From the IMG/VR virus record IMGVR_UViG_3300006484_000020, positions 1-42,419 of that record: DNA of 42,419 nt; one strand, written 5' to 3'. Every line of letters begins with the position of its first letter. The first letter of the stretch is position 1. The position numbers and the translations under genes were made by a program. The DNA is from a virus. The notes beneath the pieces were generated by a model. It saw nothing but the letters and a program-made list of their open reading frames with translations. It did no database searches and was not told the origin of the DNA. Below are positions 1-42,419 of the stretch, piece after piece.

Positions 1-1
1 G

Positions 2-547
2 GGTTTTTATACTGAAATGCAGGATGAAAAAAATAAAGATAAAAGTGTATATGAATTAAAACAAATCGTGTTAAAAAACATGGTTAAAAATGTTAATTAT
101 TATGCTACTGAAGCTTCATTCGGTATTAAGGGAATTGGATATACTAAAGATGTAGTTGGAGGTGGAGATCCTGTAGAACCTAAAGGTAAATATAAATCAT
201 CAGGATATGGTGATATGCCTAAAGCTGTTAAAGAAGGTTTAAACGAAGCAAAACGTCCTTCAATCAATGACCATATTAAAGAAGTAGAAAAATCATCTCA
301 AGCAATTGCTTTAGAGGCAAAATTAACTGCTATTGACGAGGCAATTGAAAAACGCAAAGCAAAATTAGCATTAGCTGAATCAGAAGAATTAGCAGAAATG
401 ATTGATCAATCTATGGTTAAAACTCTTAATAAAGAAATCAAAGAACTTGAAAAACATAAAGCTAAAACTCAAAAAATCTATGAAAAGATGACAGGTAAAG
501 CTAAAGAAGAAGTGATTGATGAAGATAACGACATAATGAATTACTAA
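2..547 (+). CDS. Unidentified head-region protein, C-terminal part (5' end outside window)
   Basis: The reading frame is open to the left edge (codons for GFYTE precede the first Met at position 17), so this is probably the C-terminal portion of a longer protein, though a start at 17 cannot be excluded. The visible 176-181 residues are Lys/Glu-rich. The first part holds a Gly-rich segment (VVGGGDP). The second half, roughly residues 90-165, is strongly helical with a coiled-coil look. The gene ends one base before the prohead protease, so the two are probably co-transcribed. In T4 the genes before 21 are the portal (20) and small core proteins (67, 68). Position and helical character would fit a core or portal-adjacent protein, but I do not recognise the family and assign no function. 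Confidence 0.6.
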   Translation, partial: GFYTEMQDEKNKDKSVYELKQIVLKNMVKNVNYYATEASFGIKGIGYTKDVVGGGDPVEPKGKYKSSGYGDMPKAVKEGLNEAKRPSINDHIKEVEKSSQAIALEAKLTAIDEAIEKRKAKLALAESEELAEMIDQSMVKTLNKEIKELEKHKAKTQKIYEKMTGKAKEEVIDEDNDIMNY

Positions 548-548
548 T

Positions 549-1157
549 ATGAAACAAGTATTAATTGAAACTATTCCGTTTTTAGTAACACCTAGAAGTT
601 TAACCGAAGGTTTAAAAGCCCCTTCAGGTAATCCTCTAGTTCAAGGAATACTTGCTACTGCCGAAATAAAAAACGGTAATGGAAGATACTACCCAAAAGA
701 ATTATGGGAACGTGAAATTGACAAATACATGGATGTTGTTAAAGAAAATCGAGCAACAGGTGAATTAGATCACCCTGAATCCACAATTATTAATTTAAAA
801 AACGTATCACATATTATTCGTGAAATTTATTGGGTTGGTGATAAAGTAATGGGTACATTAGAAATTCTACCAACAATATCAGGTAATATTTTAAAAGCCC
901 TTATTGAAAATAACGTTATGGTAGGTGTATCATCTCGCGGCATGGGTTCTTTAAAAGAAATGAATGAAGGTACTTTAGAAGTACAAGATGATTTTGAATT
1001 ACTATGTTGGGATTTTGTTTCAACTCCTTCTAACCCAGGTTCATATATGCAACTAGTAAAAGAAGGTAAAGAAAATCTTCCCGAAAATAAATTTGCAAAA
1101 GTAAATTCTCTATTAACTGAGATACTTTGCGCTAATGGGACTTGTCCCATTTTTTAA
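549..1157 (+). CDS. Prohead core protease, T4 gp21-like
   Basis: This 202-residue protein matches the T4 gp21 family of prohead serine proteases, which cleave scaffold and capsid N-termini during head maturation; T4 gp21 is similar in length. The expected catalytic elements are visible. The His motif ELDHPES has the catalytic His at residue 75. The Ser motif GVSSRGMG at 126-133 supplies the nucleophile (S128 or S129). An N-terminal NGNGRYYPKELWE segment (42-54) is typical of the family. Scaffold and major capsid genes follow, as in T4. The start lies one base after the preceding stop, with no Shine-Dalgarno sequence. The last codons (ANGTCPIF) are encoded by a terminator-like inverted repeat and the stop lies in its T-run, so the C-terminal tail may be shaped by RNA structure rather than protein function. 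Confidence 0.92.
   Translation: MKQVLIETIPFLVTPRSLTEGLKAPSGNPLVQGILATAEIKNGNGRYYPKELWEREIDKYMDVVKENRATGELDHPESTIINLKNVSHIIREIYWVGDKVMGTLEILPTISGNILKALIENNVMVGVSSRGMGSLKEMNEGTLEVQDDFELLCWDFVSTPSNPGSYMQLVKEGKENLPENKFAKVNSLLTEILCANGTCPIF
1134..1155 (+). terminator. Terminator-like hairpin inside the 3' end of the protease gene
   Basis: A perfect 8-bp inverted repeat, AATGGGAC (1134-1141) and GTCCCATT (1144-1151), has a TT loop and is followed by a T-run up to 1155. It overlaps the final protease codons and its stop. It has the form of an intrinsic terminator; a two-base loop would open slightly in RNA. It is the first of several hairpins in a row and would reduce read-through into the scaffold and capsid genes. 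Confidence 0.6.
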
Positions 1158-1242
1158 GATGCCTGCTACCTTAGGCAAATTCCCCTCTAAAGATAGGCTC
1201 TTTAGATCGACCCCTGCAGAAATGTAGGGGTTTCTTTTTTTT
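1158..1242 (+). ncRNA. Candidate structured RNA between protease and scaffold genes
   Basis: Three consecutive hairpins lie within 85 bases. TGCCT (1160-1164) pairs with AGGCA (1173-1177). A perfect 8-bp stem TCTAAAGA (1186-1193) pairs with TCTTTAGA (1199-1206). A terminator stem spans 1210-1231 and is followed by T's. CCCCT at 1182-1186 duplicates the 5' arm of the terminator (1211-1215) and could compete for its 3' arm, which would give alternative folds. No ORF or tRNA T-arm was seen. It could be a small RNA released by the terminator, an attenuator, or just tandem terminators. Evidence is inspection only. Confidence 0.4.
1210..1242 (+). terminator. Intrinsic terminator after the protease gene
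   Basis: The arms ACCCCT (1210-1215) and AGGGGT (1226-1231) extend inward through G-T, C-G and A-T pairs to a GAAA tetraloop (1219-1222). The stem is followed by a T-rich tract (1231-1242). This is a textbook Rho-independent terminator. It separates the low-demand protease from the high-demand scaffold and capsid genes, which must therefore have their own promoter or depend on read-through. Confidence 0.85.
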
Positions 1243-1391
1243 ATGCAACTGGCGATTTTAAAGAATCTTGATATATGTATCGATGTAATATGCGATCTTC
1301 TTATATCGCATCACGAAAATAAATTTTATTACACTTCGACAATCGTCAACAATAAGTGTATTTCCAACAAACAAATTTGAGGACAAACAGT
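1243..1391 (+). promoter_or_regulatory. Untranslated leader of the scaffold/capsid unit, with hairpin
   Basis: These 149 bases between terminator and scaffold start hold no plausible gene. They contain an inverted repeat, ATGCGAT (1290-1296) with ATCGCAT (1305-1311), around an 8-base loop. A promoter for the scaffold and capsid genes is expected here because of the upstream terminator, but I see no clear match to the ATATTTATA motif used elsewhere in the window. The hairpin could be a 5'-UTR stability element or protein site; that is inference. Confidence 0.4.
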
Positions 1392-2591
1392 ATGAACAAC
1401 AGAGACTTGCTAAAAGAAGCAATCGCTGATGCAAAAGCCGTTAAAGAAACTGCTATTGCAAACGCAAAAGCTGCTCTTGAAGAAGCATTCACCCCATATC
1501 TAAAAGAAAAGTTAGCTGCAAAGCTTTCCGAAATGGATGAAATGGATGAAGCTGAAGACAAGAAAGTAGCTGAAATGAAACATGAGAAGGAAATGAAAGA
1601 AAATTTCGACATGGATGAATCTACAGAAATGGATGAAGCTAATGACAAAAAAGGGTACGAAGGCCAAATGGGCATGAAAAAATTAGGTACTAAAAAAATG
1701 TCTGAAGCTGATGACATGTATGAAGCAGATGAAATGGACGAAATGGATCTTGATGAACTTCTTAGAGAATTAGATGACATGGAAGAAGGTGAAGACTTAA
1801 TGGAAGGTGAAGACACCCTAATTAACGATCCTAAGTATCCTGCTGACAACAATGCCAAAGGTAATGTTGCAGAAGAGGAAGAAGGATATGAAGACGAAGA
1901 TGCTGATGGTATCGAGGATTCAGAAGATGAGGAAGTTGATCTTGAAAATATGTCTGAAGATGATCTTAAATCATTCATCGAATCAGTAATCGCTGATATG
2001 GTAGCTTCTGGGGAACTAGAAGGTGAAATGGAAGGCGAAGAAGGTGAAGAAGAAGGCGAAGAAGAAGAAAGTGAAGAAGAGGAAATTAATATCGACGAAT
2101 TAGTAGCCGAGTTAAAAGAAAGAAAAAAGTACGGTGGTAATAAAGGAGACGTTCCTGCTGCTAAACGTGGTGACAAAAAAGACACTGCTGAAGAAGAAGG
2201 CGTTGAAGATTACAAGAAAAAGCTAAAAGAAATGGAAGCTAAACTTGATGAAGCTTATTCTACTATCGAAACTATTAAAACTGACTTAAACGAGGTTAAT
2301 TTGTTAAATGCTAAATTACTTTACACTAACAAAGTCTTTAGAGCTAAAAACTTAACCGAAAATCAAAAAGTAAAAGTATTGGAAGCCTTTGATAAAGCAA
2401 CTACTACTAAAGAAGCAAAATTAGTATTTGAAACCCTATCAGGTGAAGTTAAAGAAAGAAAATCCTCTGTAACAGAATCTATGATTGGTGGTGCTTCTAA
2501 AGCAGCAGGTATTGCTCCAACAAAGAGTCCAATTCTTGAAGTAAATGACCAGTATGCCCGTTGGCAAACATTAGCTGGAATTAAAAAATAA
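1392..2591 (+). CDS. Prohead core scaffold protein, T4 gp22-like
   Basis: This is a very acidic scaffold-type protein of 399 residues lying between prohead protease and major capsid protein, the position of T4 gene 22. The N-terminus (MNNRDLLKEAIADAKAV) is helical. The middle is dominated by Asp/Glu-rich low complexity, with runs such as EEGEEEGEEEE. The C-terminal third returns to a helical Lys/Glu coiled coil followed by NLTENQKVKVLEAFDKA, a segment of a kind seen in T4-like scaffolds. Such proteins form the internal core around which the capsid assembles and are degraded by gp21. I chose the ATG at 1392 over an in-frame GTG at 1356: ATG gives the scaffold-like N-terminus, and GAGGA just upstream is one of the few possible ribosome-binding sequences in the window. 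Acidic low complexity hinders homology detection, so the call leans on context. Confidence 0.82.
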   Translation: MNNRDLLKEAIADAKAVKETAIANAKAALEEAFTPYLKEKLAAKLSEMDEMDEAEDKKVAEMKHEKEMKENFDMDESTEMDEANDKKGYEGQMGMKKLGTKKMSEADDMYEADEMDEMDLDELLRELDDMEEGEDLMEGEDTLINDPKYPADNNAKGNVAEEEEGYEDEDADGIEDSEDEEVDLENMSEDDLKSFIESVIADMVASGELEGEMEGEEGEEEGEEEESEEEEINIDELVAELKERKKYGGNKGDVPAAKRGDKKDTAEEEGVEDYKKKLKEMEAKLDEAYSTIETIKTDLNEVNLLNAKLLYTNKVFRAKNLTENQKVKVLEAFDKATTTKEAKLVFETLSGEVKERKSSVTESMIGGASKAAGIAPTKSPILEVNDQYARWQTLAGIKK

Positions 2592-2622
2592 TTTTAACAA
2601 ATAAAAAAACAACTTAAAAACA

Positions 2623-4386
2623 ATGTCACAAGTACAACAATTACTCGAAAGCGCAGCTGGCTCTTGGAAGTCATTACAGAGCGACGCTGCTAAATTAGCC
2701 GGAAAATGGGCTAAAACAGGCCTTTTAGAAGGTTTGGCAGAGTTTGATAAAAATAACATGTCAATCATGTTAGAAAATCAAGCAAAACAATTAGTAACTG
2801 AAAACAACACTATCTCTTCTAACTCATCATTCGTTTCTAACGGACAAGGTGAAAACTGGGCTGGTATTGCATTACCTTTAGTACGTAAAGTATTCGGTAC
2901 AATCGTAGCTAAAGAATTCGTTTCAGTTCAACCAATGAACATGCCATCAGGACTAGTGTTCTTCTTAGATTTCCAATATGGTGATTCTAAGACTCCATTT
3001 ACTGCTGGTACATCTTTGTATGGTAACAGAAACACAGCTTCTCAATTCCCATTCTCTACTCCTGCTCCTGTAGGTGGTTTATATGGTGGTCCAGAAGGTC
3101 GTTTCACTTACGCAACTAACCAATTTTCAGCATCAGCAAATGTTACAGGATCTGCAAATGGTGGAGCACTTCCATCCCCAATAGCTGCAGGTACAGGTTC
3201 AGCAATCGATGCTACATGGGCTCAATTACAATTTGATTCTGATTATTCAGCTTCTATTGTTCTTGGTGAAGTAATAGCATTAACATTAACTACAGCTTCT
3301 ATCCTTACAGGATTTGATCAAGATGCAGTTCGTGGTTTCGTACCTTCAGGTAGTAAAGATGGTGGTGTATTTAACCCTAATAACTTGTTACAAGCTTTTA
3401 CAACTTATAACTACACAGCTGGTACAATTACTTTCTTCTTTACGTCTTCTGCTACTTACACTGCCTTAAATACAGCTTCAGTTACTTATTTCTATGAGAA
3501 AAATGGTAACGTAGATGGTATCCCAACTTATTCAGGTGGTAATAACTACAGTGGATCAGGTCGTGGTGATTTCGAAGCTTCAGGTTCTTTCTCAGTACCG
3601 AATGCTGCGTCATCTGCTCAAATCGTTATCCCTGAGATCAACGTAAGAATGCAATCACAAGCCATTACTGCTAAGACTAAAAAGTTGAAAGCTGTATGGA
3701 CTCCTGAATTTGCTCAAGATTTAGCTGCTTACCAAAACATCGATGCTGAAGCGGAATTAACAAACATCATGTCTGAGTACATTTCAATGGAAATTGATTT
3801 GGAAATTTTAGATATGTTGATTGAAGATGCTGCTGCTGCAACTGAGTACTGGTCAGCTATTAACAACACAGTTTATTCAAACGGTGCTTTTAGCGCAGCT
3901 TCAGGAACACAAGGTTTCTACAACACACAAGGTCAATGGTTCCAAACATTAGGTACTAAAATCCAAAAAGTATCTAATAAAATTCACCAGTTGACTTTAC
4001 GTGGAGGTGCTAACTTCTTAGTAACTTCTCCAACAATCGCTACTATCCTTGAGTCAATCCCAGGATTTGCTTCTACCAACAACGGTGAAGCTGATCAAAT
4101 GGAATATGCTTTCGGTGTACAGAAAATTGGAACAGTAAATGGTCGTTACAAAGTTTACAAAAACCCTTACATGACTGAAAACTTAATCCTTATGGGTTAT
4201 AGAGGTTCTCAGTTCTTGGAAACAGGTGCTGTATTCGCTCCATACATTCCTTTAATCATGACTCCATTAGTGTACGATCCTGAAACATTTACACCACGTA
4301 AAGGTTTATTGACTCGTTACGCTAAGAAAATGTTACGTCCTGAGTTTTATGGTAAGATTTATATCAATGGTTTAAATACCATTTAA
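2623..4386 (+). CDS. Major capsid protein, T4 gp23-like
   Basis: This 587-residue protein is somewhat longer than T4 gp23 (about 520). Residues 1-60 look like the removable N-terminal helix. LENQAKQLVTE (50-60) is followed by NNTISSN, so cleavage by the upstream protease after E60 is plausible (inferred from the Glu-at-P1 rule). The GIALPLVRKVFGTIVAKEFV segment (81-100) followed by SVQPMNMPSG is the gp23-family signature near the start of the mature protein. Residues of roughly 150-310 are Gly/Ser/Thr/Ala-rich and look like an enlarged surface insertion domain. The C-terminus (ending YINGLNTI) contains conserved-looking Pro/Tyr/Asp segments such as TPLVYDPETF. It follows the scaffold gene by 31 bases and ends at a strong terminator, as expected for the most highly expressed virion gene. 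Confidence 0.93.
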   Translation: MSQVQQLLESAAGSWKSLQSDAAKLAGKWAKTGLLEGLAEFDKNNMSIMLENQAKQLVTENNTISSNSSFVSNGQGENWAGIALPLVRKVFGTIVAKEFVSVQPMNMPSGLVFFLDFQYGDSKTPFTAGTSLYGNRNTASQFPFSTPAPVGGLYGGPEGRFTYATNQFSASANVTGSANGGALPSPIAAGTGSAIDATWAQLQFDSDYSASIVLGEVIALTLTTASILTGFDQDAVRGFVPSGSKDGGVFNPNNLLQAFTTYNYTAGTITFFFTSSATYTALNTASVTYFYEKNGNVDGIPTYSGGNNYSGSGRGDFEASGSFSVPNAASSAQIVIPEINVRMQSQAITAKTKKLKAVWTPEFAQDLAAYQNIDAEAELTNIMSEYISMEIDLEILDMLIEDAAAATEYWSAINNTVYSNGAFSAASGTQGFYNTQGQWFQTLGTKIQKVSNKIHQLTLRGGANFLVTSPTIATILESIPGFASTNNGEADQMEYAFGVQKIGTVNGRYKVYKNPYMTENLILMGYRGSQFLETGAVFAPYIPLIMTPLVYDPETFTPRKGLLTRYAKKMLRPEFYGKIYINGLNTI

Positions 4387-4418
4387 TCTTAAGTAAAAAG
4401 GATTAATATTTGTAAAAG

Positions 4419-4446
4419 AAGCCCCGAGAAATCGGGGCTTTTTTTT
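4419..4446 (+). terminator. Intrinsic terminator after the major capsid gene
   Basis: A perfect 9-bp stem, AAGCCCCGA (4419-4427) with TCGGGGCTT (4432-4440), closes a GAAA tetraloop and runs into eight T's (4439-4446). It is a very strong Rho-independent terminator that isolates the capsid unit from the metabolic operon downstream. Confidence 0.93.
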
Positions 4447-4451
4447 ACTTA

Positions 4452-4463
4452 TATAGGCCTATA
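4452..4463 (+). promoter_or_regulatory. 12-bp perfect palindrome upstream of the metabolic operon
   Basis: TATAGGCCTATA is a perfect dyad in the 52-base gap between the capsid terminator and the first gene of the operon. It is followed by further short palindromic AT-rich sequence (CATATG, GTATAC). This unit must be transcribed from here and lacks the ATATTTATA motif of the structural genes, so the dyad could be an operator or part of a different class of promoter. Short AT-rich palindromes also arise by chance. Confidence 0.3.
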
Positions 4464-4498
4464 CCATATGTATACTAGAATAATAAATTAGTTACAAT

Positions 4499-5413
4499 AT
4501 GAAAGAAACACCAAGTCAGTTGCCTTTACAAAGTTATGTAATGAACTTTCCCTTCACTTTATCAACAAGTGATCCAAACAACATCTGGATGCAAGAATTA
4601 ACAGATGATGAATTATCAATCAATAAACCTAAAGCTTACAAACAATTTATGGATTTGTATAACTTTATGGCAGGTCAATCATTAGTACACTTATTACCAT
4701 CAGAAGGTAATTTCCAAGATCAAGTGTATGTCGCTAATTTAGGTTTACAATTACCACACCTTAAAGACAAAAACACAATTTTATTATCTAATTACTCTTC
4801 AGATCCTCGTAAAGGTGAAGAATTAGTAGGTGAAAAATTCTTTAAAATGATGGGTTATGATACTCACATTTCTCCATACAAATGGGAAGGTGAAGCTGAT
4901 ATTAAACATTTATATGATAATGTTTATGTAGGGGGTTATGGTATTCGTTCAAACATTAAAACATATGAATGGATGGAAGAAAATTTTGATATGAACATTC
5001 TTAAAGTTGCTATGACTGATGAATATTTGTATCATTTAGATTGTTCTATATTCCCATTAAATGAGTATAAAACTTTAGTTTGCACAGAGTTATATGATGA
5101 AGATGAACTTAAAATGTTAGAAACACATACTGAAATTATTGATGTAGATGTTGATAATGCTTTATGTGGAATGACAAACTCAGTAAGAATGGGTAATATG
5201 GTTTTATGTGCTTCAAATATTGCTGAGCTTAAAAAATCTCATGAATATTATGAAGGTGAAAAACTTAAAATTGCATCTTTAGAAAAAATATGTTCAAATG
5301 AAGGAATGGAACCTGTTATATTTAACTTATCAGAATTCATGAAATCAGGAGCTATGCTTTCTTGTATGGTGATGCATTTAAATAGAGTAGATCATTCTAA
5401 ATCTCTTCTATAA
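4499..5413 (+). CDS. Guanidino-group-modifying enzyme (DDAH/amidinotransferase superfamily)
   Basis: This 304-residue enzyme looks like a dimethylarginine dimethylaminohydrolase, arginine deiminase or amidinotransferase fold member. These enzymes act on the guanidinium group of arginine-like substrates through a Cys-thioester intermediate. Visible family elements are an N-terminal NFPFTLSTSDPNNIWM (16-31, cf. the N-terminal block ending NPWM in relatives), QDQVYVANLGL with the substrate-binding acidic residue D74, WEGEADIKHL with E132 and D134, the catalytic His motif YHLDCSIFPL with H179, and a C-terminal SGAMLSCMVMHLNR with the candidate nucleophile C289. All core catalytic positions therefore appear intact. 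It is first in a three-gene operon, overlapping the phosphatidylserine decarboxylase start by one base (TAATG). The exact substrate (arginine, methylarginine, other) cannot be told. No virion role is evident, so it is a candidate auxiliary metabolic gene. Confidence 0.75.
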   Translation: MKETPSQLPLQSYVMNFPFTLSTSDPNNIWMQELTDDELSINKPKAYKQFMDLYNFMAGQSLVHLLPSEGNFQDQVYVANLGLQLPHLKDKNTILLSNYSSDPRKGEELVGEKFFKMMGYDTHISPYKWEGEADIKHLYDNVYVGGYGIRSNIKTYEWMEENFDMNILKVAMTDEYLYHLDCSIFPLNEYKTLVCTELYDEDELKMLETHTEIIDVDVDNALCGMTNSVRMGNMVLCASNIAELKKSHEYYEGEKLKIASLEKICSNEGMEPVIFNLSEFMKSGAMLSCMVMHLNRVDHSKSLL

Positions 5414-6162
5414 TGGCCCAGACATTAACAGAATGGTTAAACGGAGAAGTTAAAGAATTATCTAAACTTTCTGTAGGTGAGTTATCTAATACTTTCTTTT
5501 TTAGAGACCCAATCCGTCCAACTTATATTGATAATGAACATTTTTACAGCCCAGCTGATGGAACTATTATTTATCAAAAAGTTGTACATCCTGATGAAGC
5601 AGTTGTAGAAATTAAGGGTATGAATTATACTCTTAAAAATGTAATGGGTAATGATGAATATGATAAACCATCGTTAGTAATTGGCATATTTATGTCGTTT
5701 TACGACGTCCATATCAACAGAATACCCTATGGTGGCGTACTTACGTACGAATCATTAGAACCCATCGAATCTACAAACAAACCCATGCTAGCGGTTGAGA
5801 AGGATATCTTAAATAAGGTAATCAATCCAAATAATATGGAATATTTAAAGTACAATGAACGCATGTTTAACAAAGTGTATGTTCCTTCTCTTGATTACAC
5901 ATACTATTTAATACAAATTGCAGATGAAGATGTAAATGTAATTGCTCCGTTTAAAAAGCAATTAGATCTATGTGCCCAGAACGAAAGATTTAGTTTAATT
6001 CGATGGGGGTCACAAGTAGATTTAGTTTTACCTTTAGACGAAAGATTTAATTTCGAGACTGTATTAGATGACACAATGCATGTTAATGCAGGACTTGATA
6101 AATTAGTAAAAATTAATTTCCAAGATAATGACTTCAAACCATCATACCGACGAGGTATTTAG
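5413..6162 (+). CDS. Phosphatidylserine decarboxylase proenzyme
   Basis: This 249-residue protein has the hallmarks of phosphatidylserine decarboxylase, which converts phosphatidylserine to phosphatidylethanolamine using a pyruvoyl group made by self-cleavage. FFFRDPIRPTYID (28-40) and FYSPADGTI (44-52) include the conserved Asp (D49). MSFYDVHINRIPYGG (94-108) is the characteristic VH.NR.P..G block with catalytic H100. RWGSQVDLVLP (197-207) contains the Gly-Ser processing site, with S200 as the residue expected to become the pyruvoyl group. An Asp-His-Ser triad is thus complete. There is no obvious N-terminal membrane anchor. Its start overlaps the upstream gene by one base and its end overlaps the PhoH gene by 35 bases, so the three are tightly coupled. 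In a phage it would be a lipid-modifying auxiliary gene. An archaetidylserine or other phospholipid decarboxylase is an alternative. Confidence 0.85.
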   Translation: MAQTLTEWLNGEVKELSKLSVGELSNTFFFRDPIRPTYIDNEHFYSPADGTIIYQKVVHPDEAVVEIKGMNYTLKNVMGNDEYDKPSLVIGIFMSFYDVHINRIPYGGVLTYESLEPIESTNKPMLAVEKDILNKVINPNNMEYLKYNERMFNKVYVPSLDYTYYLIQIADEDVNVIAPFKKQLDLCAQNERFSLIRWGSQVDLVLPLDERFNFETVLDDTMHVNAGLDKLVKINFQDNDFKPSYRRGI

Positions 6163-6862
6163 AGAAAAACGAATAGTGAAAAACCCAATAAATTTTAAAA
6201 TTCCTTTAAACGAAGAGCAAAAAAACGCTAAAGATGAAATATTAAAAAATACATTAACAATTTTAGCTGGTAGAGCGGGTAGTGGTAAAACATTACTAGC
6301 GGTTCAAGTTGCTTTAGACGGTCTTTTAAGACGACATTTTGCTAAAATTATTATTACACGCCCAACAGTATCTAAAGAAGAAATTGGTTTCTTACCAGGT
6401 GACTTAAGAGAAAAAATGGACCCATGGATTCAACCAATTTATCAAAATATGTATGCTTTATATGATAAAGAAAAGGTTGAAAAATTAATTGCGGATGGTG
6501 CTATTGAAATTGTACCTTTAGCATTTATGCGAGGTAGAACATTTTTAGATTCATGTATTATTGTTGATGAGGCACAAAACGTTACTCATGAACAAATGGA
6601 AATGATTGCTACTCGTATTGGTTTACGTTCAAAAATGATTGTGTGTGGTGATGATCACCAAGTAGATTTAAAATCAAGACGCGATTCAGGTTTTAGATTT
6701 TTATATACAGCAGGACGTAAAATTAAAAATATGTGTTCAATTACTTTAATTAAAAACCATAGAGATCCAATAGTAGATGATTTAATTTCATTATACGAAG
6801 AGGCAGCAGAAATTGGAATTATTACAAGTTCATCAGGAACAAGCGGAAAGTCAAAAAAATAG
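6128..6862 (+). CDS. phoH: PhoH-like P-loop ATPase
   Basis: This 244-residue protein is a clear PhoH family member. It has a Walker A motif GRAGSGKT at 48-55, followed by LLAVQVALDGLL, and KIIITRPTV with the downstream EEIGFLPGDLREKMDPW block diagnostic of PhoH. Walker B is IIVDEAQN at 144-151, followed by the THEQM helix. GDDHQVDLKSR near residue 180 and the NHRDPIVDDL block near 218 are the later helicase-like motifs. PhoH proteins are very common in phages. They are predicted RNA/DNA-dependent ATPases, historically linked to phosphate stress, with uncertain phage function. The ATG at 6128 gives a 35-base overlap with the preceding gene; the next in-frame Met lies beyond Walker A, so 6128 is secure. 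The Ser/Gly-rich C-terminus (SSSGTSGKSKK) looks like a flexible tail. Confidence 0.93.
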   Translation: MTSNHHTDEVFREKRIVKNPINFKIPLNEEQKNAKDEILKNTLTILAGRAGSGKTLLAVQVALDGLLRRHFAKIIITRPTVSKEEIGFLPGDLREKMDPWIQPIYQNMYALYDKEKVEKLIADGAIEIVPLAFMRGRTFLDSCIIVDEAQNVTHEQMEMIATRIGLRSKMIVCGDDHQVDLKSRRDSGFRFLYTAGRKIKNMCSITLIKNHRDPIVDDLISLYEEAAEIGIITSSSGTSGKSKK

Positions 6863-6882
6863 GAATGAACCATAGCTTTTTA

Positions 6883-6891
6883 ATATTTATA
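6883..6891 (+). promoter_or_regulatory. ATATTTATA motif (putative late promoter) before the 6902 gene
   Basis: An exact copy of the recurrent 9-mer lies 10 bases before the start codon. The copy extends to ATATTTATAAATA, so it also contains TATAAATA, the T4 late-promoter core, at 6888-6895. The leader would be extremely short if this acts as a -10 element. Confidence 0.55.
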
Positions 6892-6901
6892 AATAAAAAG
6901 C

Positions 6902-7324
6902 ATGGCAACTTTTACTTCCCAAATATTTGAAATCTTAACATTAAACGGAGATAATGTAGGTTCTTCTGTCACTCAAACAATTAACAATGTTAATTATGTT
7001 GATAATAGAATTTTAAGTGTACCTACAGGTTCAGTTACAACATTATTTTCACTGGATTCTGTACCTGGTGCTGGAACCTTTGTAACTAGTAGTATACAAT
7101 ATGTTAGAGTAACTAATAACTCTACCGTTACACCTGTTAAATTAATTGTATCTTCTTCAACAGAAGCTATGAGTTATTTAATTGCTACTGGTAGTTCATA
7201 TATGATGTCTACAAGTAAAATGACTGGAAGCACAAGTGGCTTAGCTTTTAATGATATCCAATCAGTTAAAGTACAACCTTCAAGCAGTGCAGCAAGTATA
7301 GAATATTATATCGTAACAATTTAA
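6902..7324 (+). CDS. Small Ser/Thr-rich probable virion protein
   Basis: This 140-residue protein of unrecognised family is Ser/Thr/Val-rich with alternating hydrophobic residues, suggesting an all-beta fold. It has no signal peptide, membrane segment or Cys. It opens the neck-gene unit behind an ATATTTATA motif and is separated from the next gene by only nine bases, so it is probably a virion component. A head decoration, head-tail joining or fibre-associated role would be reasonable but is unsupported by any motif. The start at 6902 is the only sensible ATG. Confidence 0.6.
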   Translation: MATFTSQIFEILTLNGDNVGSSVTQTINNVNYVDNRILSVPTGSVTTLFSLDSVPGAGTFVTSSIQYVRVTNNSTVTPVKLIVSSSTEAMSYLIATGSSYMMSTSKMTGSTSGLAFNDIQSVKVQPSSSAASIEYYIVTI

Positions 7325-7333
7325 TAAAACAAT

Positions 7334-8560
7334 ATGGCAAACATTCCAATTTGGCCTGGTTCATCATCATTTGCTCAAGTATCAGCATCTTATTATGATT
7401 TAAACATATGGCCACCACCAACCCCTTTTGGGTTTTACGACAGTGATACTCAATTTAAAACTGATGCTAATAAAGTTGCTAACTTTTGTGCTTTACGTTT
7501 AGGATATCCTATTGAAAATGTCGAATTACAAGATATTAATTTTTGGGCTGGATTTGAAGAAGCAACAACTATTTATGGAAATGAATTATATGCTTTCCAA
7601 ACAAGGGATAATTATTTATCTCTAGAAGGAGCATCAACCTCTGTAGATGTAAATACAGATATAGTTACTCCTACATTCTCTAGTATTGTTAGATTGTCTC
7701 AACAATATGGAGAAGAAGCAGGAACAGGTGGTAATGTAACTTGGTTTAAAGGACAATTACCTCTTTCTGCTGGAGTTCAAAATTATGATTTAGCAGCTTG
7801 GGCTGAAGAAAATGGAATTATAGGTGGGGTTGAAATAAAAAATGTATTTTATCAACCACCTCCAGCAATTAGTCAATTATATTCTCCTACTTTAATGACA
7901 GGACAAGGTGGTTTAGGAGGTGTTCCTGCTGCTGGTTTATATGGATTTGGACTTGGTTCTGCTACTTATTTGATGATGCCTACAAGTTTTACTATGCAAA
8001 ACATTCAAGCTATTGAAATGCAAAACACAGTAACACTTTCAAACTATTCATTTAATATTGTAAATAATATTCTTTCAGTATTCCCAATACCTGGAACAGG
8101 AGCTTTTGACTTTGGAGTAGATGATGGGGGTGGATTAGGATATGGTCATTATTTAATATTTGATTTTATCAAAGTTCAAGATAGAATAGATGCAGCCTTT
8201 GCTAATGGAACTAACAAAATTTCAAACACATCAAATGTACCTTATGTAAATCCTGTTTATACACAAATCAATTCAATTGGTAGAGCTTGGATTTTTGAAT
8301 ATACTTTAGCTAGAGCTAAAGATGCTTTAGGACTAATAAGAAACAAATACTCAACAATACCAATCCCAGGCTCAGAAGTAACACTAAATGGAGATAATTT
8401 AGTTTCATCTGCTGCTACAGAAAGAGAAGCATTAATTGTAAGATTAAGAGAATATTTTAATGAAACCTCACGTCAAGCATTACTTGAAAGAAGACAAGCA
8501 GAATCAGTAGCTCGTGTTGCTGAAATCAGCCAAGTACCAATGACAATTTTTATAGGATAA
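7334..8560 (+). CDS. Neck protein, T4 gp13-like (tentative)
   Basis: This 408-residue protein precedes genes resembling T4 gp14 and gp15, so position suggests the neck protein gp13. The N-terminal third, FGFYDSDTQFKTDANKVANF followed by CALRLGYPIENVELQDINFW and GFEEATTIYGNELY, has the helical character of head-tail connector proteins. The middle is rich in Gly/Pro/Ala (GGLGGVPAAGLYGFGLGS) and aromatic residues. The C-terminus (about 325-395) is strongly helical and charged, with EREALIVRLREYFNETSRQA. Starts of the following genes are one base after the stop (8562) or overlapping (9152), a coherent neck operon. The gp13 name rests mainly on order; a gp13-like fold with an extra inserted domain would explain a length above that of T4 gp13 (about 309 residues). 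Confidence 0.62.
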   Translation: MANIPIWPGSSSFAQVSASYYDLNIWPPPTPFGFYDSDTQFKTDANKVANFCALRLGYPIENVELQDINFWAGFEEATTIYGNELYAFQTRDNYLSLEGASTSVDVNTDIVTPTFSSIVRLSQQYGEEAGTGGNVTWFKGQLPLSAGVQNYDLAAWAEENGIIGGVEIKNVFYQPPPAISQLYSPTLMTGQGGLGGVPAAGLYGFGLGSATYLMMPTSFTMQNIQAIEMQNTVTLSNYSFNIVNNILSVFPIPGTGAFDFGVDDGGGLGYGHYLIFDFIKVQDRIDAAFANGTNKISNTSNVPYVNPVYTQINSIGRAWIFEYTLARAKDALGLIRNKYSTIPIPGSEVTLNGDNLVSSAATEREALIVRLREYFNETSRQALLERRQAESVARVAEISQVPMTIFIG

Positions 8561-8561
8561 C

Positions 8562-9152
8562 ATGGCATTATACGGTGGAGCAAGAGATGTAAGTATGTTT
8601 CGAAGAGTCAATCGAGAGTTGATGGGAAATATTATATCTCAAGAAGTAATGTATTACAAATATAAAGTAGGATCTACAAATACTAACATGTATGGTGAAG
8701 CTTTTGAAGGTAGAAATTTTGCTGATCCTGTTATGTTATTTACTATTGCAGAGATTGGAGATACAACCTCTCCAGTAAGTGATTTAGGTGTTGATTTTGA
8801 TTGGCCTATGACTTTTAGGTTTTTAAGAGATGATTTAATAAGTAAGTTAAATGATGCAAATCAAGGACAAGGATTTGGAACATTTCAACAAAACCCAGTT
8901 GTTCAATATGGTGCTGAAATTCAACCTGAAGTAGGTGATATTATTCAATATCAAAATGGATATTGGGAAGTAGATAATACTAATATGACTAATTATTATG
9001 TAGGTAAAGATCCTGCATTTCCTAATTATGATGCTGCAGGTAACAATCCATTAAATCCAGGATTAGAAAATTTTGGTTATAATGTAGATGTAGAATGTGT
9101 ATGTCACTATGTACCATCAGACAGAATAAATATAATTTTATCTAGAATGTAA
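8562..9152 (+). CDS. Neck protein, T4 gp14-like
   Basis: This 196-residue protein resembles T4 gp14 neck proteins, which with gp13 close the head portal and join the tail. Key similarities by eye are an early Arg-rich helix (FRRVNRELMGNIISQEV), then YYKYKVGSTNTNMYGEAFEG, matching the gp14-type pattern of Tyr-Lys-Tyr, Asn and NLYGE. Later come a mid-protein F.R.DL segment and a QPEVGDIIQYQNGYWEVDNT block typical of the family's central barrel. The final VECVCHYVPSDRINIILSRM fits a C-terminal beta hairpin. It is shorter than T4 gp14 (about 256). It lies one base after the gp13-like gene and overlaps the gp15-like gene by one base (TAATG). Confidence 0.7.
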   Translation: MALYGGARDVSMFRRVNRELMGNIISQEVMYYKYKVGSTNTNMYGEAFEGRNFADPVMLFTIAEIGDTTSPVSDLGVDFDWPMTFRFLRDDLISKLNDANQGQGFGTFQQNPVVQYGAEIQPEVGDIIQYQNGYWEVDNTNMTNYYVGKDPAFPNYDAAGNNPLNPGLENFGYNVDVECVCHYVPSDRINIILSRM

Positions 9153-10108
9153 TGGCTACTAATAACAGATTAAATAAACCAACTCCAAAAACACAACGAG
9201 AAATAAGCGTTGAACAGCATGTTTCAACGTATGTTCCCGCAGGTAATCCTAATTACGCCGACCCAAATGTCCCTGGTGTTAACCGCGCATTACAGACGTC
9301 GTTTAGGGACGATAATACAAAACCTTTTAGCATTGGTATCAAAGATATTGATGAAGCTGTATTTTATTATTTTGAAAATGTTATCCAACCCTCAGTCATT
9401 CAAAATGGTGAACGTTTACCTGTTCCTATTATTTATGGTTCACAAGAAAAATGGAAATCATTTCAAAAAGATGGGTACTATAGAGATCAAAATGGAAGAA
9501 TTCAAGCACCATTACTCATGTTTAAACGTGAATCAATGGATAAAGTTAGAAGTATTGGTAATAAATTAGATGCTAATAATCCTCACAATTATAGTGTTTC
9601 AACTAAAAAATACGATCCAAGAAACTCATACGATAATTTTAAAGTATTAAATAATAGAATTCCTGAAAAACAATTTTATGCAACTGTTATTCCGGATTAT
9701 GTTACTATAACTTACACGTGTGTAGTTTTTACATATTATGTAGAACAACTTAATAAAATAGTAGAAGCAATTAACTATGCTTCAGATGCATATTGGGGTG
9801 ACCCTCAACGTTTTAAATTTAAGTCTATGATTGATTCATTTGGTTTCCAAACTGAATTAGTTGCTAATGATGAACGTTTAATAAGAAGTACATTTAACAT
9901 TAAGTTAAATGGATATATAGTCCCTGAAATATTACAAAAAGATATAAATTCATTGAAAAAATTCTCAGATAAAACAAAAATTATATTTTCAATTGAGGCA
10001 TCTTCTAATGATGCTCTTTATAATGGCCAAGATAATGGTAATGGATCTATTACTACACCTGAAACAATAAAATCTCTAGAAATTAAGAAAAAAATTAACG
10101 CAATATAA
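9152..10108 (+). CDS. Tail completion/sheath stabiliser protein, T4 gp15-like
   Basis: This 318-residue protein can be aligned by eye with T4 gp15, the ring that terminates the tail and docks it to the neck. ERLPVPIIYGSQEKWKSF resembles the T4 VPITYASKEHF block. PDYVTITYTCVVFTYYVEQL followed by NKIVEAINYAS matches the T4 strand-helix segment with FTRYEDDMFQIVEQ. RLIRSTFNIKLNGYIVPEI matches the RRIEWSLTFEVNGWMYP region. The N-terminal 60 residues (KPTPKTQREISVEQHVSTYV) and the C-terminal 50 residues are extra and look flexible. It closes the neck operon; the next gene starts behind a new ATATTTATA motif 9 bases after its stop. Confidence 0.8.
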   Translation: MATNNRLNKPTPKTQREISVEQHVSTYVPAGNPNYADPNVPGVNRALQTSFRDDNTKPFSIGIKDIDEAVFYYFENVIQPSVIQNGERLPVPIIYGSQEKWKSFQKDGYYRDQNGRIQAPLLMFKRESMDKVRSIGNKLDANNPHNYSVSTKKYDPRNSYDNFKVLNNRIPEKQFYATVIPDYVTITYTCVVFTYYVEQLNKIVEAINYASDAYWGDPQRFKFKSMIDSFGFQTELVANDERLIRSTFNIKLNGYIVPEILQKDINSLKKFSDKTKIIFSIEASSNDALYNGQDNGNGSITTPETIKSLEIKKKINAI

Positions 10109-10117
10109 TTCTTTGCC

Positions 10118-10126
10118 ATATTTATA
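10118..10126 (+). promoter_or_regulatory. ATATTTATA motif before the giant fibre gene
   Basis: An exact 9-mer copy lies 18 bases upstream of the ATG at 10145, in the short gap after the gp15-like gene. The A-rich leader ends AAATAATGG. Such a site gives the 14-kb gene its own transcription start, separate from the neck genes. Confidence 0.6.
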
Positions 10127-10144
10127 CCAGATAAATACTAAATA

Positions 10145-13100
10145 ATGGCTCAAGTAAGATTCCTAGACCAAGTTCCCGTAGGCGTATATAACGTAGATCC
10201 TAATAATACCGGTGGTGGTACTATTGATATTTACCAAAATGGTACATTAGTTAGTTCTAGTGTTCCTTTTTTAAACTTTTCCGGTTCAGTTGCATTAACA
10301 ACATTTGATACAACTGGTGTAACCGTATATGTTTCCGCATCAAGTGTAGGATTTCCTTTTTCAGGTTCAGCTGTAATTACTGGTTCGCTAGTAATTTCCG
10401 GATCTTCACAACCTCTTATACTACAAACTTTACCAGTACAAGCTGGCCCATATGTAGTAACATATAATCCAACTACAGGATTAGTAGGATATGTAAATTC
10501 AAGTTCAGGTACAAGTGGTGTTAATGGTTCGAATGGAACAGCAGGTGTTGCTGGTACATCAGGCACATCAGGCACATCAGGCACAAATGGATTATCAGGT
10601 TCAACAGGTTCATCAGGAACTAGTGGAGCTAATGGAACAAATGGTACAAACGGCACAAACGGAAATTCAGGTTCAACTGGTTCTTCAGGTACCTCAGGTG
10701 TTAATGGAACAAATGGTACCTCAGGCACAAACGGGAACTCAGGTTCAACAGGTTCATCAGGAACTAGTGGAGCTAATGGAACAAATGGTACAAACGGCAC
10801 AAACGGATTATCAGGTTCAACGGGTTTTTCAGGTACCTCAGGTGATAACGGTACAAACGGTACAAACGGTACAAACGGATTATCAGGTTCAACAGGTTCT
10901 TCAGGAACTAGTGGAGCTAATGGAATAAACGGTACTTCAGGTACAAACGGATTATCAGGTTCAACGGGTTCTTCAGGAACAAGTGGAATAAATGGTACTA
11001 ATGGAACTTCAGGTGTTGCCGGTAATAGTGGATTAAGTCAAACTTCAGGTACATCAGGCACTTCAGGTACAAACGGCACATCAGGTGTTGCTGGTACTAA
11101 TGGAAATTCAGGAACAACAGGTACTTCAGGTACTTCAGGTAATAATGCAACTTCAGGTAATGCTGGAACTTCAGGTTCAAGTAATACAACAGGTACTTCA
11201 GGTACTTCAGGTAATAATGCAACTTCAGGTAATGCTGGATCCTCAGGTGCTAGTGCTACAAGTGGTTCAACAGGTACTTCAGGAAGTAGTGGTGCTAATG
11301 GTAATGCTGGATCTTCAGCTCTTTCAGGTACATCAGGAACAAGCGGTTCTAATGGAACTTCAGGAGTTATTGGTACAAATGGACTTAGTCAAGAAGCAGG
11401 TACATCAGGAACAAGTGGTTCTAATGGAACTTCAGGTGTTGCAGGTGCATCAGGTTTAAGCCAAACATCAGGTACTGCTGGTTCATCAGGTACTACTGGT
11501 TCATCAGGAAATGCTGGAAATAATGGTTCATCAGCTTTAAGTGGTACTTCAGGTACTTCAGGTTCAAACGGTACATCAGGTGCCGCAGGTAATAGCGGAT
11601 TAAGTAATACAAGTGGAACAAGTGGTTCTACGGGAACAAATGGTTCAGCAGGTAATGCTGGAAATAGCGGAGGAAGTTCTACCTCAGGTACTTCAGGTTC
11701 AACAGGTACTTCAGGTTCAACAGGTAATGCAGGTTCAGGAGGAGCAAGCGCATTAAGTAGTACTTCAGGTTCTACAGGTTCAAGTGGTTCATCAGGTTCA
11801 TCAGGAGCTGCAGGAAATAGTGGATTAAGTGCATTAAGTGGCACTAGTGGTTCAACTGGTTCAAACGGAACCTCCGGAAATATAGGTAATAATGGATCCT
11901 CAGCATTAAGTGGAACAAGTGGTTCAACTGGTTCATCAGGTTCAAATGGTGTAGATGGAAATAGTGGGTTGAGTGCTACTTCAGGAACAAGTGGTTCAAC
12001 AGGTACTAATGGTTCAAGTGGAAATGCAGGAGTAAGTGGAGCAAGTTCAACAGCAGGTTCAAGTGGTTCAACTGGAACAAATGGTTCAAGTGGTAACGCA
12101 GGAAATAGTGGAGCTAGTGCTTTAAGTGGAACAAGTGGTTCTACAGGTTCATCAGGTTCATCAGGTTCAAATGGTGCTGCTGGAAACAGTGGTTTAAGTA
12201 ATATAAGTGGCACTTCAGGTTCAACCGGATCTAATGGATCTAGTGGATTAAATGGTTCACAAGGTACTAGTGCAGAAAGTGGAACAAGCGGCTCTACAGG
12301 TTCCTCAGGAACTTCAGGTTCATCAGGTGCTGCCGGTGTTTCAGCATTAAGTGCTACCTCAGGAACAACGGGTTCATCAGGAACAGTTGGTTCAGCAGGT
12401 GTAGCAGGATCATCAGCTCTTAGCGCTACTTCAGGAACATCAGGTTCAAATGGTTCCTCAGGTATTACAGGAACTAGTGGTTTAAGTGCAGAAAGTGGGA
12501 CTTCAGGTTCAAGTGGATCTAATGGTTCAAGTGGTGTTATTGGTACAAATGGTTTAAGTACATTATCAGGAACAAGTGGTTCTACTGGTTCATCAGGAAC
12601 AAGTGGTTCCACAGGTGTTGCTGGAGGTAGTGGTTTAAGCAACACTTCAGGTACTACAGGATCTTCAGGAACTTCAGGTTCAGCAGGTATTGCAGGTGTT
12701 TCAGCATTAAGTAGTACATCAGGATCTACAGGTTCAAATGGTACTTCAGGTATTGAAGGTACATCAGGTTTAAGTGCATTAAGTGGTACATCAGGTTCAA
12801 CAGGATCTAATGGTACTTCAGGAAATATAGGTAGTAATGGAACAAGTGCTCTTAGTAGTACTAGCGGTTCAACTGGTTCAAACGGATCTAGTGGCTTAGC
12901 AGGTTCACAAGGTACTAGCGCATTAAGTGGAACTAGTGGTTCTGCAGGTTCAAATGGATCTACAGGTATAGCAGGAACAAATGGATTAAGTGCAGAAAGC
13001 GGAACAAGTGGTTCAACTGGTTCTTCAGGAACTTCAGGTTCAGCAGGTTTTGCAGGTCAATCAGGTTTAAGTTCAACTTCAGGTACTTCAGGTTCAACAG

Positions 13101-16100
13101 GTACAAATGGTTCAACTGGAAATGCAGGAACAAGCGGAGCAAGTAATACAGCAGGTTCTAGTGGTTCTACTGGTTCAAACGGATCAAGTGGAAATGCTGG
13201 AAACTCCGGTGCAAGTGCCTTATCAGGTACTAGTGGTTCTACAGGTTCAAATGGCACCTCAGGTTCAGCAGGTATTGCTGGAAATAGTGGTTTAAGTGCA
13301 ACAGCTGGTACAAGCGGTTCAACAGGATCTAATGGTTCAACTGGAGTCGCAGGTACATCAGGTGATAGTAATACAAGTGGTACAGCGGGTTCAACTGGAA
13401 CTTCAGGTTCAAGTGGAAACGCTGGAAATAGCGGAGCAAGTGCATTAAGTGGAACAAGTGGTTCTACAGGTTCAAATGGTACAAACGGTGCTGCTGGAAA
13501 TAGTGGTATTTCAAATATAAGTGGAACTTCAGGTTCTACAGGTTCAAATGGTTCTTCAGGTATAGCAGGTTCATCAGGAGCAAGTGAATTAAGCGGTACC
13601 TCAGGCAGTTCAGGTACAAACGGTACTTCAGGTAATGCTGGAAATAATGGAGCTTCAGCACTTTCAGGTACTTCAGGTTCAACTGGTTCATCCGGATCTA
13701 ATGGTTCAGCAGGTGCAGCCGGTAACAGTGGTTTAAGTGCTACAGCAGGTACTTCAGGTTCTACAGGTTCAAATGGGTCATCAGGAATAGCAGGTTCTTC
13801 AGGAGCTTCAGCATTAAGTGGAACATCAGGTTCAACTGGTACTAACGGTTCTTCAGGTGCTGCTGGTTCAAATGGAACAAGTGCTTTAAGTGGAACTTCA
13901 GGTTCAACTGGTTCTAGTGGCACTTCAGGTTCAGCAGGTGCTGCTGGAAATAGCGGTTTAAGCGCTACATCAGGCACTTCAGGTTCAACGGGTACAAATG
14001 GTTCAACAGGTAACGCTGGAAGCAATGGGGCAAGTGCATCATCAGGTACTTCAGGTTCTACAGGAACTAATGGTTCTACAGGAGCAGCAGGTACTTCAGG
14101 TGCAAGTCAAACTTCAGGAACAGCTGGCTCTTCAGGAAATAGTGGAACCTCAGGTTCAACAGGAACTTCAGGTTCAGCAGGTGCTGCTGGTGACTCAGGA
14201 TTAAGTCAAACATCAGGTACTTCAGGATCATCAGGTTCTGTAGGTACCTCAGGAAATATAGGAACATCAGGCCTTAGCAGAACTTCAGGTACAAGTGGTT
14301 CAACAGGTACAAACGGTACTTCAGGAGATGGGGACACAGGAACTAGTGGTTTAAGCAGAAGTTCAGGATCAAGCGGTTCAACAGGTACTAATGGTTCTTC
14401 AGGTAATGCTGGAAACAGTGGTGCTAGCGCATTAAGTGGTACTAGTGGTTCTACAGGTTCAAGTGGTTCAAATGGTTCTGCAGGTGCTGCAGGTAATAGC
14501 GGATTAAGTGCATTAAGTGGCACATCAGGTTCTTCAGGAACAAATGGTTCAACAGGTAATGCTGGTACAAATGGTGCTAGCCAATTATCAGGTACCTCAG
14601 GTTCTTCAGGAACAAATGGTTCAACAGGTGCTGCAGGTACTTCAGGTGCTAGTACAACCTCAGGAACCGCAGGTTCATCAGGAACTTCAGGTTCAACAGG
14701 TACAAACGGTACTTCAGGTAATGCTGGAAATAGTGGCTCAAGTGCATTATCAGGTACTTCAGGATCTTCAGGTTCAAATGGTTCAAACGGGGCTGCTGGA
14801 AATAACGGAGCAAGTGCATTAAGTGGCACAAGTGGTTCAACTGGTTCAAGTGGTACTTCAGGTTCAGTAGGTGCAGCAGGTAACAGTGGGGCTTCAGCAT
14901 TAAGTGGAACTTCAGGTTCATCTGGATCTAATGGTTCAAATGGCGCTACAGGAATTGCAGGTACAAGTGGCGCTTCATCTACTTCAGGCACAGCAGGAAG
15001 TTCAGGAACAAGTGGTTCAACAGGTACTAACGGTACTTCAGGTGCCTCAGGTAATAGTGGTTTAAGTACTACTTCAGGAACATCCGGTTCAAGTGGTACT
15101 AATGGTTCAACAGGTAATGCTGGAACATCAGGAGCAAGTAACGCATCAGGTTCAAGCGGTTCTACAGGTTCAAATGGATCAAGTGGAAATGCAGGTAATA
15201 ATGGTGCTTCAAATATAAGTGGAACTTCAGGTTCTTCAGGTTCAGCAGGTACAACAGGTGCTGCTGGAACTAACGGTTTAAGTCAATTATCGGGAACTTC
15301 CGGTTCATCAGGAACTAACGGTTCAACAGGTATTGCAGGTACATCAGGTGCTAGTGTTACATCAGGTACTGCTGGTTCATCAGGAACAAGTGGTTCAACT
15401 GGTACAAATGGTTCATCAGGAATTGCAGGTAATTCAGGTGCAAGTGCTACAAGTGGAACAAGTGGTTCAACAGGTTCAAATGGATCTAGTGGAGCAGTTG
15501 GTTCAAGTGGAGTCTCAGCCCTTTCAGGAACTTCAGGTTCTACTGGTTCTAATGGTACTTCAGGTAATACTGGTACCTCAGGATCAAGTGCCTTAAGTGG
15601 TACTTCAGGTTCAACAGGTTCAAGTGGAACTAGTGGTTCAGCAGGTGCGGCTGGAAATAGCGGATTAAGCTCTACCTCAGGTACAACAGGTTCTTCAGGA
15701 ACATCAGGTTCCGCAGGAGCCGCAGGAAATAGTGGATTAAGTCAAACATCAGGAACAAGTGGTTCTACAGGTTCAAATGGATCCTCAGGAGTTGCAGGTA
15801 CCTCAGGAGCAAGTGCTTTAAGTGGCACTAGTGGTTCAACTGGTACAAATGGTTCATCAGGTATAGCAGGTTCACAAGGTGCTTCAGCACTTTCAGGAAC
15901 TTCAGGTTCAACAGGTTCTTCAGGAACATCAGGTTCAGCAGGAGTAGCCGGAGCTTCAGCTATTAGCGCAACTTCAGGCACAACTGGTAGTTCAGGAACA
16001 ACAGGATCTGCGGGTGCATCAGGTCAAAGCGGATCATCCTCAACTTCAGGAACATCAGGTTCAACAGGAACTACAGGTTCTTCAGGTATAGCAGGATCTA

Positions 16101-19100
16101 GTGGAAATAGCTCACTTTCAGGTTCATCAGGATCAACAGGTTCAAATGGATCTTCAGGTGTAGCAGGTACATCAGGTTTAAGTGCTTTAAGTGGTACCTC
16201 AGGTTCAACAGGTTCTTCAGGAACCTCAGGTTCTGCAGGCGCATCTGGAAATAGTGGATTAAGTGCTACAAGTGGTACTTCAGGATCAACAGGTTCAAAT
16301 GGATCTTCAGGTGCAGCAGGTACTTCAGGAGCAAGTGCTTTAAGTGGAACAAGTGGTTCTACAGGTTCTTCAGGAACCTCAGGTTCAGCAGGAATAGCTG
16401 GAGCTTCAGCATTAAGCAGTACTTCAGGTTCAACGGGTTCATCAGGTTCTTCAGGTTCAAATGGTGTCGCAGGTAATAGCGGATTAAGTAATACAAGTGG
16501 TACAAGTGGTTCAACTGGAACTTCAGGTTCAGCAGGAGCGGCAGGTGCAAGTGCATTAAGTGCTACATCAGGTACTAGTGGTTCATCAGGAACCGTAGGT
16601 TCATCAGGAAATGCAGGCACATCAGGTGCTTCAAATACATCAGGTTCAGCAGGAACTTCAGGTTCAACAGGAACTAGTGGTTCTGCAGGAGCTGCAGGTA
16701 ACTCAGGTTTATCAAATACAAGTGGTACTTCAGGTTCAACCGGTACAAATGGTTCAGCGGGTAATGCTGGAAATAGCGGTTTAAGCAACACAAGTGGAAC
16801 AAGTGGCTCTACAGGAACTAATGGTTCTAGTGGTAATGCAGGTACATCAGGTATAAGTGCATTAAGTGGTACTAGTGGTTCTACTGGTTCAAACGGATCA
16901 AGTGGAAATGCTGGAAACTCAGGTGCAAGTGCATTAAGTGGAACAAGTGGTTCTACAGGTTCAAATGGTACTTCAGGTTCAGCAGGAATTGCTGGATTAA
17001 GTGCTTTAAGTGCTACTAGTGGAACAAGTGGCTCATCAGGAACAGTAGGTTCCTCAGGAAATGCAGGAACTAATGGTTTAAGTCAAGCCTCTGGTACTTC
17101 AGGTTCTTCAGGTTCAGCAGGTACATCAGGTGCTGTTGGAACTAATGGTTTAAGTCAATTATCAGGAACTTCCGGTTCATCAGGAACTAATGGTAGTACA
17201 GGAGCTGCAGGTACTTCAGGTGCTTCAACAACATCAGGAACAGCAGGATCAAGCGGTACTAGTGGTTCAACTGGTACTAATGGTACCTCAGGAAATGCTG
17301 GAAATAGTGGAGCAAGTGCAACTTCCGGAACAAGCGGTTCAACAGGAACCTCAGGTTCAGCAGGAGCCGCAGGAAACAGTGGTTTAAGCCAAACCTCAGG
17401 AACTAGCGGTTCTACAGGTTCAAATGGTTCAAGTGGTAATGCAGGTAACTCAGGAGCTTCAGCATTAAGCGGAACTTCAGGTTCAACTGGTTCATCAGGT
17501 TCTTCAGGTTCATCAGGTGCTGCTGGATTAAGTGGTGCAAGTGCTACAAGCGGTACAGCAGGAAGTTCAGGAACCTCAGGTTCAACAGGAACTTCAGGTT
17601 CAGCAGGTAATGCTGGAAACAGTGGTTTAAGCTTTACCTCAGGAACTTCAGGTTCAACTGGTTCAAATGGTTCAAATGGTAACGCTGGAAATAGTGGAGC
17701 AAGTGCTTTAAGCGGTACTTCAGGTTCAACAGGTTCATCAGGAACTAGTGGCTCAGCAGGTGCTGCTGGAAATAGCGGATTAAGTCAAACATCAGGTACC
17801 TCAGGATCTACTGGAACAAACGGTTCTTCAGGTAACGCAGGTAACTCAGGTGCTTCAGCATTAAGTGGTACTAGTGGTTCATCAGGTTCAAATGGTTCAA
17901 ATGGAGTATCAGGAAACGCAGGTACTTCAGGTGCAAGTGCAACAAGTGGTACTGCAGGTTCAAGTGGAACTAGTGGTTCAACCGGAACTTCAGGTTCAGC
18001 GGGTGTTGCTGGTAATTCAGGATTAAGTCAAACATCAGGTACATCAGGTTCAACTGGAACAAACGGTTCAACAGGAAATGCTGGTACATCAGGTGCTAGT
18101 GCATTATCAGGAACAAGTGGTTCTACAGGTTCAAGTGGTAGTTCAGGTTCAAACGGAGTAGCTGGTAACTCAGGAGCTTCAGCTTTAAGTGGAACATCAG
18201 GTTCATCAGGATCTAATGGTTCAGCAGGTGCAGCAGGAAATAGCGGATTAAGCGCAACAAGTGGAACAAGTGGTTCTACTGGTACTAACGGTTCGACAGG
18301 TAACGCAGGAAATAGTGGAGCTAGTGCTTTAAGTGGAACAAGTGGTTCATCAGGATCTAATGGTTCAAATGGTGCTACAGGAAATGCAGGTACAAGTGGA
18401 GCAAGTGCTACAAGCGGTACTTCAGGTTCAACAGGAACCAATGGTTCAGCAGGAGTAGCAGGAAACAGTGGATTAAGTCAAACATCAGGTACAGCAGGTT
18501 CATCAGGAACTTCAGGTACTTCAGGAAATAATGGAACTAGTGGTTTAAGCAGCACTTCAGGTTCGGCTGGTTCTTCAGGTTCAAACGGTTCTTCAGGAGC
18601 TGATGGAACTTCAGGTCTTAGTAGAACAAGTGGTACTAGTGGTTCTACTGGTACTAACGGTTCATCAGGTAATGCTGGAAATTCAGGAGCAAGTGCTTTA
18701 TCAGGTACTTCAGGTTCAACTGGTTCAAGCGGTACTTCAGGTTCAGCAGGTGTTGCTGGAAATAGTGGTTTAAGCGCAACAAGTGGAACAAGTGGTTCTA
18801 CAGGAACTTCAGGTTCATCAGGTGCTGCAGGGTTAAGTGGTGCTAGTGCAACTTCAGGTACTAGTGGTTCTACAGGATCTAATGGTTCATCAGGAGCTGC
18901 CGGTACATCAGGTGCAAGTTCAACCTCAGGTACTGCTGGTTCTTCAGGAACAAGTGGTTCTACAGGAACAAGCGGTTCATCAGGGGCATCAGGAGTTGCA
19001 GGTACTTCAGGTGCAAGTGCAACTTCAGGTACATCAGGTAGTGCAGGTACAGGAGGTTCATCAGGTATTAGTGGTGCATCAGGAATATCCGCTGTTAGTG

Positions 19101-22100
19101 GCACATCAGGGTCATCAGGTTCAAATGGTTCTTCAGGTAATACTGGATCAAATGGAGCAAGTGCATTATCAGGAACAAGTGGTTCAACAGGTTCTAACGG
19201 ATCAAGTGGAAACACAGGTAACTCAGGTGCTTCAGCACTTTCAGGAACAAGTGGTTCTACTGGTTCTTCAGGAACTAATGGTTCTGCAGGTGTAGCCGGT
19301 GTTTCAGCATTAAGTGCTACATCAGGTACAACAGGTTCATCAGGAACAAATGGTTCAACAGGAGTAGCAGGTGCTTCAGCATTAAGCGCTACTTCAGGAA
19401 CTTCAGGTTCAACAGGAACAAATGGTTCTTCAGGTAACGCAGGTAATTCAGGAGCTAGTGCATTATCCGGAACTTCAGGTTCATCAGGATCAACGGGTTC
19501 AAATGGAGCAGCAGGTGCTAGTGGCACTTCAAACATAAGTGGCACTTCAGGAACTACAGGATCTAACGGATCAAACGGTAACGCAGGTGTCGCTGGAAAT
19601 AGCGGTTTAAGTGCAACTTCTGGAACTACAGGTTCCTCAGGAACTACAGGTTCTGCAGGTATAGCAGGTAATAGTGGAGCAAGTGCATTAAGTGGAACTT
19701 CAGGTTCATCAGGATCAGCAGGTTCAAATGGAGCTGCTGGTGCAAACGGAACTTCAAATATAAGCGGTACTTCAGGTTCAACAGGAACAAATGGTTCTTC
19801 AGGTAACGCAGGTAATTCAGGGGCAAGCGCATTAAGTGGTACTTCAGGATCAACAGGTTCTTCAGGAACTAACGGTTCAGCAGGTGTTACTGGAAATTCA
19901 GGTGCAAGTGCTGCAAGTGGAACATCAGGTTCATCAGGATCTAATGGTTCCAATGGTGCTACAGGAGCTAATGGCACCTCAGGTGCAAGTGCTACTTCAG
20001 GAACTTCAGGTTCAACAGGAACAAATGGTTCAAGTGGTAACGCAGGAAATAGTGGAGCAAGTGCTTTAAGCGGTACCTCAGGATCAACTGGTTCAAATGG
20101 TTCAAATGGTGCTGCAGGTGCTAATGGAACTTCAAATATAAGTGGAACTAGCGGAACTACTGGTTCCGCAGGTTCATCAGGTAATGCTGGAGCCGCTGGA
20201 AACTCAGGTTTAAGCTCAACAAGTGGTACTTCAGGTTCAACGGGTACTAACGGTTCATCAGGAGCAGCAGGCAACTCAGGTTTAAGTGCTATAAGTGGTA
20301 CAAGTGGAACTACAGGTTCAAATGGTTCAAATGGAGCCGCAGGTGCTAATGGAACTTCAAACGTAAGTGGTACAAGTGGTTCAACTGGTTCAGCAGGTTC
20401 AAATGGAAATGCTGGAATAGCAGGAAATAGTGGATTAAGTGCAACTTCAGGTACTAGTGGTTCTACAGGAACTAACGGTTCATCAGGAAATGCTGGAAAC
20501 AGTGGAGCTTCTGCATTAAGTGGAACTTCAGGTACAACTGGTTCTTCAGGAACTAACGGTTCAGCAGGTGTAGCAGGTAATAGCGGATTAAGTGCTTTAT
20601 CAGGTACCTCAGGTACATCAGGATCTAACGGTTCAAACGGGGCTGCAGGTAACTCAGGTGCATCAGCTTTAAGCGGCACTTCAGGTTCAACTGGTTCTTC
20701 AGGAACAAATGGTTCGAATGGAATATCAGGTAATAGTGGAGCAAGTGCTGCAAGTGGCACTTCAGGTTCAAGTGGTTCAAACGGTTCAAATGGAGCTACA
20801 GGAGCTAATGGCACCTCAGGTGCAAGTGCTACTTCAGGAACTTCAGGTTCAACAGGAACAAATGGTTCAACGGGTGCTGCTGGAAACAGTGGTTTAAGTC
20901 AAACTTCAGGAACAAGTGGTTCAACTGGTTCGAATGGTACTTCAGGTGCAATAGGTACTTCAGGTGCAAGTCAAACATCAGGAACTGCAGGAAGTTCAGG
21001 TACTTCAGGTTCAACAGGTACTAATGGTACATCAGGTGCTGCTGGTAACTCAGGATTAAGCCAAACATCAGGAACTAGCGGTTCTACAGGAACTAATGGT
21101 TCAAATGGTAACGCAGGAAATAGTGGAGCTTCTGCATTAAGTGGTACTTCAGGTTCTACAGGTTCAAATGGTAGTAATGGTGCTGCTGGAAACAGTGGTA
21201 CTTCAAATATAAGCGGAACTTCAGGTTCTACAGGATCAACAGGTTCAAATGGAGCTGCTGGTGCTAGTGGAACTTCAAATGTAAGTGGCACAAGTGGCAC
21301 TACAGGATCTAATGGATCAAATGGTAATGCAGGTGTTGCTGGAAATAGCGGATTAAGTGCTACCTCAGGTACATCAGGTTCAACTGGTTCATCAGGTACA
21401 ACGGGAGCGGCAGCAACATCAGGTCAAAGTACACAATCAGCAGTAAGTGGTTCAAGCGGTTCTTCAGGAACTAGCGGTTCTGCTGGTGCCGCAGGAAATA
21501 ATGGAGCTAGCGCAGCAAGTGGTACTTCAGGTTCTTCAGGTACAACGGGTTCAAACGGAGCAGCAGGTGCTAATGGTACTTCAAACATAAGTGGAACTTC
21601 AGGTACTACAGGTTCTAATGGTTCATCCGGAAACGCAGGTGCTGCAGGTAATAGTGGTTTAAGCGCTACTTCAGGAACAAGTGGTTCTACCGGAACTAAT
21701 GGTTCAGCAGGTAATGCAGGTAATAGCGGTGCTTCCTCAGTAAGCGGAACATCAGGAACAACTGGTTCAAATGGTAGTTCTGGAGGAGCTGCAGTAGCAG
21801 GTGTTAGCACAATTAGCGCAACATCCGGTTCTTCAGGTTCAAACGGTACAAACGGTGCTGCTGGAAATAGTGGTACATCAAATATAAGTGGTACTAGTGG
21901 AACTACAGGTTCAAATGGTACTTCAGGAAACGCAGGAGCTGCAGGTAATAGCGGATTAAGTGCCACCTCAGGAACTTCAGGTTCAACAGGAACAAATGGT
22001 TCAAGTGGTAACGCAGGAAATAGTGGAGCAAGTGCTGTAAGTGGTACTAGTGGAACATCAGGTTCAAATGGTTCAAACGGAGCAGCAGGTGCTAATGGTA

Positions 22101-24130
22101 CTTCAAACGTAAGTGGTACAAGTGGAACTACAGGTTCAAACGGTACTTCAGGAAACGCAGGTGCTGCAGGAAATAGCGGATTAAGTGCCACTTCAGGTAC
22201 ATCAGGTTCAACAGGTTCAAATGGATCTAATGGTGCTGCAGGTAACAGTGGAAACAGTGCATTATCCGGTACATCAGGTTCAACAGGTACTTCAGGATCC
22301 TCAGGTAATAATGGTGCCGCCGGAAATAGTGGAAACAGCGCAGCATCAGGTACAACTGGTTCCTCAGGAACAAATGGTAGTAATGGTGCTACTGGTAACT
22401 CAGGTAACTCAGGTAACTCAGGAGTATCAGGAACAACAGGTTCAAACGGAACTTCAGGTAATAATGGCGCTTCAGGCAACTCGGGTAACTCAGGTACTAA
22501 TGGAACCTCAGGTTCAAATGGTAACTCGGGTAACTCAGGAAACTCAGGTACTAACGGAACAACAGGTTCAAACGGAACTTCAGGTAATAATGGTAATGCA
22601 GGAAACAGTGGTTTAAGTGGATTATCAGGTACAACAGGTTCAAACGGATCTTCAGGTAATAATGGAGGCGCAGGTGCTTCAGGAGTAAGTGCAGCATCCG
22701 GTACTTCAGGTTCAACAGGTTCAAACGGATCTTCAGGTAACAACGGTGCAGCGGGAAACAGTGGAAACAGCGCATTATCAGGTACAACTGGTTCATCAGG
22801 AACAAATGGTAGTAATGGTGTTGCAGGTAACAGTGGAAATAGCGCATTATCAGGAACAACAGGTTCAAACGGAACTTCAGGCAACAATGGTAATAACGGT
22901 GCCTCAGGAAACTCAGGAAATTCAGGAACTAATGGAACCACAGGTTCAAATGGTACTTCAGGAGCAGCAGGGAATTCAGGAAACTCAGGATTATCAGGTA
23001 CAAACGGAACCACAGGTTCAAACGGTAATAATGGTGCTGCAGGAAACTCAGGAAATAGTGGTTTAAGTGGAACTTCAGGTTCAAACGGTACTTCAGGAGC
23101 AGCAGGAAATTCAGGAAACTCAGGATTATCAGGTACAAACGGAACCTCAGGTTCAAATGGTAATAACGGAGGAGCAGGAGCAAGTGGAATAAGTGGTGCT
23201 TCAGGAACTTCAGGTTCAAATGGTTCAAGTGGTAACAATGGAAACGCAGGTGCTTCAGGTAACTCAGGACTATCAGGAACAAATGGAACTACAGGTTCAA
23301 ACGGTACTTCAGGAGCTGCAGGTAACTCAGGAAACTCAGGATTATCAGGAACAAATGGTACAAGTGGTTCAGCTGGTAATAATGGAGGTGCAGGTCCTAG
23401 TGGAGTAAGTGGTGCTTCAGGAACTTCAGGTTCAAACGGATCTTCAGGTAATAATGGTAACGCAGGTGCTTCAGGAGTAAGTGCAGTATCAGGAACTACT
23501 GGAACTTCAGGTTCAAATGGAAACTCAGGTAACAATGGTGCTAGTGGAGCTAATGGTACTTCAGGAGTAAATGGTTCAAATGGTACTACTGGAGCTTCGG
23601 GTACAAGTGGTCAATCAATCAATGGTACATCAGGTATTAGTGGTGGTGTATTTACTAACCAACCTGATTACTTAGTACGCACAACAAGTACAACAACAGT
23701 ACAAAGTGTATCGTTCTTATATGCTGATATGACAAACAGCAGATTAGGTGTTGGTACAACTTCTCCATCATATCCTCTACACGTAAGCGGTAACGTAAGT
23801 GGTGTATCTATATACGCATCAAATGATATTCAAGCATTCTCTGATAGAAGAGTAAAAGGTGATATACAAATAATAGAAGATGCTATCAATAAAATTAACC
23901 AAATAAATGGTGTAACATTTACAAGATTAGATGATAAAGAAAATTATAAAGGTAGACATGCAGGTGTAATTGCACAAGAAGTAGAATTAATTCTCCCAGA
24001 AGTAGTTAATACAGATGCTATAACAGGAATGAAATCAGTAGCATATGGTAACTTAAATGCTTTATTAATTGAAGCAATTAAAGAATTAAGTAAAAAAGTC
24101 AAAGATTTAGAAGATAAATTAAATAAATAA
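10145..24130 (+). CDS. Giant collagen-like fibre protein with S74 intramolecular chaperone
   Basis: This 4,661-residue protein has three parts. Residues 1-121 form a non-repetitive, beta-rich N-terminus (MAQVRFLDQVPVGVYNV) of a type that anchors phage fibres to the particle. Residues 122-4501 are almost entirely Gly-X-Y triplets made of Gly, Ser, Thr, Asn and Ala, nearly free of proline, aromatics, Lys and Cys. Residues 4502-4661 form a C-terminal head whose last 96 residues match the endosialidase-type chaperone (Peptidase_S74): SDRRVKGDIQIIEDAI from S4566, then HAGVIAQEVELILPEVV and a terminal Leu/Lys coiled coil. S74 domains trimerise fibres and then usually cut themselves off just before that Ser. 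A trimeric collagen-like shaft is therefore expected. Context (between tail-completion and glycosyltransferase genes) suggests a tail or neck fibre, or a whisker; its exact site on the virion is unknown. Confidence 0.9.
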   Translation: MAQVRFLDQVPVGVYNVDPNNTGGGTIDIYQNGTLVSSSVPFLNFSGSVALTTFDTTGVTVYVSASSVGFPFSGSAVITGSLVISGSSQPLILQTLPVQAGPYVVTYNPTTGLVGYVNSSSGTSGVNGSNGTAGVAGTSGTSGTSGTNGLSGSTGSSGTSGANGTNGTNGTNGNSGSTGSSGTSGVNGTNGTSGTNGNSGSTGSSGTSGANGTNGTNGTNGLSGSTGFSGTSGDNGTNGTNGTNGLSGSTGSSGTSGANGINGTSGTNGLSGSTGSSGTSGINGTNGTSGVAGNSGLSQTSGTSGTSGTNGTSGVAGTNGNSGTTGTSGTSGNNATSGNAGTSGSSNTTGTSGTSGNNATSGNAGSSGASATSGSTGTSGSSGANGNAGSSALSGTSGTSGSNGTSGVIGTNGLSQEAGTSGTSGSNGTSGVAGASGLSQTSGTAGSSGTTGSSGNAGNNGSSALSGTSGTSGSNGTSGAAGNSGLSNTSGTSGSTGTNGSAGNAGNSGGSSTSGTSGSTGTSGSTGNAGSGGASALSSTSGSTGSSGSSGSSGAAGNSGLSALSGTSGSTGSNGTSGNIGNNGSSALSGTSGSTGSSGSNGVDGNSGLSATSGTSGSTGTNGSSGNAGVSGASSTAGSSGSTGTNGSSGNAGNSGASALSGTSGSTGSSGSSGSNGAAGNSGLSNISGTSGSTGSNGSSGLNGSQGTSAESGTSGSTGSSGTSGSSGAAGVSALSATSGTTGSSGTVGSAGVAGSSALSATSGTSGSNGSSGITGTSGLSAESGTSGSSGSNGSSGVIGTNGLSTLSGTSGSTGSSGTSGSTGVAGGSGLSNTSGTTGSSGTSGSAGIAGVSALSSTSGSTGSNGTSGIEGTSGLSALSGTSGSTGSNGTSGNIGSNGTSALSSTSGSTGSNGSSGLAGSQGTSALSGTSGSAGSNGSTGIAGTNGLSAESGTSGSTGSSGTSGSAGFAGQSGLSSTSGTSGSTGTNGSTGNAGTSGASNTAGSSGSTGSNGSSGNAGNSGASALSGTSGSTGSNGTSGSAGIAGNSGLSATAGTSGSTGSNGSTGVAGTSGDSNTSGTAGSTGTSGSSGNAGNSGASALSGTSGSTGSNGTNGAAGNSGISNISGTSGSTGSNGSSGIAGSSGASELSGTSGSSGTNGTSGNAGNNGASALSGTSGSTGSSGSNGSAGAAGNSGLSATAGTSGSTGSNGSSGIAGSSGASALSGTSGSTGTNGSSGAAGSNGTSALSGTSGSTGSSGTSGSAGAAGNSGLSATSGTSGSTGTNGSTGNAGSNGASASSGTSGSTGTNGSTGAAGTSGASQTSGTAGSSGNSGTSGSTGTSGSAGAAGDSGLSQTSGTSGSSGSVGTSGNIGTSGLSRTSGTSGSTGTNGTSGDGDTGTSGLSRSSGSSGSTGTNGSSGNAGNSGASALSGTSGSTGSSGSNGSAGAAGNSGLSALSGTSGSSGTNGSTGNAGTNGASQLSGTSGSSGTNGSTGAAGTSGASTTSGTAGSSGTSGSTGTNGTSGNAGNSGSSALSGTSGSSGSNGSNGAAGNNGASALSGTSGSTGSSGTSGSVGAAGNSGASALSGTSGSSGSNGSNGATGIAGTSGASSTSGTAGSSGTSGSTGTNGTSGASGNSGLSTTSGTSGSSGTNGSTGNAGTSGASNASGSSGSTGSNGSSGNAGNNGASNISGTSGSSGSAGTTGAAGTNGLSQLSGTSGSSGTNGSTGIAGTSGASVTSGTAGSSGTSGSTGTNGSSGIAGNSGASATSGTSGSTGSNGSSGAVGSSGVSALSGTSGSTGSNGTSGNTGTSGSSALSGTSGSTGSSGTSGSAGAAGNSGLSSTSGTTGSSGTSGSAGAAGNSGLSQTSGTSGSTGSNGSSGVAGTSGASALSGTSGSTGTNGSSGIAGSQGASALSGTSGSTGSSGTSGSAGVAGASAISATSGTTGSSGTTGSAGASGQSGSSSTSGTSGSTGTTGSSGIAGSSGNSSLSGSSGSTGSNGSSGVAGTSGLSALSGTSGSTGSSGTSGSAGASGNSGLSATSGTSGSTGSNGSSGAAGTSGASALSGTSGSTGSSGTSGSAGIAGASALSSTSGSTGSSGSSGSNGVAGNSGLSNTSGTSGSTGTSGSAGAAGASALSATSGTSGSSGTVGSSGNAGTSGASNTSGSAGTSGSTGTSGSAGAAGNSGLSNTSGTSGSTGTNGSAGNAGNSGLSNTSGTSGSTGTNGSSGNAGTSGISALSGTSGSTGSNGSSGNAGNSGASALSGTSGSTGSNGTSGSAGIAGLSALSATSGTSGSSGTVGSSGNAGTNGLSQASGTSGSSGSAGTSGAVGTNGLSQLSGTSGSSGTNGSTGAAGTSGASTTSGTAGSSGTSGSTGTNGTSGNAGNSGASATSGTSGSTGTSGSAGAAGNSGLSQTSGTSGSTGSNGSSGNAGNSGASALSGTSGSTGSSGSSGSSGAAGLSGASATSGTAGSSGTSGSTGTSGSAGNAGNSGLSFTSGTSGSTGSNGSNGNAGNSGASALSGTSGSTGSSGTSGSAGAAGNSGLSQTSGTSGSTGTNGSSGNAGNSGASALSGTSGSSGSNGSNGVSGNAGTSGASATSGTAGSSGTSGSTGTSGSAGVAGNSGLSQTSGTSGSTGTNGSTGNAGTSGASALSGTSGSTGSSGSSGSNGVAGNSGASALSGTSGSSGSNGSAGAAGNSGLSATSGTSGSTGTNGSTGNAGNSGASALSGTSGSSGSNGSNGATGNAGTSGASATSGTSGSTGTNGSAGVAGNSGLSQTSGTAGSSGTSGTSGNNGTSGLSSTSGSAGSSGSNGSSGADGTSGLSRTSGTSGSTGTNGSSGNAGNSGASALSGTSGSTGSSGTSGSAGVAGNSGLSATSGTSGSTGTSGSSGAAGLSGASATSGTSGSTGSNGSSGAAGTSGASSTSGTAGSSGTSGSTGTSGSSGASGVAGTSGASATSGTSGSAGTGGSSGISGASGISAVSGTSGSSGSNGSSGNTGSNGASALSGTSGSTGSNGSSGNTGNSGASALSGTSGSTGSSGTNGSAGVAGVSALSATSGTTGSSGTNGSTGVAGASALSATSGTSGSTGTNGSSGNAGNSGASALSGTSGSSGSTGSNGAAGASGTSNISGTSGTTGSNGSNGNAGVAGNSGLSATSGTTGSSGTTGSAGIAGNSGASALSGTSGSSGSAGSNGAAGANGTSNISGTSGSTGTNGSSGNAGNSGASALSGTSGSTGSSGTNGSAGVTGNSGASAASGTSGSSGSNGSNGATGANGTSGASATSGTSGSTGTNGSSGNAGNSGASALSGTSGSTGSNGSNGAAGANGTSNISGTSGTTGSAGSSGNAGAAGNSGLSSTSGTSGSTGTNGSSGAAGNSGLSAISGTSGTTGSNGSNGAAGANGTSNVSGTSGSTGSAGSNGNAGIAGNSGLSATSGTSGSTGTNGSSGNAGNSGASALSGTSGTTGSSGTNGSAGVAGNSGLSALSGTSGTSGSNGSNGAAGNSGASALSGTSGSTGSSGTNGSNGISGNSGASAASGTSGSSGSNGSNGATGANGTSGASATSGTSGSTGTNGSTGAAGNSGLSQTSGTSGSTGSNGTSGAIGTSGASQTSGTAGSSGTSGSTGTNGTSGAAGNSGLSQTSGTSGSTGTNGSNGNAGNSGASALSGTSGSTGSNGSNGAAGNSGTSNISGTSGSTGSTGSNGAAGASGTSNVSGTSGTTGSNGSNGNAGVAGNSGLSATSGTSGSTGSSGTTGAAATSGQSTQSAVSGSSGSSGTSGSAGAAGNNGASAASGTSGSSGTTGSNGAAGANGTSNISGTSGTTGSNGSSGNAGAAGNSGLSATSGTSGSTGTNGSAGNAGNSGASSVSGTSGTTGSNGSSGGAAVAGVSTISATSGSSGSNGTNGAAGNSGTSNISGTSGTTGSNGTSGNAGAAGNSGLSATSGTSGSTGTNGSSGNAGNSGASAVSGTSGTSGSNGSNGAAGANGTSNVSGTSGTTGSNGTSGNAGAAGNSGLSATSGTSGSTGSNGSNGAAGNSGNSALSGTSGSTGTSGSSGNNGAAGNSGNSAASGTTGSSGTNGSNGATGNSGNSGNSGVSGTTGSNGTSGNNGASGNSGNSGTNGTSGSNGNSGNSGNSGTNGTTGSNGTSGNNGNAGNSGLSGLSGTTGSNGSSGNNGGAGASGVSAASGTSGSTGSNGSSGNNGAAGNSGNSALSGTTGSSGTNGSNGVAGNSGNSALSGTTGSNGTSGNNGNNGASGNSGNSGTNGTTGSNGTSGAAGNSGNSGLSGTNGTTGSNGNNGAAGNSGNSGLSGTSGSNGTSGAAGNSGNSGLSGTNGTSGSNGNNGGAGASGISGASGTSGSNGSSGNNGNAGASGNSGLSGTNGTTGSNGTSGAAGNSGNSGLSGTNGTSGSAGNNGGAGPSGVSGASGTSGSNGSSGNNGNAGASGVSAVSGTTGTSGSNGNSGNNGASGANGTSGVNGSNGTTGASGTSGQSINGTSGISGGVFTNQPDYLVRTTSTTTVQSVSFLYADMTNSRLGVGTTSPSYPLHVSGNVSGVSIYASNDIQAFSDRRVKGDIQIIEDAINKINQINGVTFTRLDDKENYKGRHAGVIAQEVELILPEVVNTDAITGMKSVAYGNLNALLIEAIKELSKKVKDLEDKLNK
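10508..23647 (+). repeat. 13.1-kb degenerate Gly-X-Y coding repeat
   Basis: The DNA repeats with a 9-base flavour (GGT-TCA-ACA and similar) and a higher unit of about 72-81 bp encoding eight or nine triplets, typically GTS GST GTN GSS GNA GNS GAS followed by a triplet lacking Gly such as ALS, ATS, QTS or NTS. Copies are degenerate through synonymous and X/Y substitutions, not exact. The first ~190 residues and the last ~400 residues of the array lack most Gly-less triplets. The biased composition leaves long open frames on the other strand and in another forward frame; these are shadows. Length divided by unit size gives very roughly 170 units; I did not count them. Confidence 0.95.
23840..24127 (+). 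other. S74 self-cleaving chaperone domain of the giant fibre
   Basis: This marks the C-terminal domain within the fibre gene, residues 4566-4661. The Ser-Asp-Arg-Arg-x-Lys start is the usual cleavage boundary of S74 chaperones; the conserved GVIAQEVE and LNALLIEAIKEL blocks follow. Cleavage would remove about 96 residues and leave a short C-terminal tip (residues 4502-4565, containing TNSRLGVGTTSPSYPLHVSG) on the mature fibre. Confidence 0.85.
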
Positions 24131-24132
24131 AA

Positions 24133-24831
24133 ATGGCAGTTCCAACTTCAAGTATAAATTTTAGTGATATATGGAGTGAAGCTAATGGTGCTTATTCTAC
24201 AGGTATCCTTAGCTTAAATACTATGAGTTTTTTTTCATATTTTACAGGTCTAAATGGTTCTGGTAATCAACCTGATAATAATTGGGGACAAGGTGAAGGA
24301 TCAGGAGCAAATAGAATATATCTTACTACTGCAAAAACTACAAATATAAAAGTAAGTGATTTTTCAGGATTAAATTATTTTTATGATAGTAATTATGATA
24401 GATTAATAACTGTTAATGGTGCCTATAGTGGTCCTTCTCCCATAATGCCCCCAGACCCACCAGATTGTTATGATTTTAATATTAGATTAACCCTTTACGA
24501 TAGTTCATTAACATATATATATGCTGCTGGAGGATTCTCCCTAGCTCCATTTTTCCCTACTTTTGGAGCTGACATACAGCAAGATACTATTACCCCACTA
24601 ATAAACACTTATTATTGGGTTTTAGACATCCAAACATCTCCTTCATACCCTGGTCTTGCAGGAGCTGTAACTGCAAATTTTTTTATTAATGGTAGTCCAT
24701 TTTTTACAAGTGCAACGGTAAATAATGGAGGTAATACTTATGACTCAACAACTTATGGCACTGCAACAATAGCTCTTAATTCACCATTAGCAAATAAAAC
24801 AGGTTCACTTTGGGATGTTACTATGAGCTAA
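24133..24831 (+). CDS. Putative fibre-associated virion protein
   Basis: This 232-residue protein begins MAVPTSSINFSDIWSE, a start reminiscent of the phage tail-fibre/virion N-terminal pattern with a Ser-x-Ile-x-Phe/Leu-x-Asp-Ile core. It is rich in Tyr, Asn, Gly and Ser with predicted beta structure throughout and a short Pro-rich loop (PIMPPDPPD, about residues 98-106). There is no signal peptide or long membrane helix. It starts two bases after the stop of the giant fibre gene, so it is co-expressed with it and could be a fibre tip, adhesin or fibre-anchoring protein. I do not recognise a specific family. The next gene has its own ATATTTATT site 26 bases after this stop. Confidence 0.6.
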   Translation: MAVPTSSINFSDIWSEANGAYSTGILSLNTMSFFSYFTGLNGSGNQPDNNWGQGEGSGANRIYLTTAKTTNIKVSDFSGLNYFYDSNYDRLITVNGAYSGPSPIMPPDPPDCYDFNIRLTLYDSSLTYIYAAGGFSLAPFFPTFGADIQQDTITPLINTYYWVLDIQTSPSYPGLAGAVTANFFINGSPFFTSATVNNGGNTYDSTTYGTATIALNSPLANKTGSLWDVTMS

Positions 24832-24857
24832 GTTTGGAACTTTAAATTTTCTTTAGT

Positions 24858-24866
24858 ATATTTATT
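24858..24866 (+). promoter_or_regulatory. ATATTTATT (one mismatch to the late motif) before the glycosyltransferase cassette
   Basis: This site differs from the recurrent 9-mer only at the last base and lies 14 bases upstream of the ATG at 24881. It is the only degenerate copy among the nine upstream sites, which could mean weaker expression of enzymes than of virion proteins; that is inference. Confidence 0.45.
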
Positions 24867-24880
24867 GGAAATAAGTTATT

Positions 24881-27538
24881 ATGAAAAAATTGTTATATGT
24901 TGCACCGCATCTATCAACTGGCGGACTCCCTCAATATTTAACTAAAAAAATTGAATTACTTAAAGATGAATTTGAAATTTATCTTGTAGAATGGGTTGAT
25001 TGTACTGGAGGTATTCTTGTAGTTACAAAAAATAAAATCCAAAACCTTATTGATCCGGATAAATTCTTTACATTAGAAGAAAATAAAATAGAACTGATTG
25101 ATATTATTAATCAAGTCCAACCTGATATTATCCATTTGGAAGAAATTCCTGAGTTTTTTATGGATGAAGAAGTAGCCAAACAAATTTATAAACAAGATAG
25201 AAGTTATATCATTATAGAAACGTCACATGATTCTTCTTATAACACAGAAGATAAACGTTTCTTTCCTGATAAATTCATGTTTGTATCTCAATGGCAAATA
25301 AATCAATATAAAGATATTAACGTTCCTAGCGTATTAGTCGAATATCCTATTGAATATATAGAACGTCCTGACCGTGAAGAGGCATTGCGTAATCTACAAT
25401 TAGATCCCGCTAAAAAACACGTTTTACATGTTGGATTATATACATCTCGTAAAAATCAAGCTGAATTTTTTGAATATGCTAAACAATTTCCTGATGTGGA
25501 ATTTCATAGTTTAGGAAACCGAGCAGATAATTTTAAATGGTATTGGGAACCATTAGCTCAAAACACTCCCCCAAATTTAACATGGTGGAACGAACGTACA
25601 GACGTTGATAAATTCTATCAGGCAATGGATTTATTCTTGTTTACCTCTCGTGGACATGATAATGATAAAGAAACAATGCCATTAGTTATTCGTGAGGCCA
25701 TTTCAAATCAAATCCCTACATTAATATATAATCTCCCAGTTTATTTAAATTATTTTGATAAATTTAAAACTATTAATTATTTAAAGTTTGATGATTTTAA
25801 AATTAATTGTAATAAAATTGCTGAAAAATTAGGTGTTAAAGAATCTAATTTAAATGAAGAAATTTTTATATTATCAACTTTCCCAATAAGTGATACTATA
25901 GTTGAAACTACATTAAAAACAATTGATTCAATTCATGCTAGAGGAACAAAAGTATTAGTTACATCACATATTCCTGTTCCATTTGCTATAGAAGCAAAAG
26001 CAGATTATGTTGTTGTTGATAACAATAATATTTTAACTAAACATTCATATTATTGTAATTATTGGGCTGATCTTCCTGATCATAAAGTCCATATTAATTT
26101 AAGAGGAAATGATAATGATTTATATCATGGCCCTAGTGTTTATTCAAATTATGTAAACGGTGCTGCTTTAGCTAAAAATTTAGGATATAAAAAATTATTC
26201 TTTATCAATTTTGATTACACTATTCAAAATACAAAACATATTAATGAAGTATCTGAAATATTAGATAATAAAAAAGCATACTTTGGTAAATATAGAGCAT
26301 CAGAAGGTGATGCTTTACATACTTATTTTTATGCTTCCAACTCAGATTTCTTTTTAGATCATGTTCACCAAGTATTTAATACTGAAGATTATGAACATTT
26401 ACGTTTCCAATTAGGAAGTGAAAGTAATGGTTTAGAAAATATGTGGCATCATATATTTAAACGAAGTTCAGATCAAATTTATTTTGAAGATATTGAAATA
26501 TTTAATCAAAAAAGTATAGAAACTTTTGATCATTCTGATTTTTCCCAAGTAGAATATTACACTGTACTATCTACTAATATTCCTAACACATTTGCTCCTT
26601 ATATTAGAATTTCTAATAGTAAAGAATCAAGATTAATTCAAATTAAAGTACTTGATAAGGATAAAAACGAAGTATTCTTTGATGAATTAAACATAGAGGG
26701 TAAAACAGATTATTATAAAATCCTTCCATACGAAGAAGGAATGGAGGTAGTATTTACTATAAGTAATTACCATAAAATCCTAAAAATCACCACAATCCAG
26801 GTAACAAATTTAGAATTTAATGGAAGTATTGAAGTAAAAAATCATTTACCTAAAATTAAATTAATGCATTTAGTTACTGAACCTGAAACTAATGAAAAAG
26901 AAATCCGTTCAATAGATAATATTAAAGATTTCTGTAAAAAAACAGGTATATTATACGAACAACGAGTTAATGAAATATGGAAAGGGCTTCCACCTAAAGA
27001 AACATGTGCACGTCCACACGAAATTCAAGAAGTACCTGGTTATTATAAATTAGCTCCTGGACATTATGGTTGTTATTTAGCTCATAAAAATGCTATATGC
27101 GCTGAGGATAATACAGACTATGATTTTGTATTAATCGTAGAAGGCGATGTTATAGTAGATAGTGATTATCAAGAGTTATATGAATCTTTAATTCGATTTA
27201 ATAAATTATCATATCAAACAGATATGGATGTTATTGGATTTGGAAATCCATGGCAAGATAGAAATTTAAATGGACCTAAAATTGATGACATTTATACAAA
27301 TGTAACCCCTTTTATCCCAGCACAATCATATTTAATTAATAATATTAAAACTAAAAAAATTAAAACATTATTAGAAACTATGACTTGGGATGCTATTGAT
27401 TTATGGATGTGTAATGTTGCTAAATTAAAAATAGGAACAGCCGAAAAAATTTATACAAAACATCTCCCAGGTTATAGTATTATAGAACAAACTGTTAAAG
27501 ATGCTTCAACCGATAACCCTTTAATATTTACAACATAA
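24881..27538 (+). CDS. Multidomain glycosyltransferase (GT4-like N-terminus, GT25-like C-terminus)
   Basis: This 885-residue protein appears to be three modules. Residues 1-310 look like a GT-B/GT4 enzyme: KKLLYVAPHLSTGGLPQYLT at the N-terminus, HVLHVGLYTSRKNQ near 180-193 starting the nucleotide-sugar domain, and REAISNQIPTLIYNLP near 270 as the acidic donor-binding helix. The middle, about 325-660, begins with EIFILSTFPISDTIVETTLK, a possible second alpha/beta sugar-transferase-like domain, and ends in a beta-sandwich-like stretch. The C-terminus, about 665-885, resembles GT25-type transferases: APGHYGCYLAHKNAI near 721-735 and the metal-binding-type VEGDVIVDSD (753-762, with E754 and D756). 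It is first in a three-gene glycosyltransferase cassette, sharing a one-base TAATG overlap with the next. Substrate unknown; the adjacent Ser/Thr-rich fibre is an obvious candidate. Confidence 0.72.
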   Translation: MKKLLYVAPHLSTGGLPQYLTKKIELLKDEFEIYLVEWVDCTGGILVVTKNKIQNLIDPDKFFTLEENKIELIDIINQVQPDIIHLEEIPEFFMDEEVAKQIYKQDRSYIIIETSHDSSYNTEDKRFFPDKFMFVSQWQINQYKDINVPSVLVEYPIEYIERPDREEALRNLQLDPAKKHVLHVGLYTSRKNQAEFFEYAKQFPDVEFHSLGNRADNFKWYWEPLAQNTPPNLTWWNERTDVDKFYQAMDLFLFTSRGHDNDKETMPLVIREAISNQIPTLIYNLPVYLNYFDKFKTINYLKFDDFKINCNKIAEKLGVKESNLNEEIFILSTFPISDTIVETTLKTIDSIHARGTKVLVTSHIPVPFAIEAKADYVVVDNNNILTKHSYYCNYWADLPDHKVHINLRGNDNDLYHGPSVYSNYVNGAALAKNLGYKKLFFINFDYTIQNTKHINEVSEILDNKKAYFGKYRASEGDALHTYFYASNSDFFLDHVHQVFNTEDYEHLRFQLGSESNGLENMWHHIFKRSSDQIYFEDIEIFNQKSIETFDHSDFSQVEYYTVLSTNIPNTFAPYIRISNSKESRLIQIKVLDKDKNEVFFDELNIEGKTDYYKILPYEEGMEVVFTISNYHKILKITTIQVTNLEFNGSIEVKNHLPKIKLMHLVTEPETNEKEIRSIDNIKDFCKKTGILYEQRVNEIWKGLPPKETCARPHEIQEVPGYYKLAPGHYGCYLAHKNAICAEDNTDYDFVLIVEGDVIVDSDYQELYESLIRFNKLSYQTDMDVIGFGNPWQDRNLNGPKIDDIYTNVTPFIPAQSYLINNIKTKKIKTLLETMTWDAIDLWMCNVAKLKIGTAEKIYTKHLPGYSIIEQTVKDASTDNPLIFTT

Positions 27539-28488
27539 TGAAAATCTGTCAAGTCGATCCGGGTTGTGGTATTCCAATCCCACCTCCAGCATGGGGAGCT
27601 ATTGAAAAAATTGTTTGGGAATTTACCCAAAATCTAAAAGAATTAGGACATGAAGTAGATATTAAAATGTCAGGTCAAATTAATCCTGGAGAATATGATA
27701 TAGTTCATTGTCACGTAGCTAATCTAGCAATTCAATTAGCAGAAAGAGGTATACCATATGTTTACCAATTACACGACCATCATGCTTTCTTTTATGGTAA
27801 GGATTCTCATGTTTATAAAGAAAACCTCCAAGCAATTGAAGGTTCACTTATATCTTTAATGCCTGCTAGATTTTTAGTTGACTACTTTGAAAGTGATAAA
27901 TGTGTTTATTTCTCTCATGGTGTTAACACAAATGAATTATATCCAAAACAAAAAAATACTCCTGCTAATCCAAAACTATTAATGATAGCTAATAATGGTT
28001 TAGGTGGAGATCCTACATTTGATAGAAAAGGTTTTGCTTTAGGGTTAGGGTTAGCAATGCTTAATAATTTAGAAATTACAATAGCAGGCCCTTCAGATAA
28101 TAAAAGATTTTTTAATGGACACCTGTGGATGTTAGGTTACCCTAAACTAAACTTGGTTTTTGATACTCCTAATAGTAAATTATTGGAATTATATCACACC
28201 CACGATATTTTTATACACCCAACTATTTTAGAAGCTGGACATCCTAATTTAACAATGATTGAAGCAGCAGCTGCTGGTTTACCTCTTATTGCTAACTGGG
28301 AAATTGAAACAGATTTTCACGGTGCTTGGAGATCTCCACGTGATGTATTTGAAATGGATAGAGGTTTAAAAGATATATTAAGTAATTGGTCATTATATAG
28401 AGATAAATTAGTAGTAACATCTCAAGAATTATCATGGTTTAACCGTTCTAAAGAATTAATTAAAGTATATGAAAGAAATATTGATTAA
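27538..28488 (+). CDS. GT4-family glycosyltransferase
   Basis: This 316-residue GT-B glycosyltransferase begins MKICQVDPGCGIPIPPPAWG followed by AIEKIVWEFTQNLKELGHEV, the typical GT4 acceptor-side Rossmann start with a Gly/Pro-rich loop. YDIVHCHVAN (about 54-63) and YQLHDHHAF (about 80-88) are standard features, as is YFSHGVNTNELYP (about 123-135). DRKGFALGLGLAM and LEITIAGPSDN start the donor-binding domain. FIHPTILEAGHPNLTMIEAA is the conserved acidic donor-sugar motif. The protein is a little short for GT4 but has both domains. It overlaps the previous gene by one base and the next by 20 bases, so the three enzymes are made together. Sugar and acceptor are not predictable from sequence alone. 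Confidence 0.82.
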   Translation: MKICQVDPGCGIPIPPPAWGAIEKIVWEFTQNLKELGHEVDIKMSGQINPGEYDIVHCHVANLAIQLAERGIPYVYQLHDHHAFFYGKDSHVYKENLQAIEGSLISLMPARFLVDYFESDKCVYFSHGVNTNELYPKQKNTPANPKLLMIANNGLGGDPTFDRKGFALGLGLAMLNNLEITIAGPSDNKRFFNGHLWMLGYPKLNLVFDTPNSKLLELYHTHDIFIHPTILEAGHPNLTMIEAAAAGLPLIANWEIETDFHGAWRSPRDVFEMDRGLKDILSNWSLYRDKLVVTSQELSWFNRSKELIKVYERNID

Positions 28489-29668
28489 GGAGTATAATAA
28501 CACCCCCCAATTAAACATTCCAAATAAGGAAAATAATAATACATTTAAGTTTAATTTTTTAAAAGGAGCATTTTTAGAAATTATAGGTTCTAACTCTAAA
28601 ACATATGTAGCTAAATTTTTTAATAAATCTAAAGATGAATTAGTATATGAAGCAGAGATTACTAACAATATGTGGACCAAACCAGGTATTGAATATTTCA
28701 TTAATTGGAGAATTGAAGTTTACGATAAAGAAAATGATGAATTAGTATTCGAACATGATTTTAATGCTAGAGAAAAAAGAGTTTATATTCATTTAGAGTC
28801 CTCAGCATTAGGTGATACCTTAGCTTGGTTTCCGTTTATAGATGAATTTAGAAAAGTTCATAAATGTCATGTAATATGTTCAACATTTCACAATGAATGG
28901 TTTGAAAAAGAATACCCTGAATTAGAATTTGTTACCCCAGGTACTGAAGTACATGATTTATATGCTATGTACAATATTGGTTGGTTTTATAATGAAGATA
29001 GAACTATAAATAATTTAAAAATCCCAATTGATTTTAAACAACATCCATTAGGAGAAACATCAACATCTGTATTAGGATTATCTTATGTAGAAACTAAACC
29101 AAAAATTAATGTTCCTAATAAGGGAAGACAAATTCATGGTAAATATGTTGTTATTGCACCTCACGCTTCAGCACATGCTAAATATTGGAATTACCCAGGC
29201 GGATGGCAAACAGTAATTGATTATTTAAATGCAAAAGGATATAAAGTAGTAATAATCACCCAAGAAAAATTAGGTGATAAATGGCATGATTCAAAATTAG
29301 GAGGTAAATTAAAAGGAGTAATTAATAAAACAGGTAATTATCCGATTGAAGATAGAATGGTAGATATTAAACACGCTGATGCTTTTATAGGTGTTGGTAG
29401 TGGGTTATCTTGGTTAGCATGGTCTATAGGTACACCTGTAATACTAATCTCAGGATTTAGTTTACCATATAGTGAGTTTCTTGATTGTGAACGTATATTT
29501 AACTATGATACTAATGTATGTAATGGATGTTTTAATAGAGAATGGTTAAATCCGGGTGATTGGGAATGGTGTCCTGATCATAAAGATACACCACGTCAAT
29601 TTGAGTGTACAAAAACTATTAAACCTTCTCAAATAATTGAATCTCTTAACAAACTTCTTAATATTTAA
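28469..29668 (+). CDS. TibC/Aah-like O-glycosyltransferase (autotransporter heptosyltransferase family)
   Basis: This 399-residue protein resembles the bacterial autotransporter heptosyltransferase family (TibC, Aah), which O-glycosylates Ser residues of repetitive surface proteins. It has an N-terminal beta-rich domain (about 20-100), then IHLESSALGDTLAWFPFIDE (107-126), the family-type start of the catalytic domain. APHASAHAKYWNYPGGWQTV (230-249) and IKHADAFIGVGSGLSWLAWS (300-319) follow, as in GT9-like transferases. Near the C-terminus four cysteines, C351, C354, C368 and C380, recreate the CxxC...C...C arrangement that binds iron in TibC. The start at 28469 overlaps the GT4 gene by 20 bases. 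It lies directly downstream of a giant Ser/Thr-rich repeat fibre, so O-glycosylation of that fibre is a strong hypothesis. A transferase acting on host glycans or another virion protein remains possible. Confidence 0.8.
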   Translation: MKEILIKEYNNTPQLNIPNKENNNTFKFNFLKGAFLEIIGSNSKTYVAKFFNKSKDELVYEAEITNNMWTKPGIEYFINWRIEVYDKENDELVFEHDFNAREKRVYIHLESSALGDTLAWFPFIDEFRKVHKCHVICSTFHNEWFEKEYPELEFVTPGTEVHDLYAMYNIGWFYNEDRTINNLKIPIDFKQHPLGETSTSVLGLSYVETKPKINVPNKGRQIHGKYVVIAPHASAHAKYWNYPGGWQTVIDYLNAKGYKVVIITQEKLGDKWHDSKLGGKLKGVINKTGNYPIEDRMVDIKHADAFIGVGSGLSWLAWSIGTPVILISGFSLPYSEFLDCERIFNYDTNVCNGCFNREWLNPGDWEWCPDHKDTPRQFECTKTIKPSQIIESLNKLLNI

Positions 29669-29678
29669 TATAGAACGA

Positions 29679-29687
29679 ATATTTATA
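29679..29687 (+). promoter_or_regulatory. ATATTTATA motif before the coiled-coil gene
   Basis: An exact 9-mer lies 8 bases upstream of the ATG at 29696, the shortest spacing in the window. If the motif is a -10 element, the mRNA would be nearly leaderless here. Confidence 0.55.
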
Positions 29688-29695
29688 TCGTGAAT

Positions 29696-29941
29696 ATGTT
29701 TTTAACCCCTGAAGAGTTACATTTATTAAATCAACTAAATAACCAACGAGAAAATTTAAAAAATCAACTTGGTAATTTAGAATATGAGTTACAATGTTTA
29801 AAAAATAAAAAAAATAAATTAATCCAAGAATTACAAGTTTTAGAAGAAAATTGTTCTAAAATTGGAATTGAGTTACAAGAAAAATATGGTGAAGTCGCTT
29901 TAAATTTAAAAACAGGCGAATTTAAAAATATTCACGAATAA
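29696..29941 (+). CDS. Small coiled-coil protein
   Basis: This 81-residue protein is dominated by one long coiled coil. LTPEELHLLNQLNNQRENLK continues through Leu/Lys/Glu heptads to about residue 60, and a short tail ends with KTGEFKNIHE. I chose the ATG at 29696 over an in-frame GTG six bases upstream, which would leave only two bases after the promoter motif. It has no recognised family. It sits alone between ATATTTATA motifs, immediately before the tail sheath gene. A role in tail assembly or as a small regulator is possible but unsupported. Confidence 0.6.
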   Translation: MFLTPEELHLLNQLNNQRENLKNQLGNLEYELQCLKNKKNKLIQELQVLEENCSKIGIELQEKYGEVALNLKTGEFKNIHE

Positions 29942-29963
29942 ATGACTTTTAAAAATTTTTAAC

Positions 29964-29972
29964 ATATTTATA
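29964..29972 (+). promoter_or_regulatory. ATATTTATA motif before the tail sheath gene
   Basis: An exact 9-mer lies 25 bases upstream of the sheath ATG, preceded by a T-rich stretch (29947-29960) and followed by an A-rich leader with no Shine-Dalgarno sequence. The sheath is among the most abundant virion proteins, so a strong late promoter is expected here. Confidence 0.65.
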
Positions 29973-29997
29973 ACAGAATAAAAAACAACTCATTAAC

Positions 29998-31722
29998 ATG
30001 GCCGAATCATTAATATCCCCAGGAGTCCTCGCATCCGAAAATGATAACTCATTTGTTTCCCAAGGACCCATCAGAAATAGTGCTGCTATTCTTGGACCTA
30101 CAGTAATAGGACCTGTTGAAGTTCCAACTATTGTTACTTCATACAGTGATTATACTAATAAATTTGGTTCTACTTTCCTTAGCGCTAGTAACGTTTACTC
30201 ATTTTTTACCTCAATTACAGCATATAATTATTTTGCTAACGGTGGTGAAACTTTATTAGTAACTAGAGTAGCTAGTGGTTCATACACATCTGCAACATCA
30301 TCCTTTATTTCAGGTAGTACAGCAGGAGCTATTGCAAGTGGTAGTGCCTTTACTTTAACTACTATCTCTCAAGGTACTATTATGAATAGTACTAGTTCTT
30401 TAGATGTTAGTGGATCATTAGCATCAGGTTCAAACTATAACCTTAGATGGCAAATTGCAAATTCAAATACAGCCTCAGGCACATTTGATTTATTTATTAG
30501 ACGAGGTAATGACAACACCAATAATGTTGTTATATTAGAAAACTGGACTAATTTATCATTAGATCCAACTCAACCAAACTTTATTTCTAAAGTAATTGGG
30601 GATCAATACGATGTATATAACACATCTTCTCTTTCAGTACAAACTGTAGGTAATTACAAACGTAATTCAAAATATGTTTATGTATCTAGTATTGATTCAG
30701 ATTTCTTAATGCCTAACTATTTTGACAATAGTGGATATCCAACTACAGCATATGCTGCCTTTATGCCTGCTAGTAATAGTGGATCATTTGGTAGTGCTGT
30801 TGGTACATTAAAAGCAGGAGCTAATTTTTATGATACAATCAATACTTCTAATACTCAAGGATTAATAGCTCTTAATTATACAAATTCAATTAATTTAATG
30901 TCTAACCAAGATGCTTATAAATTTAATGTATTAGTAACTCCTGGTTTATATAATTCCGATACTAACTACGGTGCTCAAATGACTACTATTATCAATAATA
31001 CTCAAAATAGAGGTGATAATATTTTTATAGCAGATTTAGTACCTTATGGTTCAACCGTATCCTCAGCAACTACACAAGCAGGAAATAGAAATACTTCATA
31101 TGCAGCTTCATATTGGCCTTGGGTTCAAATCGTTGAACCAGATTCAGGACAATTAGTATGGATCCCAGCATCAACAGTAATTCCTGGTGTATTTGCTTAC
31201 AATGATACAGTATCTGAGCCATGGTTTGCACCAGCAGGTATTAATAGAGGTGGTTTAAATCTTGTAGTTAAAGCAGAAACTAAATTAACTCAAACCCAAC
31301 GCGATAATCTTTATATAGGAGCTGTAAACCCAATAGCTACATTCCCTGCAAACGGAGTAGTAGTATATGGTCAAAAAACATTACAGAAAAAAGCATCAGC
31401 TTTAGATCGTGTAAATGTTCGTCGTTTGTTAATTGCTCTTAAAAATTTCATTTCAGAAGTAGCTCAAAACTTAGTATTCGAACAAAATACAATCGCTACA
31501 AGAAATTCATTTTTAGCATCCGTAAACCCATACTTGGAAACAGTACAACAAAAACAAGGTTTGTATGCTTTTAAAGTAATTATGGACGATAGTAACAACC
31601 CAGCAGATGTAATCGATAGAAACCAAATGGTAGGTCAAATTTATATTCAACCAACCAAAACGGCCGAATTTATTTACTTGGATTTCAACATCTTACCAAC
31701 AGGTGCAACATTCCCTGGATAA
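29998..31722 (+). CDS. Contractile tail sheath protein, T4 gp18-like
   Basis: This 574-residue protein is a contractile sheath monomer. The N-terminus, ESLISPGVLASENDNSFV then RNSAAILGPTVIGPVEVPTI, is the sheath-family start, with the PGV motif and Gly/Pro-rich strand. YNYFANGGETLLVTRVASG (about 79-97) is the classic F..GG..l.vtRV block. The C-terminal domain contains NGVVVYGQKTLQ, then SALDRVNVRRLLIALKNFIS, and ends QPTKTAEFIYLDFNILPTGA, the highly conserved extended C-terminus that links sheath subunits. The variable middle (about 100-400) is Ser/Thr/Asn-rich. It is shorter than T4 gp18 (659), mostly in that protruding region. It is followed by the tube gene, as in most myoviruses. Confidence 0.95.
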   Translation: MAESLISPGVLASENDNSFVSQGPIRNSAAILGPTVIGPVEVPTIVTSYSDYTNKFGSTFLSASNVYSFFTSITAYNYFANGGETLLVTRVASGSYTSATSSFISGSTAGAIASGSAFTLTTISQGTIMNSTSSLDVSGSLASGSNYNLRWQIANSNTASGTFDLFIRRGNDNTNNVVILENWTNLSLDPTQPNFISKVIGDQYDVYNTSSLSVQTVGNYKRNSKYVYVSSIDSDFLMPNYFDNSGYPTTAYAAFMPASNSGSFGSAVGTLKAGANFYDTINTSNTQGLIALNYTNSINLMSNQDAYKFNVLVTPGLYNSDTNYGAQMTTIINNTQNRGDNIFIADLVPYGSTVSSATTQAGNRNTSYAASYWPWVQIVEPDSGQLVWIPASTVIPGVFAYNDTVSEPWFAPAGINRGGLNLVVKAETKLTQTQRDNLYIGAVNPIATFPANGVVVYGQKTLQKKASALDRVNVRRLLIALKNFISEVAQNLVFEQNTIATRNSFLASVNPYLETVQQKQGLYAFKVIMDDSNNPADVIDRNQMVGQIYIQPTKTAEFIYLDFNILPTGATFPG

Positions 31723-31738
31723 GAAATTTAAAAATTAA

Positions 31739-31747
31739 ATATTTATA
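31739..31747 (+). promoter_or_regulatory. ATATTTATA motif before the tail tube gene
   Basis: An exact 9-mer lies 23 bases upstream of the tube ATG, spanning the short gap after the sheath gene. The leader is AC/A-rich (ending ATAAACAAA). No intrinsic terminator separates sheath and tube, so the tube could be transcribed both from here and by read-through. Confidence 0.6.
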
Positions 31748-31770
31748 ACAAAATTAAATAAATAAACAAA

Positions 31771-32259
31771 ATGGCAATATTAGATTCTAACGAAATATTT
31801 TTCACCGCGTTTGAACCAAAACAGGCGAACCGATTCATCATGTATATTGATGGTATTCCTTCATACGAAATTAAAGGTGTAAGTGCTATTACGGTAAACT
31901 CAGGTACAGTTCAATTAAACCATATTAACGTTCAACGTTATGTTAAAGGTATGACTAAATGGGATCCTATTACATTTACATTGTTTGATCCTATTACTCC
32001 CTCCGGAGCTCAAGCAGTAATGGAATGGGTACGTTTACACCACGAATCAGTAACAGGACGTGATGGTTATTCGGATATGTATAAGAAAGATTTAACATTT
32101 AACGTATTAGGACCTGTAGGTGACATCGTATCAGAATGGATTTTAAAAGGATGTTTTATCACAAGTGCTAACTTCGGTGAATATAACTGGGACACAGCAG
32201 ACACAGCAGTAAATCTTACAATGGTAGTTCAACCTGATTATTGTGTATTGAATTTCTAA
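31771..32259 (+). CDS. Tail tube protein, T4 gp19-like
   Basis: This 162-residue protein is almost exactly the length of T4 gp19 (163). It has family-typical features: FEPKQANRFIMYIDGIPSYE (about 14-33), VSAITVNSGTVQLNHINVQR with a Tyr and KGMTKWDPITFTLFDPI (about 60-76), then WVRLHHESVTGRDGYSDMYK and a final segment around KGCFITSANFGEYNWDT and VNLTMVVQPDYCVLNF. These form the beta-barrel hexamer subunit of the inner tube through which DNA passes. A strong terminator follows 24 bases after the stop. Confidence 0.94.
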   Translation: MAILDSNEIFFTAFEPKQANRFIMYIDGIPSYEIKGVSAITVNSGTVQLNHINVQRYVKGMTKWDPITFTLFDPITPSGAQAVMEWVRLHHESVTGRDGYSDMYKKDLTFNVLGPVGDIVSEWILKGCFITSANFGEYNWDTADTAVNLTMVVQPDYCVLNF

Positions 32260-32283
32260 TAAATTTTTAAAAATAATCTAAGA

Positions 32284-32316
32284 AAGCTCGCATTTTTTGC
32301 GAGCTTCCTTTTTTTT
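32284..32316 (+). terminator. Intrinsic terminator after the tail tube gene
   Basis: An 8-bp stem, AAGCTCGC (32284-32291) with GCGAGCTT (32299-32306), has a seven-base AT-rich loop and is followed by CC and eight T's to 32316. Three bases later the next ATATTTATA motif begins, so termination and re-initiation are back to back. Confidence 0.92.
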
Positions 32317-32319
32317 CAT

Positions 32320-32328
32320 ATATTTATA
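32320..32328 (+). promoter_or_regulatory. ATATTTATA motif before the gp26-like gene
   Basis: An exact 9-mer starts immediately after the T-run of the tube terminator and lies 31 bases upstream of the ATG, the longest spacing in the set. The direct terminator-motif juxtaposition is good evidence that the motif starts a new transcript. Confidence 0.68.
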
Positions 32329-32359
32329 TACGACAACAAAGTTATACTAAATAAAAATT

Positions 32360-33106
32360 ATGGACAGCAAAATCAAATTTCCTACGGAAACAATCGAATT
32401 ACCTTCAAAAGGTTTATTATACCCTGAAGGACATCCTCTATCAAGCGGTAAAGTTGAAATGAAATACATGACTGCTAAAGAAGAAGACATTCTTACTAAT
32501 CAAAATTATATCAAACAAGGTATTGTAATTGATAAATTACTTCAATCTTTATTGGTTACTAAATTTAATTATGAAGATTTATTTCTTGGAGATAAAAACG
32601 CTATATTAGTAGCAGCTCGCGTTTTAGGGTATGGTAAAGATTATTCTTTTACCTATAATAATGAAGAAATCACAGTTAATCTTGCAGAGCTTCCATCGGT
32701 TGAATTAGATGAATCCTTAATTCTTGAAAAAGGAGTTAATTTATTTAAATATATTTTACCACATTCTCAAAATGAAATAACTTTTAAATTACTTACAGGA
32801 AAAATGGAAAAAGATATTGATGCTGAAGTAAAAGGACTTAAACGTATTAATAAAAATAATTCTGCTGAACTTTCAACCCGTTTAAAACATCAAATTTCTT
32901 CAGTAAACGAAGATGAAGATCAAAAAACAATTAGAGAGTTTATAGATAATTATCTTTTAGCAAAAGATGCTTCTGCTTTTAGAGTTTATCTTAAATCAAT
33001 TAACCCTGATGTAAAAATGACTTTTTTATACGAAGGTGAAAATAGCGAAGAGGAGGTAGCTATTCCTTTACAGGTCCAGTTTTTTTGGCCTGACGCAAGA
33101 GTATAG
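32360..33106 (+). CDS. T4 gp26-like baseplate hub/tail assembly protein
   Basis: This 248-residue protein matches the T4 base plate protein family (Pfam T4_baseplate, gp26) by its N-terminal signature: ETIELPSKGLLYPEGHPLS (10-28), SGKVEMKYMTAKEEDILTN (29-47) and a following hydrophobic helix containing IVIDKLLQSLLV. The remainder is Lys/Glu-rich and mostly helical, ending VAIPLQVQFFWPDARV. It directly precedes a small out-of-frame ORF and the tape measure gene, an order equivalent to the tail assembly chaperone pair of other phages. A run of seven T's at 33080-33086, close to the stop, could allow frameshifting into that ORF. T4 gp26 is called a hub subunit; a chaperone role for the tape measure is my inference from position. 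Confidence 0.82.
   Translation: MDSKIKFPTETIELPSKGLLYPEGHPLSSGKVEMKYMTAKEEDILTNQNYIKQGIVIDKLLQSLLVTKFNYEDLFLGDKNAILVAARVLGYGKDYSFTYNNEEITVNLAELPSVELDESLILEKGVNLFKYILPHSQNEITFKLLTGKMEKDIDAEVKGLKRINKNNSAELSTRLKHQISSVNEDEDQKTIREFIDNYLLAKDASAFRVYLKSINPDVKMTFLYEGENSEEEVAIPLQVQFFWPDARV
33080..33086 (+). other. T7 candidate slippery site for programmed frameshifting
   Basis: Seven T's lie 18 bases before the stop codon of the gp26-like gene. A +1 (or -2) slip here moves ribosomes into the frame of the next ORF, which is open from 33060 to 33326. The fusion would join residue 242 (ending VQVQFF) to GLTQEYRLSLFRIIHE, giving about 321 residues. The downstream frame has no ATG before its conserved-looking core, which supports frameshifting over independent initiation. 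Confidence 0.45.
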
Positions 33107-33113
33107 ACTTTCA

Positions 33114-33326
33114 TTGTTTAGAATAATCCATGAAATTTTATTTTATGGAAAGGGTGGATATGATTATGATACCGTTTATAACATGCCTGTATGGCTTAGA
33201 AATGCAACATATAATTTTATATCCGAATCCTTAGCTAAAGAAAGTGAAGCTAATAAAAACACAGGTAAGTCATCTAATCGCACAGCATTAGATTGGGTAA
33301 ACCCAGATAAAAGTAAATTAAAATAA
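33114..33326 (+). CDS. Tail assembly chaperone extension (frameshift product or TTG-start gene)
   Basis: This short ORF between the gp26-like and tape measure genes contains FRIIHEILFYGKGGYDYDTV followed by YNMPVWLRNATYNFIS, a compact, well-formed segment that looks like a conserved phage protein. The earliest usable start codon after the upstream stop is the TTG at 33114. The only ATG (33183) lies inside the NMPVW motif, and the frame is open upstream into the gp26-like gene to 33060. It may therefore be translated mainly as a +1/-2 frameshift extension, like the G/GT tail chaperones of lambda-type phages. The C-terminal 30 residues are polar and probably flexible. Independent translation from TTG is the alternative. 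Confidence 0.6.
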   Translation: MFRIIHEILFYGKGGYDYDTVYNMPVWLRNATYNFISESLAKESEANKNTGKSSNRTALDWVNPDKSKLK

Positions 33327-33333
33327 TTATTAT

Positions 33334-33359
33334 AAAGGCATCAAATTTTGGTGCCTTTT
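33334..33359 (+). terminator. Intrinsic terminator before the tape measure gene
   Basis: AAAGGCATCAA (33334-33344) pairs with TTGGTGCCTTT (33348-33358) over 11 positions including one T-G wobble, with a three-base loop. The 3' arm ends in TTTT (33356-33359). The T-run is short but the stem is long. It lies directly against the next ATATTTATA motif. Confidence 0.8.
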
Positions 33360-33360
33360 A

Positions 33361-33369
33361 ATATTTATA
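33361..33369 (+). promoter_or_regulatory. ATATTTATA motif before the tape measure gene
   Basis: An exact 9-mer begins two bases after the preceding terminator's T-run and 18 bases upstream of the ATG at 33388. A related ATATATTTA lies between motif and start. This is the second case of terminator and motif placed back to back. Confidence 0.65.
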
Positions 33370-33387
33370 ACATATATTTAACAGTTA

Positions 33388-36231
33388 ATGGCTAAAAAAG
33401 AGGAAATATCAAAAAAGAACATTGAAGAAAACAATGCTGCTCTCGCTGAACAATTAAGTTTAGTTGGAGCTTTAAATGATAAAATGTCCTTTTTATATAA
33501 AACTTCAAAAGATAAATATACCACAGATAAATTATCAGTAGATTTAACAAAACAAGCTGTTTCACTTACACAAAATTTAGCATCAGAATATTCTTCATTA
33601 AAAGATGTAAGTAGAGATTTAGCAAAAAATGAAAAACTTCAAAACCAAGCAAGAAGACAACAACTCCAAATTGAAAAAGAAATTGGAGAAGAAGGAAAAA
33701 AGAAACTTCAATTTATTGCTAACCAAGAAAAAGGTTTAAATAAATCTAAAGAAATACTTAAGGGATTAAGAGATCAAGAAATTCAAGGAGTAAAAGGTGC
33801 TAAAGAAGCAGCTGATAAATTATCTCAACAAGTAATGACTCGCCAAAAGTCTTTATCAACTCAAAAAGCAAACTTGTCATCTGAAGAAAGACAATACATG
33901 TTGTTAAAAGATACTTCCAAAGTTTTATCAGAAAATCAAGTATATTTAGAAGAACAACAAAAACGCCAAGAAAATCTTAATAAGGGGATGGGTACATTTG
34001 GTCGAGCAATTACCGGAGTATCAGGGGCTTTATCAAAAATGGGTTTAGGTGAAGTTGGGAAAAACTTAGGTTTAGAAGCCGCAAGTGAAAAAGCAAAAGA
34101 ATTATCATATGAATTAACGGATGGTGGTAAAAAAGCATTAGGTACTTTTGGTAAAATGAAAGTAGGAGTTGCGGCTTTTGGGGCTGCCCTAAAATCAGCT
34201 TTAGGACCCATAGCTATTATATCAATGATAAAAAATGCTTATGAAAAAGGAGAAGAAGCAGCAAAAAGATTAAGTGAAGAAAATGTTCAAGTAGCTAGAA
34301 CATTAGGTGTAGCTCAAGGCAAAGCAAATGAATTAGCTGGTGAAGCTAGAGCAGTTGGTGGAGCTATGGGTATTACAGGTGGTGCTGCTACCCAATCAAT
34401 GACTCAGATATATGGTTCCTTAAAAGGAACAGAAAAATTATCTCAAAGTACATTAAATACTTTTATGAGATTAAACGTATTTGCAGGAATGTCAGCTGAA
34501 AATTTAGCCGATATTCATAGATTATCTAAATTAACAGGTGAAGATGCTGGTAAAGTAGCAGATGCTATGGCTAGAACAGCACAAGAGACTATTAGAACTC
34601 AAAAAGTAAATGTTAGCACAAAAGAAGTTATGGAAGGTGTAGGTAAAATCTCTAATGTTATTAAACTCAACATGGGAGGTTCAGCCGAAGGATTAACTAA
34701 AGCATTTATCCAATCTAAGAAATTAGGTATGGAATTAAATAATATTAGAGGTATTGCTGATTCTTTATTAAATATTGAAGATTCAATAGCAGCCGAAATG
34801 GAAGCTGAATTGCTTACTGGTCAAGAATTAAATCTTGAAGAAGCAAGAAAAAAAGCATTAGCAGGAGATTTAGTTGGGGTACTAGAAGAAGTAAATAAAC
34901 AAGGTATTGATGCTGCTAGATTTGAAAAAATGAATACTTTACAAAAAGAAGCTACTGCAAAAGCTTTAGGTATGAATGTTGATCAAATGGCAGATATGTT
35001 AGTTGGTCAAAAAGAAGCAGTTTCCGAAAACCAACAATTATTAGATTCACAAAAACAAGGTGTTGCAGCAATGCAATCCTCAGCCTCTGTAACTGAAAGA
35101 TTAGCAGCTGCTGAAGAAGCAAGAGCAAACCAATTCGCAAAAATATTTGAATTAATTCATCCAATAGTAGAAGCATTTAAAGAATTAGGTCCATTAGTAC
35201 TTGAATTTATTACCCCTATTGTTGAACATTTAGCTCCAATTATAAAAGAATTAGTAGAAACACTCCTCCCAGTAATAAAAGATATATTTAAAAGTTTAAG
35301 ACCTGTTATTGATGCTATATTCACCGCATTAGATCCTATACTTGAAGTTGTAGTAGACATGGCTAAACAGTTTCTACCAATAATTGCTTCTATTTTTATA
35401 CAATTAGGTCCTATTATTGCTGGTTTGATTAAAAGTATATCACCTATAGTATTAATGTTAGCAAATGCTGCTAAAGATTTATTACCTCTGATAGCTGATG
35501 CTTTTAAATCCATGGTTCCTATATTAATTAAATTAGTAGCAATGTTTGCAGATGTAGCCAAACAACTACTCCCAGTAATTGTTGAGTTAATTCAAATGCT
35601 TCTCCCAATAGTAATGGATATTATTAAAGCGTTTATGCCTTTAGTAACTGAAATATTAAATCTAATTTTGCCTATTTTAAAACCAATTTTAGAGGTTATA
35701 ATTGAATTAACTAAAATATTAGTCCCAATTTTAGTACAAGCATTTCAATCATTAATGCCTATTCTTCAACCAGTTTTAGAACTCTTTATGGGTGTTGCTA
35801 AAATTATTGGTGGAATTCTTAAAGGAGATTTTTCAGCAGTAGCAGATGGGTTAAAAAACATAGCAAATGGACTTATAAATCTAGTTTTAGGTGTATTCTC
35901 ATACATGTTAAATGTACCTGTTAGAGCAATAAATGCAATGTTAGATTTTGTTCCTGGATTTGGTGGTAATACAATCCCTTTAGTTGAATTCCCTAAAGTT
36001 AAATTAGCAGAAGGTGGTATTGTTACAAAACCAACAAATGCCTTAATTGGTGAAGCAGGTCCTGAAGCCGTAGTTCCTCTTAATAGTAATAAATCTATGA
36101 ATATTAATACTCAAGCTTTAGAAGCTAAAATAGATAGACTTATTGCAGCAGTTGAAAGAGGTGGAGTAGTAACTTTAGATGGACAAAAAGTAGGCCAAGC
36201 ATTAGCACTTGGTAACTTTAAACAACAATAA
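33388..36231 (+). CDS. Tail tape measure protein
   Basis: This 947-residue protein occupies the tape measure position, after chaperone-like genes and before the baseplate genes. Residues 1-200 are a long charged coiled coil. About 200-300 is Gly/Ala-rich and hydrophobic (GPIAIISMIKNAY). About 300-590 is helical with GLAQ/GEDAG-type segments. About 590-815 is a striking hydrophobic repeat in which prolines recur every 11 or 14 residues (for example RPVIDAIFTALDPILEVV), suited to a membrane-interacting rod. The C-terminus has LAEGGIVTKPTNALIGEAGP followed by EAVVPL (from about residue 872), the motif found near the end of many tape measure proteins. At about 0.15 nm per helical residue the tail would be near 140 nm, an inference from the family ruler rule. 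Confidence 0.9.
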   Translation: MAKKEEISKKNIEENNAALAEQLSLVGALNDKMSFLYKTSKDKYTTDKLSVDLTKQAVSLTQNLASEYSSLKDVSRDLAKNEKLQNQARRQQLQIEKEIGEEGKKKLQFIANQEKGLNKSKEILKGLRDQEIQGVKGAKEAADKLSQQVMTRQKSLSTQKANLSSEERQYMLLKDTSKVLSENQVYLEEQQKRQENLNKGMGTFGRAITGVSGALSKMGLGEVGKNLGLEAASEKAKELSYELTDGGKKALGTFGKMKVGVAAFGAALKSALGPIAIISMIKNAYEKGEEAAKRLSEENVQVARTLGVAQGKANELAGEARAVGGAMGITGGAATQSMTQIYGSLKGTEKLSQSTLNTFMRLNVFAGMSAENLADIHRLSKLTGEDAGKVADAMARTAQETIRTQKVNVSTKEVMEGVGKISNVIKLNMGGSAEGLTKAFIQSKKLGMELNNIRGIADSLLNIEDSIAAEMEAELLTGQELNLEEARKKALAGDLVGVLEEVNKQGIDAARFEKMNTLQKEATAKALGMNVDQMADMLVGQKEAVSENQQLLDSQKQGVAAMQSSASVTERLAAAEEARANQFAKIFELIHPIVEAFKELGPLVLEFITPIVEHLAPIIKELVETLLPVIKDIFKSLRPVIDAIFTALDPILEVVVDMAKQFLPIIASIFIQLGPIIAGLIKSISPIVLMLANAAKDLLPLIADAFKSMVPILIKLVAMFADVAKQLLPVIVELIQMLLPIVMDIIKAFMPLVTEILNLILPILKPILEVIIELTKILVPILVQAFQSLMPILQPVLELFMGVAKIIGGILKGDFSAVADGLKNIANGLINLVLGVFSYMLNVPVRAINAMLDFVPGFGGNTIPLVEFPKVKLAEGGIVTKPTNALIGEAGPEAVVPLNSNKSMNINTQALEAKIDRLIAAVERGGVVTLDGQKVGQALALGNFKQQ

Positions 36232-36244
36232 TTTTTATTTTTCA

Positions 36245-36253
36245 ATATTTATA
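36245..36253 (+). promoter_or_regulatory. ATATTTATA motif before the baseplate gene cluster
   Basis: An exact 9-mer lies 14 bases upstream of the small ORF at 36268 and 13 bases after the tape measure stop. It is the last upstream copy in the window and probably drives the whole baseplate set, whose genes follow with almost no gaps. Confidence 0.6.
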
Positions 36254-36267
36254 AACAAAAAAAAACC

Positions 36268-36435
36268 ATGACAATTTTAGATTTATTAAAGGCAAGCGCG
36301 TTGAGTTTATTTGGACAAACCCCAAAAATTGAAAATCAACAAAAATCAAGATTAGAAAAAGATTTTAAAACTAAATCTAAATTAGATTTAGATGGACAAA
36401 CTCCACCTAAATATATTGATAATCAACCTAAGTAA
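36268..36435 (+). CDS. Small 55-residue protein heading the baseplate unit
   Basis: This short ORF reads MTILDLLKASALSLFGQTPK and continues to a polar C-terminus ending PPKYIDNQPK. It starts with an ATG behind an A-rich leader, 14 bases after an ATATTTATA motif, and stops six bases before the next gene, which is how real genes in this window are arranged. An amphipathic N-terminal helix is followed by a Lys/Asp/Gln-rich segment; the tripeptide GQTP occurs twice (GQTPK and GQTPP). No family is recognised. It could be a baseplate accessory or a leader peptide. The promoter-to-start geometry is the main evidence that it is translated. Confidence 0.6.
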   Translation: MTILDLLKASALSLFGQTPKIENQQKSRLEKDFKTKSKLDLDGQTPPKYIDNQPK

Positions 36436-36441
36436 TTATTA

Positions 36442-37809
36442 ATGGGTTTAGTAACACTCCTTACCGATCCTGCTTCCTTTAAGTATTATGCTAATGGAGA
36501 TCTCTATAAGCATGATAGCGGAAAAGGAAATGCTTATGATCTTAGAGCAGTACCTTATCGAGCAGGAACTCCTGGTGATGCAGGTATTTCCGGTAATGGA
36601 TCGAATCCTAAACCTTTAGTAACTACTCCTCTTCCCTCATTAGATAGTTCTCAATCTTCTAAAACTTTTATTGACAGTTTATATAGAGGTCAAGGAGTTT
36701 TAACTAAATCTACTTTTCAAGATACTGAACGAATAAGTAAATTTTTAATTAGTGAACAAGGTTTACAATTTCTTGCTAAAGAACAAGCATTACTAATTAC
36801 CCAAAATATTAGACAATATGGTAATAATGTTTCAAAATGGCAATTTATTAATCCTGCTTCATATGTTGCAAATACAGCATTAGCAGCCACAGGAATCCAT
36901 TTAAGAAATACTTTTACATTTGGATTAAATCCTACTTTTAATCGTGTAGGCACTTATGGTGAAGCAGCAACTTTTAAAAATAAAAGAGAATTAAGTATTA
37001 AAAAATCTCAACGAGTAGATAAAATTACTGTAAGTCCTTTATACCAAAGTAAAGATGGTCCAAAGGGAGAATATCTAACAGATACCGTACCCGTTTATTT
37101 TGTTAAAATAAATAATGATGGCTCAGGTCTTAACACATATATTCATTTTAGAGCTTACATAAGCGGTTTATCTGACAGCTATACAGCAGATTGGAAAAAC
37201 ACAAAATATATGGGTAGAGGAGAAGATTTTTATTCATATAATGGATTTGGTAGAGAAATAAGTTTTGGTCTTAAAGTTCCTGTTCTTTCTAGTTTGGAAC
37301 AGTCATCTGTTTATAGTAAATTAAATTACTTAGCATCATTAATGGCCCCAGACTATACAGAAGCAGGTTTTATGAGAGGTAATTTATTTAAACTTACTAT
37401 TGGAGATTACATTACTAATCTCCCAGGTATAATTAAAGGAGTAACATTTGCACAAGATGATGAGGCAGGATGGGAAGTTCCTTATAATGACCAAGGTGTT
37501 AGAGTTAATCCTCTTCCATCCTTTTCAGCAACATCTACTAGTCCTAACCCAACCACAGGCCCAGTATTTGATAAAGATGGTAATCAAATATATAACGGAT
37601 ACGCTATGCCTAAGTTAATTGATCTTGGTAGTATTAACTTTACTCCTATCCATAATTTTATTCCTCAAACAGTTAGCGAGAAATATGTTACTTCAGGAAA
37701 TGGAAATGATGTTAATGCTCCTTTTATAACATTTGGTAAAAAATCACCTTTTAGTAATAATGCTGGAGGATATAAAAATGTTCAAAATTCTTCTCAAACT
37801 AATGTATAA
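36442..37809 (+). CDS. Baseplate tube-type protein (T4 gp48/gp54-like, tentative)
   Basis: This 455-residue protein has two parts. The N-terminal half contains a flexible Pro/Ser segment (about 40-75) and a helical region with ISKFLISEQGLQFLAKEQAL. The second half looks like the tail-tube/baseplate-cap fold: TYIHFRAYISGLSDSYTADW (about 232-251), YMGRGEDFYSYNGFGREISF (about 256-275) and LFKLTIGDYITNLPGIIKGV. Patterns of this type occur in proteins that initiate the tube on the baseplate. The C-terminal 80 residues are Ser/Asn/Pro-rich. It overlaps the LysM-like gene by one base (TAATG). The gp48/gp54 analogy is from sequence style and position, so the exact equivalent is uncertain. Confidence 0.6.
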   Translation: MGLVTLLTDPASFKYYANGDLYKHDSGKGNAYDLRAVPYRAGTPGDAGISGNGSNPKPLVTTPLPSLDSSQSSKTFIDSLYRGQGVLTKSTFQDTERISKFLISEQGLQFLAKEQALLITQNIRQYGNNVSKWQFINPASYVANTALAATGIHLRNTFTFGLNPTFNRVGTYGEAATFKNKRELSIKKSQRVDKITVSPLYQSKDGPKGEYLTDTVPVYFVKINNDGSGLNTYIHFRAYISGLSDSYTADWKNTKYMGRGEDFYSYNGFGREISFGLKVPVLSSLEQSSVYSKLNYLASLMAPDYTEAGFMRGNLFKLTIGDYITNLPGIIKGVTFAQDDEAGWEVPYNDQGVRVNPLPSFSATSTSPNPTTGPVFDKDGNQIYNGYAMPKLIDLGSINFTPIHNFIPQTVSEKYVTSGNGNDVNAPFITFGKKSPFSNNAGGYKNVQNSSQTNV

Positions 37810-38129
37810 TGAGTAGATATAATAATACACCATTAATCCCATTTTCAGAAGCAGAAGGAAATAAAATTTTCCCTATTCAACGAAGTACTAGATATCCTGA
37901 ATTACCAAAAGATATTAATGATATTTATGTTATTACTACTGAAGGGGATAGATTAGATTTATTAGCTCAACAATTTTACGGTGATATAAATTTATGGTGG
38001 ATTATTTCATCAGGAAATCCTGATATAATGCCACAAAATTCCCTATTTATCCCTGTTGGAGAAGAAATAAGAATTCCTTATAATGTATCACTTGCAAAAA
38101 CCCTTTTTAATACAATAAATAGAATATAA
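37809..38129 (+). CDS. LysM-domain baseplate protein, T4 gp53-like
   Basis: This 106-residue protein has a LysM-like core, YVITTEGDRLDLLAQQFYGD followed by INLWWIISSGNPD and ends in IPVGEEIRIP, covering about residues 41-90. This pattern (TxxGDrlD.lA..fYgd..lWw.Ia..N...) is characteristic of the LysM modules in myovirus baseplate proteins such as T4 gp53 and its smaller relatives. These bind neighbouring baseplate components rather than peptidoglycan. It is much shorter than T4 gp53 (196), being little more than the LysM domain. It overlaps the preceding gene by one base and is one base from the large hub-like gene, so it is part of one translationally linked baseplate cluster. Confidence 0.78.
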   Translation: MSRYNNTPLIPFSEAEGNKIFPIQRSTRYPELPKDINDIYVITTEGDRLDLLAQQFYGDINLWWIISSGNPDIMPQNSLFIPVGEEIRIPYNVSLAKTLFNTINRI

Positions 38130-38130
38130 T

Positions 38131-41067
38131 ATGGCAAAAAATGGAAACATCACCGGCCAAGTTTTTGATGAAGAAGTTATTAATCAAATAGAAACTCGAC
38201 AAAATTTTCTTGGAACTAGATATAAAACAGATTCTCATTTAGTATATGGGAATAATAGCAATGCATTTTTAAGATTAGCATCATCAATCAGTATAGGAAC
38301 AACTCCAACCTTTATAGAAATTCAAGTTTCCGGAAGTACAATCCAAGATACTGCAACACAAGAAAAAGTAACAAATGATTTATTATCTGCTGGAAAAAAC
38401 CAACTTAAAGAACGAAAAATTAATGAAAATCTTACTGGAAATAAATTAGCCCAATCTTGCATTTTGTTTGGTGGTACAGTAGGTGTTAATAATTCTTTAA
38501 GTCCCGCTATTAAATTTGGAGTTTATGGAGATAATAGTGGACAAGAAAATGATCCTATAGGAACTATAGCAGCCTATGGTTGGGGAGGTATTTCTTCAAA
38601 AGGGTTTGTTCCTATGCCTTCAATTATCTCAGCAGATGTAAGTTTTTATAATAGAGGAGCACTAGCAAAAGCATCAGTAAAAATTAAAGTTTATTCCGTA
38701 GAACAATTACAAATTTTTGATATTCTTTATTTTAGAATTGGTTATTCAATGCTTTTAGAATGGGGTCACAATATTTGGTTAGATTCTAAAAATTCCCCAA
38801 GTCCACCCGATCCTAATAATCCAACAATCACTCCTTTAAGAGAAAGAAAAGAATTTGCAACTGAACCTTTTAAATTATTTTTTAAAGATGGTACTACACA
38901 ACAAGACATAATTAAAGCAATTAAAAAACAAAGAATTGATGAATGCTATAATTATGATGCTATGTTAGGTAAAGTAACTAATTTTACTTGGAAATTTAAT
39001 GATGATGGTTCTTATGATATTGATTTAAATTTAATAGGTTTAGGAGATATTATTGAAACTCTTAAAGTTAATACAACTAATGCTGCTAATTTAAAAAAAG
39101 ATCCAACTCCAACACAAGTTAGAACTAAGAAAAAATCAGCAATTGATTCTCAAAAAACAAAAATTGCAGATAAGAAAACCAAAGCCCCTTTAGCGGCTGA
39201 GGCAGTTAATAAAGGATTTGAAGATGCACTTGTTTCTTATAATTCATCTAAACTTGCTCAAAAAATAAGTCAAAACTATTCTACTGCTTTTACAACAGCA
39301 AAAAACACAAATGATACATCAGTACCTTTATTTGAAAATTCAACTTTAATTAATGCTTCAATTTTAGCCCAATTTAATAACCTTAACACTAATTCCGATC
39401 TTAAAGGACTTGCTAATACTGCTCAACAAGCAATCCCTGAAATAGAAGCATTTATAACAGAAGCTGGTCCTGGCCCCGAAGGTAATGCTGCACTTGTAGC
39501 TAAACTAACACCTATTATTCCATCCCTTAGAACTTTAATAAAATCATTAAATAATTTATCTATTTTAAAAGGAAATTCAGCAAAAGCTGAAGATACTGCT
39601 AAAGCAAGTCAAGCTGAAGCTGATGCTGAACTTAAAGCATTAGAAGGCGCCTTGCAATCTGTAGCTAAAGAAGAAGAAATTGCTCAATTATCCCCGGAAA
39701 CCTCAGTAGAATCAAAAAACAAAACAGCTTTAAATTTACAGTTATATAATTGGAGACAAGAAGCTAGTAAAGGATTAGATAAAGATAATCTTTTAAAACT
39801 AACATTTGTTGCCAATTCTTCAAATCCCACCTCTACAGGAGCTTCAACCTTAAATTTAAATTTTTATTATGTAAGATTAGGTTATTTATTAAAATGGATT
39901 CAAGAAAATCTTCTTTATTATGATCCTACTAAAAAAGCAGGTGATGATGCTGGAATGGATAATAAAAAATTAGGAAACCCTATTTTTACAATTGATTTTA
40001 GTTCTGAATATAATTTTTGTTTAAGATTCCCATCCCAATTCTCTTCAGACCCTAGAGTATGTGTTATTCCAAGTAAATACAAAGATGAAAATACTTCATG
40101 GGATATTCTTACTAAAGAAATTCCCGGATATTTTGTTAACAATAATGATTATGCGGGTAAATTAATGAATATATTTGTTAATATTGATTATATAGCAGGA
40201 TGTTTAGATAAAAACACAGATGTTAATGGTAAAACTAACTTACTTAAATTTTTAACAACTATGTTAGATGGAGTTAATGATGTTTTAGGTAATGTAAATA
40301 AATTAGAACCTGTATTTGATTCTGAAAATAATACTTTAAAAATTATTGAAGGTAGTAGTTTAGATAATGTTGAAAATTTAATTTTAGAAGCTGAAAGAAA
40401 AAATAATAAAATGGGTGTATTCCAAGTATATGGAATAGGAACAAATGATATACCTAAAGGTAGTTTTATAACTAATGTTGATTTTCAAGTTCAATTACCT
40501 CCCAATATGGCATCAATGGCTACAATTTCCGCTCAAGCAGGTGGAAATGTTGTAGGTGAAAATGCAACAGGTTTATCTAAACTAAATGTTGGATTTACAG
40601 ATCGATTAATGACTATAAAATTAGATAAAAGTAGTATTGAAGGTGCCGAAGCTGGTAAATTAGATCCAAAAGCATTATTTAAAACTAACATCCAATATGT
40701 AGGAAAAGCAGTTAATAGTCTTTACCAAAGTAGAAAATTTGCTACGGATACAGTAGATAATGTTCGCTCAGCAAATAGAGATATATCATTATATTTAACA
40801 GGTAATGATGCTATAGAAGGTAAAGCATCTTCTCCATTTTTTATCCCCTTTAATCTTTCATTAAACATGAAAGGATTATCAGGAATGAAAAACTATGAAC
40901 GGTTTTCAATCACAGAAGAAATTCTACCATATAGTTATAGATCCGGAGACCAAGGAGGTGTAATTAACTTTTTAATTAAAGGTATATCTCATACTATAGG
41001 TAATAATGAATGGACTACAAAAATTGAAAGTCTTACAGTCAGTTCAAATAGAAAAGTTAAAACATAA
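38131..41067 (+). CDS. Large baseplate hub-like protein
   Basis: This 978-residue protein belongs to the baseplate cluster. Around residues 165-225, IISADVSFYNRGALAKASVK followed by IKVYSVEQLQIFDILYFRIG and YSMLLEWGHNIW has the pattern of phage hub proteins (gp27/gpD-like), in which such a barrel sits at the tip of the tail tube. About 330-560 is an Ala/Lys/Glu-rich helical insertion. The C-terminal part includes aromatic beta-rich sequence (LNLNFYYVRLGYLLKWIQEN) and ends ISHTIGNNEWTTKIESLTVS, again typical of hub or tail-associated proteins. It is far larger than T4 gp27 (391), so it is probably a fusion or an enlarged hub. No lysozyme or peptidase motif is visible. The stop overlaps the next start (TAATG). 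Confidence 0.65.
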   Translation: MAKNGNITGQVFDEEVINQIETRQNFLGTRYKTDSHLVYGNNSNAFLRLASSISIGTTPTFIEIQVSGSTIQDTATQEKVTNDLLSAGKNQLKERKINENLTGNKLAQSCILFGGTVGVNNSLSPAIKFGVYGDNSGQENDPIGTIAAYGWGGISSKGFVPMPSIISADVSFYNRGALAKASVKIKVYSVEQLQIFDILYFRIGYSMLLEWGHNIWLDSKNSPSPPDPNNPTITPLRERKEFATEPFKLFFKDGTTQQDIIKAIKKQRIDECYNYDAMLGKVTNFTWKFNDDGSYDIDLNLIGLGDIIETLKVNTTNAANLKKDPTPTQVRTKKKSAIDSQKTKIADKKTKAPLAAEAVNKGFEDALVSYNSSKLAQKISQNYSTAFTTAKNTNDTSVPLFENSTLINASILAQFNNLNTNSDLKGLANTAQQAIPEIEAFITEAGPGPEGNAALVAKLTPIIPSLRTLIKSLNNLSILKGNSAKAEDTAKASQAEADAELKALEGALQSVAKEEEIAQLSPETSVESKNKTALNLQLYNWRQEASKGLDKDNLLKLTFVANSSNPTSTGASTLNLNFYYVRLGYLLKWIQENLLYYDPTKKAGDDAGMDNKKLGNPIFTIDFSSEYNFCLRFPSQFSSDPRVCVIPSKYKDENTSWDILTKEIPGYFVNNNDYAGKLMNIFVNIDYIAGCLDKNTDVNGKTNLLKFLTTMLDGVNDVLGNVNKLEPVFDSENNTLKIIEGSSLDNVENLILEAERKNNKMGVFQVYGIGTNDIPKGSFITNVDFQVQLPPNMASMATISAQAGGNVVGENATGLSKLNVGFTDRLMTIKLDKSSIEGAEAGKLDPKALFKTNIQYVGKAVNSLYQSRKFATDTVDNVRSANRDISLYLTGNDAIEGKASSPFFIPFNLSLNMKGLSGMKNYERFSITEEILPYSYRSGDQGGVINFLIKGISHTIGNNEWTTKIESLTVSSNRKVKT

Positions 41068-41780
41068 TGCCGTATTATCCAAAATCAAAAATCCAAACCA
41101 ATTTATTTTCCAATGGAGAATTAATTCGTTCATCTGATTTTACTTCATATGTTGGTCCTTATTATAAATTATCAACTGGAGATAGATTTGTTGGTCAAAA
41201 CCCTCAAGCATTAAGATATCCTGAATTATTAATAGATCTAAAAGATTTCCAACAATCATCAGATCTACTTCGTACTAAACAAGCACCTAACTTTAGTACT
41301 TTAACAGAATTAGGAAACTATACCCAAAACTTAAAAGAACAATATGTTTCTCGAAAAGTTCCTACCCCATATTATCCACAACCATCCCAACAAGATTATC
41401 AAGTAGGATATTTTACAAGATATTTTGCTAAACAAGCAAACGATACAACCTTTATAGAAACCGATCAATCTACATTTGAAAATTTAGCACAACATAATAG
41501 TGAATATTTGTGGGAACTATACAATGTAATTTCTTTGCCTTGGCAAATTAATGGAAATGTAGAAAATGTATTTAAAACTAACAGAAACATAGTTAGATTA
41601 GAAGAAAAAAATGGTTTTAAGGGATTATCTAAATTTTTAAACGAAAATTACATCAAATTCTATCAAGGTACTGATAAAAATAAAGATTTAAGTTCATTAA
41701 TGAATGATAAAGACCCAAAACATAATACCCCAGATAATCATATGAATTCCACCCAACGCAAGTTTGGAGATATGAAGTAA
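41067..41780 (+). CDS. Baseplate-associated structural protein of unknown function
   Basis: This 237-residue protein begins MPYYPKSKIQTNLFSNGELI. The YYPKS-x-I-x-TNL opening, followed by the YVGPYYKLSTGDRFVGQNPQ segment, seems familiar from structural genes of marine T4-like phages, but I cannot name the family. It is Tyr/Gln/Asn-rich with a central aromatic block (QVGYFTRYFAKQANDTTFIE) and a polar C-terminus. It overlaps the hub-like gene by one base and is the last gene of the baseplate cluster. A role as a wedge or hub accessory is likely from position only. The gap after its stop (32 bases) shows no terminator. Confidence 0.6.
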   Translation: MPYYPKSKIQTNLFSNGELIRSSDFTSYVGPYYKLSTGDRFVGQNPQALRYPELLIDLKDFQQSSDLLRTKQAPNFSTLTELGNYTQNLKEQYVSRKVPTPYYPQPSQQDYQVGYFTRYFAKQANDTTFIETDQSTFENLAQHNSEYLWELYNVISLPWQINGNVENVFKTNRNIVRLEEKNGFKGLSKFLNENYIKFYQGTDKNKDLSSLMNDKDPKHNTPDNHMNSTQRKFGDMK

Positions 41781-41812
41781 CCATTGTATATTACATACAA
41801 AATAGGTTATAA

Positions 41813-42419
41813 ATGTTTTGGTTAATCGAAACTCAACAACAGGTTGAGCATCTTATAAATAAAAAATACAAAGAAGCATTTGTGGAGATAATTCCACATC
41901 ACGATAAAATACATTCTGCTTTAAATAATGTATCTTTAGTGTATTTTAGACCGTCTAATGAATCAAAAGGTTTTATGTTATGTATTGACCATAGTGAGAC
42001 ATTAAATGTAAGTACAACATTAGTAAACGCGTTATTAACGTCAATTGAGTGTCTATGGGTGCGTGACAAGAAGAATGCGCTATATTACTTTCAAATTAAG
42101 GGCCTGCGCGATATAAACATACTCATTCCTCCGTATATACAAGATCAAACACCAACCCACACATATTTTTATAACAAGTATCCGGACAATCTAAAAATAA
42201 ATAAAATAATTCCGGTAGTTAAGCATTATGAAGTATGTGAAAATATTTATAATAAGGTAAAACCACATTTTACACAGGATTTACCTACGTACTTTGACTT
42301 TTATAATAATAAATCAACAATCGCATTCTTTGGAATCGAAAAAAATGGAATAAACATAGATGAAACAGTTTTTAATGAATATTTTAGCCAAATCAATCCT
42401 CACTACTCAATCAGTGATG
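41813..42419 (+). CDS. N-terminal part of a possible family A DNA polymerase (3' end outside window)
   Basis: This frame is open from the ATG at 41813 to the right edge (202 codons visible), so it is truncated by the window. It opens MFWLIETQQQVEHLINKKYK. A block LVYFRPSNESKGFMLCIDHS around residues 43-62 and a later GIEKNGINIDETVFNEYFSQ near 175-194 resemble the region linking the exonuclease-like and polymerase domains of Pol I-type enzymes, where a Glu-x-Asn-Gly-Ile-x-Ile-Asp pattern is usual. No clear exonuclease acidic motif is seen in the part present. The gene has somewhat different composition (more Cys, His and Trp), as expected of a replication enzyme following the structural block. 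The polymerase call is a guess from one motif region; the ORF itself is solid. Confidence 0.5.
   Translation, partial: MFWLIETQQQVEHLINKKYKEAFVEIIPHHDKIHSALNNVSLVYFRPSNESKGFMLCIDHSETLNVSTTLVNALLTSIECLWVRDKKNALYYFQIKGLRDINILIPPYIQDQTPTHTYFYNKYPDNLKINKIIPVVKHYEVCENIYNKVKPHFTQDLPTYFDFYNNKSTIAFFGIEKNGINIDETVFNEYFSQINPHYSISD

Follow-up and report, generated by a model that had tools for sequence, protein, structure and literature searches.

The window, the whole stretch of 42,419 nucleotides of viral DNA analyzed here, carries a gene cassette that appears to modify the phage's own tail fibre. Judging from sequence comparison, and with a probability of roughly 0.78, a TibC/Aah-type enzyme (GTC) would O-glycosylate Ser, perhaps also Thr, in a giant Gly-X-Y fibre, two further glycosyltransferases (GTA and GTB) would extend these sugars, and the sugars would stiffen the proline-poor shaft. 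What the sequences show is the order of the genes, the family to which GTC belongs, its catalytic and metal residues, and an association between its clade and Ser/Thr-rich Gly-X-Y proteins. This association occurs in phages and in bacteria and goes beyond synteny. Since this enzyme clade tends to adjoin Ser/Thr Gly-X-Y proteins, the phage very probably glycosylates its own fibre. Genome comparison, though not chemistry, lends good support to the original prediction of a cassette that modifies the fibre.

As listed in Table 1, the fibre gene is followed by one small gene and then by three overlapping ORFs, and ORF and domain matches confirmed the predicted arrangement of a giant Ser/Thr Gly-X-Y fibre, a small gene and three glycosyltransferase genes. 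As GTA is multi-domain, the total for the cassette is about five glycosyltransferase domains. Searches with the 232-aa product of the small gene gave no hits, whether in Pfam at E up to 1 or in PHROGs and NCBIfam at E up to 0.1.

Table 1. Features of the fibre and glycosyltransferase cassette and its downstream neighbors.
Feature	Position	Strand	Basis or remark
Gene of the giant collagen-like tail fibre (4,661 aa)	10145..24130	+	Single ORF
Gly-X-Y region, residues 122-4491	10508..23617	+	Mostly 24/27-aa units
Peptidase_S74 / endosialidase-type intramolecular chaperone domain	23840..24007	+	PF13884, E 5e-17; PHROG tail fibre families
232-aa protein between fibre and transferases	24133..24831	+	ORF
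GTA, multi-domain glycosyltransferase	24881..27538	+	PF00534, 35.9 bits (cut-off 26.4)
GTB, GT4-like glycosyltransferase	27538..28488	+	Sub-threshold Pfam GT4; two PHROG glycosyltransferase families
GTC, TibC/Aah-type O-heptosyltransferase, collagen-associated clade	28469..29668	+	Family match, alignments, tree
GTC Asp116 codon (TibC Asp110), candidate catalytic base	28814..28816	+	Alignment to 4rap
GTC iron-finger Cys351, 354, 368 and 380 (TibC Cys339/342/358/370)	29519..29608	+	Alignment to 4rap
83-aa coiled-coil-like protein	29690..29941	+	Precedes tail sheath in many relatives
Tail sheath, lineage anchor	29998..31722	+	PHROG 23, E 6e-70

The fibre ORF, one open frame, contains 111 matches to the Pfam Collagen family (PF01391). 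Counting only runs of at least three, 1,284 Gly-X-Y triplets cover 3,852 of the 4,661 residues, a long repeat of the collagen-like kind. The X and Y positions are not proline-rich as in other collagen-like proteins: the entire protein has 13 prolines, while Ser or Thr occupies 1,647 of 2,568 X/Y positions (64%; Ser alone 1,099). Exactly one in-register triplet with its Gly replaced (ALS 45 times, ATS 23) makes up 142 of the 157 gaps between Gly-X-Y runs. Identity at a lag of 24 residues was 0.656, far above chance (0.312 +/- 0.006 for shuffled triplets). The Collagen matches, the lag-24 test and the triplet counts together rule out chance or an annotation artefact as the source of the repeat. 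The C-terminal PF13884 match (62 bits, cut-off 22) marks the protein as a tail fibre of the S74 type, and this domain is typical of trimeric fibres.

GTC scored 333.4 bits against TIGR04414 (hepto_Aah_TibC; curated equivalog cut-off 200) over profile positions 3-373 of 374, matched the TibC structure 4rap at E 5.7e-60, and contains a Pfam GT9 domain above cut-off. By these matches it is a full-length member of the BAHT/TIGR04414 family in the broad sense, and the expectation that the last transferase would resemble TibC/Aah and carry a CxxC...C...C site was borne out, all four Cys being present. Asp116 and the four Cys were invariant in 22/22 phage rows of alignment A2, and in a second alignment they were likewise present in every row, of which 22 are from phages, 14 from bacteria and 8 of the autotransporter type. 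According to the available text of PMC4358343, the roles of the catalytic Asp and the iron-finger Cys are established for TibC, BAHTs transfer heptose to Ser and form a ring-shaped dodecamer, and the known targets of TibC/Aah enzymes are secreted proteins of large size that carry the modification on Ser; the mapping published there for TibC found Ser modified and Thr not. GTC resembles the BAHTs that act on TibA and AIDA-I in its near full-length homology, catalytic Asp and four iron-finger Cys. It differs from them in belonging to a separate clade, in its Ser/Thr Gly-X-Y partner, in being phage-borne, and in being often fused to or clustered with other glycosyltransferases. It also has Gly in place of Pro300, the stereoselectivity determinant of TibC. 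In relatives the GTC-type enzyme is fused to GT4 (6/22), methyltransferase (1/22) or deacetylase (1/22) domains. A role of the transferases in DNA modification was set aside because the family nearest to GTC consists of protein O-heptosyltransferases.

GTA combines a GT4 GT-B domain (residues 1-320), a GT-A domain from about residue 322, and a GT25-like GT-A domain at about 656-864. Its predicted-structure models had mean pLDDT of 81 and 80 and aligned with GT4 enzymes at VIA Z up to 22.4. PF01755 gave 19.5 bits on GTA, below the cut-off of 24, and matched 10 of 11 members at E up to 0.1. The collagen galactosyltransferase COLGALT1, with two GT-A domains in tandem of which the second is GT25, is a candidate relative of the C-terminal part of GTA. 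Foldseek placed COLGALT1 first for the whole GTA and second for a GTA fragment, but at an rmsd of about 20, and its VIA Z of 14.5 at rmsd 17 tied with that of other GT-A enzymes; the whole-protein rmsd in these comparisons was 17-22. Profile searches of PDB sequences with GTA returned nothing, or nothing relevant.

Outside phages, the GTC-type enzyme was found at 16 loci in bacteria or archaea, and 14 of these also contain Ser/Thr Gly-X-Y ORFs, a count that leaves out two phage contigs (L655, L656) and one locus without the enzyme (L673). As these loci were found through an alignment of phage enzymes, they are a deliberate sampling of the GTC clade. In 12 of the 16 genomes, strict Ser/Thr Gly-X-Y tracts lay at most 6 kb from the enzyme, and the full 63.3 Mb of genome sequence contained only three further sites; the reversed control pattern matched in 2/16 (22 matches). 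A Gly-X-Y neighbor accompanied seven of eight enzymes of the GTC type and none of ten of the autotransporter type (p 2.5e-4), and an eleventh autotransporter-type enzyme also lacked one (0/11). The remaining GTC-type cellular enzyme had no such neighbor even within 19 kb. The tree, which does not include TibC itself, split the phage and phage-like bacterial rows from eight classical (autotransporter-type) rows with an SH-aLRT of 100, and GTC did not group with the autotransporter-paired enzymes. L681 groups with the bacterial rows despite having no Gly-X-Y neighbor. Wide classical loci, judged by eye, had giant strand-loop-strand ORFs in 5/7 and Gly-X-Y in 0/7; the fibre beside the GTC cassette is a Gly-X-Y protein, not a strand-loop-strand autotransporter.

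Within the phage lineage of the window, dereplication left 19 enzyme loci with 7 kb or more of upstream sequence, and 18 of them had a Gly-X-Y ORF (14 of the Ser/Thr type, four not). The Ser/Thr share of X and Y was 0.68 at 52 enzyme-positive loci, dereplicated at 95%, compared to 0.38 at 11 enzyme-negative loci (13 minus the near-copies L235 and L237; p 2e-4). This difference sits in X (0.69 vs 0.26, p 4e-5) and is absent in Y (p 0.23). Support for the predicted co-occurrence of fibre and transferases was mixed: in a set of 86 sheath-bearing loci, only one of 24 with Ser/Thr collagen lacked the enzyme, but the Ser/Thr Gly-X-Y gene was missing in range at 20 of 43 enzyme-bearing loci, 12 of which had a hydroxylase instead and eight neither. 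For any Gly-X-Y protein, 29 of the 86 dereplicated loci had both, 14 the enzyme only, nine Gly-X-Y only and 34 neither, with a p of 2.7e-5 that ignores relatedness and comes from a set mixing sheath-fetched and enzyme-fetched loci. On the sheath tree, in eight independent pairs differing in enzyme, Ser/Thr collagen changed the same way in 3.2 and the opposite way in 0.7; for any Gly-X-Y the values were 3.9 and 1.7 of eight, and neither result was significant. A second phage group comprised 24 loci with full flanks; Gly-X-Y was present at 11 of them, and 11 of the 13 without it by our criterion carried a giant ORF of about 1,500-2,500 aa instead. In Microcystis phage Mel-JY01 the enzyme is located elsewhere, not before the sheath, yet it lies beside a Ser/Thr Gly-X-Y ORF. 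The Flavobacterium immuto phages gave the best cultured sheath matches; the collection that includes them had no enzyme match, and 33 kb of their sequence contained no Gly-X-Y.

Viral contigs were also sampled by fibre composition alone, among 80 listed of at least 120 matching stretches for each of two DNA patterns (Ser/Thr Gly-X-Y and Gly-Pro-X), and only those of at least 25 kb were scanned whole for the enzyme. Among these listed matches, TIGR04414 matched 23 of 48 Ser/Thr contigs (22 over cut-off) and 0 of 43 Gly-Pro-X contigs, with L400 and L467, which hit both patterns and carry the enzyme, counted as Ser/Thr (otherwise Gly-Pro-X would be 2/45). A reading-frame check left out 6/48 (not Ser/Thr Gly-X-Y; three with the enzyme) and 6/43 (not proline-rich), after which the enzyme was present in 20/42 Ser/Thr and 0/37 Gly-Pro-X contigs among the matches listed (p 2e-7). 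The assembled part of the other 22 of these 42 listed contigs showed no such enzyme. In 14 of the 23 enzyme-bearing contigs among the listed matches, a Ser/Thr Gly-X-Y ORF lay inside the ~17-20 kb region around the enzyme; with one such gene per contig, the fraction of each contig that this region takes up would predict 7.3 (P about 0.001).

From these data we infer the glycosylation itself, the residues and sugar involved, a substrate shared by GTA and GTB, the triple helix and the benefit. The phage makes a very long tail fibre with a Gly-X-Y shaft almost free of proline; in the infected cell, GTC would attach the first sugar to many repeat Ser and perhaps Thr, the likeliest candidate being a heptose that the host supplies as an ADP-sugar; GTA and GTB would then lengthen or decorate it. 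The sugars may stiffen or stabilize the proline-lacking shaft, and the virion would gain a glycan surface. No sugar-nucleotide gene was seen on inspection of the window by eye. HldE domain II, the sole ADP-heptose enzyme sought, was over cut-off in 0/50 related records (10 sub-threshold matches), with no match in G101, which holds a copy of the window's cassette (L009). ADP-heptose, if it is the donor, is therefore probably host-made, and the idea of a self-contained system was not supported.

It could be speculated that the Gly-Thr-Ser repeat is an acceptor scaffold and not a triple helix, that is, a poorly folded Ser/Thr stalk that becomes a mucin-like extended bottle-brush once glycosylated. 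The bacterial partner ORFs, some secreted-looking by eye, are mostly short; their Ser/Thr Gly-X-Y stretches comprise 18-46 triplets and in several cases consist almost entirely of (Gly-Thr-Ser)n or (Gly-Ser-Ser)n. The fibre's near lack of proline would also fit, as would its length, since an extended triple helix would reach about 1.25 micrometres, very long for a tail fibre. However, a scaffold needs neither Gly at every third position over so many residues nor single in-register gaps, the fibre ends in a domain of the trimeric-fibre type, and a hydroxylase-type gene joins the cassette in relatives with proline. We consider the scaffold rather unlikely.

Another possibility is that GTC targets a different virion or host protein, such as the 232-aa neighbor or another tail protein, and that the Gly-X-Y link partly reflects shared ancestry. 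The enzyme of some relatives does adjoin a giant ORF without Gly-X-Y (in L378 with an S74-like end by eye), and the tree-controlled pair test was not significant. The proximity tests within contigs and within genomes depend on lineage in a different way, however, and phmmer recognized the 232-aa gene in just 22 ORFs, compared to 240 for GTC, at the same loci; we consider a different target improbable. We regard it as quite improbable that the transferases remodel host surface polysaccharide for superinfection exclusion, the adjacent fibre merely sharing a host-interaction island. GT4 and GT25 families are also used for polysaccharides, and GTA and GTB, being GT4/GT25-like, could serve host glycans; glycosyltransferases near tail fibres are read this way in the part of PMC7029224 available. 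Such an island leaves unexplained the link to Ser/Thr Gly-X-Y composition, bacteria included, and GTC belongs closest to a family acting on protein, with its catalytic and iron-finger residues kept.

The preferred reading, in which the fibre is the substrate, has partial precedents. BclA, a Bacillus spore protein, is O-glycosylated on Thr in its collagen-like region by other enzymes. In Mimivirus, too, a viral enzyme, L230, adds sugar to collagen-like proteins of the virus itself, as far as PMC4691112 was available; its acceptor is hydroxylysine, which the hydroxylase domain of L230 produces, whereas GTC is TibC-type, with Ser (perhaps Thr) as likely acceptor and bacterial hosts. Glycosyltransferases of mycobacteriophages Che8, Corndog and Myrna modify capsid or tail-tube proteins of the virion, as we propose here, but the targets are different virion proteins and the available portion of PMC12363180 mentions no collagen-like fibre. 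EPclA of E. coli O157:H7 prophages is also a phage tail-fibre-type collagen without hydroxyproline; in the accessible text of PMC3368898 its stability is explained by charged residues together with Pro in X, and the protein carried no glycan when produced recombinantly. In the fibre described here, proline and charged residues are both nearly absent. The phage literature, where available to us, reads glycosyltransferase genes beside fibres as modifiers of host surface or DNA. Our analysis offers such genes a concrete, testable role and makes Ser/Thr Gly-X-Y proteins a likely new substrate class for an enzyme family known from autotransporters.

A broader proposal, which we hold to be evenly balanced, is an unrecognized class of sugar-built collagens in phages and bacteria, in which O-glycosylated Ser/Thr replaces (hydroxy)proline through a separate BAHT clade. 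Phages would carry it as an exchangeable cassette with two chemistries: Ser/Thr shafts that lack proline would be served by transferases alone, and shafts that contain proline would have a 2OG hydroxylase in addition. Bacteria, methanotrophs among them, have short pairs of two genes that could show whether sugar replaces proline in a collagen-like rod; one such pair is the Methylobacter luteus Gly-X-Y gene beside its BAHT (L657). In the phage lineage, a 2OG hydroxylase gene was present at 9/13 proline-type and 2/50 other loci (p 1.4e-6 at a proline threshold of 0.07 picked after viewing the values; p was 4e-6 at 0.05, 6e-5 at 0.10 and 5e-4 at 0.20). On the sheath tree, hydroxylase and proline changed together in 5.5 and oppositely in 0 of seven independent pairs (median p 0.03). 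Among independent viral contigs with loci of at least 4 kb the difference was not significant (7/90 proline-type vs 2/86 Ser/Thr-type, p 0.17), and the gene was absent from the loci with the window's own cassette (L009, L010, L089 and L092). The use of viral prolyl-hydroxylase genes is called cryptic in the available text of PMC9301287, and these data suggest a possible role for them too. The nearest solved structure is the PKHD hydroxylase PiuC, not a collagen hydroxylase. PF13640 matched the two hydroxylases scanned at 53 and 55 bits (cut-off 27), and the HxD...H iron site of this 2OG-Fe(II) prolyl-hydroxylase-like protein (H117, D119 and H174) was invariant in 12/12.

By its genes, the 42.4-kb virus record is a piece of a T4-like myophage (the sheath was matched and the rest assigned by eye). 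The fibre gene reads through 4,661 codons without interruption; its product has 111 matches to the Pfam collagen profile and carries an S74 chaperone domain at its C-terminus. The shaft comprises 1,284 Gly-X-Y triplets over 158 runs, with Ser or Thr at 64% of X/Y positions (1,099 Ser within the repeats) and nearly no proline. Units are mainly 24 or 27 residues long, and self-identity at lag 24 is 0.656 versus 0.312 in shuffles. Most between-run gaps (142 of 157) are one Gly-replaced triplet that keeps the register, with Ala in place of Gly in 83 (ALS, ATS). Our guess is that these triplets are a planned flexible joint or a mark of folding register; their periodicity is not general, because the L347 fibre, a viral locus outside the sheath-anchored set, is nearly pure Gly-X-Y in the part examined.

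Features of the window and of other loci, with positions in each
Locus	Position	Strand	Feature
Window	6128-6862		PhoH-like gene amid structural genes (by eye); annotated likewise in Flavobacterium immuto phage (L156)
Window	10145-24130	+	Fibre gene
Window	10508-23617		In-register Gly replacement each 24 or 27 shaft residues (ALS, ATS, QTS, NIS)
Window			232-aa gene, following the fibre
Window	24881-27538		GTA, glycosyltransferase
Window	27538-28488		GTB, glycosyltransferase, overlapping GTA
Window	28469-29668		GTC, glycosyltransferase, overlapping GTB
Window			83-aa gene, following GTC
Window			Tail sheath gene, following the 83-aa gene
L123	7656-11731		Fibre and three transferases both absent between conserved upstream genes and sheath (as in L124); a 193-aa gene occupies the place
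L199	1-6724		Long row of glycan-type genes ahead of the BAHT gene: FAD oxidoreductase (UDP-galactopyranose mutase-like by eye), FkbM-like and GT-like genes
L155	4747-8430		Microcystis phage Mel-JY01 (PP395634.1): "methyltransferase FkbM" gene with C-terminal BAHT domain
L155	2-3052		Mel-JY01: collagen-like ORF at record start that lacks a single-gene annotation, with two hypothetical CDS drawn on the opposite strand and a third over the ORF end
L160	1572-2171		Mel-JY01: CDS annotated prolyl 4-hydroxylase, away from the fibre cassette stretch
L669	3596-3934		Nearly pure (Gly-Thr-Ser/Thr)n tract in a short bacterial protein
L660	11211-11912		As L669
L663	8868-9818		As L669

Profile and structure-sequence matches identify GTC as a full-length enzyme of the TibC/Aah O-heptosyltransferase family (BAHT, profile TIGR04414). 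Asp116, equivalent to TibC Asp110, and Cys351, Cys354, Cys368 and Cys380 are invariant in an alignment of 22 phage rows; a second alignment, with 22 rows from phages, 14 from bacteria and 8 of autotransporter type, shows the same invariance. Unlike TibC, GTC has Gly in place of Pro300, the residue named as TibC's stereoselectivity determinant (PMC4358343). GTA combines a GT4 enzyme (residues 1-320, VIA Z up to 22.4) with two GT-A domains behind it, the last of them GT25-like; 10 of 11 GTA members have a GT25 Pfam match (E up to 0.1), the window's GTA being below cut-off. The 232-aa gene has no recognised relatives in the profile libraries searched. Other phages have the GTC domain joined to GT4 (6 of 22), a methyltransferase (1) or a deacetylase (1) in one protein, and FkbM and GT2 genes are added to some cassettes, a pattern consistent with an elaborate glycan. 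Ten of 50 phage contigs (G123, G124, G024 and others), most of them enzyme-bearing, also have small frames of 74-177 aa that resemble HldE domain II, none of which reaches the curated cut-off.

Within the window's lineage, 19 dereplicated enzyme loci extend 7 kb or more upstream, and 18 of these have a Gly-X-Y ORF (14 of Ser/Thr type, 4 not). Of 86 dereplicated loci anchored on the sheath gene and reaching 6 kb or more upstream, 23 hold both the enzyme and a Ser/Thr Gly-X-Y ORF, 20 have only the enzyme, one has only the collagen and 42 have neither; 12 of the 20 enzyme-alone loci have a hydroxylase gene and 8 have neither. A tree-controlled test of the pairing was under-powered and not significant (3.2 vs 0.7 of 8 pairs). 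In a second phage group, 24 enzyme loci are fully flanked; Gly-X-Y accompanies the enzyme in 11 of them, and 11 of the other 13 have instead a giant ORF of ~1,500-2,500 aa, scored as lacking Gly-X-Y by our criterion, with two inspected directly.

Two further surveys depend less on the window's lineage. We scanned a viral collection for DNA encoding eight Gly-(Ser/Thr)-(Ser/Thr)-like or six Gly-Pro-X triplets and searched whole, with TIGR04414, the contigs of at least 25 kb among the matches listed. Among these, the enzyme was found in 23 of 48 Ser/Thr-pattern contigs (22 over cut-off) and 0 of 43 Gly-Pro-X contigs, where L400 and L467, which match both patterns, were assigned to the Ser/Thr set (otherwise the Gly-Pro-X count is 2 of 45). 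After checking of translations the counts, again among the matches listed, were 20 of 42 versus 0 of 37 (p 2e-7). Because the two contig sets come from different phages, proximity within contigs weighs more: 14 of 23 contigs had a Ser/Thr Gly-X-Y ORF within the ~17-20 kb fetched around the enzyme, against 7.3 expected (P about 0.001) if each contig has one such gene, several giving a higher expectation.

Alignment of the phage enzymes retrieved 19 loci from 84,980 species genomes. L655 (sheath and whole cassette) and L656 (fibre and all three transferases) were set apart, as they look like phage contigs inside MAGs; their filing, under a Winogradskyella and a Flavobacteriales MAG, hints at Flavobacteriia hosts for this phage lineage. 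With one enzyme-less locus also removed, 16 cellular loci were kept, of which one, on a 7.5-kb Rickettsiaceae MAG contig, may be of viral origin. Fourteen of the 16 have Gly-X-Y ORFs rich in Ser/Thr, with 18-46 triplets, often directly adjoining the enzyme and several with signal peptide- or lipobox-like starts (by eye). A pattern count over all 63.3 Mb of these genomes found strict Ser/Thr tracts no more than 6 kb from the enzyme in 12 of 16, a figure matched by a direct count in the fetched loci, and only three such sites elsewhere; the G137 strict site is on a different contig from its enzyme. The strict pattern was unmatched in two genomes, the neighbours in G136 and G137 are looser (Ser/Thr 0.66-0.68), and a reversed control pattern matched in two. 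The short tract proteins of L669, L660 and L663 would make good minimal test substrates.

The order of Methylobacter (201 genomes) has 12 over-cut-off enzymes in 11 genomes, and that of the Polaromonas MAG (399 genomes) has 7 in 6. Eight of these 19 are of phage-like type (304-327 bits), four of them already among the loci found with the phage-enzyme alignment, and seven of the eight have a Ser/Thr Gly-X-Y ORF beside them (in a stretch of ~4 kb); three of the four newly found enzymes have this neighbour, and the fourth lacks it even in 19 kb. None of the 11 classical-type enzymes (484-663 bits) has a Gly-X-Y neighbour, three being covered by ~4 kb only; giant strand-loop-strand ORFs are visible by eye in five of seven classical loci viewed over a wider stretch. 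The contrast of 7/8 with 0/10, leaving aside a second G231 gene, gives p 2.5e-4. A quick tree, which did not include TibC itself, placed 22 phage and 14 bacterial phage-like rows opposite 8 classical rows across one branch (length 0.86, SH-aLRT 100).

These comparisons offer strong genome evidence for the fibre as GTC's substrate, and we consider it highly probable that, as in the original prediction, GTC acts on the phage's own fibre, as a member of a collagen-associated BAHT clade. Before the fibre trimer folds, or while it does so, GTC would put the first sugar on Ser and perhaps on Thr of the fibre, and GTA and GTB would lengthen it; the TibC sites are reported to be Ser, not Thr (PMC4358343). 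A less probable alternative is that the Gly-Thr-Ser repeat is a mucin-like, poorly folded acceptor stalk that is extended once glycosylated, rather than a triple helix. This alternative is kept alive by the computed shaft length of ~1.25 micrometres for an extended triple helix, an unusual value for a tail fibre.

Glycosylation of collagen-like proteins by a virus-encoded enzyme is already known from mimivirus L230 (PMC4691112), as is that of phage virion proteins from mycobacteriophages (PMC12363180). Among the papers listed from a literature collection largely without subscription journals and bioRxiv, we came across no case of a TibC-type enzyme paired with a Gly-X-Y protein; within the same coverage there was no report of a heptosyltransferase in collagen-like glycosylation, titles and abstract beginnings on phage, heptosyltransferase and collagen or on TibC and phage contained nothing on it, and the remaining listings offered no closer precedent.

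Composition also differs with the enzyme. Median Ser/Thr and Pro at X/Y are 0.68 and 0.001 in 52 enzyme-positive loci versus 0.38 and 0.21 in 11 enzyme-negative loci (p 2e-4 and 1e-4), the Ser/Thr contrast sitting in X positions, not Y. Seven of the 52 are exceptional, with Ser/Thr below half, and all seven have a 2OG-Fe(II) enzyme gene (PF13640-type match, intact HxD...H site) ahead of GTC, with the closest Gly-X-Y ORF 1.9 to 2.9 kb away. Among 63 dereplicated Gly-X-Y loci, this hydroxylase is present in 9 of the 13 whose proline reaches 7% versus 2 of the 50 below that level (p 1.4e-6). Of the 7 independent pairs on the sheath tree, 5.5 go along with this link and none goes against it (median p 0.03), and the trend in unrelated viral loci is not significant. 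The closest solved structure belongs to a PKHD hydroxylase rather than to a collagen prolyl hydroxylase, so the suggestion of prolyl hydroxylation comes from company and composition. Hydroxylase genes are absent from all 24 sheath loci with a Ser/Thr collagen; L347, L440 and L449, which lie outside these 24, combine the two. The module therefore seems to exist in two chemistries, of which the window's cassette is the proline-free version.
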